DNA of 64,000 nucleotides from Solirubrum puertoriconensis (GTDB lineage: Bacteria; Bacteroidota; Bacteroidia; Cytophagales; Hymenobacteraceae): the NCBI RefSeq assembly GCF_001483135.1, contig NZ_LNAL01000003.1, positions 248,001-312,000 on the forward strand, read 5' to 3'. A program made the translations under genes and the position numbers. Positions 1 to 64,000 of the stretch are shown here, piece by piece. Each line of letters opens with the position of its first letter. The stretch's first letter is position 1. The notes under the pieces are model-generated. The model did not search any database. It was not told the origin of the DNA and saw only the letters and a program-made list of their open reading frames with translations.

Positions 1-1
1 G

Positions 2-757
2 GCTGCGTACTGCGCCAAGGCCGGCCTGCCTGCCACCGTGGTAATGCCGCGCCACACGCCCAAAGCCTTTCGGGAGGAGTGCTACTGGTATGGCGCCGAT
101 GTGCAATTGGTCGATGGCCTCATCAACGACTGCGCGGCCCAGGTGCGGCAAATCAACGCCGATGGCCACTTGCTTGATGTATCGACGCTGAAGGAGCCGT
201 ACCGCATTGAGGGCAAAAAAACCATGGGCTACGAAATTGCCGAGCAGCTGCAGTGGCAATTGCCCGACGTGATAGTGTACCCTGCGGGCGGCGGCACCGG
301 GCTCATCGGCATCTGGAAAGCTTTCGAGGAGATGAAAGCCCTGGGTTGGCTGGCGCCTGATGCCAAGCTGCCGCGCATGGTGGCTGTGCAAGCCACCAAT
401 TGCTGCCCGCTGATCGAGACCATAGCCGGCAATCAGCCCAACAGCCAGCACTACAACGGCCGCCCCACCATTGCCAACGGCTTGGCAGTGCCACGCCCCC
501 TAGGCGAGGCCCTGATGCTGCAAGTACTCGAGCAGTCGGACGGAACGGCCTTGAGTATCAGCGACGACGAAATGGTAGAAGGTATGCGCGAACTGGGCCG
601 CTCCGAGGGCTTGTTTGTGGCGCCCGAAGGCGCCGCCGTGTGGATGGCCACCCGCAAGCTGCTGACAAGCGGCTGGCTGCGCGCCGGCGAGCAGGTGTTG
701 CTGCTAAACACCGGCTCAGGTCAGAAGTACCTCGACAACGTAGAGGGCAGGTATTAG
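2..757 (+). CDS. thrC: Threonine synthase, 3' part (5' end outside window)
   Basis: The reading frame is open from the window edge, so only the last 251 residues are visible. The protein belongs to the fold-type II PLP family. A glycine-rich phosphate-binding loop (YPAGGGTGLIG) lies mid-protein and a C-terminal NTGSGQKYLD motif closes the fold. I read it as threonine synthase, which converts O-phosphohomoserine to threonine; the long segment after the loop fits the thrC-type enzyme better than catabolic threonine dehydratase. The PLP-binding lysine lies upstream of the window and cannot be checked. No partner gene follows: the next 295 bases hold a repeat element. Family confidence is high; choosing threonine synthase over another fold-type II enzyme is less certain. 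Confidence 0.8.
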   Translation, partial: AAYCAKAGLPATVVMPRHTPKAFREECYWYGADVQLVDGLINDCAAQVRQINADGHLLDVSTLKEPYRIEGKKTMGYEIAEQLQWQLPDVIVYPAGGGTGLIGIWKAFEEMKALGWLAPDAKLPRMVAVQATNCCPLIETIAGNQPNSQHYNGRPTIANGLAVPRPLGEALMLQVLEQSDGTALSISDDEMVEGMRELGRSEGLFVAPEGAAVWMATRKLLTSGWLRAGEQVLLLNTGSGQKYLDNVEGRY

Positions 758-793
758 CCATAGCTGCCGGAGCTTCGTCGGCCAACACCCGCC

Positions 794-1011
794 CGTCCTG
801 CTGAACGCAGTCGAAGCATTTCTATGGCTTCTTAAGCGCACATCAGCACCTTCTTCTCTAGAGTGTCATGCTGAGCTTGTCGAAGCATCTCGCGTGCTTC
901 GTTGCAGTCAACCTAGCCCGTCATGCCGAGCGGCAGGCGAGATATTTCGCCTACTGATGCTGGAAAGAATATGCTATCCGACGAGATGTTTCGGCTGCGC
1001 CTCTGCATGAC
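794..1011. repeat. REP-like intergenic repeat with inverted ends
   Basis: The gap between thrC and the M28 peptidase has no credible gene. It holds several related units of the form GTCATGCTGAGC-x-GTCGAAGCATCTC: one at 865-891, a degenerate one at 794-821, and a shortened GTCATGCCGAG unit at 920-930. A reversed copy ends GCATGAC at 1005-1011, so the stretch from 865 to 1011 has inverted ends. From memory, this motif is dispersed between genes in Hymenobacter-type genomes. The likely nature is a REP/MITE-like non-coding element. Confidence 0.65.
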
Positions 1012-1052
1012 GACCTAGGAAAAGCGGTAGATAAATTAGCCCATTTATAGCT

Positions 1053-2054
1053 GTGCGTATTAGTTGGCGCCCTTGGTGGTTGATACTGATTTTATTGGCC
1101 TTAGGGGCCGGTGGGTGGTTGCTCGGTAAGCTTCGGAATGGTTCTTTGCCGTATAGCCTATCCGCAAGCAACCAAGCCAACGCACCTATGCGCGCCAACC
1201 AAGAGCGGCTCTATGCCGATGTCAAGTTCCTGACCTCGCTGCAGCCGGCCCGCAACTACCGCAACCTCACTTCGCTCAACCAAGCGGCCGACTACATCCG
1301 CACCGAATTCGAAAAGTTGGGCTGCCCCGTGGAGGAGCAGTCATTTAAGGCCGATGGCCGCCAGTACCGCAACATCATTGCCACGTTCGGCCCCGCCGAT
1401 GCCGAGCGCATTGTTATCGGGGCGCACTACGATGTGTTTGGTGAGCAGCCCGGCGCCGACGACAACGCCTCGGCCGTAGCGGGCCTGCTCGAAACCGGGC
1501 GCCTGCTGCGGGAGATGCAGGCCAGCCTGCCCCCCGACCGCCGCATCGACCTGGTAGCTTTTCCCAACGAAGAGCCGCCGTACTTCGCCTCGGAGTACAT
1601 GGGCAGCGCCGTGCACGCCAAATCGTTGCACGATGCGGGCGTAACCGTGCGCGCCATGATCTGCTACGAAATGATTGGCTACTTCAGCGACGAGCCCGGT
1701 TCGCAGCGCTTCCCCACCGAAAACCTAGCCGAGCTGTACCCCAACACCGGCAACTTTATTACGGTGGTGGGCCGCGATGGGCAGGAGATGTTTACGCAGC
1801 GTGTGCAGCAACTTATGCGTGCCAAAGCCGAGGTGGATGTGCAGCGCATCAACCTCTCGGCCAAAGCGGGTTTGGCGGGCCTGTCGGATCAGCGCAACTA
1901 CTGGCCCTACGGCTGGAATGCCGTGATGATTAACGATACGGCCTTTCTGCGCAACCCCAACTACCACGAAACCACCGACACCATCGACACACTCGATTTT
2001 CGCCGCATGGCAGAGGTTGTAAACGGTGTGTTGAATGCTGCCCTGAACTTATAA
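1053..2054 (+). CDS. M28 family metallopeptidase, membrane-anchored or exported
   Basis: 333 residues with a GTG start; no in-frame ATG gives a better N-terminus. Residues 8-25 form a hydrophobic segment (signal anchor or uncleaved signal), so the enzyme probably acts outside the cytoplasmic membrane. The zinc-peptidase M28 signature is complete: HYD near residue 125 (first metal ligand), ADDNASA near 135 (bridging Asp), NEE near 172 (catalytic Glu plus ligand), and a late His in NYHETTDTID. M28 enzymes are aminopeptidases or carboxypeptidases; the exact substrate cannot be read from sequence. The 3' end overlaps the convergent alkB-like gene by 6 bases. Confidence 0.85.
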   Translation: MRISWRPWWLILILLALGAGGWLLGKLRNGSLPYSLSASNQANAPMRANQERLYADVKFLTSLQPARNYRNLTSLNQAADYIRTEFEKLGCPVEEQSFKADGRQYRNIIATFGPADAERIVIGAHYDVFGEQPGADDNASAVAGLLETGRLLREMQASLPPDRRIDLVAFPNEEPPYFASEYMGSAVHAKSLHDAGVTVRAMICYEMIGYFSDEPGSQRFPTENLAELYPNTGNFITVVGRDGQEMFTQRVQQLMRAKAEVDVQRINLSAKAGLAGLSDQRNYWPYGWNAVMINDTAFLRNPNYHETTDTIDTLDFRRMAEVVNGVLNAALNL

Positions 2055-3146
2055 AACGGCATAGGTGCGCGTACGGTCGTCCATCACGTGGTGCCACAAA
2101 GGCGGCACCATGGCCAGCAGCAGCATAGTCGGGTAGCCTGCCGGCATTTGGGGGCTGCTGAGCTGGTAGCGCAAGGCATGGTACGGCCGCGAAGCCAGGT
2201 AATGGTGGTCGGAGTGCCGCGTTAGCTCATACAGCAAAATCCGACCTAGGGGCTGTTCGGCATTCCAGGAGTGGTGGGGCTGCACCCGCTCGTACACCCC
2301 GGGTCGCACTTCCCGGCGCTGCAGGCCGTAGTGCTCCACGTAGTTTACGGCCTCAAGCAACGCGCCGCCCAAAAACGCCACTGCCACAAAGCCCACGGCT
2401 GCCTGCCAACCTAGGGCACCGCCAACGCCCAGCACCGCCAGCAGCTGCAGCAACTGAAAGCGCAGCATCTGGTTGTGCCACGGGTGCCATACCGGTTGCG
2501 CGGCGCGTTGCAGGCGGGTAGCCTCGAGCTGCCATGCCGAGCGCCAGCCGCCCCACATCGAGCGAAGCACAAACGGGTAGAGGCTTTCGCCAAACCGCGC
2601 GGTAGCCGAATCGAGAGGTGTGCCCACATGCCTGTGGTGCCCGCGGTTGTGCTCGATGAAGAAGTGCAGGTACAGGCTGCTGAGCAGCAGGGTTTGCGCC
2701 AGCAGTTGCTCCAGCCGGTTGGCGCGGTGCCCAAGCTCGTGCGCCACGTTGATGCCCAGCACCCCGCAGCAAATACCCTGGCTAGCGGTAAGCCCGGCCA
2801 GCTCGGCTGGGCTAAGGGGTTGCACGCTCAGCGTGTGGAGGTACCAGCCCAACAAGCCGTACTGCAGGGGCACATTCAAGTATAGCAGCCCATCGAACAC
2901 CCATGCGTAAGCCGCCGATGTGGTAGCTGGCTCTTCGGGTTGGGGCTTGAGTCTAGGTAATACCCACTGCTCCAGCAAAGGCACTAGGCCAAATACCACC
3001 ACTGGCGTAAGCCACGCCCATGCGCCGTGCCACAGCAAGCCCAACGCTGCGCACACAGGCACAATGTAAGCCAACATGTAGCGTAAGTCGCGCAGCTGCA
3101 TAAACTCGGCAATAGCTTGAAGGCTATACGTAAGATAATGCGACAA
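2049..3146 (-). CDS. alkB: AlkB-type membrane fatty acid/alkane hydroxylase
   Basis: 365 residues with several membrane segments in the first 130 residues and around 230-265. All histidine boxes of the integral-membrane di-iron alkane 1-monooxygenase family are present: HELGH (136-140), EHNRGHH (165-171), NYVEHYG (268-274) and RHSDHH (310-315). The NYxEHYG and RHSDHH boxes are diagnostic for AlkB-like enzymes rather than fatty-acid desaturases. The reaction would be terminal hydroxylation of an alkane or alkyl chain. No rubredoxin or rubredoxin reductase gene lies beside it, so the electron donor must be encoded elsewhere, and the natural substrate could be another alkyl chain. The gene stands alone, convergent with the M28 peptidase. 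Confidence 0.85.
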   Translation of the reverse strand: MSHYLTYSLQAIAEFMQLRDLRYMLAYIVPVCAALGLLWHGAWAWLTPVVVFGLVPLLEQWVLPRLKPQPEEPATTSAAYAWVFDGLLYLNVPLQYGLLGWYLHTLSVQPLSPAELAGLTASQGICCGVLGINVAHELGHRANRLEQLLAQTLLLSSLYLHFFIEHNRGHHRHVGTPLDSATARFGESLYPFVLRSMWGGWRSAWQLEATRLQRAAQPVWHPWHNQMLRFQLLQLLAVLGVGGALGWQAAVGFVAVAFLGGALLEAVNYVEHYGLQRREVRPGVYERVQPHHSWNAEQPLGRILLYELTRHSDHHYLASRPYHALRYQLSSPQMPAGYPTMLLLAMVPPLWHHVMDDRTRTYAVL

Positions 3147-3407
3147 GCGACTGAAAGCAATGCTTTTTATCAGCCACTGGAGGGGTGTTTACATAGTGTT
3201 CGGTATTTAGCAGAGGGTGTATTGATTATAGGGGGGTAATAGCAAATATAATGTATTTTTTGAGACTATTATCCCTATTTAACAAGGGGTGTATAACCAT
3301 ATCATACATATTTTGCTGGATATGCCTATAAAACTTGAGAGTGTTCTTGTTGCAATAGATATTTCGTGAATACATTAGCTAGTGCAGGTAACTAGCCCAC
3401 GCCTCTT

Positions 3408-4784
3408 ATGCCAACCACTACGCCAAAATTGTCCTTTGCTCGTGTAGCCCTAGGTGGGTTGCTGCTGAGTGCAATGATTGCAGCCGCTACGCCTGCCGCA
3501 CACCCGGTAGCCCTGCCCGGCTCGCTAAGTGCTGCCGACATAGCCTGGATGCTAACGGCCACCGCCATGGTGCTGATCATGACGCCGGGGCTGTCGTTTT
3601 TCTACGCGGGTATGGTGCGGCCTAAAAACGTCATCAGCACCATGCTACAAAGCTTTGTGGCCCTGGGTGTCATCACGCTGGTGTTCTACTTTGTTGGTTT
3701 CTCGCTGGCCTACGGCGACTCGTGGCACGGCATCATCGGCTCACCGTTTACCTATGCTTTGCTGCGTGGGGTGGGCACGGCGCCGCACCCGGTGTTGTCG
3801 CCTACTATCCCGTTTATCTTGTACTTCGCCTTTCAGCTGAAGTTTGCCATTATCACGCCAGCCCTAATTACCGGCTCGTTTGCCGAGCGGGTACGCTTCA
3901 AAGGCTACTTGGCTTTCATGGTACTGTTTTGCCTGTTCATCTACTGCCCACTGGCGCACTGGACGTGGCACCCCGAAGGCTTCTTGCGCCGCTGGGGCGT
4001 GCTCGATTTTGCCGGTGGTACGGTGGTGCACATTTCGGCGGGCATTGCGGCGCTGGCTGGGGCCATGGTGCTAGGGCCGCGCACTACGCACCGCAAGTCG
4101 TCGTTCTCAACGCCTAACGTACCGTACGTGCTGCTCGGCACGGGTTTGCTGTGGTTTGGCTGGTTTGGCTTCAACGCAGGCTCGGCCCTAGGTGCCAACG
4201 AGCTGGCCGTAACGGCTTTCGTGAACACCAACCTGGCTTCGGCGGCGGCGTTGTTTGCCTGGCTGCTGGTAGAGGTGGTGCGCGGTGGCAAGCCCACGGC
4301 CGTGGGTGCTTGCACCGGCGCCGTGGTAGGGCTGGTGGCTATTACGCCCGCGGCCGGCTACGTAAGCTACGGCCAAAGCGTACTGTTCGGCGTGCTGGCG
4401 GCGCTTATCAGCCACGCGGCGGTGCACTGGCAAAACTCCCGCACCACCATCGACGATACCCTTGATGTATTTCCGTGCCACGGCCTAGGTGGCATTGTGG
4501 GCATGCTGCTCACGGGCGTATTTGCCGACAAGGTGGGCCTGATACATGGCACCGCCACGGTGTTTGGCTACCACGTGCTGGGCTTGCTGATTGTGGTGGG
4601 TTACTCGTTTGGCGGCGCTTGGGCGCTGCTGAAGCTAACGGACCGCTTTTTTGCCCTGCGCGTGAAAGCCGCCGACGAAGACCTAGGACTCGACCTGAGT
4701 CAGCACGAAGAATCGACGTACCACGTGGATGAGGATTTTGAGCGCACCTACCGCAAGGAGCTGCAAGCCTCCAGGGTTGGGTAA
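3408..4784 (+). CDS. amt: Ammonium transporter, Amt/MEP/Rh family
   Basis: 458 residues. A signal-like first segment (about residues 14-30) is followed by the eleven-helix Amt core. Family hallmarks are visible: MTPGLSFFYAGMVRPKN in the first core helices, and the two pore histidines in LAHW (His184) and PCHGLGG (His358). The C-terminal tail ends in a conserved LDLSQHEESTYH segment, the part that contacts PII proteins in this family. No glnK/PII gene adjoins, unlike many proteobacterial amt loci. Upstream (3190-3400) is an AT-rich 200-base stretch that probably carries the promoter and nitrogen-control signals; I find no clean TAnnTTTG there. A strong hairpin terminator lies about 80 bases after the stop. 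Confidence 0.93.
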   Translation: MPTTTPKLSFARVALGGLLLSAMIAAATPAAHPVALPGSLSAADIAWMLTATAMVLIMTPGLSFFYAGMVRPKNVISTMLQSFVALGVITLVFYFVGFSLAYGDSWHGIIGSPFTYALLRGVGTAPHPVLSPTIPFILYFAFQLKFAIITPALITGSFAERVRFKGYLAFMVLFCLFIYCPLAHWTWHPEGFLRRWGVLDFAGGTVVHISAGIAALAGAMVLGPRTTHRKSSFSTPNVPYVLLGTGLLWFGWFGFNAGSALGANELAVTAFVNTNLASAAALFAWLLVEVVRGGKPTAVGACTGAVVGLVAITPAAGYVSYGQSVLFGVLAALISHAAVHWQNSRTTIDDTLDVFPCHGLGGIVGMLLTGVFADKVGLIHGTATVFGYHVLGLLIVVGYSFGGAWALLKLTDRFFALRVKAADEDLGLDLSQHEESTYHVDEDFERTYRKELQASRVG

Positions 4785-4866
4785 CAAGTATTCGTGCGCG
4801 CCCGCTGCTCCGGAGAATGGGAAACTCGGGGCCGCACGAACCTAGGGGGAAGGTGTAGAAGGGAGA

Positions 4867-4897
4867 AAAGCCGCCAGCGGGGAAACTGGCGGCTTTT
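4867..4897 (+). terminator. Intrinsic terminator after amt
   Basis: A perfect 12-bp stem (AAAAGCCGCCAG, 4867-4878, with its complement at 4886-4897) and a 7-nt loop. The stem end supplies TTTT, followed by cgtttt. It sits between amt and the opposing DUF167 gene and could serve both strands. Confidence 0.85.
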
Positions 4898-5054
4898 CGT
4901 TTTCTGCGGTCCGCGGTTCAATGCTCACTGTGTTTGAAAGCAAACCAGTGCCGCTTGCAGCTTTGTGGTGTTGGGTGGCTAAACGCTATGAGTTTTGGCA
5001 CAGGCAACCATATGGCTAGCTCAGCGCCCTCAGCCACGATCTAAGGGGAGGCGG

Positions 5055-5324
5055 CTATTGCGCGTGGGCAAGCAAGGCGCTGCGCAGCTCCGCATCGGAA
5101 AGGCCGGGTACATCAACCTTTTTGAACGGCGCCGTGTGGCCGCTGAGCAGGGTAAGGCTGCTGCGGGGTTGGGCCAGCACCTCGGCCAAAAACCGCAGCA
5201 AGCAGTCGTTGGCTTTGCCATCCTGCGCAGGGGCGTTCAGCCGAATGGTAATGCTGCCATCGGGCGCTAGCACAAGGGCGTTGTGGCAGGCGTTGGGTTT
5301 GGCTTTGAGGTGCAGGGTGGCCAT
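5055..5324 (-). CDS. DUF167/YggU family protein
   Basis: 89 residues, full length for the DUF167 (YggU) family. Recognisable features are the central DGKAND segment (around residue 35), a following helix with FLAEVL, and the LTLLSGHTAPFKKVDV strand-turn-strand that ends the fold. The biochemical function of the family is not established. It is the last gene of a minus-strand run (endonuclease III homologue, small membrane protein, DUF167), 6 bases after the stop of the small membrane protein. Confidence 0.85.
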   Translation of the reverse strand: MATLHLKAKPNACHNALVLAPDGSITIRLNAPAQDGKANDCLLRFLAEVLAQPRSSLTLLSGHTAPFKKVDVPGLSDAELRSALLAHAQ

Positions 5325-5330
5325 GCCGGG

Positions 5331-5534
5331 CTAGGTGGTGGGCGAGTTGTAGGCGTCGTACACGTTCCAGGCCCACACGGCAAAAGGAACAATTATCGTC
5401 CACCAAAGCAAAAAGCCCACCACACCGCTGATTACCCAAATAACCACGGCTTTCAGAATCTGCCCTTTGATGAGCTGGCCCAAGCCCGGGAATATAGCCG
5501 ACAGCAAAGCCGGCATGCCGTAAGTAGGTTTCAT
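5331..5534 (-). CDS. Small TM2-like membrane protein
   Basis: 67 residues starting at MKPTYGMPALLSA. Longer in-frame starts run back into the neighbouring gene and give an unlikely Cys/Arg-rich N-terminus. The sequence has a loop-like IFPGLGQLIKGQ motif followed by two hydrophobic helices (about residues 24-40 and 43-58) and a polar YDAYN tail. The PGLGQ-x-KGQ motif before paired helices resembles TM2/DUF5683-type small membrane proteins, whose function is unknown. It lies 31 bases after the endonuclease III gene in the same direction. Confidence 0.65.
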   Translation of the reverse strand: MKPTYGMPALLSAIFPGLGQLIKGQILKAVVIWVISGVVGFLLWWTIIVPFAVWAWNVYDAYNSPTT

Positions 5535-5565
5535 GGCTGAAGAGGAAAGAAGGTAATACGTATGC

Positions 5566-6312
5566 TTACGCAGCCGGTGCCATCGAAGTGCTGCCGCGTA
5601 GCTGTTGGCCGGTGGGGCACACATCGAGCAGCACGCAACGGCCACACGCCGGCGAGCGGTAATAGCAGCACTTTTGCCCATGAAACATCAGGGCCTCGTG
5701 GTGGTCATACACCAGCTGCGCATCCCAATCGGGTGGCAACAAGGCCTCAAGCAGCGCGTGCGAGGCTTCAGTGCCTACTTTGGGGCCGATGAGACCTAGG
5801 CGTTGGGCTACGCGGTGGTGGTGGCTATCGACGGGCATGGCCGGGCGGCGCAGCGTACTGAATAGCAGCGTGGCCGCGCTGGTTTTGGGCCCCACGCCGG
5901 GCAAGGTTTCAAGCCACTCACGGGCTTCGGGTACGGGCAGCTCACCCAGGAACTCGAGTGCCAGGTGCCCTTGCAGTCGCTCGGTTAGCTCGCGCAATAT
6001 GGCCTGTATGCGCGGGGCCTTTTGCTCGGGCCAGGTGCACGGGCTGATGGCTTCTTCGACTTCGGCCGTGGGAGCATCGCGCACTTCGGCCCAGGTAGTA
6101 AACCGGGCCCGCAGCTGTTGGTAAGCCCGGTGCGAATCCTGGTTGCGCGTGCGGTGCGACAATACGGCGCTGATCAGCTCGCTCATAGGGTCTTTCACGC
6201 TGAAAAACCGGAAGGGTGCCCCGTAGAGCTGGCACAACCGCTCGTGCGCTAGCAACGCCAGCGCTTGGCGGTGCGCAAAGTCGGTATCGGGAGTTGGTAT
6301 GGCGGCAGACAC
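5566..6312 (-). CDS. nth: Endonuclease III-like DNA glycosylase/AP lyase
   Basis: 248 residues with HhH-GPD architecture. The hairpin LPGVGPKTSA carries the lysine that attacks the damaged base, VDSHHHR supplies the catalytic Asp, and near the C-terminus C-x6-C-x2-C-x5-C coordinates a 4Fe-4S cluster. The family removes oxidised pyrimidines from DNA in base excision repair. The protein is slightly longer than E. coli Nth (about 211 residues), with extra residues at both ends. A canonical Nth is usually more conserved, so this may be a divergent paralogue with a different lesion preference. Confidence 0.85.
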   Translation of the reverse strand: MSAAIPTPDTDFAHRQALALLAHERLCQLYGAPFRFFSVKDPMSELISAVLSHRTRNQDSHRAYQQLRARFTTWAEVRDAPTAEVEEAISPCTWPEQKAPRIQAILRELTERLQGHLALEFLGELPVPEAREWLETLPGVGPKTSAATLLFSTLRRPAMPVDSHHHRVAQRLGLIGPKVGTEASHALLEALLPPDWDAQLVYDHHEALMFHGQKCCYYRSPACGRCVLLDVCPTGQQLRGSTSMAPAA

Positions 6313-6421
6313 AGCTTGGCAAACGCAAGAGCCGGCTGCGCGGTTGGCCTAGGCTCCAAAAACCAAGGCCGGCCCCTAGGTGGGTACCGGCCATGGTGTG
6401 GGAGGGAAAAAGGGGTGGCGC

Positions 6422-7333
6422 TTAGCGCGTGGCTGCCCCGGAGTAGTTGTACATCTGCACGGCTTGCTTCAGCTTGTTGGCCTGCGAGCCGCTCACGAAG
6501 GTGGGCACCAGCAACACCGGCACCGAAATGAACACCAGCGGCGAAATGCGCTGCGCGTTGCCGCTGAAAGTGTTCAGCATACCCGCCACCAGCATACCGC
6601 CGCCCACAATGTAGCCCGCGGTGCTGATGCGCTTGAGGCGAGCCGCATCGCGCAATAGCTCCGAGCTGCCGGGGTTATCGGAAAGTGCCACGCTCAGGTT
6701 GCGCAGGTTCATGTCCTGAATCGGGCCGCCATCCTTGCTGAAGTACTCCGTTTTCACGGTGCGGTAGCCACCGCCGTAGGGGTAGCCGCCGTAGCCCCAC
6801 GGGCTACCAAAACCGTAGCGGCCCATGCCGTAGCCGTAGGGCCCGTAGCCCCAAGGCCCGCCACCAAAGCCCCCCGGCGACCACGACTGCGAGGTGATGG
6901 AATACGTGCTGATGCGGCCTTGCTTTTCGCGGCGCAGGGTAGCTTCGCGCCGCGAGCCCGGCAGCGTGGTACGAACGTAGTGGCCCGTTTCGTCCTGGTA
7001 AAATTTAATCTGATCCAGATCGAAACGCTGTTGGCCGTTGAGCAGCAGGTACGAGCGGCCAATTACCGGCTGGCGCATCTCTACATCGTCGGCGGCATAT
7101 ACCTGGCCCGATTTCAGGCCGATGCGGTAGCGCGGTTGTGGTGCTTGCTGTGGCGGAGCCACTTGAGCTGGGGCAGGCTGAGCTGGTGCGGGTGCCGGCG
7201 TAGCTACGCTCTGGCGCACGGTGTCGGCTACGGAAGGAGGCGTGCTCAGCTGGCGCGGGGCATCCTGCGCCACGGCAGCAGCCGCGGAGGCGCCGGCAAG
7301 GCCGGCGGCGAGCAACATTGAACGAATGTTCAT
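6422..7333 (-). CDS. Exported Gly/Tyr-rich protein of unknown function
   Basis: 303 residues. A signal peptide (about residues 1-22, ending AAAAVAQ) is followed by a Pro/Ala/Gln linker (about 30-65), a compact region with YRIGLKSGQVYAADDVE that looks like a small beta fold, then a Gly/Tyr/Pro-rich stretch of about 40 residues (around 155-195). Two hydrophobic segments (about 240-258 and 267-284) end the protein. I do not recognise the family. The signal and C-terminal hydrophobic helices suggest an envelope protein. It is a single gene upstream of the nth group, with a 108-base gap. Confidence 0.7.
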   Translation of the reverse strand: MNIRSMLLAAGLAGASAAAAVAQDAPRQLSTPPSVADTVRQSVATPAPAPAQPAPAQVAPPQQAPQPRYRIGLKSGQVYAADDVEMRQPVIGRSYLLLNGQQRFDLDQIKFYQDETGHYVRTTLPGSRREATLRREKQGRISTYSITSQSWSPGGFGGGPWGYGPYGYGMGRYGFGSPWGYGGYPYGGGYRTVKTEYFSKDGGPIQDMNLRNLSVALSDNPGSSELLRDAARLKRISTAGYIVGGGMLVAGMLNTFSGNAQRISPLVFISVPVLLVPTFVSGSQANKLKQAVQMYNYSGAATR

Positions 7334-7645
7334 GAGTGGAGGGCGTGAACGAACAGGTGAATACCGTTAGGAAACGTTCGGATCGGGGGCGGTTGCATAC
7401 AGCGCCGCGCCGCGCGGCCGAAAAGTAATGCCGGAGCCAAGTTGCCGCAAAAAACCGGCCAGTGCCCCGTGCTTTTCGAAACCACAACGGCAGGGTAACT
7501 CGTTCCGCGGGCCAAACTCCTTTTTAATCCCATACGTTGCTGCTTCTCACTACGATGCAGAGGCTTGCAATGAACGGGTAAGTGGCCCGGTTGCGGAGCT
7601 TATCAGGGGCCAAGATGTGATAAAAGTAGGATAAGCATAACCCTG
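7334..7645. other. Intergenic region without a recognisable gene
   Basis: About 310 bases between the Gly/Tyr-rich protein and the long hairpin. Short open frames here are shadows without family features. It presumably carries the promoter of the 6422-7333 gene, but I find no clear TAnnTTTG on the minus strand. Confidence 0.5.
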
Positions 7646-7697
7646 CCAACGGCAACGGGGCCGCCGAAAGCTAATTCGGCGGCCCCGTTGCCGTTGG
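7646..7697. terminator. Perfect 23-bp hairpin after the response regulator
   Basis: Arms 7646-7668 and 7675-7697 pair without a mismatch around a 6-nt loop (AGCTAA). It starts 20 bases after the response-regulator stop. There is no T-run on either side, so it is not a textbook intrinsic terminator. It is one of four hairpins of almost identical size in this window (see findings). Confidence 0.75.
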
Positions 7698-7717
7698 TAA
7701 GTACGTTACTACACGCT

Positions 7718-8134
7718 CTACTCAGGCTTGAGCAAGGTTTCGAGCAGGCTCATGCTGTCGATCATGTCGCGCGTGTTCTCGAAGTCGATGGGCTTTACGA
7801 TGTAGCCACGCACGTTGTGTTGCTCGGCCTGCATGCGGTCGATGTCCATCTCGGAGGTGGTGGTGATGAACACCGGAATGTGGCGCAGTTCCTCGTGCGT
7901 GTTTAGCTCAGCCAGAAACTCGTGCCCGTTCATTTTGGGCATGTTCAGGTCGAGTAGAATTACCTCGGGCAGTGGCCGAATGGGTTCGACGCCGTTCAGG
8001 CCCAGCAGCATATCCAAGGCTTCGAGCCCGTTGAAGGCTGTGTAAAGCTTGTGCGGAACGCTGAACTTCTCGAACGACTTCTGCACGGTCATTGTGTCGA
8101 AAAAGTCGTCTTCTACTAGCAGAACTGAACGCAT
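7718..8134 (-). CDS. Single-domain response regulator (CheY-like receiver)
   Basis: 138 residues, one receiver domain and no output domain. The acidic pocket is VEDD (residues 7-10), the phosphorylated Asp is in ILLDLNMPKMNG (Asp62), and ITTTSEMD and a late KPID supply the switch Thr and Lys. It lies 55 bases downstream of the CHASE3 histidine kinase, its likely phosphodonor. Such stand-alone receivers in the style of Rcp1 usually act by protein contact or in a phosphorelay. A TACCTTTG box at 8158-8165 could give it a promoter of its own. Confidence 0.9.
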   Translation of the reverse strand: MRSVLLVEDDFFDTMTVQKSFEKFSVPHKLYTAFNGLEALDMLLGLNGVEPIRPLPEVILLDLNMPKMNGHEFLAELNTHEELRHIPVFITTTSEMDIDRMQAEQHNVRGYIVKPIDFENTRDMIDSMSLLETLLKPE

Positions 8135-8157
8135 CGGGAAAGGAGGTGGTGAGGAAA

Positions 8158-8165
8158 CAAAGGTA
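8158..8165 (-). promoter_or_regulatory. -7 box for the response regulator
   Basis: TACCTTTG on the minus strand, 23 bases before the response-regulator start and just downstream of the kinase stop. It matches the Bacteroidota -7 consensus TAnnTTTG. No good TTTG lies 19-21 bases upstream. Confidence 0.45.
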
Positions 8166-8189
8166 AGGTACTGTTGCCGCAGCCCTAGG

Positions 8190-9716
8190 TTACAGCTCGG
8201 CTTTGCTGAGCGCCACGCCCACCGGCTGCTTGGGCCAGGTAAACACGAACGCCGCCCCACTGCCCGCAGCCGACTCCACGCGGATGCTGCCGCGCTGCTC
8301 GTCGATAATCTTTTTCACGATGCTCAGGCCAATGCCTGTGCTTTCGGCGGTGTGCCGGTCGCGCAGCGTCTGAAACATCAGAAAAATCTTTTCGTGGTAC
8401 TCGGGGGCAATGCCGGGGCCGTCGTCCTGCACCCGAAACTCGTACTGCTTGCCTGCCTCGCGGCAGCCGATGGTAATAATGCCCTGCTTGTTGTGGTGGT
8501 ACTTTACGGCATTGCTGAGCAGGTTGGTAAACACCTGCTGCAGGCTTAGTCGGTCGGTAACGAGCGTAGGCAAGTCATCTTGGATGCGCAACTCAAACGT
8601 AGGCGGCACTACCAAATCGGCCACCTCGTGCACCAAGTGTTCCACGCTAATTTCCTCGAGGCGTTGTTGGGTGCGGCCCACGCGGGCGTAGGCCAGCAGG
8701 CCGTTAATCAGGTCTTCGAGGCGCGAGAGGCGGCCTTTCATTAGCCCAAAGTACTCGCGCATTTTGTCGGACAGCTCGTGGCCCAGCTCGTCTTCAATCC
8801 ACTTTACCACGGTGCTCACGCCGCGCAACGGGGCCTTTAGGTCGTGCGAGGCCACGTAGGCAAACTGATCCAGCTCGCGGTTGCGTTTTTCCAGGGCCGT
8901 AAAGGTATCATCGAGGGTTTGCGTCATGCGGTTGAGCGAGGTGGCCAGGTTGCCCACACTGTCGCGTTCCTTGTCCTTGATCTTCACCTTGTAGTCGCCC
9001 TGCACTACTTGGTTGGCCAGGTTCTCGATGATGCTGATGCGGTGCGCAATGCCTTCGTTAGCGGCCGTTAGCTCGTGCTGCAAACGCTCATTGGCGGTTA
9101 TTTCTACGCTTACGCGCCAGAAAAGCCACAGCGTGATGACGATGGCAAAAGTGGTCGATATCAGAATAATAGCCGGCGTGATGGTCTCGTAGGTGCTTTG
9201 CTCGGAGCTGCGCTCCTGCAAAATCTCCAGCTCGCGCGTGCGGGCCCGGCTCAGGAGGCGTTCCACCGCGCGCATGGTTTGGCGGTCGGTATCGAGCGTT
9301 GTTTGAATGGTGGAGCGCGACAGATTGCCTTTGCTGCGGGTGAGGTCGGCGAGCAGGCGCAGCTGCACATTAATCAGGGTTTCAAGAGTATCGAGCCGCA
9401 ACTGCTGCTTGGGGTTGTCCTGCGTGAGCCGATCGACTTCGTTAAAATGCCCCATTACCTGACCTTTGGCTTTGTTGTAAAGCCCTAGGTACACCGTGTC
9501 GGTGGTGAGCAGGTAGCCGCGCACCCCCGAGCGGGCATCTTTGATGCGCAGCTCCATATCCTTGAGCTGCTGCATTACCTGGTATGAGTGCTCGACCCAC
9601 TGGGTACGGTTGCTCAGCTGCCGGGTGCTGATAAACGAGGCCACCGCCGTGAGCAGAAGTACACCGGCCGCAATAAAGAAGCCGATGTACAGTTTAGTCT
9701 TCGTGTTGAATACCAT
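8190..9716 (-). CDS. Membrane sensor histidine kinase with CHASE3 domain
   Basis: 508 residues from the ATG at 9716; an in-frame TTG at 9737 would add seven residues and is less likely. Order: TM1 (about 10-30), a periplasmic CHASE3 domain (about 35-175, with the ARSGVRGYLLT core), TM2 (about 180-200), a HAMP-like linker, and HisKA with the phospho-His in YVASHDLKAP (His291). The ATPase domain follows, with NLLSNAVKYH (N box), DDGPGIA (G1) and STGIGLSIVKK (G2). The kinase end resembles those of phytochrome and CHASE3 kinases. The response regulator follows in the same direction, so the two probably form one signalling pair. The signal sensed is unknown. Confidence 0.92.
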   Translation of the reverse strand: MVFNTKTKLYIGFFIAAGVLLLTAVASFISTRQLSNRTQWVEHSYQVMQQLKDMELRIKDARSGVRGYLLTTDTVYLGLYNKAKGQVMGHFNEVDRLTQDNPKQQLRLDTLETLINVQLRLLADLTRSKGNLSRSTIQTTLDTDRQTMRAVERLLSRARTRELEILQERSSEQSTYETITPAIILISTTFAIVITLWLFWRVSVEITANERLQHELTAANEGIAHRISIIENLANQVVQGDYKVKIKDKERDSVGNLATSLNRMTQTLDDTFTALEKRNRELDQFAYVASHDLKAPLRGVSTVVKWIEDELGHELSDKMREYFGLMKGRLSRLEDLINGLLAYARVGRTQQRLEEISVEHLVHEVADLVVPPTFELRIQDDLPTLVTDRLSLQQVFTNLLSNAVKYHHNKQGIITIGCREAGKQYEFRVQDDGPGIAPEYHEKIFLMFQTLRDRHTAESTGIGLSIVKKIIDEQRGSIRVESAAGSGAAFVFTWPKQPVGVALSKAEL

Positions 9717-9837
9717 GTTGAAAATGCCGTAGGCCAACGACTACGCAAGATACATACCCCGGCGCGCTGCTGTTCAAAAACCCGCACGCGTGGTGCCGTG
9801 CCGTATCTTCGTGGCGCCTACGAATACCTTCCCCGCC

Positions 9838-10653
9838 ATGCCCGATCCGATCAGCAGCCCGCAAAACCCCCGCATCAAGAACCTGCTGCGCCTGCAGCAA
9901 AAATCAGCGGAGCGGCGGGCGCAAGGGCTAACTATCATCGAAGGTTTGCGCGAGCTGACCATCGCGCGGGCTGCTGGGGTGGCGGTGCCCACCGTGTTTG
10001 TATGCGCCGAGTTGCTGCCCGCCGCCAAGCATGCCGAGTTGCGGCAGGTGCTCGATGCCGCCACCGAGTGGTTTGATGTTTCGCGGGCGGTTTTTGAGAA
10101 GGTGGCCTACCGCGAGGGTTCCGATGGCGTGCTGGCCTTAGCGAAGCCGCCGTTGCGCCGCCTGCAAGAGCTGGAGCTGCCCGCCAACCCGCTGCTGCTG
10201 GTGCTGGAGGCTGTGGAGAAGCCCGGCAACCTAGGCGCGGTGCTGCGCACGGCCGATGCGGCCCAGGCCGACGCCGTAATCGTGTGCGATCCGCGCACTG
10301 ACTTGTTCAACCCCAACGCCATTCGCTCGAGCATTGGCTGCGTGTTTACGGTGCCGGTAGTAGCCACCACGCGCGAGGAGCTGCTGGGTTGGTGCCATGA
10401 GCACAACATTCGTACGTATGCCGCCGCCCTTACGCCAGTAGCCAAGCCCTACACCGATTTCGATTACTGCGGCCCCACGGCGTTGTTTATGGGTACCGAA
10501 GCCGATGGCCTGACGCCGGAGCTCATTGCCGCCTGCGACCACACCATCATCATTCCCATGCGCGGCTACATCGATTCGTTGAACGTGAGCACGGCCACGG
10601 CGGTGCTCACCTTCGAGGCCGTACGCCAGCGCGACGTAGCCGCTCAACGTTAG
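9838..10653 (+). CDS. TrmH/SpoU family RNA 2'-O-ribose methyltransferase
   Basis: 271 residues starting at MPDPISSPQNPRIKN; an upstream GTG at 9790 would run through the probable promoter. The N-terminal region is the RNA-binding substrate domain. The C-terminal SPOUT knot carries all three SpoU motifs: KPGNLGAVLRTADA (motif 1), ALFMGTEADGLT (motif 2) and IPMRGYIDSLNVSTATAV (motif 3). These enzymes methylate a ribose in tRNA or 23S rRNA using S-adenosylmethionine; the target base is not evident. The stop overlaps that of nagA by 4 bases, tail to tail. Confidence 0.9.
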   Translation: MPDPISSPQNPRIKNLLRLQQKSAERRAQGLTIIEGLRELTIARAAGVAVPTVFVCAELLPAAKHAELRQVLDAATEWFDVSRAVFEKVAYREGSDGVLALAKPPLRRLQELELPANPLLLVLEAVEKPGNLGAVLRTADAAQADAVIVCDPRTDLFNPNAIRSSIGCVFTVPVVATTREELLGWCHEHNIRTYAAALTPVAKPYTDFDYCGPTALFMGTEADGLTPELIAACDHTIIIPMRGYIDSLNVSTATAVLTFEAVRQRDVAAQR

Positions 10654-11798
10654 GGTCGCTCGGCACCCAGGGGAGGAGCGAGGCGCAGCTCGCCTGCGAA
10701 TACCACGCCGTGCGCCTCCAGGGCATCATCAAACAAGCACAGGCTGGCTTGGTAGCCGGGGGCAACCAGCCCTAGGTGGTTTTCGAGACCCAGCACGCGG
10801 GCAGGGTACAGCGTAGCCATGCGCAGGCTTTCGGCAAGCGAAATGCCTACGTGCTGCACACAGTTGCGCACCGCTTGCAACATGCTAAGCGCCGAGCCCG
10901 CCAAAGTGCCCTGCCGATCCACGAACCGGTCGCCGGCGTGCCGGAACTGGTAGGCGCCCTCGGGGCTTTCGGCCACGGCATCGGTTATCAGGAACAGCCG
11001 CTCGCCCATCAGCTTTTGGCTGATGCGCACCGAGGCAAAGTCGCAGTGCACGCCATCGGCAATGATGCTGGCGTAGGCAATAGCCGAATCGTACACGGCA
11101 CCTACTACGCCCGGCTCGCGCCCCGTAAGCGCCGACATAGCGTTGAATAGGTGCGTAGCCGCCGTAAAGCCGCTGCGAAACGCCGTGGTGGCTTGGGCGT
11201 AGGTAGCATTGGTGTGCCCCGCCGACAACACTACTCCGGCCTCGCGCAGCAGGGCCACCGCTTCCGGCGTAGCGACTTCGGGCGCCATGGTAAGCATGCG
11301 CAATGCGCCTTCGCCTAGGTGCAGCCATTCGCGCAGCTCGGCCACATCGGGTACCCTAATAAACTCGGCTTGGTGCGCGCCCTTTTTTTCGTGGCTGATG
11401 TAGGGGCCTTCGAGGTGCACGCCCAGCAGTCCGCCGTTGGGGTGTTGCTGCCGAAATGCTTTGCCTGCCTGCACGGCTTCGCGCATGAGCACCGGCGAGT
11501 TGGTGGGCATGGTAGCCAAGAAATGCGTGGTGCCTTGTTGACAGAACGCCGCTTGCATGCGCGCGAGCACTGCTACGGTAGGGTGGGTCGAAAAAAGAAC
11601 CTGATCGGCGCCATACACCTGCAAATCGATAAGGCCTGGGGCCACATGCAGGCCACCTAGGTCGTGGACGGCTATATCTGCCGGCAACTCAGCGGTGGGC
11701 ACAACCGCCTCAATCTGGTCGCCGCTGATAATAACCGCATGATGAAGCAGCTCGGCGTAGCCGGTGTGCAGAATAGCGTTGGTAAGAGCGTAGCGCAT
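10650..11798 (-). CDS. nagA: N-acetylglucosamine-6-phosphate deacetylase
   Basis: 382 residues from MRYALTNAILHTG. It has the amidohydrolase fold with NagA signatures: PGLIDLQVYGA after the first strand, GVHLEGP (metal-binding Glu), SAGHTNA and THLFNAM (metal-binding His residues), ADGVHC, and LITDAV with the catalytic Asp. It removes acetate from GlcNAc-6-phosphate on the route to glucosamine-6-phosphate, for cell-wall recycling or chitin and GlcNAc use. The DLQVYGAD form in place of the HxH pair is what I expect for Bacteroidota NagA. No nagB adjoins. Confidence 0.92.
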   Translation of the reverse strand: MRYALTNAILHTGYAELLHHAVIISGDQIEAVVPTAELPADIAVHDLGGLHVAPGLIDLQVYGADQVLFSTHPTVAVLARMQAAFCQQGTTHFLATMPTNSPVLMREAVQAGKAFRQQHPNGGLLGVHLEGPYISHEKKGAHQAEFIRVPDVAELREWLHLGEGALRMLTMAPEVATPEAVALLREAGVVLSAGHTNATYAQATTAFRSGFTAATHLFNAMSALTGREPGVVGAVYDSAIAYASIIADGVHCDFASVRISQKLMGERLFLITDAVAESPEGAYQFRHAGDRFVDRQGTLAGSALSMLQAVRNCVQHVGISLAESLRMATLYPARVLGLENHLGLVAPGYQASLCLFDDALEAHGVVFAGELRLAPPLGAERP

Positions 11799-11889
11799 AA
11801 AGTTTGAGTAACGAAGGCCGGCAAAACAGAACCACAAAAATGCGGGTTCAGTATTTTTGGCGGCTTACGTACTACATGCTTCTGCAGCT

Positions 11890-12162
11890 ATGATCGAACA
11901 CCGCACTTTTCGCATCCACGGCCGAGTGCAAGGCGTTTTTTTCCGGCAATCGTCGCAGCAGCAGGCGCGGCGGCTTGGCCTATGTGGCTACGCCCGCAAC
12001 GAAGCCGACGGTACGGTAACCATTGAGGCCGAAGGCCCGGCCGATGCCCTAGGTGCCATGGAGCAGTGGTGCCACAAAGGCCCGCCGGCTGCTCGCGTGG
12101 ATAAAGTGGAAGTGCAGCCAGGAGAGGTGCAGGGGTACCAGCACTTCGAGGTGAGAAGGTAG
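11890..12162 (+). CDS. acyP: Acylphosphatase
   Basis: 90 residues, full length. The start at MIEHRTFRIHGR places the family motif GRVQGVFFR (phosphate-binding loop with the catalytic Arg) at residues 10-18; GYARN supplies the catalytic Asn. It hydrolyses acyl phosphates. The stop is followed by a bidirectional terminator shared with the convergent typA. Confidence 0.93.
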   Translation: MIEHRTFRIHGRVQGVFFRQSSQQQARRLGLCGYARNEADGTVTIEAEGPADALGAMEQWCHKGPPAARVDKVEVQPGEVQGYQHFEVRR

Positions 12163-12222
12163 TTTGCTATTGCTTGAGCCAGCGCTGCATTAAGCCGGCT
12201 ATAACGCCTACAGATAAAACAA

Positions 12223-12250
12223 AAAAGGCGCGGCCGAAGCCGCGCCTTTT
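12223..12250. terminator. Bidirectional terminator between acyP and typA
   Basis: A 12-bp stem (AAAAGGCGCGGC / GCCGCGCCTTTT) with a CGAA tetraloop. A-runs on the left and T-runs on the right serve both convergent genes. Confidence 0.9.
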
Positions 12251-12273
12251 GATTGACAACTAGCAGATGATGC

Positions 12274-14082
12274 TTAGTCTTCCTTCTTAGCCATGCGCAG
12301 ACGCTCGTTTTCGTCGAGGAAAATCTTGCGCATACGGATCGACTTCGGCGTCACTTCCAGGTACTCATCCTTCTGGATGTATTCCATGGCATCCTCGAGC
12401 GAGAACTGACGCTTCGGCTGAATCTTCACGTTTTCATCCGAGCCCGAAGCGCGCATGTTCGTGAGCTTTTTGCCTTTCTGCAGGTTCAAGGTCAGGTCGT
12501 TCGGGCGGGTGTGCTCGCCTACTACCTGGCCGCCGTATACCTCTTCGCCTGGGTCGATGAAGAACTCACCGCGGTCCTGCATTTTGTCGAGGGTGTAAGC
12601 CGTAACGGCACCAGCTTCCATCGAAATCAGCGAACCGCTGATGCGACCCGGGATACCGCCTTTGTAAGGCTCGTAGCTCTGGAAGCGGTGGTTCATGATG
12701 GCCTCACCGGCAGTAGCCGTCAGCACGTTGTTGCGCAGGCCAATCAGGCCGCGCGACGGAATGTTGAACTCCAAGTGCTGCAGGTCGCCCTTCGGCTCCA
12801 TGATGGTCAGCTCGCCTTTGCGCATCGTTACCAGTTCGATAACCTTGCCGGCGGTTTCCTCGGGCACGTCAACTACCAGGTGCTCGATGGGCTCCAGGCG
12901 GTTGCCATTCTCGTCTTCTTTGTACAGAACCTGCGGCTGGCCTACCTGCAGCTCGTAACCTTCGCGGCGCATCGTTTCGATGAGTACCGACAAGTGAAGG
13001 ATACCGCGGCCGTACACCAGGAAGGTGTCTTCGCGGTCGGTTTCCTGCACGCGCAGGGCCAGGTTCTTCTCGGTTTCTTTGTACAGACGGTCGCGCAGGT
13101 GACGCGAGGTCACGAACTTACCTTCCTTACCGAAGAACGGCGAGTTATTGATGGTGAACAGCATGTTCATCGTCGGCTCGTCGATGCTGATGCGCGACAG
13201 TGCCTCGGGGTTTTCGGCGTCGGCGATGGTGTCGCCAATGTCGAAGCCTTCGATGCCCGTTACGGCACAAATTTCCCCGGCCTGCACTTCGGTCACTTTG
13301 GCTTTGCCGAGGCCTTCGAACACCTGCAGTTCTTTGATCTTCACTTTTTTCACCGAACCATCAGCCTTCATTAGGCTCATGTTGGCGCCCTCTTTCAGAG
13401 TACCGCGGTGTACGCGTCCGATGGCGATACGACCTACGAATGCCGAGTAGTCGAGCGAGGTAACCTGCATCTGCGGCGTGCCCTCGATGAAGGGAGCCGG
13501 CGGAATTACTTCGATGATGGCATCGAGCAGCGGGGTAATGTCTTCGGTCTTCTGTTTCCAGTCGCGCGACATCCAGCCCTGCTTCGACGAGCCGTACAGC
13601 GTTACGAAGTCCAGCTGGTCTTCGGTAGCGCCTAGGTTAAACATGAGGTCGAATACCTGCTCGTGCACCTCGTCGGGGCGGCAGTTTTCTTTGTCAACCT
13701 TGTTTACTACCACAATCGGCTTCAGGCCTAGGTCGATGGCTTTCGACAGCACGAAGCGCGTTTGGGGCATAGCACCTTCGAAGGCGTCGACGAGCAGCAG
13801 CACGCCGTCGGCCATCTTCAGTACGCGTTCTACCTCACCACCAAAGTCGGCGTGACCAGGGGTGTCGATGATGTTGATTTTAACGTCTTTGTAGCGAACC
13901 GATACGTTCTTGGAAACGATGGTAATGCCACGTTCCCGCTCCAGGTCGTTGTTGTCCAGGATCAGGTCGTCGAACTGCTGGTGTTCCCCGAAAATTTTGG
14001 AGGCGTGGATAATCTTGTCCACCAGCGTGGTCTTGCCGTGGTCGACGTGCGCGATGATGGCGATGTTACGAATGTTCTGCAT
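12274..14082 (-). CDS. typA: Translational GTPase TypA/BipA
   Basis: 602 residues. It has AHVDHGKT (G1, residues 11-18), RGIT in switch I, DTPGHADF (G3) and NKVD (G4), then EF-G-like domains and the BipA-specific C-terminal domain. TypA is a ribosome-binding GTPase that aids 50S assembly and stress adaptation. The length and motif set match TypA, not LepA or EF-G. A TACCTTTG box lies 19 bases upstream of the ATG. Confidence 0.97.
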
Positions 14083-14101
14083 GAGAGCGGTTTTGCGGGC
14101 G

Positions 14102-14109
14102 CAAAGGTA
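14102..14109 (-). promoter_or_regulatory. -7 box for typA
   Basis: TACCTTTG on the minus strand, 19 bases from the typA ATG, giving a leader of roughly 12-15 nt. No consensus TTTG lies at the expected upstream distance. Confidence 0.55.
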
Positions 14110-14225
14110 CGGAATGTTAGCCGCAAATGCTTGTTAACCTTAAGGTTTCAGAGCAAACCACGCTGTGGCTTAGCTCCGTAGGTATGCCAAACAATACCTA
14201 GGGGCATAGCGTTCGGCTAATACCC

Positions 14226-14231
14226 AAGGAG
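14226..14231 (+). promoter_or_regulatory. Shine-Dalgarno site deciding a GTG start of msrB
   Basis: AAGGAG sits 9 bases before GTG at 14241. Such sites are rare in this window, so it favours the GTG over the in-frame ATG at 14259. Confidence 0.6.
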
Positions 14232-14240
14232 TTTTCAACC

Positions 14241-14807
14241 GTGTTCAACTACCGCAACATGCTTTTTGCTCGCCTTGCGCTACCTCTTTTTGCCGGAGTG
14301 CTGGGGCTGGTTTTGCCCGCCTGCTCGCAGCAGCAAACCAAAGCCGAACCTGCTCAAACCGGTGCCGCCTCGCAGTACCCCAAAGCGGCGCCGCGAACTA
14401 ACCAGCCCAACGAGTTTGCGGTGCAGAATACCGACGACCAATGGCGCGCGCAACTCACGCCCGAGCAGTACAAAGTGCTGCGCCAGCAAGGCACCGAGCG
14501 GCCGTTTGCCAATAAGTACAACGACAACCACGCAACCGGCAACTACTACTGCGCCGCCGATGGCAATTGGCTGTTTCGCAGCTCCGAGAAGTTCGAATCG
14601 GGTACGGGGTGGCCCAGCTTTTGGGCGCCGGCCACCAATGCTTCGGTGAAGGTGCAAACCGACAGCAGCTACGGCATGTCGCGCGACGAGATTGTGTGCG
14701 CTAAGTGCGGCGGCCACCTAGGCCACGTGTTCGACGACGGGCCCAAGCCCACCGGCCTGCGCTACTGCATGAACTCAGCCGCCATGACGTTTAAGCTGAA
14801 AAAGTAA
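14241..14807 (+). CDS. msrB: Peptide methionine-R-sulfoxide reductase, lipoprotein
   Basis: 188 residues. A lipoprotein signal with lipobox LPAC (Cys around residue 28) should anchor it to an envelope membrane, where it would repair oxidised methionine in exported proteins. The MsrB domain spans about 65-188. It includes [28 protein letters not shown] and the catalytic Cys in [11 protein letters not shown]. The second zinc CxxC (CAKC) is intact, but the first pair reads C-A-A-D in [11 protein letters not shown], so the usual four-Cys zinc site has only three cysteines. Confidence 0.93.
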
Positions 14808-14941
14808 CCCACGGTTGGGCCGCGCAAGGCAACCGCCTAGGTCGCAATCCGACAGGTAAGTTTGTTTCGTTTATGCGGCCTTGTTACCACAATTTTGTGG
14901 TTTCGTTGGTTACTCCAACTGCTTACCTGCCGCACTTTTTT

Positions 14942-15724
14942 ATGTCACAGAACTCCATTGCTGCCCTGCAGCAAGCCTTGGCGCCGGCTCGGCAGCGCCT
15001 CGTCGAGCACAGCGTGTACCAATCGTTGCACTCGCTCGATGATTTACGGGTGTTTATGCAGCACCACGTGTTTGCCGTGTGGGATTTTATGTCACTGCTC
15101 AAAGCCTTACAGCGCGACCTTACCTGCACCACCGTACCGTGGGTGCCGCGCGGCAACCCCAGTACGCGCCGCCTCATCAACGAGATTGTGCTGGAAGAGG
15201 AAACCGACGTCGACCCCGAAGGCTGCCCCACCAGCCACTTCGAGCTGTACTTGCGCGCCATGCAGGAGTGCGGCGCCGATGTAACTCCCATTCAGCGCCT
15301 GCTCGAAACCTTGGCTACCGGTGCTTCGGTTGAAGAAGCCCTAGGTGCCGCCGAAGCTCCCGAAAGCGTACGCACCTTTGTGCGGCAAACGTTTGAGGTG
15401 GTAAACTCGGGCCAGCCGCATGCTGTGGCCGCTGCCTTCACCTTCGGCCGCGAAGACGTGATTCCGGATATGTTCCGGCACCTCGTGCACGATTTGCGCG
15501 CGCGTTTCCCCGGCCAGCTCGACACCTTTACCTACTACCTCGACCGCCACATCGAGCTCGACGAAGAAGCCCACGCACCCCTCGCGCAGCAAATGGTGCA
15601 GGAACTGTGCGCCGATAACGCCGAGCGGTGGCAGCAAGCTACCGAGGTGGCTCGCCGTTGCATGGAGGCCCGCGTGGCGCTGTGGGATGGTATTCGAAGT
15701 GCCGTAGCGGTTCCTGCTCTGTAA
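14942..15724 (+). CDS. DUF3050 family protein (haem-oxygenase-like fold)
   Basis: 260 residues from MSQNSIAALQQ; earlier in-frame starts add an unlikely segment. The helical pattern matches my memory of DUF3050: HHVFAVWDFMSLLKALQ around residue 40, VPRGNPSTRRLINEIVLEEE around 75, and SHFELYLRAM around 100. Later regions contain FGREDVIPDMF and YYLDRHIELDEEAHAP. Conserved His and Glu residues in these helices could bind metal, as in haem-oxygenase-like di-iron enzymes, but the activity is unknown. It is monocistronic. Confidence 0.8.
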   Translation: MSQNSIAALQQALAPARQRLVEHSVYQSLHSLDDLRVFMQHHVFAVWDFMSLLKALQRDLTCTTVPWVPRGNPSTRRLINEIVLEEETDVDPEGCPTSHFELYLRAMQECGADVTPIQRLLETLATGASVEEALGAAEAPESVRTFVRQTFEVVNSGQPHAVAAAFTFGREDVIPDMFRHLVHDLRARFPGQLDTFTYYLDRHIELDEEAHAPLAQQMVQELCADNAERWQQATEVARRCMEARVALWDGIRSAVAVPAL

Positions 15725-15866
15725 TCGGCAGCCTGTCTAGGTACCTACGCCAACTGTTGGGCCTGTCGCTAATGCCTTGCTTGGCTAGTAGCGGCAGGCC
15801 CAACCTCGTTGCAGCGCTTGCGTTCAGCAGCAGGGGCAGGGGCACTTACGCCGCTGCTCCCTTTAC

Positions 15867-16217
15867 ATGCCTGCTTTCCAACGTTTGCTGATATACCTAG
15901 GTGCTTTTTCCTTAACCGGACTCGGCGCCTGCTCCTCAACCGATAGCGCCCTCGAAACTGACCGCGCCCCTTCCGAAATCCGGACCGACGCCGACCGCCA
16001 AGCTGCTTATAACCGCGGCTTGGGCACGGGCAACAGCGTGCCCGATGCTACGCCCGGCCGCGTACCGCAAGTGCGCGAGCAAGCCGCTGCCAGCGGCGGC
16101 CGTCAGCGCATCGAATCGGTAAACACCAACGCACCCAACAACACAACCCAGGAGGAACGCATGCTGCGCATCCAAGGCAATGCTACCTTGGCTACCGATA
16201 CGCTGCCACGGCCCTAA
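15867..16217 (+). CDS. Small putative lipoprotein
   Basis: 116 residues. The N-terminus is a lipoprotein signal with a lipobox ending LGAC (Cys at about 22). The rest is polar, rich in Asn, Thr, Arg and Gln, without detectable domains (EIRTDADRQAAYNRGLGTG is the most structured-looking part). I do not recognise it. The only supports for a real gene are the signal peptide and a long hairpin 5 bases after the stop. Confidence 0.6.
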   Translation: MPAFQRLLIYLGAFSLTGLGACSSTDSALETDRAPSEIRTDADRQAAYNRGLGTGNSVPDATPGRVPQVREQAAASGGRQRIESVNTNAPNNTTQEERMLRIQGNATLATDTLPRP

Positions 16218-16222
16218 CAGCG

Positions 16223-16275
16223 CACGTGTGGCCCGCGCAAGCAACAACTGCAGTTGCTTGCGCGGGCCACACGTG
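16223..16275. terminator. Perfect 23-bp hairpin between convergent genes
   Basis: Arms 16223-16245 and 16253-16275 are exact complements around a 7-nt loop. It starts 5 bases after the lipoprotein stop and ends 21 bases before the stop of the opposing gene. No T-run follows. Confidence 0.75.
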
Positions 16276-16296
16276 TAAAGTTGGCAATCAGCTGGC

Positions 16297-17007
16297 TTAG
16301 GCGCCGCCTAGCACAGGGGCGGCATCGGTAGCGGCCGAGGCAGAAGCATCGGTGGCGCTTGGTTGAGCGGCGGGCTTGGCTGCCCGGCTCCGCGAACGGC
16401 TGCTGGGTGCGGGCGCAGCACCGGTGGTAGCCGCGCCGCTTCGGCTGCGCGAAGGCCTAGGTGCAGCAGGCTTGCCCTGCGGCACTTCGGCTGGCGCAGC
16501 CACCGGTTCCGGTACGATGTCGGTTTGGGCTGCCTCGGCGGTGGTGTCTGCATCCTCCCTAGCAAAGTCGGTATCGGCCGTTGCGGAGGTGTTGGCAGCG
16601 CCATCTTCCGAGAGGCTTTCCAGCGTTTGCTGCAGCAACTGGCCGCTTTCGTCGTCGAAGCGACGGGTAGCTTCCTCAATTACCTCGCGCAGCTTGGCCT
16701 TGGTCTCCTTGCGGATGCGCTTAGTCAGCTCATCGAGGCGGCGGTCAAGCTCTTTCTGTACCTGCTTAGCGGCCGCACGCAAGGCTTTTTTATTGCCCGA
16801 TTTCTTGCGCTTGGTTTGCTCGTTTTCGGCGGGCAAATCAATGCTGGTGTGCGCGGCATCGTTCTGCTGCTTGCGTTCGGCTTTGGCAGCCTTACGTTCG
16901 GCTTTGCTCTGGCCGTCTTTGTCTTTCTTTTTGCCTTTGTCCTTTTGCTTGGTAGGCTGTTCTTCGGGCGTGGTGTCGGCCGTGGGGGTAGTTGCGGCTT
17001 TGGCCAT
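16297..17007 (-). CDS. Lys/Ala-rich coiled-coil protein, unknown function
   Basis: 236 residues from MAKAATTPTADTT. Residues about 15-50 are very rich in Lys, Asp and Gln. A predicted coiled coil (about 70-135) carries regular Lys/Arg and Glu heptads (LDRRLDELTKRIRKETKAK). The C-terminal third is low-complexity Ala/Pro/Ser/Arg. The composition resembles DNA- or surface-associated tail proteins, but I cannot assign a family. It is divergent from metG. Confidence 0.6.
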   Translation of the reverse strand: MAKAATTPTADTTPEEQPTKQKDKGKKKDKDGQSKAERKAAKAERKQQNDAAHTSIDLPAENEQTKRKKSGNKKALRAAAKQVQKELDRRLDELTKRIRKETKAKLREVIEEATRRFDDESGQLLQQTLESLSEDGAANTSATADTDFAREDADTTAEAAQTDIVPEPVAAPAEVPQGKPAAPRPSRSRSGAATTGAAPAPSSRSRSRAAKPAAQPSATDASASAATDAAPVLGGA

Positions 17008-17238
17008 AGGAGTAGAGGTTGAGGAGTGGAGAAGCAAGCGAACTACTTCGCCAAGGAAGTGAATCGGACGCAGATTGTCTTTGCTCATACAACTGAAAAG
17101 TTGGTCTGGCGCGGTAGGGGTGTGCTTAATACGTGAAACGACGAGGTGAAGACTGCGCATTTCCCCGTTTCTTTGCGCGTTTCATTCGTACGAAGCACTA
17201 ACGGCTGGCCCTAGGTGCCAGCTGCCCCTCATAGCTGC

Positions 17239-19299
17239 ATGACCTCCCCAAGCACGACCTCCCAACCCCAACGCTACACCATCACGGCAGCGTTGCCTTA
17301 TGCCAACGGCCCCGTACACATTGGTCACTTGGCCGGCGTGTACATTCCGGCCGATATCTACGCCCGTTACCTGCGTGCGCAAGGCCGCGACGTAAAGTTC
17401 GTGTGCGGCTCCGACGAGCACGGCGTGCCCATTACCATTCGGGCCCAGAAAGAAGGCGTAACGCCGCAGCAGGTGGTGGATAAGTACCACGCCATCATCC
17501 GCGACTCGTTCCGGGATTTCGGCATCTCGTTCGATATCTACGCCCGCACCTCCAACGACACGCACCGCCAAACCGCTTCCGATTTCTTCCGGAAAATGTA
17601 CGAGGCCGGGCAGTTCACGGAGCAGGTGTCGCAGCAGTATTACGACGAGCAGGCGCAGCAATTCTTGGCCGACCGCTACATCGTGGGCACTTGTCCTACC
17701 TGCGCCAACGAAAACGCCTACGGCGACCAGTGCGAGCGGTGCGGCTCATCGCTCAGCCCCACCGAGCTGATCAATCCTAGGTCGATGCTCTCGGGCAACA
17801 AACCCGTACTGCGCGAAACCAAGCACTGGTACCTGCCCCTCGACCAGTACGAGCAGTGGCTGCGCGAGTGGATTATCGAAGGCCACAAATCGGACTGGAA
17901 AACCAACGTGTACGGCCAGTGCAAATCCTGGATCGACCAGGGCTTGCAGCCCCGCGCCGTAACGCGCGACCTGGATTGGGGCGTGCCCGTGCCGGTAGAA
18001 GGTGCCGATGGCAAAGTGCTTTACGTGTGGTTTGATGCGCCCATCGGCTACATCTCCGCCACCAAAGATTTGCTTCCCGGCGACGCATGGAAGCCTTACT
18101 GGCAAGACCCCGGCACCAAGCTGGTGCACTTCATCGGCAAGGACAACATCGTGTTCCACTGCATCATCTTCCCGGCGATGCTCAAGGCCCACGGCGACTT
18201 CATCCTGCCCGATAACGTGCCCGCGAACGAGTTTCTGAACCTCGAAGGCGACAAGATTTCGACCTCCCGTAACTGGGCCGTGTGGCTGCACGAGTACCTG
18301 CAGGATTTCCCAGGCAAGGCCGACGTGCTGCGCTACGTGCTGGCCGCCAATGCCCCCGAAACCAAGGACAACGACTTCACCTGGAAGGACTTTCAGGCCC
18401 GCAATAACAACGAGCTGGTAGCCAACTTAGGCAACTTCGTGAACCGTGCCGTGGTGCTCACGCACAAGTTTTTCGGCGGCGATGTGCCCGTGAAAGGCCC
18501 GCTCACCGACGCAGACCGCGAGGTGTTTGCCCAACTGGCTGAGTTCCCCAAACGCATCGGTGACCTGATCGAGCAATACCGCTTCCGCGACGCCTTGGCC
18601 GAACTGATGAACCTCACGCGCCTCGGCAACAAGTACCTGGCCGACACCGAGCCCTGGAAGCTGGTAAAAACCGATCAGGAGCGCACCGGCACCGTGCTGC
18701 ACGTGGCCCTGCAACTGGCCGCCAGCTTGGTTACGCTCATGGAACCCTTCTTGCCCACCGCGGCCGCGAACCTAGGCGGCATGCTGCGCATCGAGCGCCA
18801 AGGCTGGGCCCAAGCCGGTGCTGCCGGCCTGCTGCCCGCCGGCCATCACCTAGGCGACGCCGTGTTGCTCTTCGACAAAATCGAAGACAAGACGGTGGAA
18901 GCGCAGGTGCAGAAGCTGCTCGATACCAAAGTGGCCAATCAGCTAGCCAACACGCCCGTAACGCCCGCCAAAGACAACGTGTCGTTCGACGAGTTTGGCC
19001 GCATGGATTTGCGCGTGGGTACCATCCTCACGGCTGAAAAAGTAGCCAAAACGAAGAAGCTGCTGAAGCTCACCGTTGATACCGGTCTCGATCAGCGCAC
19101 CATTGTAAGCGGCATTGCCGAGCATTTCGAGCCCACCAACCTCATTGGCCAGCAAGTGCTGGTGCTGCTGAACCTCGCCCCGCGCGAAATCAAAGGCATC
19201 GAAAGCCAAGGCATGTTGCTGATGGCCGAAGATGTGGACGGCTCGCTGCGCCTCATGCAGCCCGGCCAGCCCGTGCGGCCGGGAAGTTTCGTGGCGTAG
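17239..19299 (+). CDS. metG: Methionyl-tRNA synthetase
   Basis: 686 residues from [12 protein letters not shown]. Class I signatures are HIGH (27-30) and the KMSKS equivalent KISTS (339-343). A zinc knuckle CPTC...CERC lies in the connective insert around residue 155. The C-terminal 110 residues are the EMAP/Trbp-type tRNA-binding domain ([11 protein letters not shown] onward) that dimerises the enzyme. It charges tRNA-Met for translation. A clean terminator follows. Confidence 0.97.
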
Positions 19300-19322
19300 G
19301 TTAAGTCTTCTGTAATCAACGT

Positions 19323-19352
19323 AAAGCCGGCTTAGCACTCTAAGCCGGCTTT
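19323..19352 (+). terminator. Intrinsic terminator after metG
   Basis: A 12-bp stem (AAAGCCGGCTTA and complement) with a 6-nt loop and a following TTTTT. It also lies just 3' of the minus-strand orphan gene, so it may act on both strands. Confidence 0.9.
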
Positions 19353-19353
19353 T

Positions 19354-19827
19354 TCATGCATTTAATAGGCGCTGAAGCTGGGTATGTTGTTGGCTTGGAA
19401 ACGAATGTCGTAACCACTTCTTTCTGTAACCTTCTTCGCCGTGTTGTAACCAAATTTTGGTGAGTACCCGCAATACTTCTTTCCCGAACTCCTTTTTGCT
19501 TGAACCGGCAGAAAGCAGTAATTCGAATTGGTCATCAGGGTAAATTCCCCAGCTAGCCCAGTCGTCAAACCATCGTACTTCTATCTGCAATGCACTGCTG
19601 TCTTCATCGGTTGTTGTGAGGAGAAGGTGGTGCTCACCTGGCTCATCCATGAAAAAGACGGATGCAGCAATTCGCCGACCTGTAAGTAAATCTAAAGCAG
19701 CATCTGCTAAGCTGGCTAAGCTGTCATGAAGATTGGAAACAGCTCCGGTTACGCTTTGCTGTTCATTGCCCAAAGTAATATCTGCCCACCCTCCATCGTC
19801 GAGAACATAGTCCAGAGTAATGGGCAC
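19354..19827 (-). CDS. Orphan protein of unknown function downstream of pth
   Basis: 157 residues, no signal peptide or membrane segment. It looks like a compact alpha/beta protein: GWADITLGNEQQ, a helix with LADAALDLLTG, then strands with FFMDEPGEHHLLLTT and EVRWFDDWASWG, and a basic C-terminus. I do not recognise the family. Small acidic/aromatic proteins of this style are common among immunity proteins, but no toxin is nearby. The base composition looks more AT-rich than its neighbours. It starts one base after the pth stop, suggesting cotranscription. Confidence 0.65.
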   Translation of the reverse strand: MPITLDYVLDDGGWADITLGNEQQSVTGAVSNLHDSLASLADAALDLLTGRRIAASVFFMDEPGEHHLLLTTTDEDSSALQIEVRWFDDWASWGIYPDDQFELLLSAGSSKKEFGKEVLRVLTKIWLQHGEEGYRKKWLRHSFPSQQHTQLQRLLNA

Positions 19828-19828
19828 T

Positions 19829-20392
19829 CTACTTCGTGTTATAGAAGTTCATGGTGCGCTCAAGCCCTAGGGTGCCAAACGCCAGCACGGCCTCGGCAGC
19901 CTTTTCTACGCGCAAGGGCAGGTCAATCTGCTCATCGGCCGAGAAGGGGTTGAGCACATAGTCTACCTGCCGCCCCTTCGGGAAGTTGGCATCCACGCCG
20001 AAGCGTAGGCGGGCGTACTCGTCGGTACCTAGGGTTTCCTGAATATGCTTGAGGCCGTTGTGCCCGCCGGCCGAGCCTTTGCCCTTCAGGCGAATCTTGC
20101 CGAAGGGGAGGGCTAGGTCATCCGTCACCACCAGCATCTGCTCCTTCTCCAGCTTCAGCGAAGTGAGGTAATGCGCGGCCGCTTTGCCGCTCAGGTTCAT
20201 GTAAGTGGTGGGCTTTACCAGCACGTAGGTTTTGCCTTTGTGCTTGATTTCGCTAACGAACGCATGCCGGCCAATCTCAAACTTGGCATCGTGCTTTTGG
20301 GCCAGGTAGTCGAGCACCATAAAGCCGATGTTGTGGCGCGTATCGGCGTATTCCGGGCCAATGTTGCCCAGACCTAGGATCAGATATTTCAT
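19829..20392 (-). CDS. pth: Peptidyl-tRNA hydrolase
   Basis: 187 residues, family length. It has LGLGNIGPEYADTRHNIGF with the catalytic His20, and the MNLSGKAA, DDLALPFGKIRLK and AGGHNGLKHI motifs. It frees tRNA from prematurely released peptidyl-tRNAs. It follows rplY on the same strand, a common bacterial order. A TACGTTTG box and a hairpin in the gap suggest it can also be transcribed separately. Confidence 0.97.
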   Translation of the reverse strand: MKYLILGLGNIGPEYADTRHNIGFMVLDYLAQKHDAKFEIGRHAFVSEIKHKGKTYVLVKPTTYMNLSGKAAAHYLTSLKLEKEQMLVVTDDLALPFGKIRLKGKGSAGGHNGLKHIQETLGTDEYARLRFGVDANFPKGRQVDYVLNPFSADEQIDLPLRVEKAAEAVLAFGTLGLERTMNFYNTK

Positions 20393-20412
20393 AGTGGAGT
20401 ATTACGCGGGCA

Positions 20413-20420
20413 CAAACGTA
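20413..20420 (-). promoter_or_regulatory. -7 box for pth
   Basis: TACGTTTG on the minus strand, 20 bases before the pth ATG, just after the rplY-pth hairpin. Confidence 0.45.
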
Positions 20421-20421
20421 A

Positions 20422-20457
20422 AAAATCCTGCTCCGCACCGAAGCGAAGCAGGATTTT
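20422..20457 (-). terminator. Terminator or attenuator between rplY and pth
   Basis: An 11-bp stem (AAAATCCTGCT with its complement) around a 14-nt loop. On the minus strand it ends in TTTT, 22 bases after the rplY stop. Confidence 0.75.
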
Positions 20458-20479
20458 CTTAGTCGACAGCTCGAAAAAC

Positions 20480-21052
20480 CTATTTCTCGGCTTGCAGCTG
20501 GCCACGCAGACCACGCGGGATGGTCACGGTAGCAATAGGAGCCAGCGGGTTGGTCAGGATCTGGTAGTTGGCAGTTTCTACCTTGCTTACCTTGATCGAC
20601 TTGCCCAGGCCCAGGTCCGAGATGTTTACTTCAACGTAGTCGGGCAGGTTCTCAGCCGTAGCTTTCACCTTCAGCTTGCGCAGCTTGGTTACCAGCTTAC
20701 CACCTTGCTGAACGCCGGGCGAAGTGCCTACGAACTTAACCGGTACGTCCATCTTCACTTCTTTGCCCTCCTGCAGCTGCAGGAAGTCAACGTGCAGCAG
20801 CATTTCGTTTACGGGGTGGAACTGCGAGTCTTGCACGATAGCACGGTACAGGTCGCCTTCGATGTTCAGATCAACGATGTGCACCTCGGGGGTGTACAGC
20901 AGTTCGCGGAACAGGATGGCCGGTACGTAGAAGTGCACTTGCTCTTCGCCGCCGTACATTACACACGGTACGTACGACTCGTTGCGCAGACGCTTGGCTT
21001 CCTTCTTGCCGAGATTCGCTCTTTTAAACCCTACAATCTCCAGGCTTTTCAT
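20480..21052 (-). CDS. rplY: 50S ribosomal protein L25 (Ctc form)
   Basis: 190 residues, the long two-domain CTC-type L25 that binds 5S rRNA. The N-terminal L25 domain has RLRNESYVPCVMYGG and HVDFLQL; the C-terminal beta domain has VPVKFVGTSPGVQQGG and the LPDYVEVNISDL motif. It lies downstream of prs, a widely conserved order (prs-rplY-pth). Confidence 0.96.
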   Translation of the reverse strand: MKSLEIVGFKRANLGKKEAKRLRNESYVPCVMYGGEEQVHFYVPAILFRELLYTPEVHIVDLNIEGDLYRAIVQDSQFHPVNEMLLHVDFLQLQEGKEVKMDVPVKFVGTSPGVQQGGKLVTKLRKLKVKATAENLPDYVEVNISDLGLGKSIKVSKVETANYQILTNPLAPIATVTIPRGLRGQLQAEK

Positions 21053-21135
21053 AATACTGGTGTTTGAAAAAGTGTGGCCCGATAAAGGCCTTGAAATGAA
21101 ACTGTTCCGCCCGGCTACAGCAGCCGAAGGGGCCG

Positions 21136-21143
21136 CAAAGGTA
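21136..21143 (-). promoter_or_regulatory. -7 box for rplY
   Basis: TACCTTTG on the minus strand, 83 bases before the rplY start and downstream of the prs-end hairpin. It suggests rplY has its own promoter. Confidence 0.5.
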
Positions 21144-21217
21144 CAGCGAAGAATTATATTTTGGAAGCCCGATGCTTAAATGAGGTAGAATAAAGCTAAG
21201 TCACAGGTTAATACTCA

Positions 21218-21269
21218 AGCTACAAGCTAGTTCCCCTCCTCGGATGAGGAGGGGAACTAGCTTGTAGCT
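21218..21269. terminator. Perfect 24-bp hairpin after prs
   Basis: Arms 21218-21241 and 21246-21269 are exact complements around a GGAT loop. It begins 22 bases after the prs stop on the minus strand. No T-run follows. Confidence 0.8.
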
Positions 21270-21291
21270 CTGCTCTTAGTTACTCTATAAC

Positions 21292-22221
21292 TTATATGAA
21301 GAGCGAGCTGATCGACTCGTGCGAAACCACGTTGTGAATGGCACGGGCGAAGAGGTCAGCAACGGAAATCACCTTGATCTTCTCGTTTTCCTCGCGCAGC
21401 GGAATGGTATCGGTAGTAATCAGCTCCACCAGGGCCGAGTTGCGGATGCGCTCGTGCGCCGGCCCGCTGAGTACTGGGTGGGTGATGACGGCCCGCACCG
21501 AGGCGGCACCGCGCTCCATGAGCAGCTCGGCCGCCTTGCAGATGGTGCCGGCCGTGTCCACGATGTCATCCACAAGTACCACGTTCATGCCCGTTACGTC
21601 GCCGATTACCTGCATCGAGGCAATTTCGTTGGCGCGCAGGCGCATTTTGTCGCAGACTACGATTTCCGCCCCGAACTTCTTGGCAAAGGCGCGGGTACGT
21701 ACCACGCCGCCTACGTCGGGCGAGGCGAAGATGAGGTTCTCGAGGTTCAGCGACTGGATATAGGGCGCCGTGATAGTGGAGCCATCGAGGTGGTCCACCG
21801 GGATGTCGAAGAAGCCCTGAATCTGACCGGCGTGCAGGTCGCAGGTCATCAGGCGGGAGGTACCCACGCTCTGAATAAATTCGGCCACTACTTTGGCTCC
21901 GATGCTCACGCGCGGCTTATCCTTGCGGTCTTGCCGGGTGTAGCCCATGTAGGGCATTACCACGTTGACTTTGTAGGCCGACGCGCGCTTGGCCGCGTCC
22001 ACCATCAGCATCAACTCCATCAGGTTGTCGGCGGGCGGAAAGGTGCTCTGGATGAGGAACACCTCGCAGCCGCGCACACTTTCGTTAAAGCTCGGTCCGA
22101 TTTCAGAATCAGCGAAGCGTTGGATGGTGAGGTCGCCGAGGGGCTGACCGTAGGCGGCGGCAATTTTTTCGGCCACGGCGCGCGACGTAGTGCCGGAGAA
22201 GATTTTGACCTGCGAGGACAT
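21292..22221 (-). CDS. prs: Ribose-phosphate pyrophosphokinase (PRPP synthase)
   Basis: 309 residues from MSSQVKIFSGTTS, the usual family length; an upstream in-frame start adds a leucine-rich stretch absent from the family. It has RKDKPRVSIGAK, DLHAGQIQGFFDIPVDHL (metal and ATP site), and the PRPP-binding signature around VVLVDDIVDTAGT. It makes PRPP for nucleotide, His, Trp and NAD synthesis. The tRNA-Gln gene and a terminator lie upstream. Confidence 0.97.
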   Translation of the reverse strand: MSSQVKIFSGTTSRAVAEKIAAAYGQPLGDLTIQRFADSEIGPSFNESVRGCEVFLIQSTFPPADNLMELMLMVDAAKRASAYKVNVVMPYMGYTRQDRKDKPRVSIGAKVVAEFIQSVGTSRLMTCDLHAGQIQGFFDIPVDHLDGSTITAPYIQSLNLENLIFASPDVGGVVRTRAFAKKFGAEIVVCDKMRLRANEIASMQVIGDVTGMNVVLVDDIVDTAGTICKAAELLMERGAASVRAVITHPVLSGPAHERIRNSALVELITTDTIPLREENEKIKVISVADLFARAIHNVVSHESISSLFI

Positions 22222-22370
22222 GTGGGAGAGAAACAGGAATAAGCGAAACAGCGAAACCAAGACAGCGGCGTCCGCCAAATCGGATGCACGCGTGGTACTT
22301 GGGCGCCGGGCCGCTTGCCCGCCTGACCCAGGGCTAACGCGTGGGCCGATCTGTCGGAACCGAAAAACGC

Positions 22371-22411
22371 AAAAGGCGCCGGCTCCACTCCGAAGAGGGG
22401 GCCAGCGCCTT
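22371..22411 (-). terminator. Terminator after tRNA-Gln
   Basis: On the minus strand, AAGGCGCTGGC pairs with GCCGGCGCCTT (one G-U), followed by TTTGCGTTTTT. It lies directly 3' of the tRNA gene and separates it from prs. Confidence 0.8.
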
Positions 22412-22413
22412 GT

Positions 22414-22489
22414 TGGTTGTCCGACCAGGGCTCGAACCTGGACTTTCTTGAATCAAAATCAAGCGTGTTGCCAGTTACACCATCGGACA
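22414..22489 (-). tRNA. tRNA-Gln (anticodon TTG)
   Basis: The cloverleaf reads on the minus strand: acceptor TGTCCGA pairs with TCGGACA (22418-22424), and the anticodon stem CTTGA/TCAAG encloses the loop TTTTGAT with anticodon TTG. The T arm is CCAGG-TTCGAGC-CCTGG. The discriminator is A and the CCA end is encoded. 76 nt. Confidence 0.95.
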
Positions 22490-22530
22490 ATTTCCCTTTC
22501 GGTAACCAGTGGTTGTGCCGTTTGGGTTTG

Positions 22531-22561
22531 CAAATGTAACTAGGTTTTCGCTGCCTCCAAA
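22531..22561 (-). promoter_or_regulatory. Promoter of tRNA-Gln
   Basis: On the minus strand, TTTG (22558-22561), a 19-base spacer and TACATTTG (22531-22538) lie about 42 bases before the mature 5' end. Confidence 0.65.
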
Positions 22562-22671
22562 TTTATCCGCAAAAAAAAATTCAGTAAAAAGCCCCTAATG
22601 GCCTTGAAAAAGGCCTTTTTGCCGTGATTTTCAGGGAGAAAACTTTCTGATTTTTTTCGCTGATGAGGTAG

Positions 22672-22703
22672 TTTGCCCGTGCAGCGAATGGTCCGTACTT
22701 TTG
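22672..22703 (+). promoter_or_regulatory. Promoter of atpD
   Basis: TTTG (22672-22675), exactly 20 bases, then TACTTTTG (22696-22703), a model Bacteroidota promoter. The ATG is 41 bases further. Confidence 0.75.
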
Positions 22704-22734
22704 CGGCCTGAAACTGCTCTCATTCTCCTTATAA

Positions 22735-24249
<1,515 letters not shown>

Positions 24250-24250
24250 T

Positions 24251-24341
24251 ATTTTAGTTGACAGTTGACAGTTGTCGGTTGTGGATTCGGGCCTTGGTCT
24301 GGATCGGCACTGACAACTGACAACTAAAAACTGACAACTAA
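24251..24341. repeat. Inverted TTGACAGTTG repeats in the atpD-atpC spacer
   Basis: The spacer consists of short repeats: TTGACAGTTGACAGTTGTC on the left (24258-24276) and the reversed GACAACTGACAACT plus CTGACAACTAAC on the right (24312-24341). The arms can pair imperfectly into a long hairpin between the two ATP synthase genes. Confidence 0.75.
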
Positions 24342-24342
24342 C

Positions 24343-24588
24343 ATGCGTTTAGAAATCATCACGCCGGACCGGAAAGTGTTTGAGGGCGAAGTAACCTCGG
24401 CCGTGTTTCCGGGTATTGCCGGTCAGTTTGAAGTGCTCAACAACCACGCGCCCCTGATCAGCGCGTTGCAAGCGGGCGAGGTGCGCATCAACAGCGCAGC
24501 CGGCCGCGAGTCGTTCCAGGTGAGCGGCGGCGTGGTGGAAGTACTGCGCAACAACGTAACAGTACTGGCAGAGTCGGTACTGGCGTAG
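24343..24588 (+). CDS. atpC: F1 ATP synthase epsilon subunit (N-terminal domain only)
   Basis: 81 residues. It covers the beta-sandwich domain of epsilon (MRLEIITPDRKVFEGEV, VFPGIAGQFEVLNNHAPLI) and stops before the C-terminal two-helix domain present in longer homologues. The short form is typical of Bacteroidota. Lack of the inhibitory helices implies that this mode of ATPase inhibition is absent. A TTTTTGTTTTTA tract after a short stem at about 24610-24645 probably ends the operon. Confidence 0.93.
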   Translation: MRLEIITPDRKVFEGEVTSAVFPGIAGQFEVLNNHAPLISALQAGEVRINSAAGRESFQVSGGVVEVLRNNVTVLAESVLA

Positions 24589-24683
24589 CACAGCCTGCTT
24601 GAATAACGGAAGGCCTTTCTCGCGCGAGAAAGGCCTTTTTGTTTTTATTGCTTTAGCTACCCTTTTCGGCGGAGGCCGTACTG

Positions 24684-24713
24684 CTTGCCACAAGCACCAC
24701 AGCGTTACATTTG
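24684..24713 (+). promoter_or_regulatory. Promoter of the trans-sulfuration enzyme, near-leaderless
   Basis: CTTG (24684-24687), 18 bases, then TACATTTG (24706-24713). The ATG at 24718 lies 5 bases after the box, where transcription is expected to begin. Confidence 0.6.
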
Positions 24714-24717
24714 CCTA

Positions 24718-25839
24718 ATGGATATCCGCCCGAAAATCACGCCCATCTACCAAACTTCGGTTTTCAAGTTTCAGGACCTCAACGAACTCGAAACCTACTT
24801 TCAGGAGCCCGGCAGCCGGTACATGTACTCGCGCAACGGCAACCCCAACTCCGATGAGCTGGCCGAAGCCGTGAACAAGCTGGAAGGCGGGGCGGGGGCA
24901 AGAGCTACGGGCTCGGGAATGGCCACCATTTTTGCCGCGCTCATGGCCTATTGCCGCGCCGGCGACCATGTGCTGTGCGCAGCGGATATCTACGGTGGTT
25001 CGTCGGCGCTGCTGAATGCCGAGCTGAGCCGCGTAGGCATCACGGTAACTTACGTGCCCTTCGAGCAACTCTACGACCTGGAGCAGTTTGTGCAGCCTAC
25101 CACGCGCCTGCTGCTGGCCGAAACCATCAGCAACCCGCTGCTGCGTGTGGCCGACCTACGGCGCTTAGCTGACGAGTGCCACAGCCTTGGCCTGAAGCTG
25201 GTAGTGGATAATACCTTCGCCTCGCCCATCCTGACGAAGCCCTTGGCCCTGGGTGCCGACATTACGCTGCACAGCGTTACCAAATACATATCGGGCCACA
25301 GCGACGTAACGGCCGGCGTAACGGTAGCGGCTGATACCGAGACGGCCGCTCGGCTGCGGCAAATCGTGATGTTTTATGGGCTTACCCTGAGCCCGATGGA
25401 AAGCTGGCTAGCCGTGCGTGGCCTGAAAACGCTGCGCTTGCGCGTGCGCGAGCACAGCCATAATGCCTTGGCCATTGCCAATATGCTACAGCAGCACCCT
25501 GCTGTGCGCGCAGTGTATTACCCTGGTTTGCCGGAGCACGAGCAACATGCTGTGGCCTCTGAGCAGGGGCACGGCCTATATGGCGGTATGCTTTCCTTTA
25601 AGTTGGATGACGACCCCGAGGCCGTAAGCGACTTTATGCGCCGCGTTAAGCGCTTCCCGTTTGCCCCCTCATTGGCCGGCGTTGATTCGTCGTTGTCGTA
25701 CCCCCTAGGTACTTCGCACCGCAACCTAACACCGGAGCAGCAGAAAACCCTCGGTATTTCGGTGGGTCTGGTACGCTTATCGGTAGGTATTGAGCCGGTT
25801 GAAGAGCTGATAGCTGATCTGAAACAAGCCCTAGGCTAA
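24718..25839 (+). CDS. Cys/Met metabolism PLP enzyme (cystathionine synthase/lyase type)
   Basis: 373 residues from MDIRPKITPIYQTS. The fold-type I gamma-family is clear: SRYMYSRNGNPNSDELAEAV, the GSGMATI loop, DNTFASPI (Asp to pyridine N), and the PLP lysine in LHSVTKYISGHSD. The C-terminal SYPLGTSHRN and VGLVRLSVGIEP motifs are intact. Possible activities are cystathionine gamma-synthase, cystathionine gamma-lyase or methionine gamma-lyase, which sequence reading alone does not separate. It is monocistronic. Confidence 0.88.
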   Translation: MDIRPKITPIYQTSVFKFQDLNELETYFQEPGSRYMYSRNGNPNSDELAEAVNKLEGGAGARATGSGMATIFAALMAYCRAGDHVLCAADIYGGSSALLNAELSRVGITVTYVPFEQLYDLEQFVQPTTRLLLAETISNPLLRVADLRRLADECHSLGLKLVVDNTFASPILTKPLALGADITLHSVTKYISGHSDVTAGVTVAADTETAARLRQIVMFYGLTLSPMESWLAVRGLKTLRLRVREHSHNALAIANMLQQHPAVRAVYYPGLPEHEQHAVASEQGHGLYGGMLSFKLDDDPEAVSDFMRRVKRFPFAPSLAGVDSSLSYPLGTSHRNLTPEQQKTLGISVGLVRLSVGIEPVEELIADLKQALG

Positions 25840-25866
25840 GCTGCAACGGAACAGGTTTATATACCA

Positions 25867-25893
25867 CGGGCCTGGCATTTTGTGCCAGGCCCG
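25867..25893 (+). terminator. Terminator after the trans-sulfuration gene
   Basis: An 11-bp stem CGGGCCTGGCA / TGCCAGGCCCG with a 5-nt loop, then tttgctttg. Confidence 0.8.
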
Positions 25894-25944
25894 TTTGCTT
25901 TGTACCCTTCATTGAACTTAATAAACCAATTTTCAGGTCTTAGG

Positions 25945-27093
25945 CTACCCTGCGGGTAGTATTTCTTTTAAAGCACTTACCACCCGGCGTACGTGGGCGT
26001 CGGTCATAGCAGAGCCGGACGGGAGGCACAGGCCGCGGTTAAACAGGTCCTCGCATACACTACCGCCGTACGTAGCGCAGTTGGCAAAAAGCGGCTGCAG
26101 GTGCATGGGTTTCCAGAGGGGGCGCGCCTCTATGTTGTGGGTTTCGAGGTGCTGGCGTACTTCTTCGGGACTGAGGCTGGTATGCTCGGGGCGCAGCAAT
26201 ATCGTGGTAAGCCACCGGTTGGCGCGGGAGTTAGGCAGTTCGGCCGGGGCTACCTGAATAGTGGGCAGGGACTTCAGTAGCTCGCAGTATTGCGCATAAA
26301 TCTCACGCCGACGCTTTACCCGGTCTTCGATCAGCCCCATCTGGCCGCGGCCGATGCCGGCCAGCAGGTTGCTGAGGCGGTAGTTATAGCCTACGGCTGA
26401 GTGCTGGTAATGCGGAGCGGCGTCGCGGGCTTGGGTGGCAAGCCAACGCGCCTGCTGAGCCCACTCGCTGTTGTTGGTAACCAAGGCGCCGCCGCCGCTG
26501 GTGGTAATAATTTTGTTGCCGTTGAAGGAGAAAACGCCTACTGCTCCGAAGGTACCGAGGGGCTGTTTCTGGAAGGTAGAACCCAGGGCTTCGGCTGCAT
26601 CTTCGAGCACCGGTACCCCAAATTCGGCCGCAATGGCCAGCAACTCGGGCAGGCGGGCCGGCATGCCGTAGAGGTGCACTAGCACAATGGCTTTGGGCAG
26701 GCGGCCTCTGCGGGTGCGTTCGGTTAGGGCCTCGCGCAGCAAGCCGGGGCACATGTTCCAGGTGTCGGTCTCGCTGTCGATGAAGACCGGCTCGGCGCCT
26801 AGGTAACGAACCGGGTTGGCGGTAGCCACAAACGTAAAGGAGGGCACCAGCACTTCGTCGCCGGGGCCGACGCCGAGCAACTGCAGCCCTAGGTGAATTG
26901 CCGCCGTGCCCGAGTTAAGTGCTACGCAATGCTGTGCACCGGTATACTGGCAAATGTCGCGCTCGAAACCGTCGATGTTCGGCCCAACGGGAGCTACCCA
27001 GTTGTCTTCGATGGCTTTGTGCAGGTAGTTAAGCTCATGGCGGCCCAAGTGTGGCGGCGAAAGGTAGAGTCGGTCGTATTCGTCGCTACGCAT
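25945..27093 (-). CDS. pglE: DegT/DnrJ sugar aminotransferase, PglE-like
   Basis: 382 residues. It starts with the sugar-aminotransferase pattern RLYLSPPHLGRHELNYL and carries NSGTAAIHLGL, HLYGMPARLPEL, DAAEALGS, and the PLP Lys in FSFNGNKIITTSGGG. The N-terminus and context match PglE, which aminates UDP-4-keto-6-deoxy-GlcNAc. The next two upstream genes are a PglD-like acetyltransferase and a PglC-like phosphosugar transferase, so the three probably make and load N,N'-diacetylbacillosamine. The 134-base spacer to pglD can form a long imperfect hairpin (27168-27230). Confidence 0.87.
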   Translation of the reverse strand: MRSDEYDRLYLSPPHLGRHELNYLHKAIEDNWVAPVGPNIDGFERDICQYTGAQHCVALNSGTAAIHLGLQLLGVGPGDEVLVPSFTFVATANPVRYLGAEPVFIDSETDTWNMCPGLLREALTERTRRGRLPKAIVLVHLYGMPARLPELLAIAAEFGVPVLEDAAEALGSTFQKQPLGTFGAVGVFSFNGNKIITTSGGGALVTNNSEWAQQARWLATQARDAAPHYQHSAVGYNYRLSNLLAGIGRGQMGLIEDRVKRRREIYAQYCELLKSLPTIQVAPAELPNSRANRWLTTILLRPEHTSLSPEEVRQHLETHNIEARPLWKPMHLQPLFANCATYGGSVCEDLFNRGLCLPSGSAMTDAHVRRVVSALKEILPAG

Positions 27094-27227
27094 AAGAAGA
27101 GGGCAGGGGCGCAGCCCCTAAAGCAAGCCACACAACGCAGCTCAAGATTGAATATTCAGGCAAAAATAACCTACCGACGTGGCAAGACGCGCCACGGCCA
27201 CCAGCAAATGGCCGACCCGAAGTAGGT

Positions 27228-27923
27228 TTAAACGCGCTGCTTAATGACCGATGCCGGCACGCCCACCGCGGTGCATTGTGCGGGCAAATTGCGCACCACT
27301 ACGGCACCAGCTCCCACCACAGCTGCGGCGCCAATGCGTACTTGGTTGATAACGGTAGCATTGGTACCCAAGTATACGCCAGCTTCGAGATGGGCTTCGC
27401 CGCCTACGTTGGCGTGCGGCATCAGCGAGCAAAAATCCTCGAGTACGGCATCGTGCCCGATGGTGCAGCCCAGGTTGATGAGCACGTGGCGACCTAGGCG
27501 GATGTCGCACGTAAAAATGCTGGCTTGGCAGATGATGCAGCCCACACCCAATTGTATCTGCTGATATGCGCGCATTTGCACCGAAGGGTGCACCAGCGTA
27601 GCATAATGGATGCGCGGCGACGTGAGGCGGCTTACCACGGCGGCGCGGCTGCGGCTGCTGCCCACGGCTACGGCCACGTACACCGAGTCGTCGGTGGCGT
27701 TCAGGTCGTCAACGGTGCCGAGCCACGGCAGCTCGTGCACGCGCTCGGTGGCGGGCCGCTGATCGTCGTAGAAGCCCAGTACGTTCCAGCGTTGCTCTAC
27801 TTCGTTGAGCTGGCGCACGAGCTGCAGTACTTCGCGGCCGAGGCCGCCCGCGCCAACAATTACGAGCGGCCGCACGCCGGTGAACTCGGGGTCTTCGTAC
27901 TCAGAAAAGAAAAGCTGGGTCAT
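27228..27923 (-). CDS. pglD: PglD-like sugar O/N-acetyltransferase
   Basis: 231 residues from MTQLFFSEYEDPEF; the start overlaps the stop of pglC by ATGA. The N-terminal domain is the PglB/NeuD-type nucleotide-sugar binding fold (PLVIVGAGGLGREVLQLV). The C-terminal half is a left-handed beta-helix of hexapeptide repeats, with the acetyl-CoA site near NLGCTIGHDAVLEDF. In the bacillosamine pathway this enzyme N-acetylates the 4-amino sugar made by PglE. Confidence 0.88.
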   Translation of the reverse strand: MTQLFFSEYEDPEFTGVRPLVIVGAGGLGREVLQLVRQLNEVEQRWNVLGFYDDQRPATERVHELPWLGTVDDLNATDDSVYVAVAVGSSRSRAAVVSRLTSPRIHYATLVHPSVQMRAYQQIQLGVGCIICQASIFTCDIRLGRHVLINLGCTIGHDAVLEDFCSLMPHANVGGEAHLEAGVYLGTNATVINQVRIGAAAVVGAGAVVVRNLPAQCTAVGVPASVIKQRV

Positions 27924-28582
27924 GCGGCAGGAGAATCGGAAGAGCTTGAGGCCGAGCCCCGGAAGGCTTCGGTGGTGGCTTGCCCGGGTGCCGAAATGCC
28001 TTTGGCACCTAGCACGCGGGCAGCAGTCAGCCCTAGAATACGTAAATCGAGCGCAAAAGAGAGATGCTCGACGTACCACACGTCGAAGACAAATTTTTGC
28101 TCCCAGCTGATAGCGTTGCGGCCGTTGACCTGCGCCCACCCCGTAATGCCGGGGCGCACCTCGTGGCGGCGGGCTTGCAGAGCTGAGTAAAGTGGCAGAT
28201 ACTCGGGCAACAAGGGGCGTGGGCCTACTAAGCTAATGTCGCCGCGCAGCACGTTCCAGAGCTGGGGCAACTCGTCGACGGAAGAAGCGCGCAGCCAGCG
28301 ACCTAGGCGCGTGAGGCGCTGGGCATCGGGTAGTAGCTGGCCCTGGGCGTCGCGCTCGTCCGTCATGGTTTGCAGCTTATAAAGCGTAAACAGGCGGCCG
28401 TGCAACCCCGGGCGTTGGTGCCGAAACAGTACGCAGCCACTTCCGGGCTGGCACTTCAGCAACACGGCCGCAACGGCCAGTATTGGCAGCGCCAGCAGTA
28501 GCAGAGGCGCGGCCAGCAGCACATCGAGCAGGCGCTTGCCCCAAGCGCGGTACCAACCAGTAGGAGCGGCAGATGCAGACAT
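27920..28582 (-). CDS. pglC: Undecaprenyl phosphosugar transferase, PglC-like
   Basis: 220 residues from MSASAAPTGWYRAW. It has a re-entrant membrane helix (about residues 16-38) and the small monotopic phosphoglycosyl transferase core: VLFRHQRPGLHGRLFTLYK, MTDERDAQG (catalytic Asp-Glu), SSVDELPQLWNVLRGDISLVGPRPLLPEY and RPGITGWAQVNGRN. It would load a phosphosugar onto undecaprenyl phosphate to begin a glycan. The C-terminal Ala/Ser-rich tail is extra. The 4-nt overlap with pglD implies translational coupling. No PglF-type dehydratase is in the window. Confidence 0.9.
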   Translation of the reverse strand: MSASAAPTGWYRAWGKRLLDVLLAAPLLLLALPILAVAAVLLKCQPGSGCVLFRHQRPGLHGRLFTLYKLQTMTDERDAQGQLLPDAQRLTRLGRWLRASSVDELPQLWNVLRGDISLVGPRPLLPEYLPLYSALQARRHEVRPGITGWAQVNGRNAISWEQKFVFDVWYVEHLSFALDLRILGLTAARVLGAKGISAPGQATTEAFRGSASSSSDSPAA

Positions 28583-28680
28583 GCAGTGTGGGCGCGGATA
28601 AAGCCCGGTGCAAGTTACGCGCAAGCTTTTCATCGGACCGATTGCGGCAGGTATGGCTGCTACGTTGTTGCTTTGTGGCC

Positions 28681-29502
28681 ATGCTCGTTTTCCCCAATGC
28701 CAAGCTCAACCTAGGGCTGCACATCACCGAACGCCGCCCCGATGGCTTTCATACGCTCGAAACCGCCATGGTGCCGCTGCCGTGGTGCGATGCGCTGGAG
28801 GTACTGCCCAGCACCGCCGACACTTCGCTGGCGCTTACCGGCCGCCCCATCCCCGGCGACCCGGCCACCAACCTGTGCATTCGGGCGTACGAGCTGCTAA
28901 AAGCTGACTTTCCGGAGGTACCGGCCGTGCAAATGCACCTGCACAAAGTAGTGCCCATTGGTGCCGGCCTAGGTGGTGGTTCGGGCGATGCAGCCTTTGC
29001 CCTCAAAGCGCTGAACACGGTGCTCGACCTAGGGCTGACCGACGACCAGCTGGAAGCCTACGCCCGCCGCCTCGGTTCGGATTGTGCCTTCTTCGTGCGC
29101 AACCAACCGGCGCTGGCTACTGGCCGCGGCGACGAACTCGCGCCCTTGTCGCTGCCGCAACTCGCGGGCACGGCTTGCAAGGTTATTTACCCCAACCTGC
29201 ACATTAGCACGGCCGAGGCTTATGCGGGCGTAAAGCCCAAAGCACCCGCCCATGATTTGCGCACGGCACTGAGCGGCCCCATCGAAACATGGCGCGATAC
29301 CGTGGTGAACGATTTTGAGGCCTCGCTGGCCCCTAGGTACCCGTTGCTCAACGAGCTGAAGCAGCAGCTCTACGCCGCCGGTGCCGCCTACGCTAGCCTG
29401 TCAGGCTCGGGGTCGGCGGTATTTGGCTTATGGCCAGGGCAGCCGCTGCCGCCGAGCATAGCCTTAACCAGCGACTTCCTCGTGTGGGATGGGCAGCTGT
29501 GA
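28681..29502 (+). CDS. ispE: 4-diphosphocytidyl-2-C-methylerythritol kinase
   Basis: 273 residues from MLVFPNAKLNLGLHITE; an earlier in-frame start lies inside the divergent pglC region. It is a GHMP kinase with N-terminal PNAKLNLGLHI, the ATP loop PIGAGLGGGSGDAAFAL, and a C-terminal SGSGSAVFGL motif. It performs the ATP-dependent step of the MEP isoprenoid pathway. Its 3' end overlaps the opposing eamA-like gene by 39 bases. Confidence 0.95.
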   Translation: MLVFPNAKLNLGLHITERRPDGFHTLETAMVPLPWCDALEVLPSTADTSLALTGRPIPGDPATNLCIRAYELLKADFPEVPAVQMHLHKVVPIGAGLGGGSGDAAFALKALNTVLDLGLTDDQLEAYARRLGSDCAFFVRNQPALATGRGDELAPLSLPQLAGTACKVIYPNLHISTAEAYAGVKPKAPAHDLRTALSGPIETWRDTVVNDFEASLAPRYPLLNELKQQLYAAGAAYASLSGSGSAVFGLWPGQPLPPSIALTSDFLVWDGQL

Positions 29503-30384
29503 GGCCGCGCGGCGCCGGCGCACCCACTGGTCGATAACTGGGTGCACCAGCACGCTTAGCAGGATAATGACTGTGCCGAGGTAAAAGCCCGTCGACATCT
29601 TCTCCTGGCTGCCGAAGATGAGCACGGCCAAGGCAATGCCGTACACGGGCTCCAGGTTCACGGTGAGGTTGAGCGAGAAGGCCGACAGGCGCTGCTGCAG
29701 CTCCACCGAAGCCGAAAAGGCATACACGGTGCACACGCCGGCCAGTATCAGCAGCCACAACCAGTCGAGCAGGGTAGGGTCGAGTTGCGGCAGCTCGCCG
29801 CCAAAACCTGGGCGGAAAATCAAAAACAAAGCAATGCTCAGGCAGGCCCCGCTCATTTCGTACAGCGTGAGGCGCAGGGGTGGGTGCTGCTTGGTAAGCT
29901 TGGCGTTGAACACGCTGAACAACGCACTCAGGCCCGCCGAAAACACCGCTACACCTAGGCCAAGTAGTTGGTCGAACTCGGCTTGCGACACCAGGTACAA
30001 ACCGACCATGGCCACCAAGCCCAGCACGATTTCGTAAGCCTCGAAGCGCTTGCGCAAGATCAGCGGCTCCAGTATCGAGGTCCAGAGCGCGAGCGTAGCC
30101 ATGCCGGCCAAACACACGCTTACCGACGACAACCGCGCCGCCAGAAAAAAGGTAATCCAGTGCACGGCCACCATTGCCCCTACGCCCAACAGCCGCAACG
30201 CCTGCCCCCGCGATACCCGCCATTCCTGCTTGCGCGAAACCAGCAGAATGGCCAAGCCCACCGAGGCAATGAGTGTGCGGTAAAATACCAGCTCCACGGG
30301 CGGCAGCGAAATCAGCTTGCCCAGGATGGCCGTAAAGCCCCACAGGAATACAATAAAGTGGAGGCGGAGGTAGTCTTTGAGCAT
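29464..30384 (-). CDS. EamA/DMT family transporter
   Basis: 306 residues from MLKDYLRLHFIVFLWGF, with ten predicted membrane helices in two EamA repeats (about 7-140 and 150-290). FLWGFTAILGKL in helix 1 and LNLTVNLEPVYGIALAVLIFGS near the end are family hallmarks. It is a drug/metabolite exporter with unknown substrate, 55 bases after the LptF/G gene in the same direction. Confidence 0.88.
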   Translation of the reverse strand: MLKDYLRLHFIVFLWGFTAILGKLISLPPVELVFYRTLIASVGLAILLVSRKQEWRVSRGQALRLLGVGAMVAVHWITFFLAARLSSVSVCLAGMATLALWTSILEPLILRKRFEAYEIVLGLVAMVGLYLVSQAEFDQLLGLGVAVFSAGLSALFSVFNAKLTKQHPPLRLTLYEMSGACLSIALFLIFRPGFGGELPQLDPTLLDWLWLLILAGVCTVYAFSASVELQQRLSAFSLNLTVNLEPVYGIALAVLIFGSQEKMSTGFYLGTVIILLSVLVHPVIDQWVRRRRAASQLPIPHEEVAG

Positions 30385-30439
30385 GGTGGTGGGGGTAGCG
30401 CCAGCCGGCAACCTAGGGCCGCAGGCTGACACCTGGCGG

Positions 30440-31519
30440 TTAACGCGGAATAAACTTATAGAGCACCAGCCCGATGCTGGTAAACACAATATTGGGCACC
30501 CAGGCGGCTAGCATCGGCGGCATATCGCCCACCAAAGCCAGGTTGCGGCTCAGGATAACGAAGCCGATGTAGATGAAGGCCAGCACGAAACCTAGGGCAA
30601 TTTGGCCGCCCACGCCGGTGCGCGATTTGCGCGCACTCATGATTACGCCAATCACCGTCAGAATAACGATGGCGAAGGGGTAGGCGTAGCGTTCGGCCCG
30701 CTCTACCAGGTAAATCTCGGTGTCGCTGGCGCCGCGGTTTACTTTTTCCTGAATCAGGTTTTGCAGCTCGGGCAGGGTAAGCGTTTCGGCGAGCTTAAAA
30801 GTGCTGGCGAAGTCTTTGGGGTACAGATTAAGCGTGGTGTCGCGGGCCGGAAAAACCTTCAGGGTTTCCTTGTCGCCGTTGATGGTGCGCACCACCTGCG
30901 GCGTAAGGTGCCAGGCTTTTTTGGTGGAGTCCCAACTGATGGCCTCGGCCGACATGCGGCGCTTGAGCATGGTACCATCAATGGTTTCCAGCGCAAAACG
31001 GTAGCCCACGTTGCTCACGTTGTCGTAGCTCTCGAGGTAGGCGTAGTGCTGCGGACCAATCTTGATGTGCACGTTGCGCCCCTGAAAGCGGTAGGGGTTC
31101 TTGACGTACTTGCGCTCGAAGGCCACGCGCGGCTTGTTGGCCAGCGGAATGACCCAGCCAATCAGCCCAAACGTAGCCAGCCCAATAATGCCGCCGCCCA
31201 TAACATAAGGCAGCAGAAACCGACGGAAGCTCACGCCCGAGGCCAGAATAGCTACAATCTCGGTGCGGGCCGCCAAGCGCGCCGTCACCAGCACCGTGGC
31301 AATAAACACCGTGATGGGCGAAAGCAGGTTGGCGTAGTACGGGAACAGGTTCAGGTAATACTCCGTGATGATTTTGCCTGCCGCAAGGTTGTGTTTGATG
31401 AAGTCGTCGTTCTTCTCCGTGAAGTCAATCACGCATATCACCATCACTAGCACTACCACCGTGAAAATGAAGGTGGTGAGCATTTTACCTAGGACGTATT
31501 TATCGAGGAGCCGGAGCAT
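30440..31519 (-). CDS. LptF/LptG-family permease (YjgP/YjgQ)
   Basis: 359 residues from MLRLLDKYVLGKML. Three helices at each end flank a large periplasmic beta-jellyroll domain (about 120-260). ARTEIVAILASGVSF in the coupling region and the late helices match LptF/LptG, the inner-membrane part of the lipopolysaccharide exporter. LptF and LptG are hard to tell apart here; only one is in the window. It is cotranscribed with tgt across a repeat-filled spacer. Confidence 0.9.
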   Translation of the reverse strand: MLRLLDKYVLGKMLTTFIFTVVVLVMVICVIDFTEKNDDFIKHNLAAGKIITEYYLNLFPYYANLLSPITVFIATVLVTARLAARTEIVAILASGVSFRRFLLPYVMGGGIIGLATFGLIGWVIPLANKPRVAFERKYVKNPYRFQGRNVHIKIGPQHYAYLESYDNVSNVGYRFALETIDGTMLKRRMSAEAISWDSTKKAWHLTPQVVRTINGDKETLKVFPARDTTLNLYPKDFASTFKLAETLTLPELQNLIQEKVNRGASDTEIYLVERAERYAYPFAIVILTVIGVIMSARKSRTGVGGQIALGFVLAFIYIGFVILSRNLALVGDMPPMLAAWVPNIVFTSIGLVLYKFIPR

Positions 31520-31520
31520 G

Positions 31521-31610
31521 TTCAATGAACAATTATCAATCAGCAATGATCAGTGCGCGAGCAGCCAGAACGGAGTTGTGCACTGCTCATTGTTAATTGA
31601 TCATTGAATT
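31521..31610. repeat. Inverted repeat filling the tgt-lptF/G spacer
   Basis: The left arm TTCAATGAACAATTATCAAT (31521-31540) with CAATGATCAGTGC (31544-31556) pairs imperfectly with the right arm GCACTGCTCATTG (31580-31592) plus TTAATTGATCATTGAATT (31593-31610). The element occupies the whole spacer, from the lptF/G start to the tgt stop. Confidence 0.75.
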
Positions 31611-32740
31611 TAGAGTCGTACCATCAGCTGCTTCACCATCTTCTCCTTCCACTCGCGGAAAGTGCCGGCGAGGATTTGCTCGCGGGCGTTGCGCACCAGC
31701 CACAGGTAGAAGGTGAGGTTGTGGACCGAGGCCACCATACCGGCCAAGTACTCGCTGGCGTGGAACAGGTGGCGCACGTAAGATTTCGAGTAGAACGTGC
31801 TGGCATAGCCGCCGAGTTCTTCGTCGATGGGGGAGAAGTCCTGCTCCCACTTCTTGTTCTTGATGTTGATAATGCCCTGCGTGGTAAACAGCATGCCGTT
31901 GCGGGCGTTGCGGGTAGGCAGCACGCAGTCGAACATATCCACACCTAGGGCAATGTTCTCCAGAATGTTGGCCGGCGTGCCCACGCCCATGAGGTAGCGC
32001 GGCTTGTCGACGGGCAAAATGTCGCAGCAGAGCTCCGTCATCTCGTACATCAGGTCGGCGGGTTCGCCCACGCTCAGGCCGCCAATGGCGTTGCCGGCGC
32101 GGCCTTGCTCGGCAATAAACTCAGCCGACTGCTTGCGTAAATCCCGAAAGGTGCTGCCCTGCACAATCGGGAAGAGCTGCTGCTCGTAGCCATAGAGCGG
32201 CTCGGTGCTGTCGATGCGCTCGATGCAGCGCTTCAGCCAGCGGTGCGTCATCTCCATGGAGCGGCGAGCGTAGTCGTACTCGCAGGGCCACGGCGTGCAC
32301 TCGTCGAACGCCATGATGATATCGGCCCCGATTACGCGCTGAATATCCATCACGCCCTCGGGTGTGAAGAGGTGGTGCGAGCCGTCGATGTGCGAGCGGA
32401 ACTTCACGCCCTCTTCTTTAATCTTGCGCGTTTCAGAAAGCGAGTACACCTGGTAGCCGCCCGAATCGGTGAGGATTGGCCTGTCCCAACCGTTGAACTT
32501 GTGCAGGCCGCCGGCTTTCTGCAGCGTATCGAGGCCGGGGCGCAGGTACAAGTGGTAGGTATTGCCCAAAATGATTTGGGCATTGATATCTTCTTTGATT
32601 TCGCGCTGGTGTACGGCTTTCACCGAACCGGCCGTGCCCACGGGCATGAAAATGGGCGTCTGGATGGTGCCGTGATCGGTGGTGAGCACACCGGCGCGGG
32701 CTTTGGATTGCGGATCGTGAGCGACGAGGTCGAAAGTCAT
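31610..32740 (-). CDS. tgt: Queuine tRNA-ribosyltransferase
   Basis: 376 residues from MTFDLVAHDPQSKARAG. TIM-barrel Tgt motifs are intact: GTIQTPIFMPVGT, LTDSGGYQVYSL (nucleophile region), AFDECTPWPC, QGSTFRDLR, and FDCVLPTRNARNG with the catalytic Asp. It exchanges guanine 34 for preQ1 in tRNAs with GUN anticodons. The usual zinc site C-x-C-x2-C is absent: the segment after INIKNKKWEQDFSPIDEE has no cysteine, although the following SYVRHLFHASEYLAG is kept. I recall the same loss in other Bacteroidota Tgt proteins. Confidence 0.96.
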   Translation of the reverse strand: MTFDLVAHDPQSKARAGVLTTDHGTIQTPIFMPVGTAGSVKAVHQREIKEDINAQIILGNTYHLYLRPGLDTLQKAGGLHKFNGWDRPILTDSGGYQVYSLSETRKIKEEGVKFRSHIDGSHHLFTPEGVMDIQRVIGADIIMAFDECTPWPCEYDYARRSMEMTHRWLKRCIERIDSTEPLYGYEQQLFPIVQGSTFRDLRKQSAEFIAEQGRAGNAIGGLSVGEPADLMYEMTELCCDILPVDKPRYLMGVGTPANILENIALGVDMFDCVLPTRNARNGMLFTTQGIINIKNKKWEQDFSPIDEELGGYASTFYSKSYVRHLFHASEYLAGMVASVHNLTFYLWLVRNAREQILAGTFREWKEKMVKQLMVRL

Positions 32741-32899
32741 GCGAAAGAGAAAGGCGGTAGCTGGTGCCGGTTGTGCCAAACAATCCCTAGGTGCCGGCAT
32801 CACCAACAGCTCAGGCAGTTGGACAAGGGGGCGCTCGGTATTGTCCTGCTAAACGCACCAGCGCAGGCGGGCGCCCGCGGCTGTTAGCTAAACAAGCCG

Positions 32900-32907
32900 C
32901 AAAGGTA
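32900..32907 (-). promoter_or_regulatory. Possible -7 box for the tgt operon
   Basis: TACCTTTG on the minus strand, 159 bases before the tgt start, back to back with the plus-strand box at 32945. Confidence 0.45.
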
Positions 32908-32944
32908 ACCCGTATGGGCGGTTCGTGCCTCCCCTCGGATTGGC

Positions 32945-32952
32945 TACTTTTG
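32945..32952 (+). promoter_or_regulatory. -7 box for the glycosyltransferase gene
   Basis: TACTTTTG, preceded at 19 bases by TTCG (32922-32925). It lies 31 bases before the TTG start. Confidence 0.5.
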
Positions 32953-32983
32953 CCGGCCGTATTCTACTAACTCCGCACCTGCC

Positions 32984-34123
32984 TTGCCTTTCCACCTATC
33001 GCCCGTTTCCTGGCTACTTGTGCTTTGCGTGGTGGTGCAGCTGGTGTATGCGGTGTACTACTTCTGGCCGTTTGGCAGCCGCCACGTAGCCGAAACGCTG
33101 GAGCCCGATTCTGCCCACGAAGCCGAACGCCCGGTGTCCGTTGTGGTGGCGGCTCGCAACGCGGCCGACCAGCTGCGGCAGCTGATGCCGGTGCTGCTGA
33201 ACCAGGAGTACGCAAAGTTTGAGGTGGTGCTCATCGACGACCGCTCCGAGGACGAAACCATCCTGTACGCGCAGCAACTCACGCAGTACTACCCCAACGT
33301 GCGCCTCGTAACGGTGGAGCGTACGCCCAACAACCTGGCTCCTAAAAAGTACGCCCTTACCCTAGGTATTAAAGTAGCCCGCTACCCGTACCTGCTCTTT
33401 ACCGACGCCGACTGCGTGCCCACCTCGTACCAGTGGTTGCGGCACATGGCGCGCGGCTTCGAAACGGGTGCCGATTTGGTGCTGGGCTACGGCCCTTACG
33501 CCGAAGCCCCTGGGCTACTAAACAAGCTCGTGCGCTTCGAAACGTTGCTTACGGGCCTGCAGTACCTCAGCTATGCCGAGCGTGGCCAGCCCTACATGGG
33601 CGTGGGCCGCAACCTTGCCTACACCAAGCAAACCTTTATGGCCACCAAAGGCTTCGCTTCGCACATCAGGCAGCTTAGCGGCGACGATGATTTGCTGGTG
33701 CAGGATGCCGTGCAACTTGGGCGGCAAGCGGCCGTCGTTACGGCAGCTGAGGCGCAAACCGTGAGCCTTGCTCCGACCACCTGGCGGGAGTGGTGGCACC
33801 AGAAGCGCCGCCACATGGCCGCCGGCAATCGGTACCGATTTGCCGACCGACTTCGGATTGGAACCTTTATCTTAGCCAACGGCTTATTTTATCTCGCAAC
33901 TCTGGCGGCATTAGTAGTGCCTGATCCTGAATGGGTAGCGCTTGCAGGGGCTTGGGTAGTCCGAACCTCGACAGCACTTGCTACGTACGCGCAGGCCAGC
34001 CGCCGCCTCCACGACCGGCAACCGCTGTGGTTGCTTCCGGCGTTGGATGCGGGGTATTTTTTTGCCTACTTTCTCCTGACAGCCTCGTTAGTGCTCTACC
34101 GCAACCCCTCCCGATGGAAGTAA
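32984..34123 (+). CDS. Family 2 membrane glycosyltransferase
   Basis: 379 residues using a TTG start; no in-frame ATG precedes the conserved region, and the promoter at 32945 supports this start. N-terminal helix (about 6-28), a GT-A domain with VSVVVAARNAADQL, IDDRSEDET and FTDADCVP (DxD-like), a GDDDLLVQD acceptor motif, then a QKRRHM motif and three C-terminal helices. It probably transfers a sugar from a nucleotide donor to a lipid or envelope glycan. The sigma factor gene overlaps its last 10 bases. Confidence 0.88.
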   Translation: MPFHLSPVSWLLVLCVVVQLVYAVYYFWPFGSRHVAETLEPDSAHEAERPVSVVVAARNAADQLRQLMPVLLNQEYAKFEVVLIDDRSEDETILYAQQLTQYYPNVRLVTVERTPNNLAPKKYALTLGIKVARYPYLLFTDADCVPTSYQWLRHMARGFETGADLVLGYGPYAEAPGLLNKLVRFETLLTGLQYLSYAERGQPYMGVGRNLAYTKQTFMATKGFASHIRQLSGDDDLLVQDAVQLGRQAAVVTAAEAQTVSLAPTTWREWWHQKRRHMAAGNRYRFADRLRIGTFILANGLFYLATLAALVVPDPEWVALAGAWVVRTSTALATYAQASRRLHDRQPLWLLPALDAGYFFAYFLLTASLVLYRNPSRWK

Positions 34124-34737
34124 ATAATCAGGACCTCCAGAAGCAGTTCTCGGCCAAAGCCAAGCACGACTTCAAGCTTATCCGCGCAGCCGTGGAGCAG
34201 GCCGACGAGAAGGCGTACGCCGAACTGATGCAGATTTATAAGAAGCCCGTGTATCACGTGGTGCTTAAAATGGTGCGCAACCCCGACGATGCCGAAGACC
34301 TCACCATCGAGGCTTTCGCCAAGGCGTTCCGCAACCTGCACAAGTTCAACCCGGAGTACGCTTTCAGTACCTGGCTTTTCCGCATCGCCACCAACAACTG
34401 CATCGACTTTATTCGCAAGAATAAAATCAAGACGATGTCGATTGATTCGGCCATCAAGATTGACAACGGCGACGAAATCACCATCGATTTCCGCGACAAC
34501 AACTTGAACCCTGCCGAAACGGCCATCAAGAACCAGAAAATCGAAATCATGCAGCACGTGGTATCGCGGCTGCCCGATAAGTACCAGCGCCTCGTAACCC
34601 TGCGCTATTTCGACGAGCTGAGCTACGAAGAAATTGCCCAGGAGCTGAAAGCGCCCCTAGGTACCGTGAAGGCCCAACTGCACCGCGCCCGCGAGTTGCT
34701 CTATGACATGGTGAAGAACAAGAAGGAAATCATCTAG
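34114..34737 (+). CDS. ECF-type RNA polymerase sigma factor
   Basis: 207 residues from MEVNNQDLQKQFSAKA. Sigma region 2 (about 35-105) includes the NPDDAEDLTIEAFAKAF core and FSTWLFRIATNNCIDFIRK; region 4 (about 145-200) has LPDKYQRLVTLRYFDELSYEEIAQELKAPLGTVKAQLHRAR. The start overlaps the glycosyltransferase end by 10 bases, indicating coupling. No anti-sigma gene adjoins, so control is not evident. A terminator follows within 25 bases. Confidence 0.93.
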   Translation: MEVNNQDLQKQFSAKAKHDFKLIRAAVEQADEKAYAELMQIYKKPVYHVVLKMVRNPDDAEDLTIEAFAKAFRNLHKFNPEYAFSTWLFRIATNNCIDFIRKNKIKTMSIDSAIKIDNGDEITIDFRDNNLNPAETAIKNQKIEIMQHVVSRLPDKYQRLVTLRYFDELSYEEIAQELKAPLGTVKAQLHRARELLYDMVKNKKEII

Positions 34738-34759
34738 CGCCTTCTGCCTTTCACAAATT

Positions 34760-34786
34760 GAAGCCCCGCCACCTTGGCGGGGCTTC
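34760..34786 (+). terminator. Terminator after the ECF sigma gene
   Basis: An 11-bp stem GAAGCCCCGCC / GGCGGGGCTTC with a 5-nt loop, then gttgtttgt. Confidence 0.85.
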
Positions 34787-34919
34787 GTTGTTTGTAGGCG
34801 GGCTTCGGCCCGCGTTTGCGTGAGCAGCAAGCATAAGGGCAGTTCCGCGCGCAACCACTCGTTCTGGCAAATGCGCACTGAAGTCCGCGCTACAATCGCA
34901 CCGCAGCCTAGTGGTGCCT

Positions 34920-34927
34920 TACCTTTG
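34920..34927 (+). promoter_or_regulatory. -7 box for rsmG, near-leaderless
   Basis: TACCTTTG ends 7 bases before the ATG at 34935, so transcription would start at or beside the start codon. The -33 region is weak. Confidence 0.55.
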
Positions 34928-34934
34928 CCCTACA

Positions 34935-35594
34935 ATGGATATCCTCTTCCGCTACTTCCCCGACCTCACGCCCCGCCAACGCGAGCAGTTTCAGCAGCTC
35001 GACCACGAATTCCGCGGTTGGAACGAGCGTGTCAACCTGATTGCTCGCACCGATGTGGAAAACTTGGCCGAACGCCACTTTCTACACTCCCTAGGTATTG
35101 CCAAGGTGGTTCAGTTTCCGGCAGGCAGCACGGTGCTCGATGTAGGCACGGGCGGCGGATTGCCGGGGTTGCCGTTGGCCATTATGTTTCCGGAGGTAGA
35201 GTTTCACCTCATCGACAGCATCGGCAAAAAGATTAAAGCCGTGCAGGATATGGCGCATGCACTAAAGCTGCACAACGTTACGGCCGAGCAGGTGCGGGCG
35301 GAGCAAGTGCGCTCGAAGTTCGATTTTGTGGTGAGCCGCGCCGTTACGCGCTTGGCCAACTTCCACCCCTGGATTGCCCAACGCTACACCGCTACCGCCA
35401 GCGCCGACGAATCGCACGGCCTGTACTACCTCAAAGGCGGCGACTTAACGGAGGAGCTTGAAGAGTCGGGTTTGGTGGCTTCGGTAACCAACCTGAGCGA
35501 CTTCTTCGGCGAGGAGTTTTTCGAAACCAAAAAGGTGGTGTTTGTGCCGGCTAACAAAGCACTTGCAAAAGGCAAACGCACCAACAACGTATAG
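34935..35594 (+). CDS. rsmG: 16S rRNA (guanine527-N7)-methyltransferase
   Basis: 219 residues from MDILFRYFPDLTPRQ. RsmG features are WNERVNLIARTD, HFLHSLGIAK, the SAM-binding VLDVGTGGGLPGLPLAI, and IDSIGKKIKAV. It methylates G527 of 16S rRNA. The -7 box at 34920 fixes the start at 34935 rather than an upstream GTG. Confidence 0.95.
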   Translation: MDILFRYFPDLTPRQREQFQQLDHEFRGWNERVNLIARTDVENLAERHFLHSLGIAKVVQFPAGSTVLDVGTGGGLPGLPLAIMFPEVEFHLIDSIGKKIKAVQDMAHALKLHNVTAEQVRAEQVRSKFDFVVSRAVTRLANFHPWIAQRYTATASADESHGLYYLKGGDLTEELEESGLVASVTNLSDFFGEEFFETKKVVFVPANKALAKGKRTNNV

Positions 35595-35599
35595 CCAAC

Positions 35600-35638
35600 A
35601 GCGAAGCGGCGCGGGGTACCACCCCGCGCCGCTTCGCT
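35600..35638. terminator. 18-bp hairpin between rsmG and the convergent hydrolase
   Basis: Arms 35600-35617 and 35621-35638 pair perfectly around a 3-nt loop. It is shared by two convergent genes; no clear T-run. Confidence 0.75.
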
Positions 35639-35641
35639 ATA

Positions 35642-36625
35642 TTATGCTGGCACCTTGGCCGTAAGAAACTCAACGGCGCGGCGTTCCGAGTAATACTCGC
35701 CATCGGAGGGCAGGCCTTCCGAAAACCCCACGTGGCCACCCGACTCGGGTGTTTCGAGGAACACGTAGGGACTGCGTTCCGCTGCCTCACGCGGAAAGCA
35801 AGTAGGCGGCAGAAACGGGTCGTTTTGAGCGTTTACAATCAACGTTGGAATACGAATGCCATCGAGGTAGCGCCCCGAGCTGCTGTGCTCGTAGTACTCG
35901 TCGGCCGACTTGAAGCCGTGCATAGGCGCCGTGAAGCGGTTGTCGAACTGCGGAAAGTTGCTTAATTCTTCCAAGCCCTCCAGATCGAGCTGGCCGGGCA
36001 TCAGCTCGGCTTTGGTGCGAATCTTCTGCCGCAGCGACTTCAAAAAGCGGTTGAGGTAAATGCGGTTTTCGAGCCGCGAAATGTGCTCCGAGCCGGCTTT
36101 GAGGTCGGTGGGTACCGAGAACACAGCTGCCCGCTTTATCTCCTGTGGAGTGCGGCCGGTGTTCTCGCCTAGGTATTTCAAGGTCATGTTGCCACCGGCC
36201 GAAAAGCCCGTCATGTACACGCGGCGGTACCGGCCGGTGGCCAGTGCCTGCTGCACCACAAAGTGCAGGTCGTCGGTGTCGCCTAGGTGGTAGGCGCGTA
36301 GCAAGCGGTTGGGCTCGCCGCTACAACTGCGGTAGTTCCAGGCCAAGGCGTCGATGCCCGCTTTGTTTAGCGCCCGCGCCATGCCACGCACGTAGGGCCG
36401 GCCGGCGTCGCCTTCGAGGCCGTGCGAGATAATGCCCAGTGCATCGGTAACGTGCTCCGTGCGTGCCCAGTCTAGGTCGAGAAAGTCGCCATCGGACGTT
36501 TCTACGCGTTCACGTTGGTACTGCACCTCAGGTACTTCGCGCAGCAGGCTCGGTACAATGGTTTGCAGGTGGCCGTTGAAAAGGTAAAAGGGCGGCCGGT
36601 AGCGGGAGTTAGCTATAATCGGCAT
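35642..36625 (-). CDS. YheT-family alpha/beta hydrolase
   Basis: 327 residues. An N-terminal NGHLQTIVPSLLR segment typical of the YheT/ABHD1-3 group is followed by the fold: SHGLEGDAGRPYVRGMA (oxyanion region), WNYRSCSGEPNR, the nucleophile Ser in MTGFSAGGNM, the acid Asp in NAQNDPFLP, and the His in ESGGHVGF. It is a likely carboxylesterase or lipid hydrolase; the substrate is unknown. The stop lies 4 bases from the end of the hairpin shared with rsmG. Confidence 0.9.
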   Translation of the reverse strand: MPIIANSRYRPPFYLFNGHLQTIVPSLLREVPEVQYQRERVETSDGDFLDLDWARTEHVTDALGIISHGLEGDAGRPYVRGMARALNKAGIDALAWNYRSCSGEPNRLLRAYHLGDTDDLHFVVQQALATGRYRRVYMTGFSAGGNMTLKYLGENTGRTPQEIKRAAVFSVPTDLKAGSEHISRLENRIYLNRFLKSLRQKIRTKAELMPGQLDLEGLEELSNFPQFDNRFTAPMHGFKSADEYYEHSSSGRYLDGIRIPTLIVNAQNDPFLPPTCFPREAAERSPYVFLETPESGGHVGFSEGLPSDGEYYSERRAVEFLTAKVPA

Positions 36626-36922
36626 CGCGGCAACAAATTGAAGTTAGAAGAAGGGGGTAATTTCGAAGGTACGCAAGTTTGAGGCATGCATACTATTTGC
36701 GTGGCGCATGCCTCAACCGTAAGCTTGTGTCTTGCTAGGGCAAACACGTGTTGCGGCAGCAAGGTTGCGCACGAATGGCTAGCAAGCTGCCGAGTTAAAT
36801 AAGATAAGTAATTAGTTGAGAAGTATGTTTCAGATTAGGATGTAAGCATGAGTTGTTAGAATGAAAAAGTTAACAGTAAGATGGTGGAATCGTATAAGTG
36901 TCTGAAAATCTTAAAACTAACT
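36626..36922. other. AT-rich intergenic region
   Basis: No gene seen. It includes an 11-bp inverted repeat TTGAGGCATGC (36679-36689) / GCATGCCTCAA (36706-36716) with a 16-nt loop. The AT-rich part at 36790-36922 probably holds the promoter of the DUF4142 gene. Confidence 0.45.
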
Positions 36923-37672
36923 ATGAAAACAATGAAAGCCACTTCCTTTCTCCTGGTAGCGGTAGCTATGATGCTTGGCAGTGCATGTAGCAGCTCCACT
37001 ACAACGACGGGTACCACCGGCTCGAGCACCGCGGGCAGCACCGTTACCGACGATGCGAGCAGCGGAATGACTTCGGGAGCATCAACTAGCCCGGGCAGCA
37101 GCAGCTCTACTTCGGATGTGAGCGGCACGGGTACGAACACCGTTGGAGCAGCTGGCTCTTCGGGTGCCGCCGGTAGCTCGGCCACTATGGGCGGCATCGG
37201 CGGCGCTGCTGACATGAATGCCTTCGTGGCCACCTTCGCCACCATGGATGACCCCACCTTCTTGATGACTGCTGCCAGCAGTAACATGCTCGAAATTCAG
37301 CTGGGCCAAATGGCTACACAGCAGTCGACGGACGCCGATGTGAAAAAATATGGGCAGATGATGAAGGACCACCACACCAAAGCAACACAGGAGCTGAAAA
37401 CAGTTGCGGCCCCGCTGAATGTGACCCTACCCACCACCTTGATGCCCGTGCACCAAGCGCTGGCTGATAAAGTGATGGGCAAAACCGGCAAAGCCTTTGA
37501 CGAAGCCTATATGGACGCCATGGAAACGGCCCACCGCATGGATATTGCCATGTTTGAAGCTAAAACCAAGCAAGCCAGCACGCCATCGGTAAAAGCTTTG
37601 GCAACCAAAACACTGCCTATGCTGAACTCGCACCAGAAGATGGCCGACGACATTGAAAAGAAAGTTGACTAA
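36923..37672 (+). CDS. DUF4142 domain lipoprotein
   Basis: 249 residues from MKTMKATSFLL. Lipoprotein signal with lipobox GSAC (Cys at about 22), then a Ser/Thr/Gly/Ala-rich linker of about 70 residues. The DUF4142 domain (about 95-245) is a ferritin-like helical bundle: FLMTAASSNMLEIQLGQMA, VKKYGQMMKDHHTKATQEL, and AYMDAMETAHRMDIAMF. The function of the domain is unknown; metal-binding residues are not obvious. AT-rich upstream DNA sets it apart from its neighbours. Confidence 0.85.
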   Translation: MKTMKATSFLLVAVAMMLGSACSSSTTTTGTTGSSTAGSTVTDDASSGMTSGASTSPGSSSSTSDVSGTGTNTVGAAGSSGAAGSSATMGGIGGAADMNAFVATFATMDDPTFLMTAASSNMLEIQLGQMATQQSTDADVKKYGQMMKDHHTKATQELKTVAAPLNVTLPTTLMPVHQALADKVMGKTGKAFDEAYMDAMETAHRMDIAMFEAKTKQASTPSVKALATKTLPMLNSHQKMADDIEKKVD

Positions 37673-38056
37673 GCACTTTTGTGCGCATTGCACTGGTTGT
37701 TACCTAGGCCCTGGTTTGCTTCGGCAGGCTAGGGCTTTTTTATCGGCGTGTTTCATTTCCGGAGCTAGGAGGTAAGGTTCAAATGAAAAGTCTGGGCTGT
37801 TTTGTAACAGATTAGTTGTTCCAGTAACCCAGTGTCAGGGTTTGCGGCATAATGAGCCCAATCGCGTCTTGTGCGTTGTCTCAGCCGTAATAGCCATTAA
37901 GTCTAACACTGCCCAGCAGTTATTAAACCTTACTGCTGCAGTTTAAGCAGGCATTTATTCATCAGCTGTTTGACATTCTCAGTCTAGTTCTCTACCTTTG
38001 CCAACCCAATTGACTAGAACCTAGACAGAACATCTGTTTTTTTCGCTTTCCGCATC
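37673..38056. other. Intergenic region upstream of rpsT
   Basis: 384 bases without a gene. It holds a weak hairpin with a TTTTTT tract after the DUF4142 gene (37706-37742) and, at its right end, the rpsT promoter. I see nothing else in 37745-37965. Confidence 0.5.
37969..38000 (+). promoter_or_regulatory. Promoter of rpsT
   Basis: TTTG (37969-37972), exactly 20 bases, then TACCTTTG (37993-38000), leaving a leader of about 50 nt. Confidence 0.75.
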
Positions 38057-38314
38057 ATGGCAAATCATAAGTCGGCTCTGAAGCGCATCCGCTCGAACGA
38101 AGCCAAGCGCGTGTTGAACCGTTACCAGCACAAATCGACCCGCACGGCCGTTAAGAAGCTGCGTGCTACCACCGATCTGACCGAAGCGCAGGAGCTGCTG
38201 AAGAAGGTATCGTCGATGCTCGACCGTCTGGCCAAGAAGAACATCATCCACAAGAACAAGGCCGCTAATAACAAGTCGAGCCTGACCAAGTACGTAAATA
38301 CGCTGGCTGCCTAA
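38057..38314 (+). CDS. rpsT: 30S ribosomal protein S20
   Basis: 85 residues, typical for S20. It has the basic N-terminus MANHKSALKRIRSNEAKRV and three helices with the conserved KKNIIHKNKAANNKSSLTK segment. It binds 16S rRNA early in 30S assembly. It is monocistronic with its own promoter and terminator. Confidence 0.97.
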   Translation: MANHKSALKRIRSNEAKRVLNRYQHKSTRTAVKKLRATTDLTEAQELLKKVSSMLDRLAKKNIIHKNKAANNKSSLTKYVNTLAA

Positions 38315-38340
38315 GCTCTGCGTTACGTGTAGTTCTTGCC

Positions 38341-38372
38341 AAAGGCCCCGCGCTTTCGAGTGCGGGGCCTTT
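38341..38372 (+). terminator. Terminator after rpsT
   Basis: An 11-bp stem AAAGGCCCCGC / GCGGGGCCTTT with a 10-nt loop. Confidence 0.85.
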
Positions 38373-38451
38373 GCGCTTCCTGGCATTGCCAAGCTTGGGG
38401 TCGGGCACATGCCTAGGAGTTGCAGCTTGCATTAAAGCTTTGGAGCAACAA

Positions 38452-38485
38452 AAACGCCCGCGCTGCAGATGCAGCGCGGGCGTTT
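38452..38485 (-). terminator. Terminator after pyk
   Basis: A 15-bp perfect stem with an AGAT loop, 22 bases after the pyk stop. On the minus strand it ends GTTTTTGTT. Confidence 0.88.
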
Positions 38486-38506
38486 GCTAAGCAAGCAGAA
38501 GTATGG

Positions 38507-39952
38507 TTACACCACGCTCAGCTTAATCATGTTGGCCTTGCCCTTCTCGTTGATGGGCATTGATGCGGTGCTGATAAACACATCACCTTTGGCAATGTGA
38601 CCCGTGGTCATCAGCACGTACTTGATGTCGGCAATGGTGGTATCGGTGCTTACGAACCGGTCGTAATAGAATCCGCGTACACCCCAGGCTAGGCTCAGCT
38701 GCGTGAGAATAGCGCGGTTATCCGTGAACACGAAGATGTTGGCCTGCGGGCGGTACTTCGAAAGCTGATAAGCAGTGTAGCCTTTGTGCGTCATGCCCAC
38801 AATAGCTTGGGCACCGGTAACGCGCGCCAGGCTGCAGGCCCCTGCTAGTACACTGTTGGTGTAGTACGTATCGGGGGCAGCTAGCGCGTCGCCGGGGGCA
38901 AACTCGCGGTGGTAGAGGCCCGGGTGCTCCTCAGCGCTCCGGATAGTGCCTACCATCGAGCGAATTACTTCGGCAGGGTAGGCGCCCACAGCGGTTTCGG
39001 CCGACAGCATTACGGCATCGGCGCCGTCAAGCACGGCATTGGCCACGTCGTTGGTTTCGGCGCGGGTGGGGCGCGGGTTCACGATCATGCTCTCCATCAT
39101 CTGCGTGGCCACAATCACGGGCTTACCGGCGCGGTTACACTTCTGGATGATCATTTTCTGTGCCATCGGCACTTCCTCGGCCTTAATCTCCACGCCTAGG
39201 TCGCCGCGCGCAACCATCACGGCATCGGTTAGGGCAATTATCTCGTCGATGTTGCGTAGGGCTTCCGGCGTCTCGATTTTGGCTACTACCCGGGCTTGCT
39301 TGCCGCTTTCAGCAATAATCTGCTTGATAAAGCGAATGTCTTCGGCGCGGCGGGCAAACGAAAGGGCAATCCAATCGACGTCGTTTTCGAGGCCGAACTT
39401 CAAGTCCTCGATGTCCTTCTCGGTCATCGACGGGGCCGATACGTTCGAGTCGGGCAGGTTGATGCCTTTACGCGGCTTTACGGTGCCACCGTAAACCACT
39501 TCGCACAGCACCTCCTTTTCGCGGTCGGTCGTGAGCACACGCAGCTCCAGCTTGCCGTCGTCGATCAGGATCATGTCGCCGGGCTTCACGTCGCGCGCCA
39601 GCCCTAGGTAAATGGTGCTGATGCGGCCGGGGCGGCTGATTTCCTTTTCGCCGCACACCAGCATGATTTGCTCACCCGCTTTAATTTCAAACGAGCCGCC
39701 CTCAACATCGCCTAGGCGAATTTTGGGGCCTTGCAAATCTTGTAGCAAGCCCACGTGCGTACGCAAATCCTTGTTGAGACGGCGCACCAGGTTGATTACC
39801 GCTAGGTGTTCTTCGTGAGCCCCGTGCGAAAAATTCAGGCGAAACACATCCACGCCTTCGCGGATGAGCATGGCCAGCTTGTCGTAGGTGTTGGAGGCCG
39901 GTCCGACGGTGGCCACGATTTTGGTCTTGTTAAAACCAGGACGATTTTCCAT
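38507..39952 (-). CDS. pyk: Pyruvate kinase
   Basis: 481 residues from MENRPGFNKTKIVATVGPAS. It has RLNFSHG, LQDLQGPKIRLG, IALSFARRAEDI, the active-site Lys and metal site in VVAKIETPEALRNIDEI and VMVARGDLGVE, and ATQMMESM with PTRAETNDVANAVLDG. It converts PEP and ADP to pyruvate and ATP. The IPExxxVDY gene lies upstream on the same strand, with acpP-fabF-rnc divergent from it, a cluster I recognise from Bacteroidota. Confidence 0.97.
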   Translation of the reverse strand: MENRPGFNKTKIVATVGPASNTYDKLAMLIREGVDVFRLNFSHGAHEEHLAVINLVRRLNKDLRTHVGLLQDLQGPKIRLGDVEGGSFEIKAGEQIMLVCGEKEISRPGRISTIYLGLARDVKPGDMILIDDGKLELRVLTTDREKEVLCEVVYGGTVKPRKGINLPDSNVSAPSMTEKDIEDLKFGLENDVDWIALSFARRAEDIRFIKQIIAESGKQARVVAKIETPEALRNIDEIIALTDAVMVARGDLGVEIKAEEVPMAQKMIIQKCNRAGKPVIVATQMMESMIVNPRPTRAETNDVANAVLDGADAVMLSAETAVGAYPAEVIRSMVGTIRSAEEHPGLYHREFAPGDALAAPDTYYTNSVLAGACSLARVTGAQAIVGMTHKGYTAYQLSKYRPQANIFVFTDNRAILTQLSLAWGVRGFYYDRFVSTDTTIADIKYVLMTTGHIAKGDVFISTASMPINEKGKANMIKLSVV

Positions 39953-40087
39953 GTATCGTTGGGAGTTATGCGTCTGCGTTTGTTGCGTTAATTTTTTAAT
40001 CTTCTGACCTAAGGCGCAATTAAAGGACCTTCCTCCCTCGGCGCGCGGCATCGTAACCCTAGGTGATTACGCAAAAACGCGCGGTAA

Positions 40088-40112
40088 GTAGTTGCTCCAG
40101 TGGAGCAACTAC
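40088..40112 (-). terminator. Hairpin between the IPExxxVDY gene and pyk
   Basis: An 11-bp stem GTAGTTGCTCC / GGAGCAACTAC with a 3-nt loop. A GTTTTTGCG tract follows on the minus strand. It may reduce read-through into pyk. Confidence 0.55.
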
Positions 40113-40182
40113 GGCGAGAGAAAGGTCCTTCGCTGAGTAGGCCAGCAAGGAGGCGGAGCGACGGTCTTGAGGCAACCGGCCC

Positions 40183-40611
40183 CTAAAAGAGCAAGTTTTC
40201 TTTGAACTTGAGGTTATTTGGATCGAAACGACACACGTACTGCACAGCTGGCAACGCCGCCAACCGCTCGAGTAGGGTATCGGGGTCGAGTGAGCCGGTT
40301 CCGTTTTGCACCTGTATCAGGTAATCGTACTCCTTGATGTCGGGCGCCAAAAAGTGCTTTTGCAGCGGCGATGGGTCAACGGAGCGGTTGCGCAACAGGC
40401 GCAGGGTGGCAGTTTCGGTAGCGTGCAGGTAATTGCTAATTACAAGCCGGCCGCGGGTGAGCAGATCCAAAATCAGGTCCTGCTGTTTAATCAGCCGCAG
40501 GCGCAGCGCCTGGTTCAACGTCCAAGCCAACTTATGGTCCCGGCTCGACGACACGATGCCGAAAAGGTCGAAGTCGCAGTCGTAATCGCAGTCGAGGGTA
40601 AGGGTTTTCAT
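40183..40611 (-). CDS. IPExxxVDY family protein
   Basis: 142 residues. The N-terminal YDCDFDLFGIVSSSRDHKLAW followed by LNQALRLRL matches my memory of this small Bacteroidota-specific family, and the location (upstream of pyk, divergent from acpP-fabF-rnc) is the conserved one. The IPE motif itself is not spelled out here; SPLQKHFLAPDIKEYDYLIQV occupies the middle. Function unknown. Confidence 0.75.
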   Translation of the reverse strand: MKTLTLDCDYDCDFDLFGIVSSSRDHKLAWTLNQALRLRLIKQQDLILDLLTRGRLVISNYLHATETATLRLLRNRSVDPSPLQKHFLAPDIKEYDYLIQVQNGTGSLDPDTLLERLAALPAVQYVCRFDPNNLKFKENLLF

Positions 40612-40639
40612 AGGCGGAAAAGCAGCCTGGCACGCGGCG

Positions 40640-40647
40640 CAAAACTA
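40640..40647 (-). promoter_or_regulatory. -7 box for the IPExxxVDY-pyk genes
   Basis: TAGTTTTG on the minus strand, 28 bases before the start codon. Confidence 0.45.
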
Positions 40648-40701
40648 CGGAGTTAGCGGGGCGAAACCAGCACGGGCACTTGGGCAATTCAACTCGTCCG
40701 G

Positions 40702-40733
40702 TTTGACAATGTTGCCGAAGATGGTGTTATTTG
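40702..40733 (+). promoter_or_regulatory. Promoter of acpP-fabF-rnc
   Basis: TTTG of TTTGACA (40702-40705), exactly 20 bases, then a degenerate -7 box GTTATTTG (40726-40733), 28 bases before acpP. Confidence 0.55.
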
Positions 40734-40761
40734 TGCCGAGTTTTCTTTAAACCCCACGGAA

Positions 40762-40998
40762 ATGTCTGAAATCGCAGAAAAAGTAAAAAGCATTATCGTT
40801 GATAAGCTGGGCGTAGAGCCGTCGGAAGTTACCCCGGAGGCCAGCTTCACCAACGACCTCGGCGCTGACTCGCTGGATACGGTTGAGCTTATCATGGAAT
40901 TCGAAAAAGAATTCAACGTAAGCATCCCCGACGATCAGGCTGAGAACATCGGCACCGTGGGCCAAGCTATTGCTTACCTCGAAGAACACGCCAAATAA
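40762..40998 (+). CDS. acpP: Acyl carrier protein
   Basis: 78 residues, acidic. The phosphopantetheine attachment site is Ser37 in [10 protein letters not shown]. It carries growing chains in type II fatty-acid synthesis. It is followed by fabF and rnc on the same strand, with a GC-rich hairpin plus T5 in the gap. Confidence 0.98.
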
Positions 40999-41035
40999 GG
41001 CATCTTTACCTTAGCTAAAGCACCTACCGCTTTGC

Positions 41036-41060
41036 CGGCCGGCCCGCGCCGGCCGTTTTT
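41036..41060 (+). terminator. Attenuator-like terminator between acpP and fabF
   Basis: An 8-bp GC stem CGGCCGGC / GCCGGCCG with a 4-nt loop, then TTTTT. Partial termination here would make acpP mRNA more abundant than fabF mRNA. Confidence 0.7.
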
Positions 41061-41093
41061 CTTTCCCTACTTTTTCCCCTTCGCATCCATTTT

Positions 41094-42347
41094 ATGGCGC
41101 TACGGAGAGTTGTTGTTACTGGTCTCGGAGCCATTACCCCCCTTGGCAATACAGTTGCCGCGTACTGGGACGGTTTGTCGCGCGGCGTTAGTGGGGCCGG
41201 CCCCATCACGCGCTTCGACGCCAGCAAGTTCAAAACCCGCTTTGCCTGCGAAGTGAAGGGCTACAACGCCGACGATTTCTTCGAACGCAAGGAAGGCCGC
41301 AAGCTGGATTTGTTTTCGCAGTTTGCCGTGGTAGCCGCCGATCAGGCCATTGCCGAAGCCGGCCTTACCGATGGCTCCGTGAACAAAGACCGCGTAGGCG
41401 TTATTTGGGGTTCGGGCATTGGTGGCCTGCGCACCTTCCAGGAGGAGTGCGTAGCCTTTGCCAAGGGCGACGGTACCCCGCGCTTCAACCCGTTCTTCAT
41501 CCCGAAGATGATTGCCGACATCGCGTCGGGTCATATTTCGATGAAGCACGGCTTCCGCGGCCCCAACTTCGTTACGGTATCGGCTTGCGCGTCGTCGTCG
41601 AATTCCATCATCGATGCTTTCAACTACATCCGCCTCGGTTACGCCGATGTGATTGTAACGGGTGGCTCCGAAGCCGCCGTGACGGAAGCCGGCATTGGTG
41701 GTTTCAACGCCTTGAAGGCTTTGTCGGAGCGCAACGATGCTGCCGAAACGGCCTCGCGTCCTTACGACAAAGACCGCGACGGGTTCGTGCTCGGCGAAGG
41801 TGCCGGCGCACTGATTCTGGAGGATTTGGAGCACGCCAAGGCGCGCGGCGCAAAAATCTACGCCGAAGTACTTGGTGGCGGCATGTCGGCTGATGCGTAC
41901 CACCTCACCGCGCCCGACCCCGAGGGCAACGGTGTGATGCTGGTGCTGAACATGGCCCTGCGCGACGCCGGAATTACGCCCTCGGATGTAGATTACATCA
42001 ACACCCACGGCACCAGCACGCCCTTGGGCGACGGTGCCGAGGTAAAGGCCATTCAGAAAGTATTTGGCGACGCCATTTACGACCTGAACATCTCTTCGAC
42101 GAAGAGCATGACGGGCCACTTGCTCGGTGGTGCCGGGGCTATTGAAGCTGTGGCCAGCATCTTGGCCATGGAGCATAGCCTCGTACCGCCTACTATCAAC
42201 CACTTTACCGACGACCCGGAGCTTGATCCGCGCCTGAACTTCACCTTCAACCAAGCTCAACAGCGCGAGGTGAACATTGCCCTCAGCAATACGTTTGGGT
42301 TTGGTGGGCACAACACCTCGGTGGTGTTCGGTAAGCTCCGCGACTAA
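41094..42347 (+). CDS. fabF: 3-oxoacyl-ACP synthase II
   Basis: 417 residues. The condensing-enzyme triad is complete: Cys165 in VSACASSSNSI, the His of INTHGTSTPLGD, and the His of KSMTGHLLGGAGA. The glycine-rich FGFGGHN ends the fold. It elongates acyl-ACP with malonyl-ACP. No CCTAGG site occurs in it. Confidence 0.97.
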   Translation: MALRRVVVTGLGAITPLGNTVAAYWDGLSRGVSGAGPITRFDASKFKTRFACEVKGYNADDFFERKEGRKLDLFSQFAVVAADQAIAEAGLTDGSVNKDRVGVIWGSGIGGLRTFQEECVAFAKGDGTPRFNPFFIPKMIADIASGHISMKHGFRGPNFVTVSACASSSNSIIDAFNYIRLGYADVIVTGGSEAAVTEAGIGGFNALKALSERNDAAETASRPYDKDRDGFVLGEGAGALILEDLEHAKARGAKIYAEVLGGGMSADAYHLTAPDPEGNGVMLVLNMALRDAGITPSDVDYINTHGTSTPLGDGAEVKAIQKVFGDAIYDLNISSTKSMTGHLLGGAGAIEAVASILAMEHSLVPPTINHFTDDPELDPRLNFTFNQAQQREVNIALSNTFGFGGHNTSVVFGKLRD

Positions 42348-42355
42348 TACTGCTT

Positions 42356-43108
42356 ATGGTACAGCGCAGCGGCCGTACGCTCCCGCTGTTCGGTTTCTTT
42401 CGCCGTTTGCTCGGCCACGACCGTCAGTTCCGGCAAGCAATTGCTGCCGTAACGGGCCGTGCGCCGGGCAACGTGCGTTTGTACCGGCTGGCATTTACGC
42501 ACGCTTCTATGGTTCGGCAGCAGCCGGGCCAAACGCGTCATCTTTCCAACGAGCGGCTAGAGTTCCTCGGCGATGCTGTGCTGGGCGCAGTGGTAGCCGA
42601 ATTTCTATTCCGCAAATTCCCCTACGAGCCCGAAGGTTTCCTGACGGAGGTTCGCTCGCGCATTGTAAACCGCGAAAGCATGAACCAGCTGGCGCTCAAA
42701 ATTGGCCTCGATCAGCTGGTGCAGCTCGATGCGGGACAGAGCCGAACGGCTCGTTCGCGCTCCGTTAACGGCAATGCGCTGGAGGCATTGGTAGGCGCCA
42801 TCTACCTCGACCACGGCTACGAAGCCTCGCGGCAGTTTGTGCTGAAGCGGCTGATTCGGCCGTTTGTGGATGTAAAAGCCCTGGTGAGCACCACGGCCAA
42901 CTTCAAGAGCAAGCTGATTGAGTGGGCGCAGCGCCACGGCAAAGCCGTGCGCTACGAGCTGAACGGCGAGCAGCGCACCGGCGGCGTAATGGAGTTTTCG
43001 GCCACGGTATTGATCGATGATGAGGCTGTGGCCACGGGCATGGGCCTCTCGAAAAAGCAAGCCGAACAGCAAGCCGCCGAGCGGGCGTTGGATGCCCTAG
43101 GTATGTAG
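42356..43108 (+). CDS. rnc: Ribonuclease III
   Basis: 250 residues. The catalytic domain has NERLEFLGDAVLGAV (signature with metal-binding Glu and Asp), and NALEALVGAIYLDHG; the C-terminal dsRNA-binding domain spans about 180-250 (FKSKLIEWAQRHGKAVRYE, KKQAEQQAAERAL). It processes rRNA precursors and double-stranded RNA. It starts 8 bases after fabF. Confidence 0.97.
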   Translation: MVQRSGRTLPLFGFFRRLLGHDRQFRQAIAAVTGRAPGNVRLYRLAFTHASMVRQQPGQTRHLSNERLEFLGDAVLGAVVAEFLFRKFPYEPEGFLTEVRSRIVNRESMNQLALKIGLDQLVQLDAGQSRTARSRSVNGNALEALVGAIYLDHGYEASRQFVLKRLIRPFVDVKALVSTTANFKSKLIEWAQRHGKAVRYELNGEQRTGGVMEFSATVLIDDEAVATGMGLSKKQAEQQAAERALDALGM

Positions 43109-43124
43109 CCGGTAATGAGCTGTA

Positions 43125-43314
43125 GTTGCGAGGACGAAGGACGAAGCAATTTCTCCTCTCACAACACGACTTTTCAGCTGGCACCAACCGAAAATGCTCA
43201 GCAACGAAACCCGCACCGCCCGAATCCTGCTCTCAGGATTCGGGCGGTGCGGGTTTCTAGCGGCTATGGGAATGCCCTGCCCAGGACCGGATGCTTCACT
43301 TGGCTTGTAATGAC
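43125..43314. repeat. REP-like element with an embedded long hairpin
   Basis: The left end GTTGCGAGGACGAAGGACGA-AGCAATTTC (43125-43153) and the right end GGATGCTTCACTTGGCTTGT-AATGAC (43289-43314) are degenerate inverted copies of the GTCATnnnGAG...CGAAGCAtCTC family also present at 794-1011. They flank a 24-bp perfect hairpin. It is non-coding. Confidence 0.55.
43206..43257. terminator. Perfect 24-bp hairpin between rnc and nadE
   Basis: Arms 43206-43229 and 43234-43257 are exact complements around a CTCT loop. No T-run follows. It lies 97 bases after the rnc stop, inside the REP-like element. Confidence 0.75.
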
Positions 43315-43397
43315 AGCGGAGGCGGCGCCGGCACAACCCGACTCGGCCATTTCGAGTTACTTGCAGGACGATTTACCAACCACCCTGCCCACACCCT

Positions 43398-45377
43398 ATG
43401 CGTATCGCCGGCGCCGCTCTCAACCAAACTCCCATCGATTGGCAAAACAACCTGCGCAACATCCAAGAGGCCATTCAGGTGGCCAAAGACTCGGGTGTGG
43501 AACTGCTGTGCCTGCCCGAACTGTGCCTCACGGGCTACGGGTGCGAGGATTTGTTTCTGCACGACTGGCTGAGCGAAGCGGCCCTGGATTACTTGCAGCA
43601 AGTGCGCCAATGGTGTACCGACCCCAACATGGTAGTGTGCGTGGGGTTGCCCGTGCGCCTGAACGGGCAGACGTACAACACGGCCTGCGTAATCCGCGAG
43701 CAACAAATAGTTGGCTTTGCGGCTAAGCAGTTTCTGGCCAACGATGGCGTGCACTACGAGCCGCGGTTTTTTACCTCGTGGCGGCCGGGCACCACGGCTA
43801 CGTTCAGCCACAACGGCGAGGAGTACACCATCGGCGATTTGGTGTTTGAGCACCTAGGCGTGCGGTTTGGCTTTGAGATATGCGAGGATGCGTGGCGCCC
43901 CGCTGCCGACCGGCCCGCTGGCCGCCTGAAACCTAGGGGCGTGCAGCTCATCGTGAACCCCTCGGCCTCGCACTTTGCCATGAGCAAGACGGATGTGCGC
44001 TACCAACTCGTGCTGAAAGGCTCGCGCGATTACCAAGTGACGTACCTCTACGCCAACCTGCTCGGTAACGAGGCCGGCCGCATCACCTACGATGGCGAAA
44101 TCCTGATTGCTCGAAACGGGCAGCTCATCAAGCGCAACCAGCTCCTGAGCTTCAAGAACGTCGATCTGGAATACGCCGACGTTGATTTTGGCCAGGAGCC
44201 TGCCGTAACGCAGGAAATTACCCCGCTACCCACGCCCGACGAATACCGCGAGCTAAACCAGGCCCTCAGCCTGGCTTTGTATGACTACATGCGCAAAGCC
44301 CGCAGCAAAGGTTTTGTGCTAAGCCTGTCGGGCGGGGCCGACTCGTGCATGTGCGCCGTGGGCGTGGCTGAAATGGTGCGCCTAGGTGTGCAGGAGCTCG
44401 GGGTAGAGGAGTTCATGCGCAAAGCCGGCAACTTCTCCGACGACGACATCCGGTTTGCCATGGAGTACGGGCAGCTGCCCGGCGCAGCGCCCATTGAGGC
44501 CGTAGCCACTGCCGATGCTGGTACGCGCGTGCAGGCGGTGTCGCACCCGGCCCAGCAGGTTACCGGCAACGAACGCCTCACGCTTGACCAGCAACTCACG
44601 CGCCGCTTGCTTACCTGCGCTTACCAAGGCACCGTTAACTCTTCCGATGATACCTACCTGTCCGCTAAAGAGGTAGCCGACAACATAGGGGCGGTGTTTT
44701 TCAGCTGGGATATCGACCAAGAGGTGAAGGGCTACACCAGTAAGATCGAGCAGGCCCTAGGTCGGGAACTGACCTGGAAAACCGACGACCTGACGTTGCA
44801 GAACATTCAGGCCCGGGTGCGCGCCCCTAGCATCTGGATGCTGGCCAATGTGCAAAACTGCCTGCTGATAACCACCTCCAACCGCTCGGAAGCTGCCGTG
44901 GGCTATTGCACCATGGATGGCGACACGGCCGGCAGCATTTCGCCCATTGCCGGTGTTGATAAGGCGTTCGTGAAGCAGTGGTTGGTGTGGGCCGAAGCCG
45001 AACTAGGCTACGCTGGCCTGCACCGTGTGAATAACCTAGCGCCCACCGCCGAGCTGCGCCCACTCGAGGACAAGCAAACCGACGAACGCGACCTGATGCC
45101 CTACCCGCTGCTAAACCGCATCGAGCGGTTGGCTTTTTACGAGCGCCTCAGTCCGCAACAGGTGTTGGCTCGCCTAGGTGCAGAGGTCGACAACGTGGAT
45201 GCGGAGCAACTTAAAACTTACGTGCGTCGCTTTTACCAACTCTGGAGCCGCAACCAGTGGAAGCGCGAACGGTTTGCGCCCTCGTTCCACCTCGACGATT
45301 ACAATCTCGATCCGCGCTCGTGGCTGCGCTTTCCCATCTTGAGCGGCGGCTTTACCGACGAGCTCAAGGCCCTGTAG
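43398..45377 (+). CDS. nadE: Glutamine-dependent NAD+ synthetase
   Basis: 659 residues, two domains. The nitrilase-type glutaminase (about 1-275) has Glu in LLCLPELCLTGYG and Cys162 in FGFEICEDAWRP. The ATP-pyrophosphatase synthetase (about 290-655) has the P-loop LSLSGGADSCM, then ITTSNRSEAAVGYCTMDGDTAG. It makes NAD from nicotinic acid adenine dinucleotide, using glutamine as nitrogen source. It is transcribed alone. Confidence 0.97.
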   Translation: MRIAGAALNQTPIDWQNNLRNIQEAIQVAKDSGVELLCLPELCLTGYGCEDLFLHDWLSEAALDYLQQVRQWCTDPNMVVCVGLPVRLNGQTYNTACVIREQQIVGFAAKQFLANDGVHYEPRFFTSWRPGTTATFSHNGEEYTIGDLVFEHLGVRFGFEICEDAWRPAADRPAGRLKPRGVQLIVNPSASHFAMSKTDVRYQLVLKGSRDYQVTYLYANLLGNEAGRITYDGEILIARNGQLIKRNQLLSFKNVDLEYADVDFGQEPAVTQEITPLPTPDEYRELNQALSLALYDYMRKARSKGFVLSLSGGADSCMCAVGVAEMVRLGVQELGVEEFMRKAGNFSDDDIRFAMEYGQLPGAAPIEAVATADAGTRVQAVSHPAQQVTGNERLTLDQQLTRRLLTCAYQGTVNSSDDTYLSAKEVADNIGAVFFSWDIDQEVKGYTSKIEQALGRELTWKTDDLTLQNIQARVRAPSIWMLANVQNCLLITTSNRSEAAVGYCTMDGDTAGSISPIAGVDKAFVKQWLVWAEAELGYAGLHRVNNLAPTAELRPLEDKQTDERDLMPYPLLNRIERLAFYERLSPQQVLARLGAEVDNVDAEQLKTYVRRFYQLWSRNQWKRERFAPSFHLDDYNLDPRSWLRFPILSGGFTDELKAL

Positions 45378-45450
45378 CACCGGTAGCCCCGGCTGCTCAT
45401 TAGGCCCAGCTCACCTAGGGCAGTTGGTGCAGGCAAGCCACCTAGGCGGT

Positions 45451-45458
45451 TACATTTG
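45451..45458 (+). promoter_or_regulatory. Orphan -7 box running into a terminator
   Basis: TACATTTG immediately before the hairpin at 45461. TTGG lies 23 bases upstream. It may be chance. Confidence 0.3.
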
Positions 45459-45460
45459 TG

Positions 45461-45498
45461 CAGGCCCGAGCCCACAAACGGCTCGGGCCTGTGATTTT
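45461..45498 (+). terminator. Terminator between nadE and lgt
   Basis: A 12-bp stem CAGGCCCGAGCC / GGCTCGGGCCTG, 7-nt loop, then gaTTTTT. It stops nadE transcription before the lgt promoter. Confidence 0.88.
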
Positions 45499-45515
45499 TC
45501 CTAGGATAATCGTTC

Positions 45516-45551
45516 TTTGTAGCCGGTGCGTGCAATGCACCCCTACTTTTG
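45516..45551 (+). promoter_or_regulatory. Promoter of lgt
   Basis: TTTG (45516-45519), 24 bases, then TACTTTTG (45544-45551). It lies within a longer possible reading frame and so supports the ATG at 45577 as start. Confidence 0.6.
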
Positions 45552-45576
45552 TCCGACACATCGCGCCAAAGTGCCT

Positions 45577-46458
45577 ATGCTCGCTTATATCACCTGGGAT
45601 GTTTCGCCCATTCTGGCTCAGTTAGGGCCACTCACGCTGCGCTGGTACGGCCTGCTGTTCGCGTTGGGCTTCATTATCGGCTCGTTTATCCTCACGCACA
45701 TCTACAAATCGGAGCGAGTGTCGCCGCGTTGGGTCGATGTCATCACCATTTACATGCTCATCGGTACGGTGCTGGGTGCGCGCCTCGGGCACGTGTTCTT
45801 CTACGATGCCGATTACTACCTCGCCCACCCCGGCGAGATTCTGAAGATTTGGGAAGGCGGCTTGGCGAGCCACGGCGCTACCATCGGCATTTTGCTGGCC
45901 GTGTGGCTGTTTGCGCGCAACAACAAGTTCGACTACTTGTGGGTGCTCGACCGCATTGTGATTGTGGTGGCCACGGGCGGCATGTGCATTCGCCTAGGTA
46001 ACTTAATGAACTCCGAAATCATCGGCCGCGAAACCGATGTGCCGTGGGCGTTCAAGTTTGCGCGCTACAACGAAATTCATCACCAAGCGGGCAACATTCC
46101 GAACGAGCTGCGCCACCCCACCCAGATTTACGAGGCCTTGTTTTGCCTATTTCTGTTTGGGTTGCTGTACTGGCTCTGGAACCGCTACAAAGAGCAAACG
46201 CCGCGTGGCTTGTTGTTTGGCTTGTTCGTAACGCTACTCTTCACCTTCCGCTTCCTGGTTGAGTTCCTGAAGGAAAACCAGGAAACCTTTGAAGACCGGC
46301 TACCCCTCAACATGGGCCAAATTCTGAGCATTCCATTGATTTTGGTGGGCTTGTGGGTGCTGCTGCGCGCCGGCAAGAACCACAACAATCGTTATGGCTT
46401 TGCCCCGCGCGACCTAGGCAGCGAGGAAGCCGTGCCGGCAAAAGTTCGGAAGGCATAG
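45577..46458 (+). CDS. lgt: Prolipoprotein diacylglyceryl transferase
   Basis: 293 residues from MLAYITWDVSPILAQLG, with seven or more membrane helices. Family motifs are LRWYGLLFALGF, GARLGHVFFY, EGGLASHGATIG, the signature RLGNLMNSEIIGRETD, and RHPTQIYEA. It adds diacylglycerol to the lipobox Cys of prolipoproteins, the first step in maturing the several lipoproteins coded in this window. A start upstream at 45526 is excluded by the promoter position. Confidence 0.96.
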   Translation: MLAYITWDVSPILAQLGPLTLRWYGLLFALGFIIGSFILTHIYKSERVSPRWVDVITIYMLIGTVLGARLGHVFFYDADYYLAHPGEILKIWEGGLASHGATIGILLAVWLFARNNKFDYLWVLDRIVIVVATGGMCIRLGNLMNSEIIGRETDVPWAFKFARYNEIHHQAGNIPNELRHPTQIYEALFCLFLFGLLYWLWNRYKEQTPRGLLFGLFVTLLFTFRFLVEFLKENQETFEDRLPLNMGQILSIPLILVGLWVLLRAGKNHNNRYGFAPRDLGSEEAVPAKVRKA

Positions 46459-46477
46459 CGCCTATTGGTTTACCTTA

Positions 46478-46516
46478 AAACTGCCGCTCATACCCCATGA
46501 GCGGCAGTTTGTTTTT
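46478..46516 (+). terminator. Terminator after lgt
   Basis: A 14-bp perfect stem AAACTGCCGCTCAT / ATGAGCGGCAGTTT, 5-nt loop, then gTTTTTT. The next gene begins 7 bases later. Confidence 0.92.
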
Positions 46517-46522
46517 TGTGCC

Positions 46523-47476
46523 ATGAAAAAACTGCTTGCCGCCGCATTGCTAAGCCTGCCCCTGATGAGCCAAGCCCAAACCGTGGTGCCGCTGTACGAC
46601 AAAGCAGTACCCAACGCCCGCCCCTGCAACACCAAAGAGGTGCAACAGGAGCGCGGCCGCATAAGCGGCGTTACGGTGCCCACACTTACGGTATACCTGC
46701 CCGCCAAGCCCGATTCGGCCCAGGCGGCGGTGATTATTTGCCCCGGCGGCGGTTACGTGCGCCTCGCCACCGAGCACGAAGGGCACGAGGTAGCCAAGGC
46801 GTTCAACGAAGCAGGCGTAGCGGCTTTTGTGCTGAAGTACCGCCTGCCCGACGATGCCTGCATGACCAACAAAGAGCTCGTGCCCTTGCAGGATGCGCAG
46901 CAAGCCATTAAGCTAGTGCGCGACAACAGCCGCAAATGGAACATCAACCCCAGCCGGGTAGGCGTGTTGGGCTTTTCGGCCGGCGGGCACGTAGCATCTT
47001 CGGTGGGTACAAAGTTTGGGCAAGCGGTTATACCCAATGCCGCCAACACCAACCTGCGGCCCGATTTCCTGATCCTAGGTTATCCGGTTATCAGTTTCAG
47101 CGACAACCTCGCGCACCCCGGCTCGCGCGAACACCTGATTGGCAAAACGCCCGCTGCCGATAGGGTGGTGGCCTACTCCAACGACCGGCAAGTAACCGCC
47201 CAAACGCCACCCACTTTCCTAATGCACGCCGCCGACGACAAGAGCGTGCCCGTGGGCAATACGCTGGCGTTTTTCCAGGCTCTGCAACACCACCAAGTGC
47301 CCGCCGAAATGCACATCTACCAGCGCGGCGGCCACGGGTTTGGCCTGCACAACCCCACTAGCCCCGATAAGTGGTTCGAACGCGCCCTTAACTGGATGCG
47401 CAGTAACCGCCTTATTGCTGACAAGCCCGCAGCAGTGGCCGATGCACCAGCGCCTAAAACGAAAAAAGCCCGCTAA
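46523..47476 (+). CDS. Exported alpha/beta hydrolase (acyl or carbohydrate esterase)
   Basis: 317 residues with a signal peptide (about 1-18, MSQAQ). The oxyanion motif is CPGGGYV, the nucleophile lies in LGFSAGGHVAS, the acid in HAADDKSVP, and the His in GGHGFGLH. The closest style is the BD-FAE/Axe esterase group of Bacteroidota, which deacetylates plant polysaccharides; a lipolytic role is possible. No glycoside hydrolase is nearby. The C-terminal Ala/Lys tail is unstructured. Confidence 0.85.
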   Translation: MKKLLAAALLSLPLMSQAQTVVPLYDKAVPNARPCNTKEVQQERGRISGVTVPTLTVYLPAKPDSAQAAVIICPGGGYVRLATEHEGHEVAKAFNEAGVAAFVLKYRLPDDACMTNKELVPLQDAQQAIKLVRDNSRKWNINPSRVGVLGFSAGGHVASSVGTKFGQAVIPNAANTNLRPDFLILGYPVISFSDNLAHPGSREHLIGKTPAADRVVAYSNDRQVTAQTPPTFLMHAADDKSVPVGNTLAFFQALQHHQVPAEMHIYQRGGHGFGLHNPTSPDKWFERALNWMRSNRLIADKPAAVADAPAPKTKKAR

Positions 47477-47491
47477 GCAGCGGGCTTTTTT
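47462..47491. terminator. Bidirectional terminator between esterase and fba
   Basis: A 13-bp stem AAAAAAGCCCGCT / AGCGGGCTTTTTT with loop AAGC. The left arm overlaps the esterase 3' end, and it lies 21 bases from the fba stop. Confidence 0.9.
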
Positions 47492-47512
47492 GCTAGAGGA
47501 GGCAGTACCGAC

Positions 47513-48598
47513 CTAGGGCCGGCGGTTCAGCGCGTTCAGGTCGTCGAAGGCTTGCTTCAGGCGCTCCACAAACGTCTTTTCGCCTTCGCGCAGCCACACG
47601 CGCGGGTCGTAGTATTTCTTGTTGGGAGCATCTTCGCCGGTGGGGTTGCCAATCTGACCTTGCAGGTAGGCTTCGTTCTTCTTGTAGAAGTTCTTGATGC
47701 CGTCCCAGAACGCCCACTGCAGGTCGGTGTCGATGTTCATCTTGATGGCACCGTAGCTGATGGCCTCGCGGATTTCTTCCTGCGACGAACCCGAGCCGCC
47801 GTGGAACACGAAGTTGATCGGCAGCGCCTCTTGCAGGCCAAACTTCTCGCGTACGTACTCCTGTGAGTTTTTTAGAATTACGGGCTGCAGCTTTACGTTG
47901 CCAGGCTTGTACACGCCGTGCACGTTGCCGAACGCCGCGGCAATGGTAAACCGCGGGCTCACCTTCAGCAGCTCCTCGTAGGCGTAGGCCACTTCCGAAG
48001 GCTGGGTGTACAGCTTGCTCGAATCAACGCCGGAGTTGTCAACGCCGTCTTCCTCGCCGCCGGTTACGCCTAGCTCGATTTCCAGCGTCATGCCCAGCTT
48101 ATCCATGCGGGCCAAGTACTCCTTGCAGATTTCGATATTCTCCTCAATCGGCTCCTCCGACAGGTCGATCATGTGCGAGCTGAACAGCGGGCGGCCGTGC
48201 TGCGCGAAGTACTTTTCGCCAGCCTCGAGCATGCCGTCGATCCAGGGCAGCAGTTTCTTGGCGGCGTGGTCGGTGTGCAGAATTACCGGTACGCCGTAGA
48301 GCTCGGCCATTTGGTGCACGTGCATGGCGCCCGAAACGGCACCGGCAATGCTGGCCTGCTGCTTGTCGTTGGGCGCGCCCTTACCGGCGAAGAACTGCGC
48401 ACCACCGTTCGAGAACTGAATGATAACCGGCGAGTTTACGGCCGCTGCGGTTTCGAGCACGGCGTTTACCGTGTCGGTACCCGTTACGTTTACGGCGGGC
48501 AGGGCAAAGCCGTGCTCCTTGGCGTACTCGAACAGCTGTTGAACCTCGTCGCCGTGCAAAACGCCGGCGCGCAGGGTGGTAACGGCAGTGTTACTCAT
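47513..48598 (-). CDS. fba: Fructose-bisphosphate aldolase, class II
   Basis: 361 residues from MSNTAVTTLRAG, the length of the FbaA type. Zinc ligands are in HTDHAAKKLLPW and the late GNVHGVYKPG and FHGGSGSS; INFVFHGGSG and KMNIDTDLQWAFWDG bind phosphate. It acts in glycolysis and gluconeogenesis. Confidence 0.97.
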   Translation of the reverse strand: MSNTAVTTLRAGVLHGDEVQQLFEYAKEHGFALPAVNVTGTDTVNAVLETAAAVNSPVIIQFSNGGAQFFAGKGAPNDKQQASIAGAVSGAMHVHQMAELYGVPVILHTDHAAKKLLPWIDGMLEAGEKYFAQHGRPLFSSHMIDLSEEPIEENIEICKEYLARMDKLGMTLEIELGVTGGEEDGVDNSGVDSSKLYTQPSEVAYAYEELLKVSPRFTIAAAFGNVHGVYKPGNVKLQPVILKNSQEYVREKFGLQEALPINFVFHGGSGSSQEEIREAISYGAIKMNIDTDLQWAFWDGIKNFYKKNEAYLQGQIGNPTGEDAPNKKYYDPRVWLREGEKTFVERLKQAFDDLNALNRRP

Positions 48599-48748
48599 AA
48601 GTGAGAAGTAGAAAAAGGGTAGGGCAGCCCAATGCGGCTGCGGTGCATTTTCAGGTTCAATGATAAGCAAAAAACGGCCGCCGGGCGTAGCCCAGGGCCG
48701 ATTTGCCCGCCTAGGTACAACCAAGGCAGTTTAGTACAAGTGCCGGGG

Positions 48749-49654
48749 CTACTGCGGCAGGTTGTAGCGGTACAAAGCGCCCTGCTCGCTGCTGATGAGT
48801 ACCGTGTTGTTGTCGATGAACACGACGCCCTCGGTTTGGCCGGCGCCTTTCATCTCCACGGCTTGCATTTTGGCCTCGCCAAAGTTGCTGCCGCTCACGG
48901 CGCCCACAAAGATTTGCTCGCGGCCCAGCAGCACCAAGCGCGAGCCATCGGGGCTGAGGGCGGCATCGGTTACTTGGCCGGGCAGCGTAAGCTCGCCCAC
49001 GCGCTGCGCCGTTTGGCGAGCGGGGCCGTTGGCATCGAGGCTGTATATTTTGCTGGTGCGGTCGTTGGCGCGGTCGCGCGAAAACAGATAGATGCGGCCG
49101 TTGTGCCATAACGAGGCTTCCACATCGAAGTTGCGCTCCTCCTTGGCCGGCGGAAACTCCTTCTGATCGGGGTACGAAAACTGGATTTTGCTGACCGTGC
49201 CTAGGTTCTTCGGGTCGATGCGGTAAATGGTGAGGTCTTGGCGGTCGTTGCCGTTGTTGCCGCAATCGGCAATGTACAGGCGGCCCTGCGTATCCTGCGA
49301 CACCGATTCCCAGTCTTGCTGCTGTACGCCTTGCAGCTCGATGCGCCGCACCAGCTGGCCGTTTTCGCGCACCAAGTAAATAGAGGGGCCGCCGCCGGGG
49401 CTGCGCGTGTCGCCGTGGGTGTAAAAAGTGCCCGCCTCGGGCCCACGCGACAGGCCCGAGCTTTCGGGTACTTCGCTGGGCATGGTGCCTACTTTCGTGA
49501 GGCCCGCCACCGGGTTCATGGCCTCGGTCTTGTCTTTCTTCTTACCGCCTTTTCCTTTTTTGCCCTTGCCTTCGGCTTGTTCGTTTTGTGCTTCGGAACA
49601 GGCAGTAGAGCCAATAAGAGCCATGCTGAGCAGGCCCGCCAGTAATCGGTTCAT
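48749..49654 (-). CDS. Beta-propeller lipoprotein, SdiA-regulated-like
   Basis: 301 residues from MNRLLAGLLSMAL; a second ATG two codons upstream is possible. Lipobox GSTAC, then a Lys/Gly-rich linker, then repeated blades with Asp/Gly turns (SSGLSRGPEAGTFYTHGDT, DWESVSQDTQGRLYIADCGNN, TDAALSPDGSRLVLLG, TEGVVFIDNNTVLISSE). The pattern resembles the SdiA-regulated/phytase-like propeller group. No active site is evident. Confidence 0.75.
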   Translation of the reverse strand: MNRLLAGLLSMALIGSTACSEAQNEQAEGKGKKGKGGKKKDKTEAMNPVAGLTKVGTMPSEVPESSGLSRGPEAGTFYTHGDTRSPGGGPSIYLVRENGQLVRRIELQGVQQQDWESVSQDTQGRLYIADCGNNGNDRQDLTIYRIDPKNLGTVSKIQFSYPDQKEFPPAKEERNFDVEASLWHNGRIYLFSRDRANDRTSKIYSLDANGPARQTAQRVGELTLPGQVTDAALSPDGSRLVLLGREQIFVGAVSGSNFGEAKMQAVEMKGAGQTEGVVFIDNNTVLISSEQGALYRYNLPQ

Positions 49655-49773
49655 GTGCATTGCGGATAGTGCCAGTAAAACGCCCGGCCTGCGGGCGTAC
49701 CTATCTGCTATACGCAAACGCACCACCTAGGGCCGAGAAGCAGCTATGGCAGCCAGCGCCAGGTGCCAACCAA

Positions 49774-50001
49774 TTACTTCTCCGGAACGGGGTCGTGGCC
49801 GAAGCCGCCCCAGGGGTGGCAGCGCCCGATGCGGCGCAGCGCCAACCAGCCTCCGCGCCACGGGCCGTAGCGCCGAATGGCCTCGGTAGCGTAAGCCGAG
49901 CAAGTGGGCGTGTAGCGGCAGGTGGCGGGCTTTAGCGGCGAAATCAAGTGCCGATACACCCACACCAAAGCCAAGAAAAAGTATTTGAACAGGGCTGCCA
50001 A
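49774..50001 (-). CDS. yidD: Membrane protein insertion efficiency factor YidD
   Basis: 75 residues. A hydrophobic N-terminus is followed by the YidD core: [27 protein letters not shown] and the [13 protein letters not shown] ending. Its Cys and His residues are those of the family. It assists YidC-dependent membrane insertion. rnpA and yidC are not adjacent here. Confidence 0.96.
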
Positions 50002-50070
50002 GGGCGGTGTTGCTGAAAGTGCCCGCCCAGCCGAACCGAACGGGTGTTAGGGTGTCAACGCCCGCCTTCG

Positions 50071-50078
50071 TAAGTTTG
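50071..50078 (+). promoter_or_regulatory. -7 box for the S46 peptidase
   Basis: TAAGTTTG, 58 bases before the start codon. The -33 region is weak. Confidence 0.45.
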
Positions 50079-50136
50079 GTTCGGGGTTGCCCAGGGCAAT
50101 TTCCACTCTTTTCACCACTTCCTACTTATCTCACCA

Positions 50137-52410
50137 ATGCTCAAACGCTCTTGGCTGAAAGGCTTGCTGCTGGCGCTGTTGCTGCCCGCCGTAGCCCGCG
50201 CCGACGAAGGCATGTGGCTGCCGCTGCTGGTTAAGCGCCTCAACCACGCCGACATGCAGAAGAAGGGCCTCAAGCTTACGCCCGAGGAAATTTACGACGT
50301 GAACAACGCCTCCCTGAAGGACGCCATTGTACAGCTTGGCGGCTTCTGCACCGGCGAGTTCGTGTCGAAAGAAGGCTTACTGCTCACCAACCACCACTGC
50401 GGCTACGACGCCATCCAGAGCCACAGCACCACGCAGAACAACATTCTGCAGAACGGCTTTTACGCCCAAACCCGCGCCGACGAAAAAACCAACCCCGGTT
50501 TGTTCGTGGATATTTTGGTGCGCATGGAAGACGTAACCGGCAAGGTGCTCGAGGGCATTACGCCCCAAACCACCGAGGCCGAGCGTACTGCTACCATTCA
50601 GCAGCGCCAGCGCGAGCTAGCCAACGCTGCTAAGGAAAACGGCCAGTACGTAGCCTACGTGCGCGACATGTTTGCCGGCAACGAGTTCTACCTGTTCGTG
50701 TACCAGCGCTTTGGCGATGTGCGCCTCGTGGGTGCTCCGCCCGAAGCCGTAGGCAAGTTCGGTGGCGACACCGACAACTGGATGTGGCCCCGCCACACCG
50801 GCGACTTCTCGCTGTTCCGGGTGTACGCCTCCAAAGACAACAAGCCCACCGCCGGCTTTGCGGCCGACAACGTGCCCTACATCCCCAAGAAGCACTTGCC
50901 CGTGAGCCTGCAAGGCGTAAGCGAAGGCGACTTTTCGATGGTGTTTGGCTTCCCCGGTCGTACGCAGCGCTTTTTGCCCGCGGCTGGCCTGCAAATGACG
51001 CTCGACCAGAGCAACCCCGCCCGCATTAAGCTGCGCGACACCCGCCTGAAGCTATGGAAGGAAGATATGGACCGCGACCCGGCCCTGCGCCTGGCCTACG
51101 CGTCGAAGTACGCCAACATTGCCAACTATTGGAAATACTTCATCGGCCAGAACGAGGGCATGAAGCGCCTGAAAACGGTTGACCAGAAGAAAGGCGAGGA
51201 GGCTGCCTTGGCCCAATGGATTGCCGCCGACCCCGCGCGTCAGCAGCAGTACGGCACGGTGCTGCAGGACATCAACCAGGCCTACGAAGGCCTGCGCCAG
51301 TACAACCTGAGCGCGCAGTATGTGAACGAAGGCGCATTCGGTACCGAAATCCTGACACTGGCCTCGCGCATGATGCCGCTGTACCAAGCCCTAAAGGGCA
51401 CCGACAAAGCGGCCGTGCAAAAAGCCGCCGAAGACCTGAAAGAGCCCGTAGCCGAGCACTTCAAAGACTACAGCGCTGCTACCGACAAAAAGGTGTTTGC
51501 CGCGCTCCTAGGTTTGTACATGCAGGATGTGGCCAAGGAGCAGCAGCCCGACGTGTTCCAGACGGTGCAGAAGCAGTACGGCGGCTCGATGCCGAAGTAC
51601 GCCGACTACGTGTTCGGCAACTCGCTGCTGACTTCGAAAGCCAAGGTAGAGGCCTTCCTGGCCGCGCCTACGGCCGCTAAGCTGGAGGCCGATCCGGCGT
51701 TCAAAACCTTCCAGTCGGTGTACTCGAACTACCTGCAGAACATCCTGCCCAAAACGCAGGCCCTGCAAGCCAGCCTCGTGCGCGCCAACCGCCTGTACGT
51801 AGCTGCTCTGCGTCAGAAGAACGCCAACAAGGTGTACTCGCCCGATGCCAACTCCACGCTGCGCCTGAGCTACGGCACCGTGCGCGCTTACAAAGGCCGC
51901 GACGCCGTGCAGTACAACTACTACACTACCGGCCAGGGTATTCTGGAGAAGGAAGACAACACGAACCCCGAGTTTGTGGTGCCGGCCAAGCAAAGCCAGC
52001 TGCTGCAGGCCAAGGATTTCGGCCGCTTCGCCGATAAAAACGGCACCCTGCCCGTCGCGTTCATCACCGATAACGACATCACGGGCGGCAACTCCGGTTC
52101 GCCGGTTATCAACGGCCGCGGCGAGCTGATCGGTCTGGCCTTCGACGGCAACTGGGAGGCTATGACCGGCGACCTGGCCTACGACCCCGACCTGAAGCGC
52201 TGCATCAACGCCGACATCCGCTACGTGCTGTGGTGCATCGAGAAGCTGGGCGGCGCCAAACACATCGTCGATGAAATGACGATTGTAAACAACGGGCCTA
52301 ACCCGAACACAGCAGTGGCAGCCAATACCCCGGCTGCCGACGCGAAATCGACCAAAGTGAAGGTGAAAACCAAAAAGAAAAAGGGCGAGGCGGCTTCGGC
52401 CGGCATGTAA
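50137..52410 (+). CDS. S46 family dipeptidyl-peptidase, DPP7-like
   Basis: 757 residues with a signal peptide (about 1-22) before the hallmark ADEGMW. It has the split chymotrypsin fold of family S46: TNHHC (His86/87), the GGDTDNWMWPRHTGDFS region with Asp223, and Ser653 in GGNSGSPV. Gly671 in LAFDGNWEAM corresponds, from memory, to the residue that is Gly in DPP7 (hydrophobic P1) and Arg in DPP11 (acidic P1). It should release dipeptides from oligopeptides in the periplasm. The C-terminus is Lys-rich. Confidence 0.94.
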   Translation: MLKRSWLKGLLLALLLPAVARADEGMWLPLLVKRLNHADMQKKGLKLTPEEIYDVNNASLKDAIVQLGGFCTGEFVSKEGLLLTNHHCGYDAIQSHSTTQNNILQNGFYAQTRADEKTNPGLFVDILVRMEDVTGKVLEGITPQTTEAERTATIQQRQRELANAAKENGQYVAYVRDMFAGNEFYLFVYQRFGDVRLVGAPPEAVGKFGGDTDNWMWPRHTGDFSLFRVYASKDNKPTAGFAADNVPYIPKKHLPVSLQGVSEGDFSMVFGFPGRTQRFLPAAGLQMTLDQSNPARIKLRDTRLKLWKEDMDRDPALRLAYASKYANIANYWKYFIGQNEGMKRLKTVDQKKGEEAALAQWIAADPARQQQYGTVLQDINQAYEGLRQYNLSAQYVNEGAFGTEILTLASRMMPLYQALKGTDKAAVQKAAEDLKEPVAEHFKDYSAATDKKVFAALLGLYMQDVAKEQQPDVFQTVQKQYGGSMPKYADYVFGNSLLTSKAKVEAFLAAPTAAKLEADPAFKTFQSVYSNYLQNILPKTQALQASLVRANRLYVAALRQKNANKVYSPDANSTLRLSYGTVRAYKGRDAVQYNYYTTGQGILEKEDNTNPEFVVPAKQSQLLQAKDFGRFADKNGTLPVAFITDNDITGGNSGSPVINGRGELIGLAFDGNWEAMTGDLAYDPDLKRCINADIRYVLWCIEKLGGAKHIVDEMTIVNNGPNPNTAVAANTPAADAKSTKVKVKTKKKKGEAASAGM

Positions 52411-52434
52411 GCCCTAGGTGGTTTTCTGCGTATG

Positions 52435-52468
52435 AAAGCCCCGGAGCCTGCAAAGGCTCCGGGGCTTT
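52435..52468 (+). terminator. Terminator after the S46 peptidase
   Basis: A 14-bp perfect stem AAAGCCCCGGAGCC / GGCTCCGGGGCTTT, 6-nt loop, then TTTG. Confidence 0.9.
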
Positions 52469-52507
52469 TTTGTTGCCAGTTCTTATTCAGAACTTTATGG
52501 CGTCGTA

Positions 52508-53392
52508 ATGTGCGTGCTTATGCCAAAACTATACTTAGGGCTATTATTCATCTTCTTACCTCTTTTCGGCGCTGCGCAGGGCAACGGTCCCGGCGTACGC
52601 GGCGGGCGGGCCGCCGCTTTGGGCAATGCTTCCGTTACGCTAGCCGATGTGTGGGCAATAGGCAACAATGCAGCGGGCCTGGGTGCTCTCACGCGGCCCG
52701 AAGCCGGGGTATACGCCGACAACCGTTTTCTGATTCCGGAGTTTGGCAATGCTGCTTTGGCTGCGGCTTTACCCCTAAGTAAGCAGCCCGTGGGCAGTAC
52801 TGCCACTGCGGCACCGCACGGCGTAGTAGGCGTGGAGCTGCAGCGTTTTGGCGGCAAGCTCTACAACGAGCAGCGCGCTGGCGTGGGCTATGGTTACCGC
52901 TTAGGGTTGTTCAGCGTAGGAGCGCGGGCCGATATGCTGCAGGTGCGTATCGAAGGCCTGGGGAGCCGGCGTGCGGTGGCGTTGTCGCTGGGCGGGCAGG
53001 CTGAAATAGTACCGCAGAAGCTGACCTTCGGGGCTTACCTCTACAACCTCAACCAAGCTCGGTTGGCCGAATACCAAAACGAGCGCGTACCTACTGTGCT
53101 AAAAGCCGGTTTGGGCTACCGCGCTACGCCCAAGGTGTTGTTGCTGATAGAAACCGAAAAGGACGTGGAGCAGGCCGCCGATTTGAAAGCGGGGCTCGAG
53201 TACCAAATAGTTGAGGCGTTTGCAATGCGGGCGGGAGTTGCTACGCTAACCGAACAGATGACTGGTGGCTTTGGGCTGCGCTTTGGCAGAGCCCGCGTTG
53301 ATTATGGAGCCGCCTGGCACAATGCGCTCGGGCTGAGCCAACACCTGAGCGTGAGCCTGCGCTTTGAACCCAAAGCCTCTGCCGAGCTATGA
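52508..53392 (+). CDS. PorV/PorQ-like outer-membrane beta-barrel protein
   Basis: 294 residues; an internal ATG at 52520 would place the signal peptide (MPKLYLGLLFIFLPLFGAAQ) at the very N-terminus and is equally likely. The mature start GNGPGVRGGRAAALGNASVT and the ADVWAIGNNAAGLG segment match the PorV/FadL-like barrels of Bacteroidota, and alternating hydrophobic strands run to the end. Its stop overlaps the start of the next gene (ATGA), so the two are made together. Confidence 0.75.
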   Translation: MCVLMPKLYLGLLFIFLPLFGAAQGNGPGVRGGRAAALGNASVTLADVWAIGNNAAGLGALTRPEAGVYADNRFLIPEFGNAALAAALPLSKQPVGSTATAAPHGVVGVELQRFGGKLYNEQRAGVGYGYRLGLFSVGARADMLQVRIEGLGSRRAVALSLGGQAEIVPQKLTFGAYLYNLNQARLAEYQNERVPTVLKAGLGYRATPKVLLLIETEKDVEQAADLKAGLEYQIVEAFAMRAGVATLTEQMTGGFGLRFGRARVDYGAAWHNALGLSQHLSVSLRFEPKASAEL

Positions 53393-55539
53393 GCCGCCTA
53401 GGTGATTGGCGGCGCAAACGCAGGGGAAGGGTGTGGCTCCTGCTGGCGGTACTCTATACCCTAGGTGCGCTGCGGGCGCAGGGCCAAGTGCAGGATTACC
53501 CGCGCCAGCGCCCCGACCTCGACCGGCTGATGCAGGAACTGTTTGCCGAGCCGCAAAGCGACCAAGTACCCTACGAAGACCTGTACGAGACGCTGCTGCA
53601 GTACCTGCAAACGCCGCTCAACCTGAACACCGCCACGCGCGAGGAGCTGACCAGCCTGCTGCTACTCTCGCAACCGCAGATTACGGCCCTGCTCGAGCAC
53701 CGCGAGCGAAACGGCGCCTTGCTGAGCCTCTACGAGCTGCAAAGCATCGACGAGCTGGATTTGCGCACCATCTACCGGCTGGCTCCGTTTGCGACGGTGG
53801 GCGAGCCGAGCGGCAACGCCGTGCGCGGCCCCTTGTGGCAGCGCATTTTGCAAGAAGACAACAACGCGCTGTTTATCCGCTACGAGCGGGTGTTGCAAGA
53901 GCGCAAAGGCTATACTGCACCTACCATCAACAGCAACGGTAGCCAATCGAGCCGCTACCTAGGCTCGCCCGATAAGCTGCTGATACGATTCCGAACCAGC
54001 CATGCGCGCGATTTCAGCATTGGCTTTGCGGCCGAGAAAGACGCCGGCGAGCAGTTTACCTGGAGCCCCGGCACCCGCCGCTATGGCTTCGATTACTACT
54101 CGGCGCACCTAGGGCTGTTTGAGCGCGGGCGGCTTAAGGCGGTAATTGTAGGCGACTACCAGTTGCAGTTTGAGCAAGGGTTGTTGCTGTCGTCGGGGTT
54201 GCAGGTGGGCAAAGGGGCCGAAACCATTACCACGCTGCGCCGCTCCAACCTAGGCATTAGGCCCTACACCTCGGTGCTCGAAAGCTCGTTTTTCCGTGGA
54301 GCGGCGGCCACCGTGGCGCCTGCGCCGAGCTGGCGCCTCACGGGTTTTGCCTCGCTCAAGCGCGTAGATGCCTCGTTGCGCGCCACGTTAGCCGATTCGC
54401 TGGAGGAAGAAGCCACGGATTTTGCCTCGGGCTTGCTGCTGACAGGGTTTCACCGTACCAACGCCGAGCTGAACAACCGCCGCAGCTTGCGCGAGGGCAT
54501 TGTGGGCGGCAACGTTACTTTTGCGCCCCTAGGTAGCCAGCTCAGTTTGGGGCTTACGGCCGTGGGCACCACCTTCGATAAACCCCTGCAGCGCCGCCCC
54601 GAGCCGTACAACCTGTACGAATTTGGCGGGAGACAAAACTTGGCCATATCGGCGCACTACAGCTACGGGTGGCGCAACCTTAGCCTGTTCGGCGAAACGG
54701 CCCGCAGCAGCAGTGGCGGCCTAGGTACGGTAAACGGCTTGCTTGCCAGCCTAGGCTCCGATGTGGATGCCGCCGTGCTTTACCGGCACTACGCGCGCAA
54801 CTTTCATACGCTTTACGGCAACGCTTTCGGCGAAAACACCCGTAACATCAACGAAAGCGGCTTGTACCTAGGCCTGAAGCTGCGGCCCTTGGCGCGGTGG
54901 GAGCTATCGGCATACTACGATCAGTTTCGGTTTCCGTGGTTGCGTTACCAGGTAAGTGCCCCTTCGCGCGGGTACGATTGGCTGGTGCGCGTGGCGTTTT
55001 CGCCTACCAAAACCAGTCAGCTTTACGCGCAGGTGCGCACCCGCCAAAAGCCCAACGATGCCGACGCCTCGCGCCCCGTGCCTAACCCGGTGCCTGCACT
55101 ACGCCGCTCGTTACTGCTGTTCTACGACACCAATCCTACCAGCATCCTTAGCCTGCGCACCCGCCTGCAGGGTACCCACTACCGCGAAGACCTAGGCCCC
55201 CGGCGCACGGGTTATTTGCTGGCCCAGGATGTAACCGTGCAGCCCTTGCGCGCCCTGCGCCTATCGGCCCGCTACGCGCTCTTCGATACCGACGATTACG
55301 ACACCCGCCAGTACGCCTACGAGCAGGATGTGCTGTATGCTTTTTCGGTGCCGGCGCTGGCGGGCCGCGGCACCCGCATGTATGCTTTGGCCGAGTACAA
55401 GCTCGGCCGCCACATTACGCTTTGGGTGCGCTATGCCACCACTACGTACCGCGGACAAAAAACCGTAGGCTCGGGCCTCGAAGAAATCCAGGGCCCACAA
55501 CGCTCCGAAGTAAAGGCCCAACTGCGGGTAGCGTTGTAG
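53389..55539 (+). CDS. Outer-membrane barrel protein with ComEA-type helix-hairpin-helix domain
   Basis: 716 residues. An N-terminal signal segment (about 14-32) is followed by a helical region. A ComEA-like HhH module lies at about 75-135, with PLNLNTATREELTSLL, ITALLEHRERNG and LYELQSIDELD. The remaining 560 residues look like a beta-barrel with many aromatic, alternating strands (YGFDYYSAHLGLFERG, YLGLKLRPLARWELSAYYDQF). HhH modules of this sequence type bind DNA or form protein contacts. Nothing in the sequence fixes the function. It is coupled to the PorV-like gene by ATGA and holds ten CCTAGG sites. Confidence 0.75.
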   Translation: MSRLGDWRRKRRGRVWLLLAVLYTLGALRAQGQVQDYPRQRPDLDRLMQELFAEPQSDQVPYEDLYETLLQYLQTPLNLNTATREELTSLLLLSQPQITALLEHRERNGALLSLYELQSIDELDLRTIYRLAPFATVGEPSGNAVRGPLWQRILQEDNNALFIRYERVLQERKGYTAPTINSNGSQSSRYLGSPDKLLIRFRTSHARDFSIGFAAEKDAGEQFTWSPGTRRYGFDYYSAHLGLFERGRLKAVIVGDYQLQFEQGLLLSSGLQVGKGAETITTLRRSNLGIRPYTSVLESSFFRGAAATVAPAPSWRLTGFASLKRVDASLRATLADSLEEEATDFASGLLLTGFHRTNAELNNRRSLREGIVGGNVTFAPLGSQLSLGLTAVGTTFDKPLQRRPEPYNLYEFGGRQNLAISAHYSYGWRNLSLFGETARSSSGGLGTVNGLLASLGSDVDAAVLYRHYARNFHTLYGNAFGENTRNINESGLYLGLKLRPLARWELSAYYDQFRFPWLRYQVSAPSRGYDWLVRVAFSPTKTSQLYAQVRTRQKPNDADASRPVPNPVPALRRSLLLFYDTNPTSILSLRTRLQGTHYREDLGPRRTGYLLAQDVTVQPLRALRLSARYALFDTDDYDTRQYAYEQDVLYAFSVPALAGRGTRMYALAEYKLGRHITLWVRYATTTYRGQKTVGSGLEEIQGPQRSEVKAQLRVAL

Positions 55540-55567
55540 GTGCCTGGGCCAGCAATGGGCCACAAAG

Positions 55568-55603
55568 CAAGCGGCGGCTCCTGAAAGCAGGAACCGCCGC
55601 TTG
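55568..55603. terminator. Bidirectional terminator between the barrel gene and protease
   Basis: A 16-bp stem with one mismatch and an AAAG loop. It lies between two convergent genes. Confidence 0.75.
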
Positions 55604-55629
55604 TTGCATGATTACGTACCCGATTGCGC

Positions 55630-58600
55630 TTACAACTTCATCAGCTTTTGGGTGGCCGTGCCGCCGCCGGGCAGCTCCACCTGCAGGTGGTACACCCCTT
55701 GGCTTAGCTTGCCTAGGTCGAGGGTGTGGCGCAACTGGCCGGCACCTTTGGTGAGCTGCTCAGCCAGCACGGTGCGGCCCACGGCATCGGTTACGCGCAC
55801 CTGCATAGTACCGCGTAAGCTGTTGTCCACATTCAGCTCGAAACGGCCGGTGCTGGGGTTGGGGTACACCGATACACCTTGCAACTGCTTGGGGCTGAGG
55901 CTGCTGGTTATGGCATCTTGCACGGTGCAAAGCTCTAGGGTCCAGTTGGTGAAGGAGCCGGCATTGCCCGGGGCTACATCCAGTACGTGCAGCGTCCATG
56001 GCCCATTGGCTGGGTTGCCTCTGAACGCGGCCAGTGCACTTTCGGGTCGGTAGGTGCCGCCGGTGTTAATGGGGCAGGTTATACCCGTTGGGGCCGCATC
56101 GTCGAAGCTGGCGTTGATGTTGGCTGTGCCCGGGCACGGCGACGAGCCCAGGCGCACGCGGATGTTGTTGGGCCCGCGTAGCTCCAGCACCAGCTCGCCT
56201 AGGTCGCGGTGCGTAATGCGAAGGTTGCGCACCCGCACCTGGGACACCACATCGGTGCTGTTTACCGTGATGGTGGAAGTAGCCGTGGCGTTGGTTGAGT
56301 TGGTAATAGCAGCTGGTAAATCGGTGGGGGTGTAGGTAGTGCAGGCAAGTTGGCCCACGTAAAACTGTTCGCCCGCCGACCAGTTGCCCACCCCGCACTC
56401 GGCCGTACCGCGCACGCGCCAGTAGTAGCGGCCGTTTTCTTGCAGCGTGGTAGCGGCTGTGTAGGAGTTTGTGGTAAGGCCCGTTTGGCTGATCACTAAG
56501 TTGCTGAAGCCCGCATCGGTGGCTACTTGCAGGTCGTAGGAGGTTGCGCCCTGTATGGCCGACCACGTAAACCTAGGCTGCGGCAATGCCCGCAGCGAGT
56601 TGGCAGCGGGCTGCTGCAGGGTGGGCGGCACGTTGGCCGAGTTGCGCACCACCAAACTAATTACCTGCGTTTCGGTGGTACTGCCGTTGGTGCCCGATAC
56701 CGTGATGGGGTAGGTGCCCGAGGCGGTGGTGGCCGCCGAGCTGATAGTAACCGAAGTGGTGCTGCCGGCGGCTACCTGGGTGCTGCCGAAGTTTACGCTA
56801 ACGCCTGCCGGTATACCCGTAGCCGACAAGGTTACTTGCCCCGTAAAGCCTAAAATCTGACCTACGCTGAGGCTGCAGCTTACCGAGCCGCCGGGGCAAA
56901 AAGACTGGGTGCTGTTGGCGCAGTCACTTGCCAGAAAGAAGCCCGGCCCGGTTGGCGTTTGCAGCGTAAAGTTTTGGTTGGAGATGTCGAAGAAGATGCC
57001 ACCAGTGGCTTTTACCTTCAGCCGCACTTGCGTGGAGGGGGGCACGCCTGCCGGCACCGTTACTTGCTCGGCGCCATCGTTGGGCGTACCGGCCGCCAGG
57101 GTGTAGGGGTACGTCAGGCCACCGTCAACAGAAAGCAAAATATCTACCCGCGAGGCACTAACAGGGGCCGCCGTTGTATTGGCCACATCCCAAGTAACTT
57201 GTTGCGGCACGGTGGTGCGCCAAGTAACGTTGGTATTGGGTGCCGTAACGACGAAGGGCCCGGCGTTATCAGCTACGGGTACCGTAATGGCATCGTAGTT
57301 GGTAGCGCCGCCCCCTGTGCGGTTGTCGCGCACGGTTAGCCGGAAGTTGAGCGTGCGGCCGTACTGGGGCAGCACCTCCCCGATGGTCGGCAGGTTGTTC
57401 AGCAAAGCTCCAAGCCGCGGAAAAACACGGGTAGGATCGGTAGTGGGCGGAAACGAGCGGAAAATAGGCGCATCGCCCTGGGGTTGATCGGGGTTGCCGC
57501 CAGGCCCTAGGTCCAGCTCTTCCCAACAGTAAGTGAGGGCGTCGCCATCGGGGTCCGAAGCGGTACCTGTCAGCTCGAACGGCGTGCCCTTCGGGATTAC
57601 GTAATTGGCGCCAGCTTCTACTACTGGTGGCCGGTTGCCCGTGTTGCTGATGCTGGCGCAAGCACCTAGGGTGGTTACGTGGTCGAGAATTTCGTCGTAG
57701 CTAGCCGTGTGAAAATAGGCATCGGAGTTGGCCTGCAGGTTGTAGGGCGCGCAAATGCCCGCGTAGGCCATGATGGTGGAGCCAGAGCCCGGCTCGTAAG
57801 CTGTGGAGCCGGAGCGGTTGCCCACCCGGCAGTTATTAGCATCGGTGGCGTTGAAGGTGTGATTGGCGCCAAACTGGTGCCCCATCTCGTGCGCCACAAA
57901 GTCAATATCGAAGGCGTCGCCCACCGGGTTCGGAAGGCCTGTGGTGGCCCGGGCTTTGTTGTTGCCTACGCACACCACACCTAGGCCCGCCAGGCCGCCA
58001 CCATCGGTCGTAAACACGTGGCCAATGTCGTAGTTGGCCGGCCCGATGCGTTGGTCGGTAACCTGCTGATTTGTGTTGAGAGTCGTCTCTGAGCTTTCGT
58101 TGGTGTACGGGTCGGTAGCCGGATCCAGGAAGATCAGCTGATCGGTGTTGGCAACAAGCCGGAGCCGAATCGATAGTTCTTTCTCGTATACCCCACTCAC
58201 GCGGTTCACCGAGGCCACAATGCCAGCCAGGGCGCCTTCGGTTGTTCCGCCTTTTTTGGCGGCGTACTCACCTGTGCAGGCCATGGCCAAACGGTAGGTA
58301 CGCAGCTGGGTGCCGTTGCTGCGGGCGGCCGTGCCGTTTTGCAACGGGCTAAGCCGCTGGTTTAGCACCGAAGGCGTTTGGGTAAGGCACACGCGCCGGG
58401 CTAGAGCCGCATCGTTGATGTCGCGCTTGTAAAACACCAAGTGTTCTTGCCCTCCCGCGGCGGGGTCGACATACACCGTATTGCCCGCCGACAAAATCAT
58501 GGCATGCAGGCCCGCCCCCGACACATCGAAGTAGGCAGTGGCGGTTGGGTCGTCGATACCTTGGGCGGAATACGTTTTGATGGCAGGGTAGCGCGCTGCC

Positions 58601-58947
58601 AATTCGGGCGCCATAACCTGGGTTTCGGTTACCCTGAACCGGCCCGAGCTGCCATCGGGGAGGGGTAGGGCCACTACCGTACCGGAGCGGCGGGCGTTGT
58701 TGCCATCGGGCGCCTGGGCTAGTGCAGCGCGCAAGTTGGCCATTTGCACCGTAACTACCCTATATCTGCCTAGGGCTTGCGTGGTGCGGCGGGCAGCAGC
58801 AGATAGCTGAGTGGTTTTGGCATCGGCCCATAACACCCGCTGCGCCGAGGCCGAAAAAGGCAAACCAACACCAGCTAGGAGTAGGCCACGCAGCACTGCG
58901 CCACGCAGCGCTGGCCAAGGCAGGGTAAAGGATGTGCGCATAGGCAT
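55630..58947 (-). CDS. Secreted reprolysin-like metalloprotease with P-domain and T9SS tail
   Basis: 1105 residues. Signal peptide (about 1-36), a propeptide (about 37-210), and a metzincin catalytic domain with the zinc site HEMGHQFGANH (353-363) and Met-turn TIMAYAG (about 393). Fibronectin/Ig-like repeats follow, one with WSAIQGATSYDLQVATD. A proprotein-convertase-type P-domain (about 890-1010, RDLGELVLELRGP) comes next, and the protein ends with a type IX secretion sorting domain (GVSVYPNPSTGRFELNV to the KLMKL tail). It is probably secreted and surface-attached to degrade proteins. Motif order fits known Bacteroidota M12B-like secreted proteases. Confidence 0.93.
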   Translation of the reverse strand: MPMRTSFTLPWPALRGAVLRGLLLAGVGLPFSASAQRVLWADAKTTQLSAAARRTTQALGRYRVVTVQMANLRAALAQAPDGNNARRSGTVVALPLPDGSSGRFRVTETQVMAPELAARYPAIKTYSAQGIDDPTATAYFDVSGAGLHAMILSAGNTVYVDPAAGGQEHLVFYKRDINDAALARRVCLTQTPSVLNQRLSPLQNGTAARSNGTQLRTYRLAMACTGEYAAKKGGTTEGALAGIVASVNRVSGVYEKELSIRLRLVANTDQLIFLDPATDPYTNESSETTLNTNQQVTDQRIGPANYDIGHVFTTDGGGLAGLGVVCVGNNKARATTGLPNPVGDAFDIDFVAHEMGHQFGANHTFNATDANNCRVGNRSGSTAYEPGSGSTIMAYAGICAPYNLQANSDAYFHTASYDEILDHVTTLGACASISNTGNRPPVVEAGANYVIPKGTPFELTGTASDPDGDALTYCWEELDLGPGGNPDQPQGDAPIFRSFPPTTDPTRVFPRLGALLNNLPTIGEVLPQYGRTLNFRLTVRDNRTGGGATNYDAITVPVADNAGPFVVTAPNTNVTWRTTVPQQVTWDVANTTAAPVSASRVDILLSVDGGLTYPYTLAAGTPNDGAEQVTVPAGVPPSTQVRLKVKATGGIFFDISNQNFTLQTPTGPGFFLASDCANSTQSFCPGGSVSCSLSVGQILGFTGQVTLSATGIPAGVSVNFGSTQVAAGSTTSVTISSAATTASGTYPITVSGTNGSTTETQVISLVVRNSANVPPTLQQPAANSLRALPQPRFTWSAIQGATSYDLQVATDAGFSNLVISQTGLTTNSYTAATTLQENGRYYWRVRGTAECGVGNWSAGEQFYVGQLACTTYTPTDLPAAITNSTNATATSTITVNSTDVVSQVRVRNLRITHRDLGELVLELRGPNNIRVRLGSSPCPGTANINASFDDAAPTGITCPINTGGTYRPESALAAFRGNPANGPWTLHVLDVAPGNAGSFTNWTLELCTVQDAITSSLSPKQLQGVSVYPNPSTGRFELNVDNSLRGTMQVRVTDAVGRTVLAEQLTKGAGQLRHTLDLGKLSQGVYHLQVELPGGGTATQKLMKL

Positions 58948-59162
58948 CTAGTTTCGAATGCGGCTTCAACAGTTAGAAAATCAAGTTACAGCTTTTACCG
59001 CCATCCTACGGCCATCATCGGCACCCGCCTTGTAAGGCACAACGTAGCTACGCGCCCACAGTTGCGGGTGAGTAGAGGCTGCTTTAGGTGTAATGCCCAA
59101 GGCCCGAAGATTAGTTGCCAAACTGCTGCTGCAAAAGACGAAAAAACGTAACCGCAAAAAAG

Positions 59163-59189
59163 AACAGCCACTCCGGTGGAGTGGCTGTT
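59163..59189 (-). terminator. Terminator after the DUF3857 operon
   Basis: A 12-bp perfect stem AACAGCCACTCC / GGAGTGGCTGTT with a 3-nt loop; on the minus strand it is followed by cTTTTTTG. It lies 25 bases after the stop of the 59214-61166 gene. Confidence 0.9.
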
Positions 59190-59213
59190 TACGTTCATAT
59201 AGTTGGGGTGCTA

Positions 59214-61166
59214 TCAGGACTCTGGCCGCACCAATACCAGCTGCATGCGGTCGGCTTTGCTGATGCGCTGGCGAAATGCCTCATACGCTTCGTACTGAGC
59301 TGCCTCGAAGTGGCCATCAGGCATTTGCAACCGGCGAATGTACTGAATTGTGCCATCCTGAAGCACTTGTACCTGAGCCTCATAGCTGCCAAATGCAGTT
59401 CGTAGTTGCACCGGCGCGGGTACCGATTCGGGCTTGTAATCAGCCGGTACCTTAAATCGAACAGTGTCGGCATCGGTAAAGGGCAGGTGCAGCACCAGTG
59501 GAGTTTGCCGTGCACCCACACTAGGAGCAGGGGGGGGCAGGCGGTTGAGCAGGTTGGGTACCAAAAACAGACGCCGCCCCGTGAGCGAGGCGTAGCTTGG
59601 CAGTGCGAGCGTAAGGCGTTCGGTAACGGCTGGTAGTGCACCTTGGCGGTTGGGCTGCCAGCTGCTCTGCTCGATGGTAACGGTTGGCAAACCTAGGCGG
59701 GCATACGCACGCTTGCGTTGCTCATCAGCCGGCAGTGCGCTAATCATCTGCGCAAGGGCATCTTGCTGTAGGCCCGAAGAAAGCGTGCGCACGGTAGCGC
59801 GGCCATGGCCTTTGTCGTCGATTACCACCTCGGCATTGCGAAACTGGCCGTTTACAGCCGCGGCATAGCTGGGCGTGCGCACGAGCTTGCCTCCTTGGGG
59901 CGTGAGCAGCAGGGCATGGCGCCCGCCCGTAAACGAGCCTAGGTAACCAAACGCCTCGCTCTGCGAAGTGCACTCCAGCCACACCGTGTCCTTAGGCATG
60001 GGCACGCACAAAATCATGTGGTTGAACTGGTTGCTAGGGAACGAGGTGCGAATAGCCGCTCGCTGCTCGCCGGCACCAATCATGGCGCAGAAACTCTCCA
60101 CCCCGGCGGCGCGCAGCAGCGCCATGCAGTAGTTGGAGAGGGCCTTGCAGTCGCCGTAGCCGGTGCTGGCTACCGTGCTGGCCGGAAACGCCTGCCATCC
60201 CCCAATACCCAACTGCACCGACACGTAGCGGGTAGAGTTTTGCAGGTATTCGTACACCTTGCGTACCCGTTGCCGTGGTTCGCTGATGTCCTTTACCAAA
60301 GCCGCTACTTTCGCCTTTATCTCGGGGCTCAATTCGGCGCGGTCCTGGTTCAGGTCGTACTCCCACTTACCTAGGCCTTGCCAGCTGGTCATGTCGCCGC
60401 GGTGGCCTTGTACTTCGAAGGCTGTTGGGGCGGTATACACCGTAGGCACCTGCTCGGCCAAAGGCGGGCTGTAAGGCTCGCGCTCCAGGGCCGGCAGGCT
60501 GGTAAGCTGCCAGGCATACACCAACTGGTTGCCTTGCTGACTTTTGGTTACGGCGCCGCCCTGCGGCAGTCGCTCCTCGAGGTAGCGCAGCGGCAGCTCG
60601 GGCGGGGTGGTTACGCGCAAGGTGGCGTGCTCCAGGCTTACGTGCTCTTCATCCTGCGGACTCCAGGCAGGGAAGTTCAGCGTGTTGTCGGAGCTGTATT
60701 CGTAAGTGAAGTCGGCAGTGTAGGGGTAACGCGGCTGGCGTAGGTCGCCCACACGCACGCGGTTGTCTTCGAAAAGGCTGGCGCCGCTTACGTTGCTGTA
60801 GTCCTTGATGTCGGCCGTACGCAGGGTGCGCACCACGCGGCCATCGGCATCGTACACGGTGCCGCGCAGGTAGCTAACCTGCGTCAGCTTATCGTAGGGC
60901 ACCACAGCCACGCCCCAATTGTCGCCTTGTTCGTCGAGCACGGTTACCACGCGGTGCACCGTGTACACCATGCGGCCGGCGGCTTTCACTGTTAGGATAT
61001 CATCCTGCTGCCGAATAACCGCGTGCGCATTTTGGCGTAGCGCGGCCGGAATGCTGCTCACCGGCCATTGCAGCGGCTGCCCCGCTTGCGCTAGCAGCGG
61101 CCCCAAGCACAGGGCCGCTGCTAGCGCAAAGCGCGAAGAAATAGAATGCTGACCTAGGAGGCTCAT
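59214..61166 (-). CDS. DUF3857 transglutaminase-like protein, catalytic Cys present
   Basis: 650 residues with a signal peptide (about 1-28). A DUF3857 beta-sandwich (about 45-230) precedes a transglutaminase-like domain (about 260-400) with Cys340 in STGYGDCKALSNYC and His383 in QFNHMIL; a C-terminal beta region follows. The Cys-His pair indicates a potentially active cysteine enzyme. Function is unknown. The start overlaps the stop of the next gene upstream (ATGA), forming an operon with a Cys-lacking paralogue. Confidence 0.87.
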   Translation of the reverse strand: MSLLGQHSISSRFALAAALCLGPLLAQAGQPLQWPVSSIPAALRQNAHAVIRQQDDILTVKAAGRMVYTVHRVVTVLDEQGDNWGVAVVPYDKLTQVSYLRGTVYDADGRVVRTLRTADIKDYSNVSGASLFEDNRVRVGDLRQPRYPYTADFTYEYSSDNTLNFPAWSPQDEEHVSLEHATLRVTTPPELPLRYLEERLPQGGAVTKSQQGNQLVYAWQLTSLPALEREPYSPPLAEQVPTVYTAPTAFEVQGHRGDMTSWQGLGKWEYDLNQDRAELSPEIKAKVAALVKDISEPRQRVRKVYEYLQNSTRYVSVQLGIGGWQAFPASTVASTGYGDCKALSNYCMALLRAAGVESFCAMIGAGEQRAAIRTSFPSNQFNHMILCVPMPKDTVWLECTSQSEAFGYLGSFTGGRHALLLTPQGGKLVRTPSYAAAVNGQFRNAEVVIDDKGHGRATVRTLSSGLQQDALAQMISALPADEQRKRAYARLGLPTVTIEQSSWQPNRQGALPAVTERLTLALPSYASLTGRRLFLVPNLLNRLPPPAPSVGARQTPLVLHLPFTDADTVRFKVPADYKPESVPAPVQLRTAFGSYEAQVQVLQDGTIQYIRRLQMPDGHFEAAQYEAYEAFRQRISKADRMQLVLVRPES

Positions 61167-63214
61167 GACTTACGTTTCAGCACAAGCTTCTCGGTCTGTT
61201 TGGCCAGCATGCGCGTGTAGAACTCGCGCAGTGCAGGATACTCTTCGCTCAGGTACAGCGCGCGGCTCAGCACCATACGGCTGGTAATCTGCAGCTTGTT
61301 GCCCATGGGAGTAATGCTGAACAAGAACCGACCGCCGCCATCCGGCAACTCCAACGCGGTGCTCTTGGGCATTTCCTCGATAGAGTAGTTATCCGGGATG
61401 GTCAGCGTTACCATGTTGGTTTCCTCTAGCAGGGTACCGAAATCGACCGGAAAGCGGCGCTCAGTGAGCAAGAATGGGTTGCTGGCTTGGTTGAGGGTTT
61501 GCAGCACGTTGAGGTAAATGGTACCTAGGGGCTGCTCCGATTCGCCGGGCACGCGTACGTCCAAGTCGAGCGATAACGGCTTGGCTAAGGCATCCACGTT
61601 CTGGAAGGTGAACTTGTCGATCTTCCAGCCGCCGTTGTTCTTCAGCAGGCTCTCCACATATTTCTTCTCGCCCTGTTCGCGCAAGGTGTTGCGCTGCATT
61701 AAGCCTAGGTAGCCTGCTCCTTCGTCGCGCACTTTGCCGGTAAGGCTGCCGCGCTCGTCTAGCGTAAGCTGGGCCGAGCGAAAATGCACAAAACGGAACT
61801 TCGATTGGAGCGGGACCCAATCGCCTTCACTTGTGCTGGTAATCAGGCGGCCCTGCCCGTTGAGGCACGAAGCGGGCAGCATGCCAAACGGTGCCAACTC
61901 CTGGGTGGCATCGGCCAGCACCTGCTGGCTATCGGGCAGCTGCACATGCGCCACTACGTAGTTAAAACGCGAAAGCAGCGGGAAAATGGTGTTGACGTAG
62001 CCGTGCTCGCGCGTGCTCAAAATTACGGGGTTGGCTTTCAGGCCGGCGTCGCGCAGCAGCGTGATCAGCAACAAGTTGGCATCGGCCGCCGAGCCACGGT
62101 GCTGCTCCCAGGTTTTCCGGATGGAGCCCGTCGCGTACAGGCCCGTGCCGCTGGCCTTCACATTGCGTCGTACCAAATCGTGCACGGCCGCCGCGCGCTC
62201 AACTTCGTTGGGATGTTTTTGAACAATGGCGGCTATTTCGGACTTCAAAAAACCGCCTTTGCGCAGCTGGCCACCAAAGTTTTCGTGGTTGAGCAGCTCT
62301 TCCTGCATTTTGGGCCACGTGCTGCTCATGTTACGGTAAGGCTCGTCGGGCCACTTCAAGCCGGCCAGCTCAAAATCGAGGCGCGAAACGTAGTCGCGCG
62401 TGGTGGTCATGTAGGGCTCTTCGCGCATGGCCGGCACGTTTTCCATAGCCCAACGGTAATTCATAACCCTGGGCGTAACCGTGGCGCTACCGCCCGAGGT
62501 ACGTCCGCCATCCAGGCCGGGCGTAATTTCCGAAGACCAGCGAATGGTGTACTGCCCCGTGCCTTCGTTGCGCTCTTGTACCTTCAGCGGCTCATAGCCC
62601 TGCCACAGCTGCTTGTAGTCGAAGTACTCCGGAATGGCAGCTCGATACTCGCTCCAGCGCACCGGAATGGTATGCTGAAATTGCCAGTCCTGAAAGTTGA
62701 ACAGGAAGTCCGACGTAAGCGTGTATGTGTACTCAATAACAGAGCCCTCGCGCACGGCGGGCATGGTAAACTTGCGCAGTGTTATGTTCTCGGATGCCTT
62801 CTCGGTGAAGGCATTGCTCGTTTCCAGCTTCACCTTCTCAACCTGGCCGTTGGCGCCCATGTTGTAGGTGTAGCCGTGCACACCGCTGAGCTTTTCGTCG
62901 TCGGAGCCCTTGTGGTAGAGCGGCACTTGCACGTCGGCCCACTCGTAGCCGCCTTTCTTCAGAATTTTGATGCGGGTAACGCGCTCAAATACGTACTGAA
63001 AGTTGCCTTTAGGGCCTACGTTAAAGCGCGTGCGGCCAAAATCGCACAGGATGACGGCGTTGGCTGCACTGTCTGCTTTAAAGGCAGCAGCGTCGAACTC
63101 CTTCGGGTCGATTTTGCCAAATTTAATCGGATCGGCTTGGCCTAAGGCGGGCAGGAAAGCGGCGCTGCCTAGCGCACCAGCCAAGGTTAGCAACAGGGGT
63201 AAACAGTGCTTCAT
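61163..63214 (-). CDS. DUF3857 transglutaminase-like protein, catalytic Cys missing
   Basis: 683 residues with a signal peptide (about 1-26). DUF3857 domain (about 60-270) and transglutaminase-like domain (about 300-420). Where the catalytic Cys should be, the sequence reads GSAADANLLLI (around residue 374), so it cannot act through the usual Cys. The rest of the fold is kept, including TREHGYVNTIFP. The C-terminal 200 residues resemble the partial paralogue at the window end. It is coupled to the Cys-containing gene by a 4-nt overlap. Confidence 0.87.
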   Translation of the reverse strand: MKHCLPLLLTLAGALGSAAFLPALGQADPIKFGKIDPKEFDAAAFKADSAANAVILCDFGRTRFNVGPKGNFQYVFERVTRIKILKKGGYEWADVQVPLYHKGSDDEKLSGVHGYTYNMGANGQVEKVKLETSNAFTEKASENITLRKFTMPAVREGSVIEYTYTLTSDFLFNFQDWQFQHTIPVRWSEYRAAIPEYFDYKQLWQGYEPLKVQERNEGTGQYTIRWSSEITPGLDGGRTSGGSATVTPRVMNYRWAMENVPAMREEPYMTTTRDYVSRLDFELAGLKWPDEPYRNMSSTWPKMQEELLNHENFGGQLRKGGFLKSEIAAIVQKHPNEVERAAAVHDLVRRNVKASGTGLYATGSIRKTWEQHRGSAADANLLLITLLRDAGLKANPVILSTREHGYVNTIFPLLSRFNYVVAHVQLPDSQQVLADATQELAPFGMLPASCLNGQGRLITSTSEGDWVPLQSKFRFVHFRSAQLTLDERGSLTGKVRDEGAGYLGLMQRNTLREQGEKKYVESLLKNNGGWKIDKFTFQNVDALAKPLSLDLDVRVPGESEQPLGTIYLNVLQTLNQASNPFLLTERRFPVDFGTLLEETNMVTLTIPDNYSIEEMPKSTALELPDGGGRFLFSITPMGNKLQITSRMVLSRALYLSEEYPALREFYTRMLAKQTEKLVLKRKS

Positions 63215-63299
63215 AAGTAAGAGGTTAAAGAAAAATCGGGGAGTGGTAAGCCTGCATAGCCAGCCCTAGGTAGCTCGGCGCAACCGCAGGAGCAGCAGG

Positions 63300-64000
63300 C
63301 TAATTGGTGCGGCGGAGCACCAGCGGTTCGGCGTGCTTGGCCACCGAGCGGGTAAACAGCTCGCGCAGGGCGGGGTACTCGTGGGGCAGGTACTGCGTTT
63401 TGCGCAGCTGCATGCGGCTGGTAAGGTGCAGCGTGCTACCCACTTGTTTTACTTCGTAGAGGTAGCGCCCGTGGCCGTTAGGCAGTTCTACCTGAGCGGA
63501 TTTGGGCAGCTCCTCCACGGCAAAGTTGGTGGGCAGCGTCAGCTGCACGGAGGTTGTAAACTCCTGCAGCGTACCAAAATCGACGGGGAAAGTGCGTTCG
63601 GCGTGGGCGAATGGGTTTTGGGCAGCGGTAAACAGCTGCATCACCGGTAAATACAACTGCTGCGCTGCGTCTGTGGCCGAGCTGGGCACCGTAAGGTTGG
63701 TTTCAACGAGCAACGCTTGATCCAGCTTTTCGAGGTTCAGTACTTTGGTGCCGCTCAGCGCCCAGTCGGGGTGTTGCTGCGCCAAGGCTTTGAGGTAAGC
63801 CTGCTCGCCGCTGGCTGCTACCTTGTTGCGCTCGGCCAGCCCGGCGTATCCGTTGTACTCCTCGCGCATATTGCCGCGCATTGCGCCTTGCGCATCGAGG
63901 CTAAGCTGGGCAGTGGTAAAGTGGGCGTGGCGTTGCCGGGGAGCGAGCGGCACCCACTTGCCACCGTCAGACGTGATCAGCCGGCCTTGGCCGTTGAGGC
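63300..64000 (-). CDS. Third DUF3857-type protein, C-terminal part (5' end outside window)
   Basis: At least 233 residues, open to the window edge. The visible part aligns by eye with the last third of the 61163-63214 protein: LNGQGRLITS near the edge, FPVDFGTLQEFT, FAVEELPKSAQVELPNG and the closing EYPALRELFTRSVAKHAE. The catalytic region is outside the window. It is transcribed in the same direction, 85 bases upstream of the second paralogue. Confidence 0.85.
   Translation of the reverse strand, partial: LNGQGRLITSDGGKWVPLAPRQRHAHFTTAQLSLDAQGAMRGNMREEYNGYAGLAERNKVAASGEQAYLKALAQQHPDWALSGTKVLNLEKLDQALLVETNLTVPSSATDAAQQLYLPVMQLFTAAQNPFAHAERTFPVDFGTLQEFTTSVQLTLPTNFAVEELPKSAQVELPNGHGRYLYEVKQVGSTLHLTSRMQLRKTQYLPHEYPALRELFTRSVAKHAEPLVLRRTN

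Follow-up and report, generated by a model that had tools for sequence, protein, structure and literature searches.

The 64,000-nt stretch of Solirubrum puertoriconensis DNA analysed here (the window) contains one palindrome, CCTAGG, in such numbers that the question arises of which process writes a six-letter word so often into a bacterial chromosome. For HIP1, how a short word becomes highly iterated continues to be debated. The principal proposal considered here links such words to methylases (Elhai, 2015; PMC4390886), and the original prediction for this window had likened CCTAGG to HIP1. The present case amounts to a replicated natural experiment, in which independent gains stand beside low sister lineages, with a bias measurable at each base.

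CCTAGG sites in the window

The exact count of CCTAGG is 104, as had been tallied originally with five correct example coordinates, at a GC content of 59.0% rather than the approximately 61% given then. Dinucleotide shuffles of the window produced a mean of 13.64 copies (sd 3.48, maximum 25 in 100 shuffles), and per-strand Markov expectations were 20.4, 13.4, 13.0 and 24.6 for orders 0 to 3; that of order 4 is high (80.9) because the 5-mers are pieces of CCTAGG itself. Among window hexamers with an expectation above 3, CCTAGG had the top order-3 z (22.6), and it was the most enriched palindrome in the window, L027, L029 and L055. The majority of CTAG tetranucleotides (104 of 175) lie inside it and, by crude ORF calls, 76 sites are read xxC-CTA-GGx and eight CCT-AGG, with 20 outside called ORFs, which agrees with the usual reading proposed before.

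The ORF singled out earlier as dense in sites, P0004 (Table 1), indeed contains ten, 1.8 kb from first to last. CTA occupies all 10 of its in-frame CCTNGG positions, so the site density there mirrors the abundance of Leu-Gly pairs. Its profile matches are PF12836 (E 5e-6, slightly below the cut-off of that profile) and TIGR01259 comE (E 3e-5, far below cut-off). Long site-free stretches had also been noted in highly expressed genes; of those named, atpD and fabF were checked, and CTA was found at one of three and none of two in-frame CCTNGG positions, respectively, too few to show expression-linked avoidance.

Table 1. Coordinates of CCTAGG sites and related features in the window.
Feature	Position	Strand	Remarks
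CCTAGG array, 104 sites	499..63270	.	First site 499-504, last 63265-63270; expectation 13-25
Example CCTAGG site, one of 104	18771..18776	.	
Site unique to the genome of the window	27493..27498	.	ACCTAGG vs GCCCAGG in G004, G007 and G005
Widest gap between neighbouring sites	40058..43101	.	3,038 bases (40058 to 43096)
fabF	41094-42347		Inside the widest gap; two in-frame CCTNGG, one CTT and one CTC
Site unique to the genome of the window	44381..44386	.	CCTAGGT vs CCTGGGC in G004, G007 and G005 (core and flank differ)
P0004, 716 aa ORF	53389..55539	+	Ten CCTAGG; ComEA-like helix-hairpin-helix and presumed outer-membrane barrel

Distribution in the genome and among relatives

The enrichment extends far beyond the window: the whole genome (G000) holds 6,212 copies of CCTAGG (1,293 per Mb) vs 136 of the reversed word, this comparison and that with sister genomes taking the place of a third-order Markov count. 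An artefact of composition, codon or dipeptide usage was ruled out by the 46-fold rarity of the reversed word in the same genome, by sister genomes without enrichment and by an intergenic density (2.6-3.5 per kb) above the genic one (1.1-1.5). The site avoidance that marks a restriction-modification target was not seen in the G000 sample, where CCTAGG reaches 7.1 times the order-2 expectation.

Among 204 genomes of the family, nine contain 5,325-8,806 copies, four contain 1,209-2,331 and 191 contain 54-888, and the maximum in 311 sampled genomes from other families of the order is 1,349. According to one protein tree, the nine high genomes require at least four separate gains. Their densities of 745-1,481 per Mb (genome sizes rounded, except G000) fall inside the 500-2,500 per Mb given for cyanobacterial HIPs (Elhai, 2015; PMC4390886), so the HIP-like character originally proposed holds at the scale of the genome. 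HIP1 proper, GCGATCGC in a cyanobacterium, is a different matter, the host being a Hymenobacter and the window containing a single CGATCG, well under expectation. A search of open-access papers brought up no account of CCTAGG being enriched in Hymenobacter, nor of any HIP among the Bacteroidota; in the accessible text of a methylome paper (PMC7988955) CCTAGG appears in a reference title only, and PMC5317091, as far as its accessible text goes, deals with a different, 18-base palindrome.

Repeat unit, spacing and strand

The high genomes share one CCTAGG core with lineage-specific flanks that follow phylogeny (samples were small for some clades). In the clade of the window the unit is ACCTAGGS, and ACCTAGGG/CCCTAGGT is a main form here. 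One-mismatch neighbours of CCTAGG were mostly unenriched in high genomes, at 0.27-1.72 of the order-2 expectation and mostly near low-genome values.

In the clade of the window, the filled fraction of potential sites stays at.60-.70 from 50 to 1,600 bp to the next site, falling to.32 at 0-50 bp (n 71) and.38 beyond 1,600 bp (n 8). In G088/G104 it climbs slightly with distance (.75 to 1.0); for G036/G123, the few sites sampled allow no such reading. CCTAGG sites thus act largely independently of each other, with no spacing rule found beyond mild evenness. A mismatch-repair density model (one site per ~1 kb) was rejected on the flat occupancy of the window's clade between 50 and 1,600 bp.

No consistent strand skew appeared among the samples examined: plus/minus counts of ACCTAGGS per sample were 117/128, 37/47, 54/43, 212/158, 185/182, 31/34 and 44/30, irrespective of the replication origin, with p 0.006 in G004 alone and p 0.18 for the five window-clade samples pooled. 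Nor did the flanks show a clear preference relative to gene orientation in the window, as judged by crude ORF calls.

Gain and loss of sites

Substitution bias was obtained from three-genome alignments by comparing the C-CTN-GG context with all remaining Leu CTN codons. Compared with other positions, CTA at xxC-CTN-GGx was 3-13 times more likely to be entered, a factor that three-genome majority counting may inflate, and 2-5 times less likely to be left. CTG changed to CTA in 26 of 58 cases in context vs 205 of 5907 elsewhere (x12.9, p 4e-22), and entry by transversion from CTC/CTT was raised with weak significance (3/49 vs 45/2937, p 0.04; three events). Exits were suppressed for transitions (CTA to CTG, 53/489 vs 52/211, x0.44, p 9e-6) as well as for transversions (CTA to CTC/CTT, 10/489 vs 15/211, x0.29, p 0.002). 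Exchanges without A did not differ significantly between context and elsewhere (G>C x1.0, C>G x1.1, C>T x0.85; G>T x3.55, p 0.055), T>C and T>G in context each being 0/19. The resulting Leu usage in context is CTA.64, CTG.24, CTC.07 and CTT.05 vs.06,.61,.23 and.10 elsewhere. By our calculation, the geometric mean of the transition entry and exit factors is about 2.4 and the ceiling under selection alone is 1, which suggests a mutation-level component.

At the level of the hexamer, CCCAGG/CCTGGG became CCTAGG in 28 of 195 cases over 312 kb and in 15 of 64 in the window alone. When all hexamer contexts were scanned without prior choice, CCCAGG was absent from the seven leading C-to-T contexts listed, which were dominated by synonymous CTG/TTG contexts. 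The mutational drive once suggested for these sites is partly supported: turnover is active and strongly favours CCTAGG, but it is not simple C-to-T mutation, since transversion exits are suppressed too. Within 3-30 bp of new sites, focal change amounted to 6.9% vs 6.3% at control words (p 0.054); import from divergent donors was set aside, the excess being borderline at most within 30 bp and nil further out. In G004, the gain at 29118 coincides with a cluster of six positions that differ from G007 and G005, a pattern more like imported sequence.

Biased repair, uptake or selection

Taken together, a sequence-specific, apparently methylase-free process probably reshapes whole chromosomes in nine Hymenobacter-group genomes. 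As a tentative first choice, it could be a lineage-specific, still active drive by biased repair or gene conversion, converting near-misses to CCTAGG and protecting existing copies. The enrichment, the repeated gains, the sharp core with its dialects, the raised transition entry, the suppressed exits, the higher intergenic density and the independence of sites all support such a drive. Pure fixation bias, by selection or uptake, also yields most of the pattern, the raised transition rate alone arguing for a mutation-level step; the few transversion entries, the absence of CCCAGG from the leading contexts of the scan, an entry rate lower over 312 kb than in the window, the slight excess of focal change at new sites, the import-like gain at 29118 and the rising filled fraction of G088/G104 likewise count against the drive.

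An unlikely alternative is a DNA-uptake-sequence drive as in Neisseriaceae and Pasteurellaceae, in which a competence receptor prefers unit-bearing DNA and such alleles are imported more often. Judged from sequence alone, the resemblance includes a conserved core with phylogeny-following dialects, of which eight are described in Neisseriaceae, and a density comparable to that of kingDUS, with 5,918 copies in 2.4 Mb (PMC3630211). The asymmetric ACCTAGGS unit, the lack of consistent strand skew among the samples, the scarcity of sites on the small additional contigs of G000 and G004, a bias that runs against every alternative base and the marginally raised level of change around new sites fit this explanation as well, as does the ComEA-like protein in the window, though low genomes have one too. 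However, the CCTAGG unit is shorter (8 bp) than these uptake sequences and has a palindromic core, its one-mismatch forms are mostly unenriched whereas those of uptake sequences are enriched (PMC1939737), and in the clade of the window the filled fraction is not lower near other sites beyond 50 bp, when uptake should saturate at one site per fragment. The raised transition rate also argues against uptake, and a limited literature search turned up no evident report that Hymenobacter is naturally transformable.

Natural selection on the sites themselves, for instance because an abundant chromosome protein binds them or because they serve as a recombination signal, seems quite unlikely. It predicts, as a fixation bias, the observed shift against all alternative bases with the others little changed, and accords with the near-independence of each site. 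Yet selection would have to act on thousands of sites one by one, with gains in four lineages, and the transition rates lie above the selection limit. Chi and KOPS motifs are strand-polar, but the samples here show no consistent strand preference, and the flanks no clear one relative to genes. A role in chromosome organisation, one of the functions first considered, may nevertheless exist despite the lack of consistent strand skew and of a spacing rule.

Search for a methylase or Vsr

A matching methylase or Vsr-like gene, sought as the original prediction proposed, was not found in the families searched, namely PF00145, PF01555, PF02384, PF02086 and PF07669 (m5C, N6/N4, N6_Mtase, D12 and Eco57I types) plus Vsr. 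In G000, where the search covered these five families and a 2,498-base contig reads N, there was no match to PF00145, PF02384, PF02086 or PF07669, nor to Vsr, and the sole PF01555 adjoins a SmaI-type nuclease on a 12.5-kb plasmid-like contig. None of the tested families is common to all nine high genomes: PF00145 occurs in two, PF01555 in four and PF02086 in none, and PF02384 and PF07669, each in eight (the G004 match to PF07669 lying below cut-off), are missing from G000 and present too in low genomes searched. When 42 PF02384 and PF01555 loci were compared with each other, the only group at ~50% identity spanning three marked lineages was an MmeI-type (type IIL) enzyme of G007, G072 and G043, rejected because G000 gave no match to it and many low genomes carry close relatives. 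A driver gene was therefore not found among the five methylase families, Vsr and the MmeI-type group, and the methylase link fails, as far as tested, in the window's own genome.

These results make it very unlikely that CCTAGG is modified by an orphan methylase and spread by mismatch repair, as Elhai proposed for HIPs. CCTAGG does resemble the alternate HIPs of cyanobacteria (GGCGCC, rCCGGy, GCsGC) in being one short palindrome far above others, at ~500-2,500 per Mb and patchy among relatives, and since HIP1-rich genomes without a CGATCG methylase are also reported, the lack of one is compatible with the HIP class (Elhai, 2015; PMC4390886). It differs from them in its core, its Bacteroidota host, its partly asymmetric lineage-specific flanks, the absence of a matching methylase among the tested families and an occupancy nearly independent of distance in the window's clade. 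Moreover, neither CCTAGG nor ACCTAGGG/CCCTAGGT contains the GC step that the GmeC model needs.

Dcm/Vsr very-short-patch repair targets G:T mismatches in the surroundings of CTAG and influences word counts. The CCTAGG bias would be similar in both respects, but it runs in the opposite direction (towards CTAG) and touches transversions, and a shared Vsr and m5C methylase were not seen, Vsr matching in two of the nine high genomes and being unmatched in seven. A pure C-to-T hotspot at CCCAGG (deamination, Dcm-without-Vsr type) would account for the frequent CCCAGG/CCTGGG and CTG to CTA changes and is extremely improbable, being largely contradicted by the suppressed exits, the raised transversion entries and the lack of a PF00145 match in seven of the nine high genomes.

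A possible repair mechanism

The biased-repair drive preferred here, which resembles cyanobacterial HIPs, would turn near-miss sequences into CCTAGG (ACCTAGGS in the window's clade) and shield standing copies through short-patch, sequence-specific repair or gene conversion. An enzyme might read the unit from one strand of a duplex that contains a mismatch, with the opposite strand being rewritten, and the frequent G:T mismatches (CCTGGG/CCCAGG to CCTAGG) would be its commonest targets. We know of no mismatch-repair enzyme with such a rule. Such an enzyme or DNA mark would lie outside the five methylase families and probably reached each clade by gene transfer. The fuller version, in which the enzyme is horizontally mobile, needs no methylase and writes its recognition unit chromosome-wide by biased mismatch repair, with at least four gains in one family and changing flank dialects, appears rather unlikely. 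If true, the object of this molecular drive would be a DNA word and not a gene; a confirmed driver would add a novel route by which an enzyme alters the restriction profile, codon usage and sequence of a genome. When the intermediate clade (G041, G043, G129 and G137) was examined for decay of the word, its 20-kb samples contained only 3-13 sites.

Distribution of the CCTAGG palindrome

The window contains exactly 104 copies of CCTAGG, as tallied in the original prediction, whose five example sites were all confirmed. One hundred shuffled windows with dinucleotides kept gave a mean of 13.64 copies and a maximum of 25, and Markov models of order 0, 1, 2 and 3 predicted 20.4, 13.4, 13.0 and 24.6 copies, respectively (80.9 at order 4). 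Of all window hexamers expected more than 3 times, it showed the highest order-3 z (22.6). It was also correctly anticipated that CTAG lies mostly inside CCTAGG (104 of 175) and that the usual frame in genes is xxC-CTA-GGx (76 sites vs 8 reading CCT-AGG, with 20 outside called ORFs, based on crude ORF calls). In the ORF with ten sites, all ten in-frame C-CTN-GG positions, the Leu-Gly context in which CTA makes CCTAGG, carry CTA; its high site density is thus due to the ten positions it offers. The enrichment extends beyond the window, as the whole genome (G000; 4.80 Mb, 8 contigs) holds 6,212 CCTAGG vs 136 copies of the reversed word GGATCC. TGCGCA is likewise over-represented, both in the window (64 vs 31.9 expected) and in numerous further Hymenobacter loci. 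The window lacks TCGCGA and has almost no CGATCG.

The best matches of the protein encoded by the ten-site ORF (P0004) belong to Hymenobacter, the top named relative being Hymenobacter sp. CRA2 (79% identity); judged from these matches, the host is not a cyanobacterium. Searches of open-access literature brought up no report of a CCTAGG motif in Hymenobacter. Among 80 named loci carrying P0004 orthologues, only those of H. cavernae (28 sites), H. crusticola (22) and H. polaris (32) were rich, the remaining 77 having 0-5 sites each in 5-22 kb. Of 204 family genomes, nine hold 5,325-8,806 copies (high genomes: G000, G004, G007, G030, G036, G072, G088, G104, G123), four 1,209-2,331 (intermediate: G041, G043, G129, G137) and 191 hold 54-888. 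Identical P0004 rows suggest that G030, G036 and G072 would be H. cavernae, H. crusticola and H. polaris, respectively. In a FastTree phylogeny of P0004 (103 rows, 91 different) the high state requires at least four changes (G000/G004/G007; G030/G036/G123; G088/G104; G072), a number reached without the 8 rows from intermediate or slightly raised genomes. In an order-wide sample of 390 genomes (79 in the family), the maximum among the 311 outside it was 1,349 copies in 4.0 Mb. This genome (G244) and another of the same genus (G343, 1,138 in 3.4 Mb; family f9, genus g40) have raised CCTAGG, with control counts of 610 and 546, respectively.

Gain and loss of sites

G004 and G007 align collinearly with the window (about 88% identity), and changes were counted where two genomes agree and the third is compared. 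Of 64 CCCAGG/CCTGGG cases in the window, 15 had become CCTAGG; in 312 kb of G000 it was 28 of 195, with CCTAGG itself retained there in 549 of 678. In an unbiased hexamer-context scan, CCCAGG/CCTGGG was absent from the seven C-to-T contexts listed, which were dominated by synonymous CTG/TTG contexts, so that a codon-matched test was needed.

This test compared C-CTN-GG with all other Leu CTN codons over about 305 kb aligned. Entry from CTG to CTA occurred at 26/58 positions vs 205/5907 elsewhere and from CTC/CTT at 3/49 vs 45/2937, while exit from CTA to CTG occurred at 53/489 vs 52/211; no significant difference between both sets was seen for exchanges among C, G and T (lowest p 0.055, G to T). 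Usage of CTA, CTG, CTC and CTT was.64,.24,.07 and.05 in C-CTN-GG and.06,.61,.23 and.10 elsewhere, CTA being favoured over each alternative by about 1-1.5 orders of magnitude in this context. Around new sites, change at 3-30 bp was 6.9% vs 6.3% at control words (p 0.054), at most a slight excess, and none over control words was detected at 31-250 bp. The CCTAGG enrichment would stem from a drive that acts through biased, sequence-specific repair or short conversion, the explanation we tentatively favour.

Between G088 and G104 (L223-L230, 87.7% identity), 91 of 122 sites per genome are common; at unshared sites the other genome reads CCTAGA/TCTAGG 13 times, with one such case listed in the window's clade (G000, G004, G007).

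Sequence unit, flanks and arrangement of sites

The sequence information is almost wholly contained within 8 bp (at most 0.15 bit outside). In 557 G000 sites (433 plus 124), exactly one of 5'A/3'T was present at 474, both at 20 and neither at 63, whereas independent flanks would give a calculated ~277 with one and ~119 with both. Flanks in the window's clade are not independent, and the unit is therefore an asymmetric ACCTAGGS around a palindromic core. Its strands showed no consistent skew (five window-clade samples pooled, p 0.18; G004 alone, 212/158, p 0.006). H. polaris/G072 prefers CCCTAGGS, H. cavernae/H. crusticola prefer ACCTAGGT, ACCTAGGC and ACCTAGGG, G088/G104 show a mixture, and the intermediate clade (L195-L198) prefers GCCTAGGC (15/26 sites), a further flank dialect; a 5' T is scarce in every lineage (4-7%). 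A table in PMC1939737 gives GCCTAGGC as under-represented in one genome tested (151 expected, 0 seen).

These dialects would be well accounted for by a DNA-uptake-sequence drive, a comparison drawn from parts of PMC3630211 and PMC1939737, as would the site-poor small extra contigs: G000:C4 has 2 sites in 12.5 kb, and G004 has 1 in C2 (20 of 42 kb), 0 in C3 (20 of 32 kb) and 1 in C4 (11 kb), vs 13-17 per 10 kb in larger contigs sampled from both genomes; plasmid-like character was shown for G000:C4 only. However, under uptake one would expect near-misses to be enriched and sites to saturate with spacing, and neither is clearly seen. In the window's clade,.60-.70 of potential positions are filled when the closest other site lies 50-1,600 bp away, with lower fractions below 50 bp (.32, n=71) and above 1,600 bp (.38, n=8); in G088/G104 the filled fraction climbs slightly with distance (.75 to 1.0). 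Words one mismatch away from the core mostly do not exceed their frequency in low genomes, the main exception being CCTAGC (1.72 of expectation in the cavernae/crusticola sample). Uptake is thus somewhat unlikely. Sites largely act independently; their number per 2 kb is slightly more even than Poisson (calculated variance/mean.75-.85, three samples), with 2.6-3.5 per kb in intergenic and 1.1-1.5 in genic sequence.

Selection, mutation and candidate driver genes

Selection for binding sites would, if acting purely, leave the transition exchange rate unraised, but the entry and exit factors together (calculated geometric mean ~2.4) suggest that it is raised, and we consider this explanation doubtful.

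A methylase-linked version of the drive is improbable, being weakened by gene content. Five DNA-methylase families and the very-short-patch repair family Vsr were sought in 16-20 genomes each, all nine high ones included. The matching methylase or Vsr that had been proposed did not emerge, as no sought family occurred in all nine: PF02384 and PF07669 reached eight (for the latter, the G004 match fell under the cut-off), both lacking in G000 and also present in the three low genomes searched, followed by PF01555 (four), PF00145 and Vsr (two each) and PF02086 (none). Contig C1 of G000 (2,498 bases) reads N throughout and lies outside the inspected sequence. The single PF01555 protein of G000 adjoins a SmaI-type nuclease (PF17411, E 2e-76). 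When 42 PF02384 and PF01555 loci were compared all against all (PF00145 and PF07669 left out), the sole ~50%-identity group spanning three marked lineages (G007, G072, G043) was MmeI-type, two further such pairs each joining two lineages. As a shared driver the MmeI-type protein was rejected: in a 204-genome search it had no G000 match, and many low genomes carry close relatives of it. The ComEA-like protein, possibly a DNA-uptake component of Bacteroidota, was present in 23 of 23 genomes searched, high and low.

Coordinates of the features discussed
Feature	Location	Remarks
PF01555 N6/N4 methylase + SmaI-type nuclease	L129 (G000:C4) 5493-7271	12.5-kb contig with Rep3, TraG/TraD-like genes
ComEA-like helix-hairpin-helix protein (P0004)	window 53389-55539 (+)	716 aa, ten CCTAGG sites

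Parts of Elhai (2015; PMC4390886) describe cyanobacterial alternate HIPs, for each of which a candidate methylase is given, propose a GmeC repair model for HIPs and mention some HIP1-rich genomes without a CGATCG methylase. The likeness to HIP1 originally drawn holds for density and patchiness, in which CCTAGG resembles these alternate HIPs, but not for the matching methylase, lacking among the sought families, or the GmeC step. Finally, a pure C-to-T hotspot is highly improbable, since it would leave transversion exits unsuppressed, and those from CTA to CTC or CTT amount to 10/489 in C-CTN-GG vs 15/211 in other Leu CTN codons.

Other palindromes

In seven loci of the sister genus Pontibacter (L052, L053, L056, L058, L059, L060, L063), GTATAC ranks first among palindromes; it occurs 19-29 times per 20-22 kb vs an expectation of 5.7-7.7 and may be a further iterated palindrome, though a weaker one. 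In the family survey, the control word GGATCC is near-absent from many of the 4-7 Mb Hymenobacter-like genomes (genus g4), with none in G113 and G121 and 1 each in G023, G026, G082, G084 and G114, while others have 100-300; this looks like restriction avoidance.
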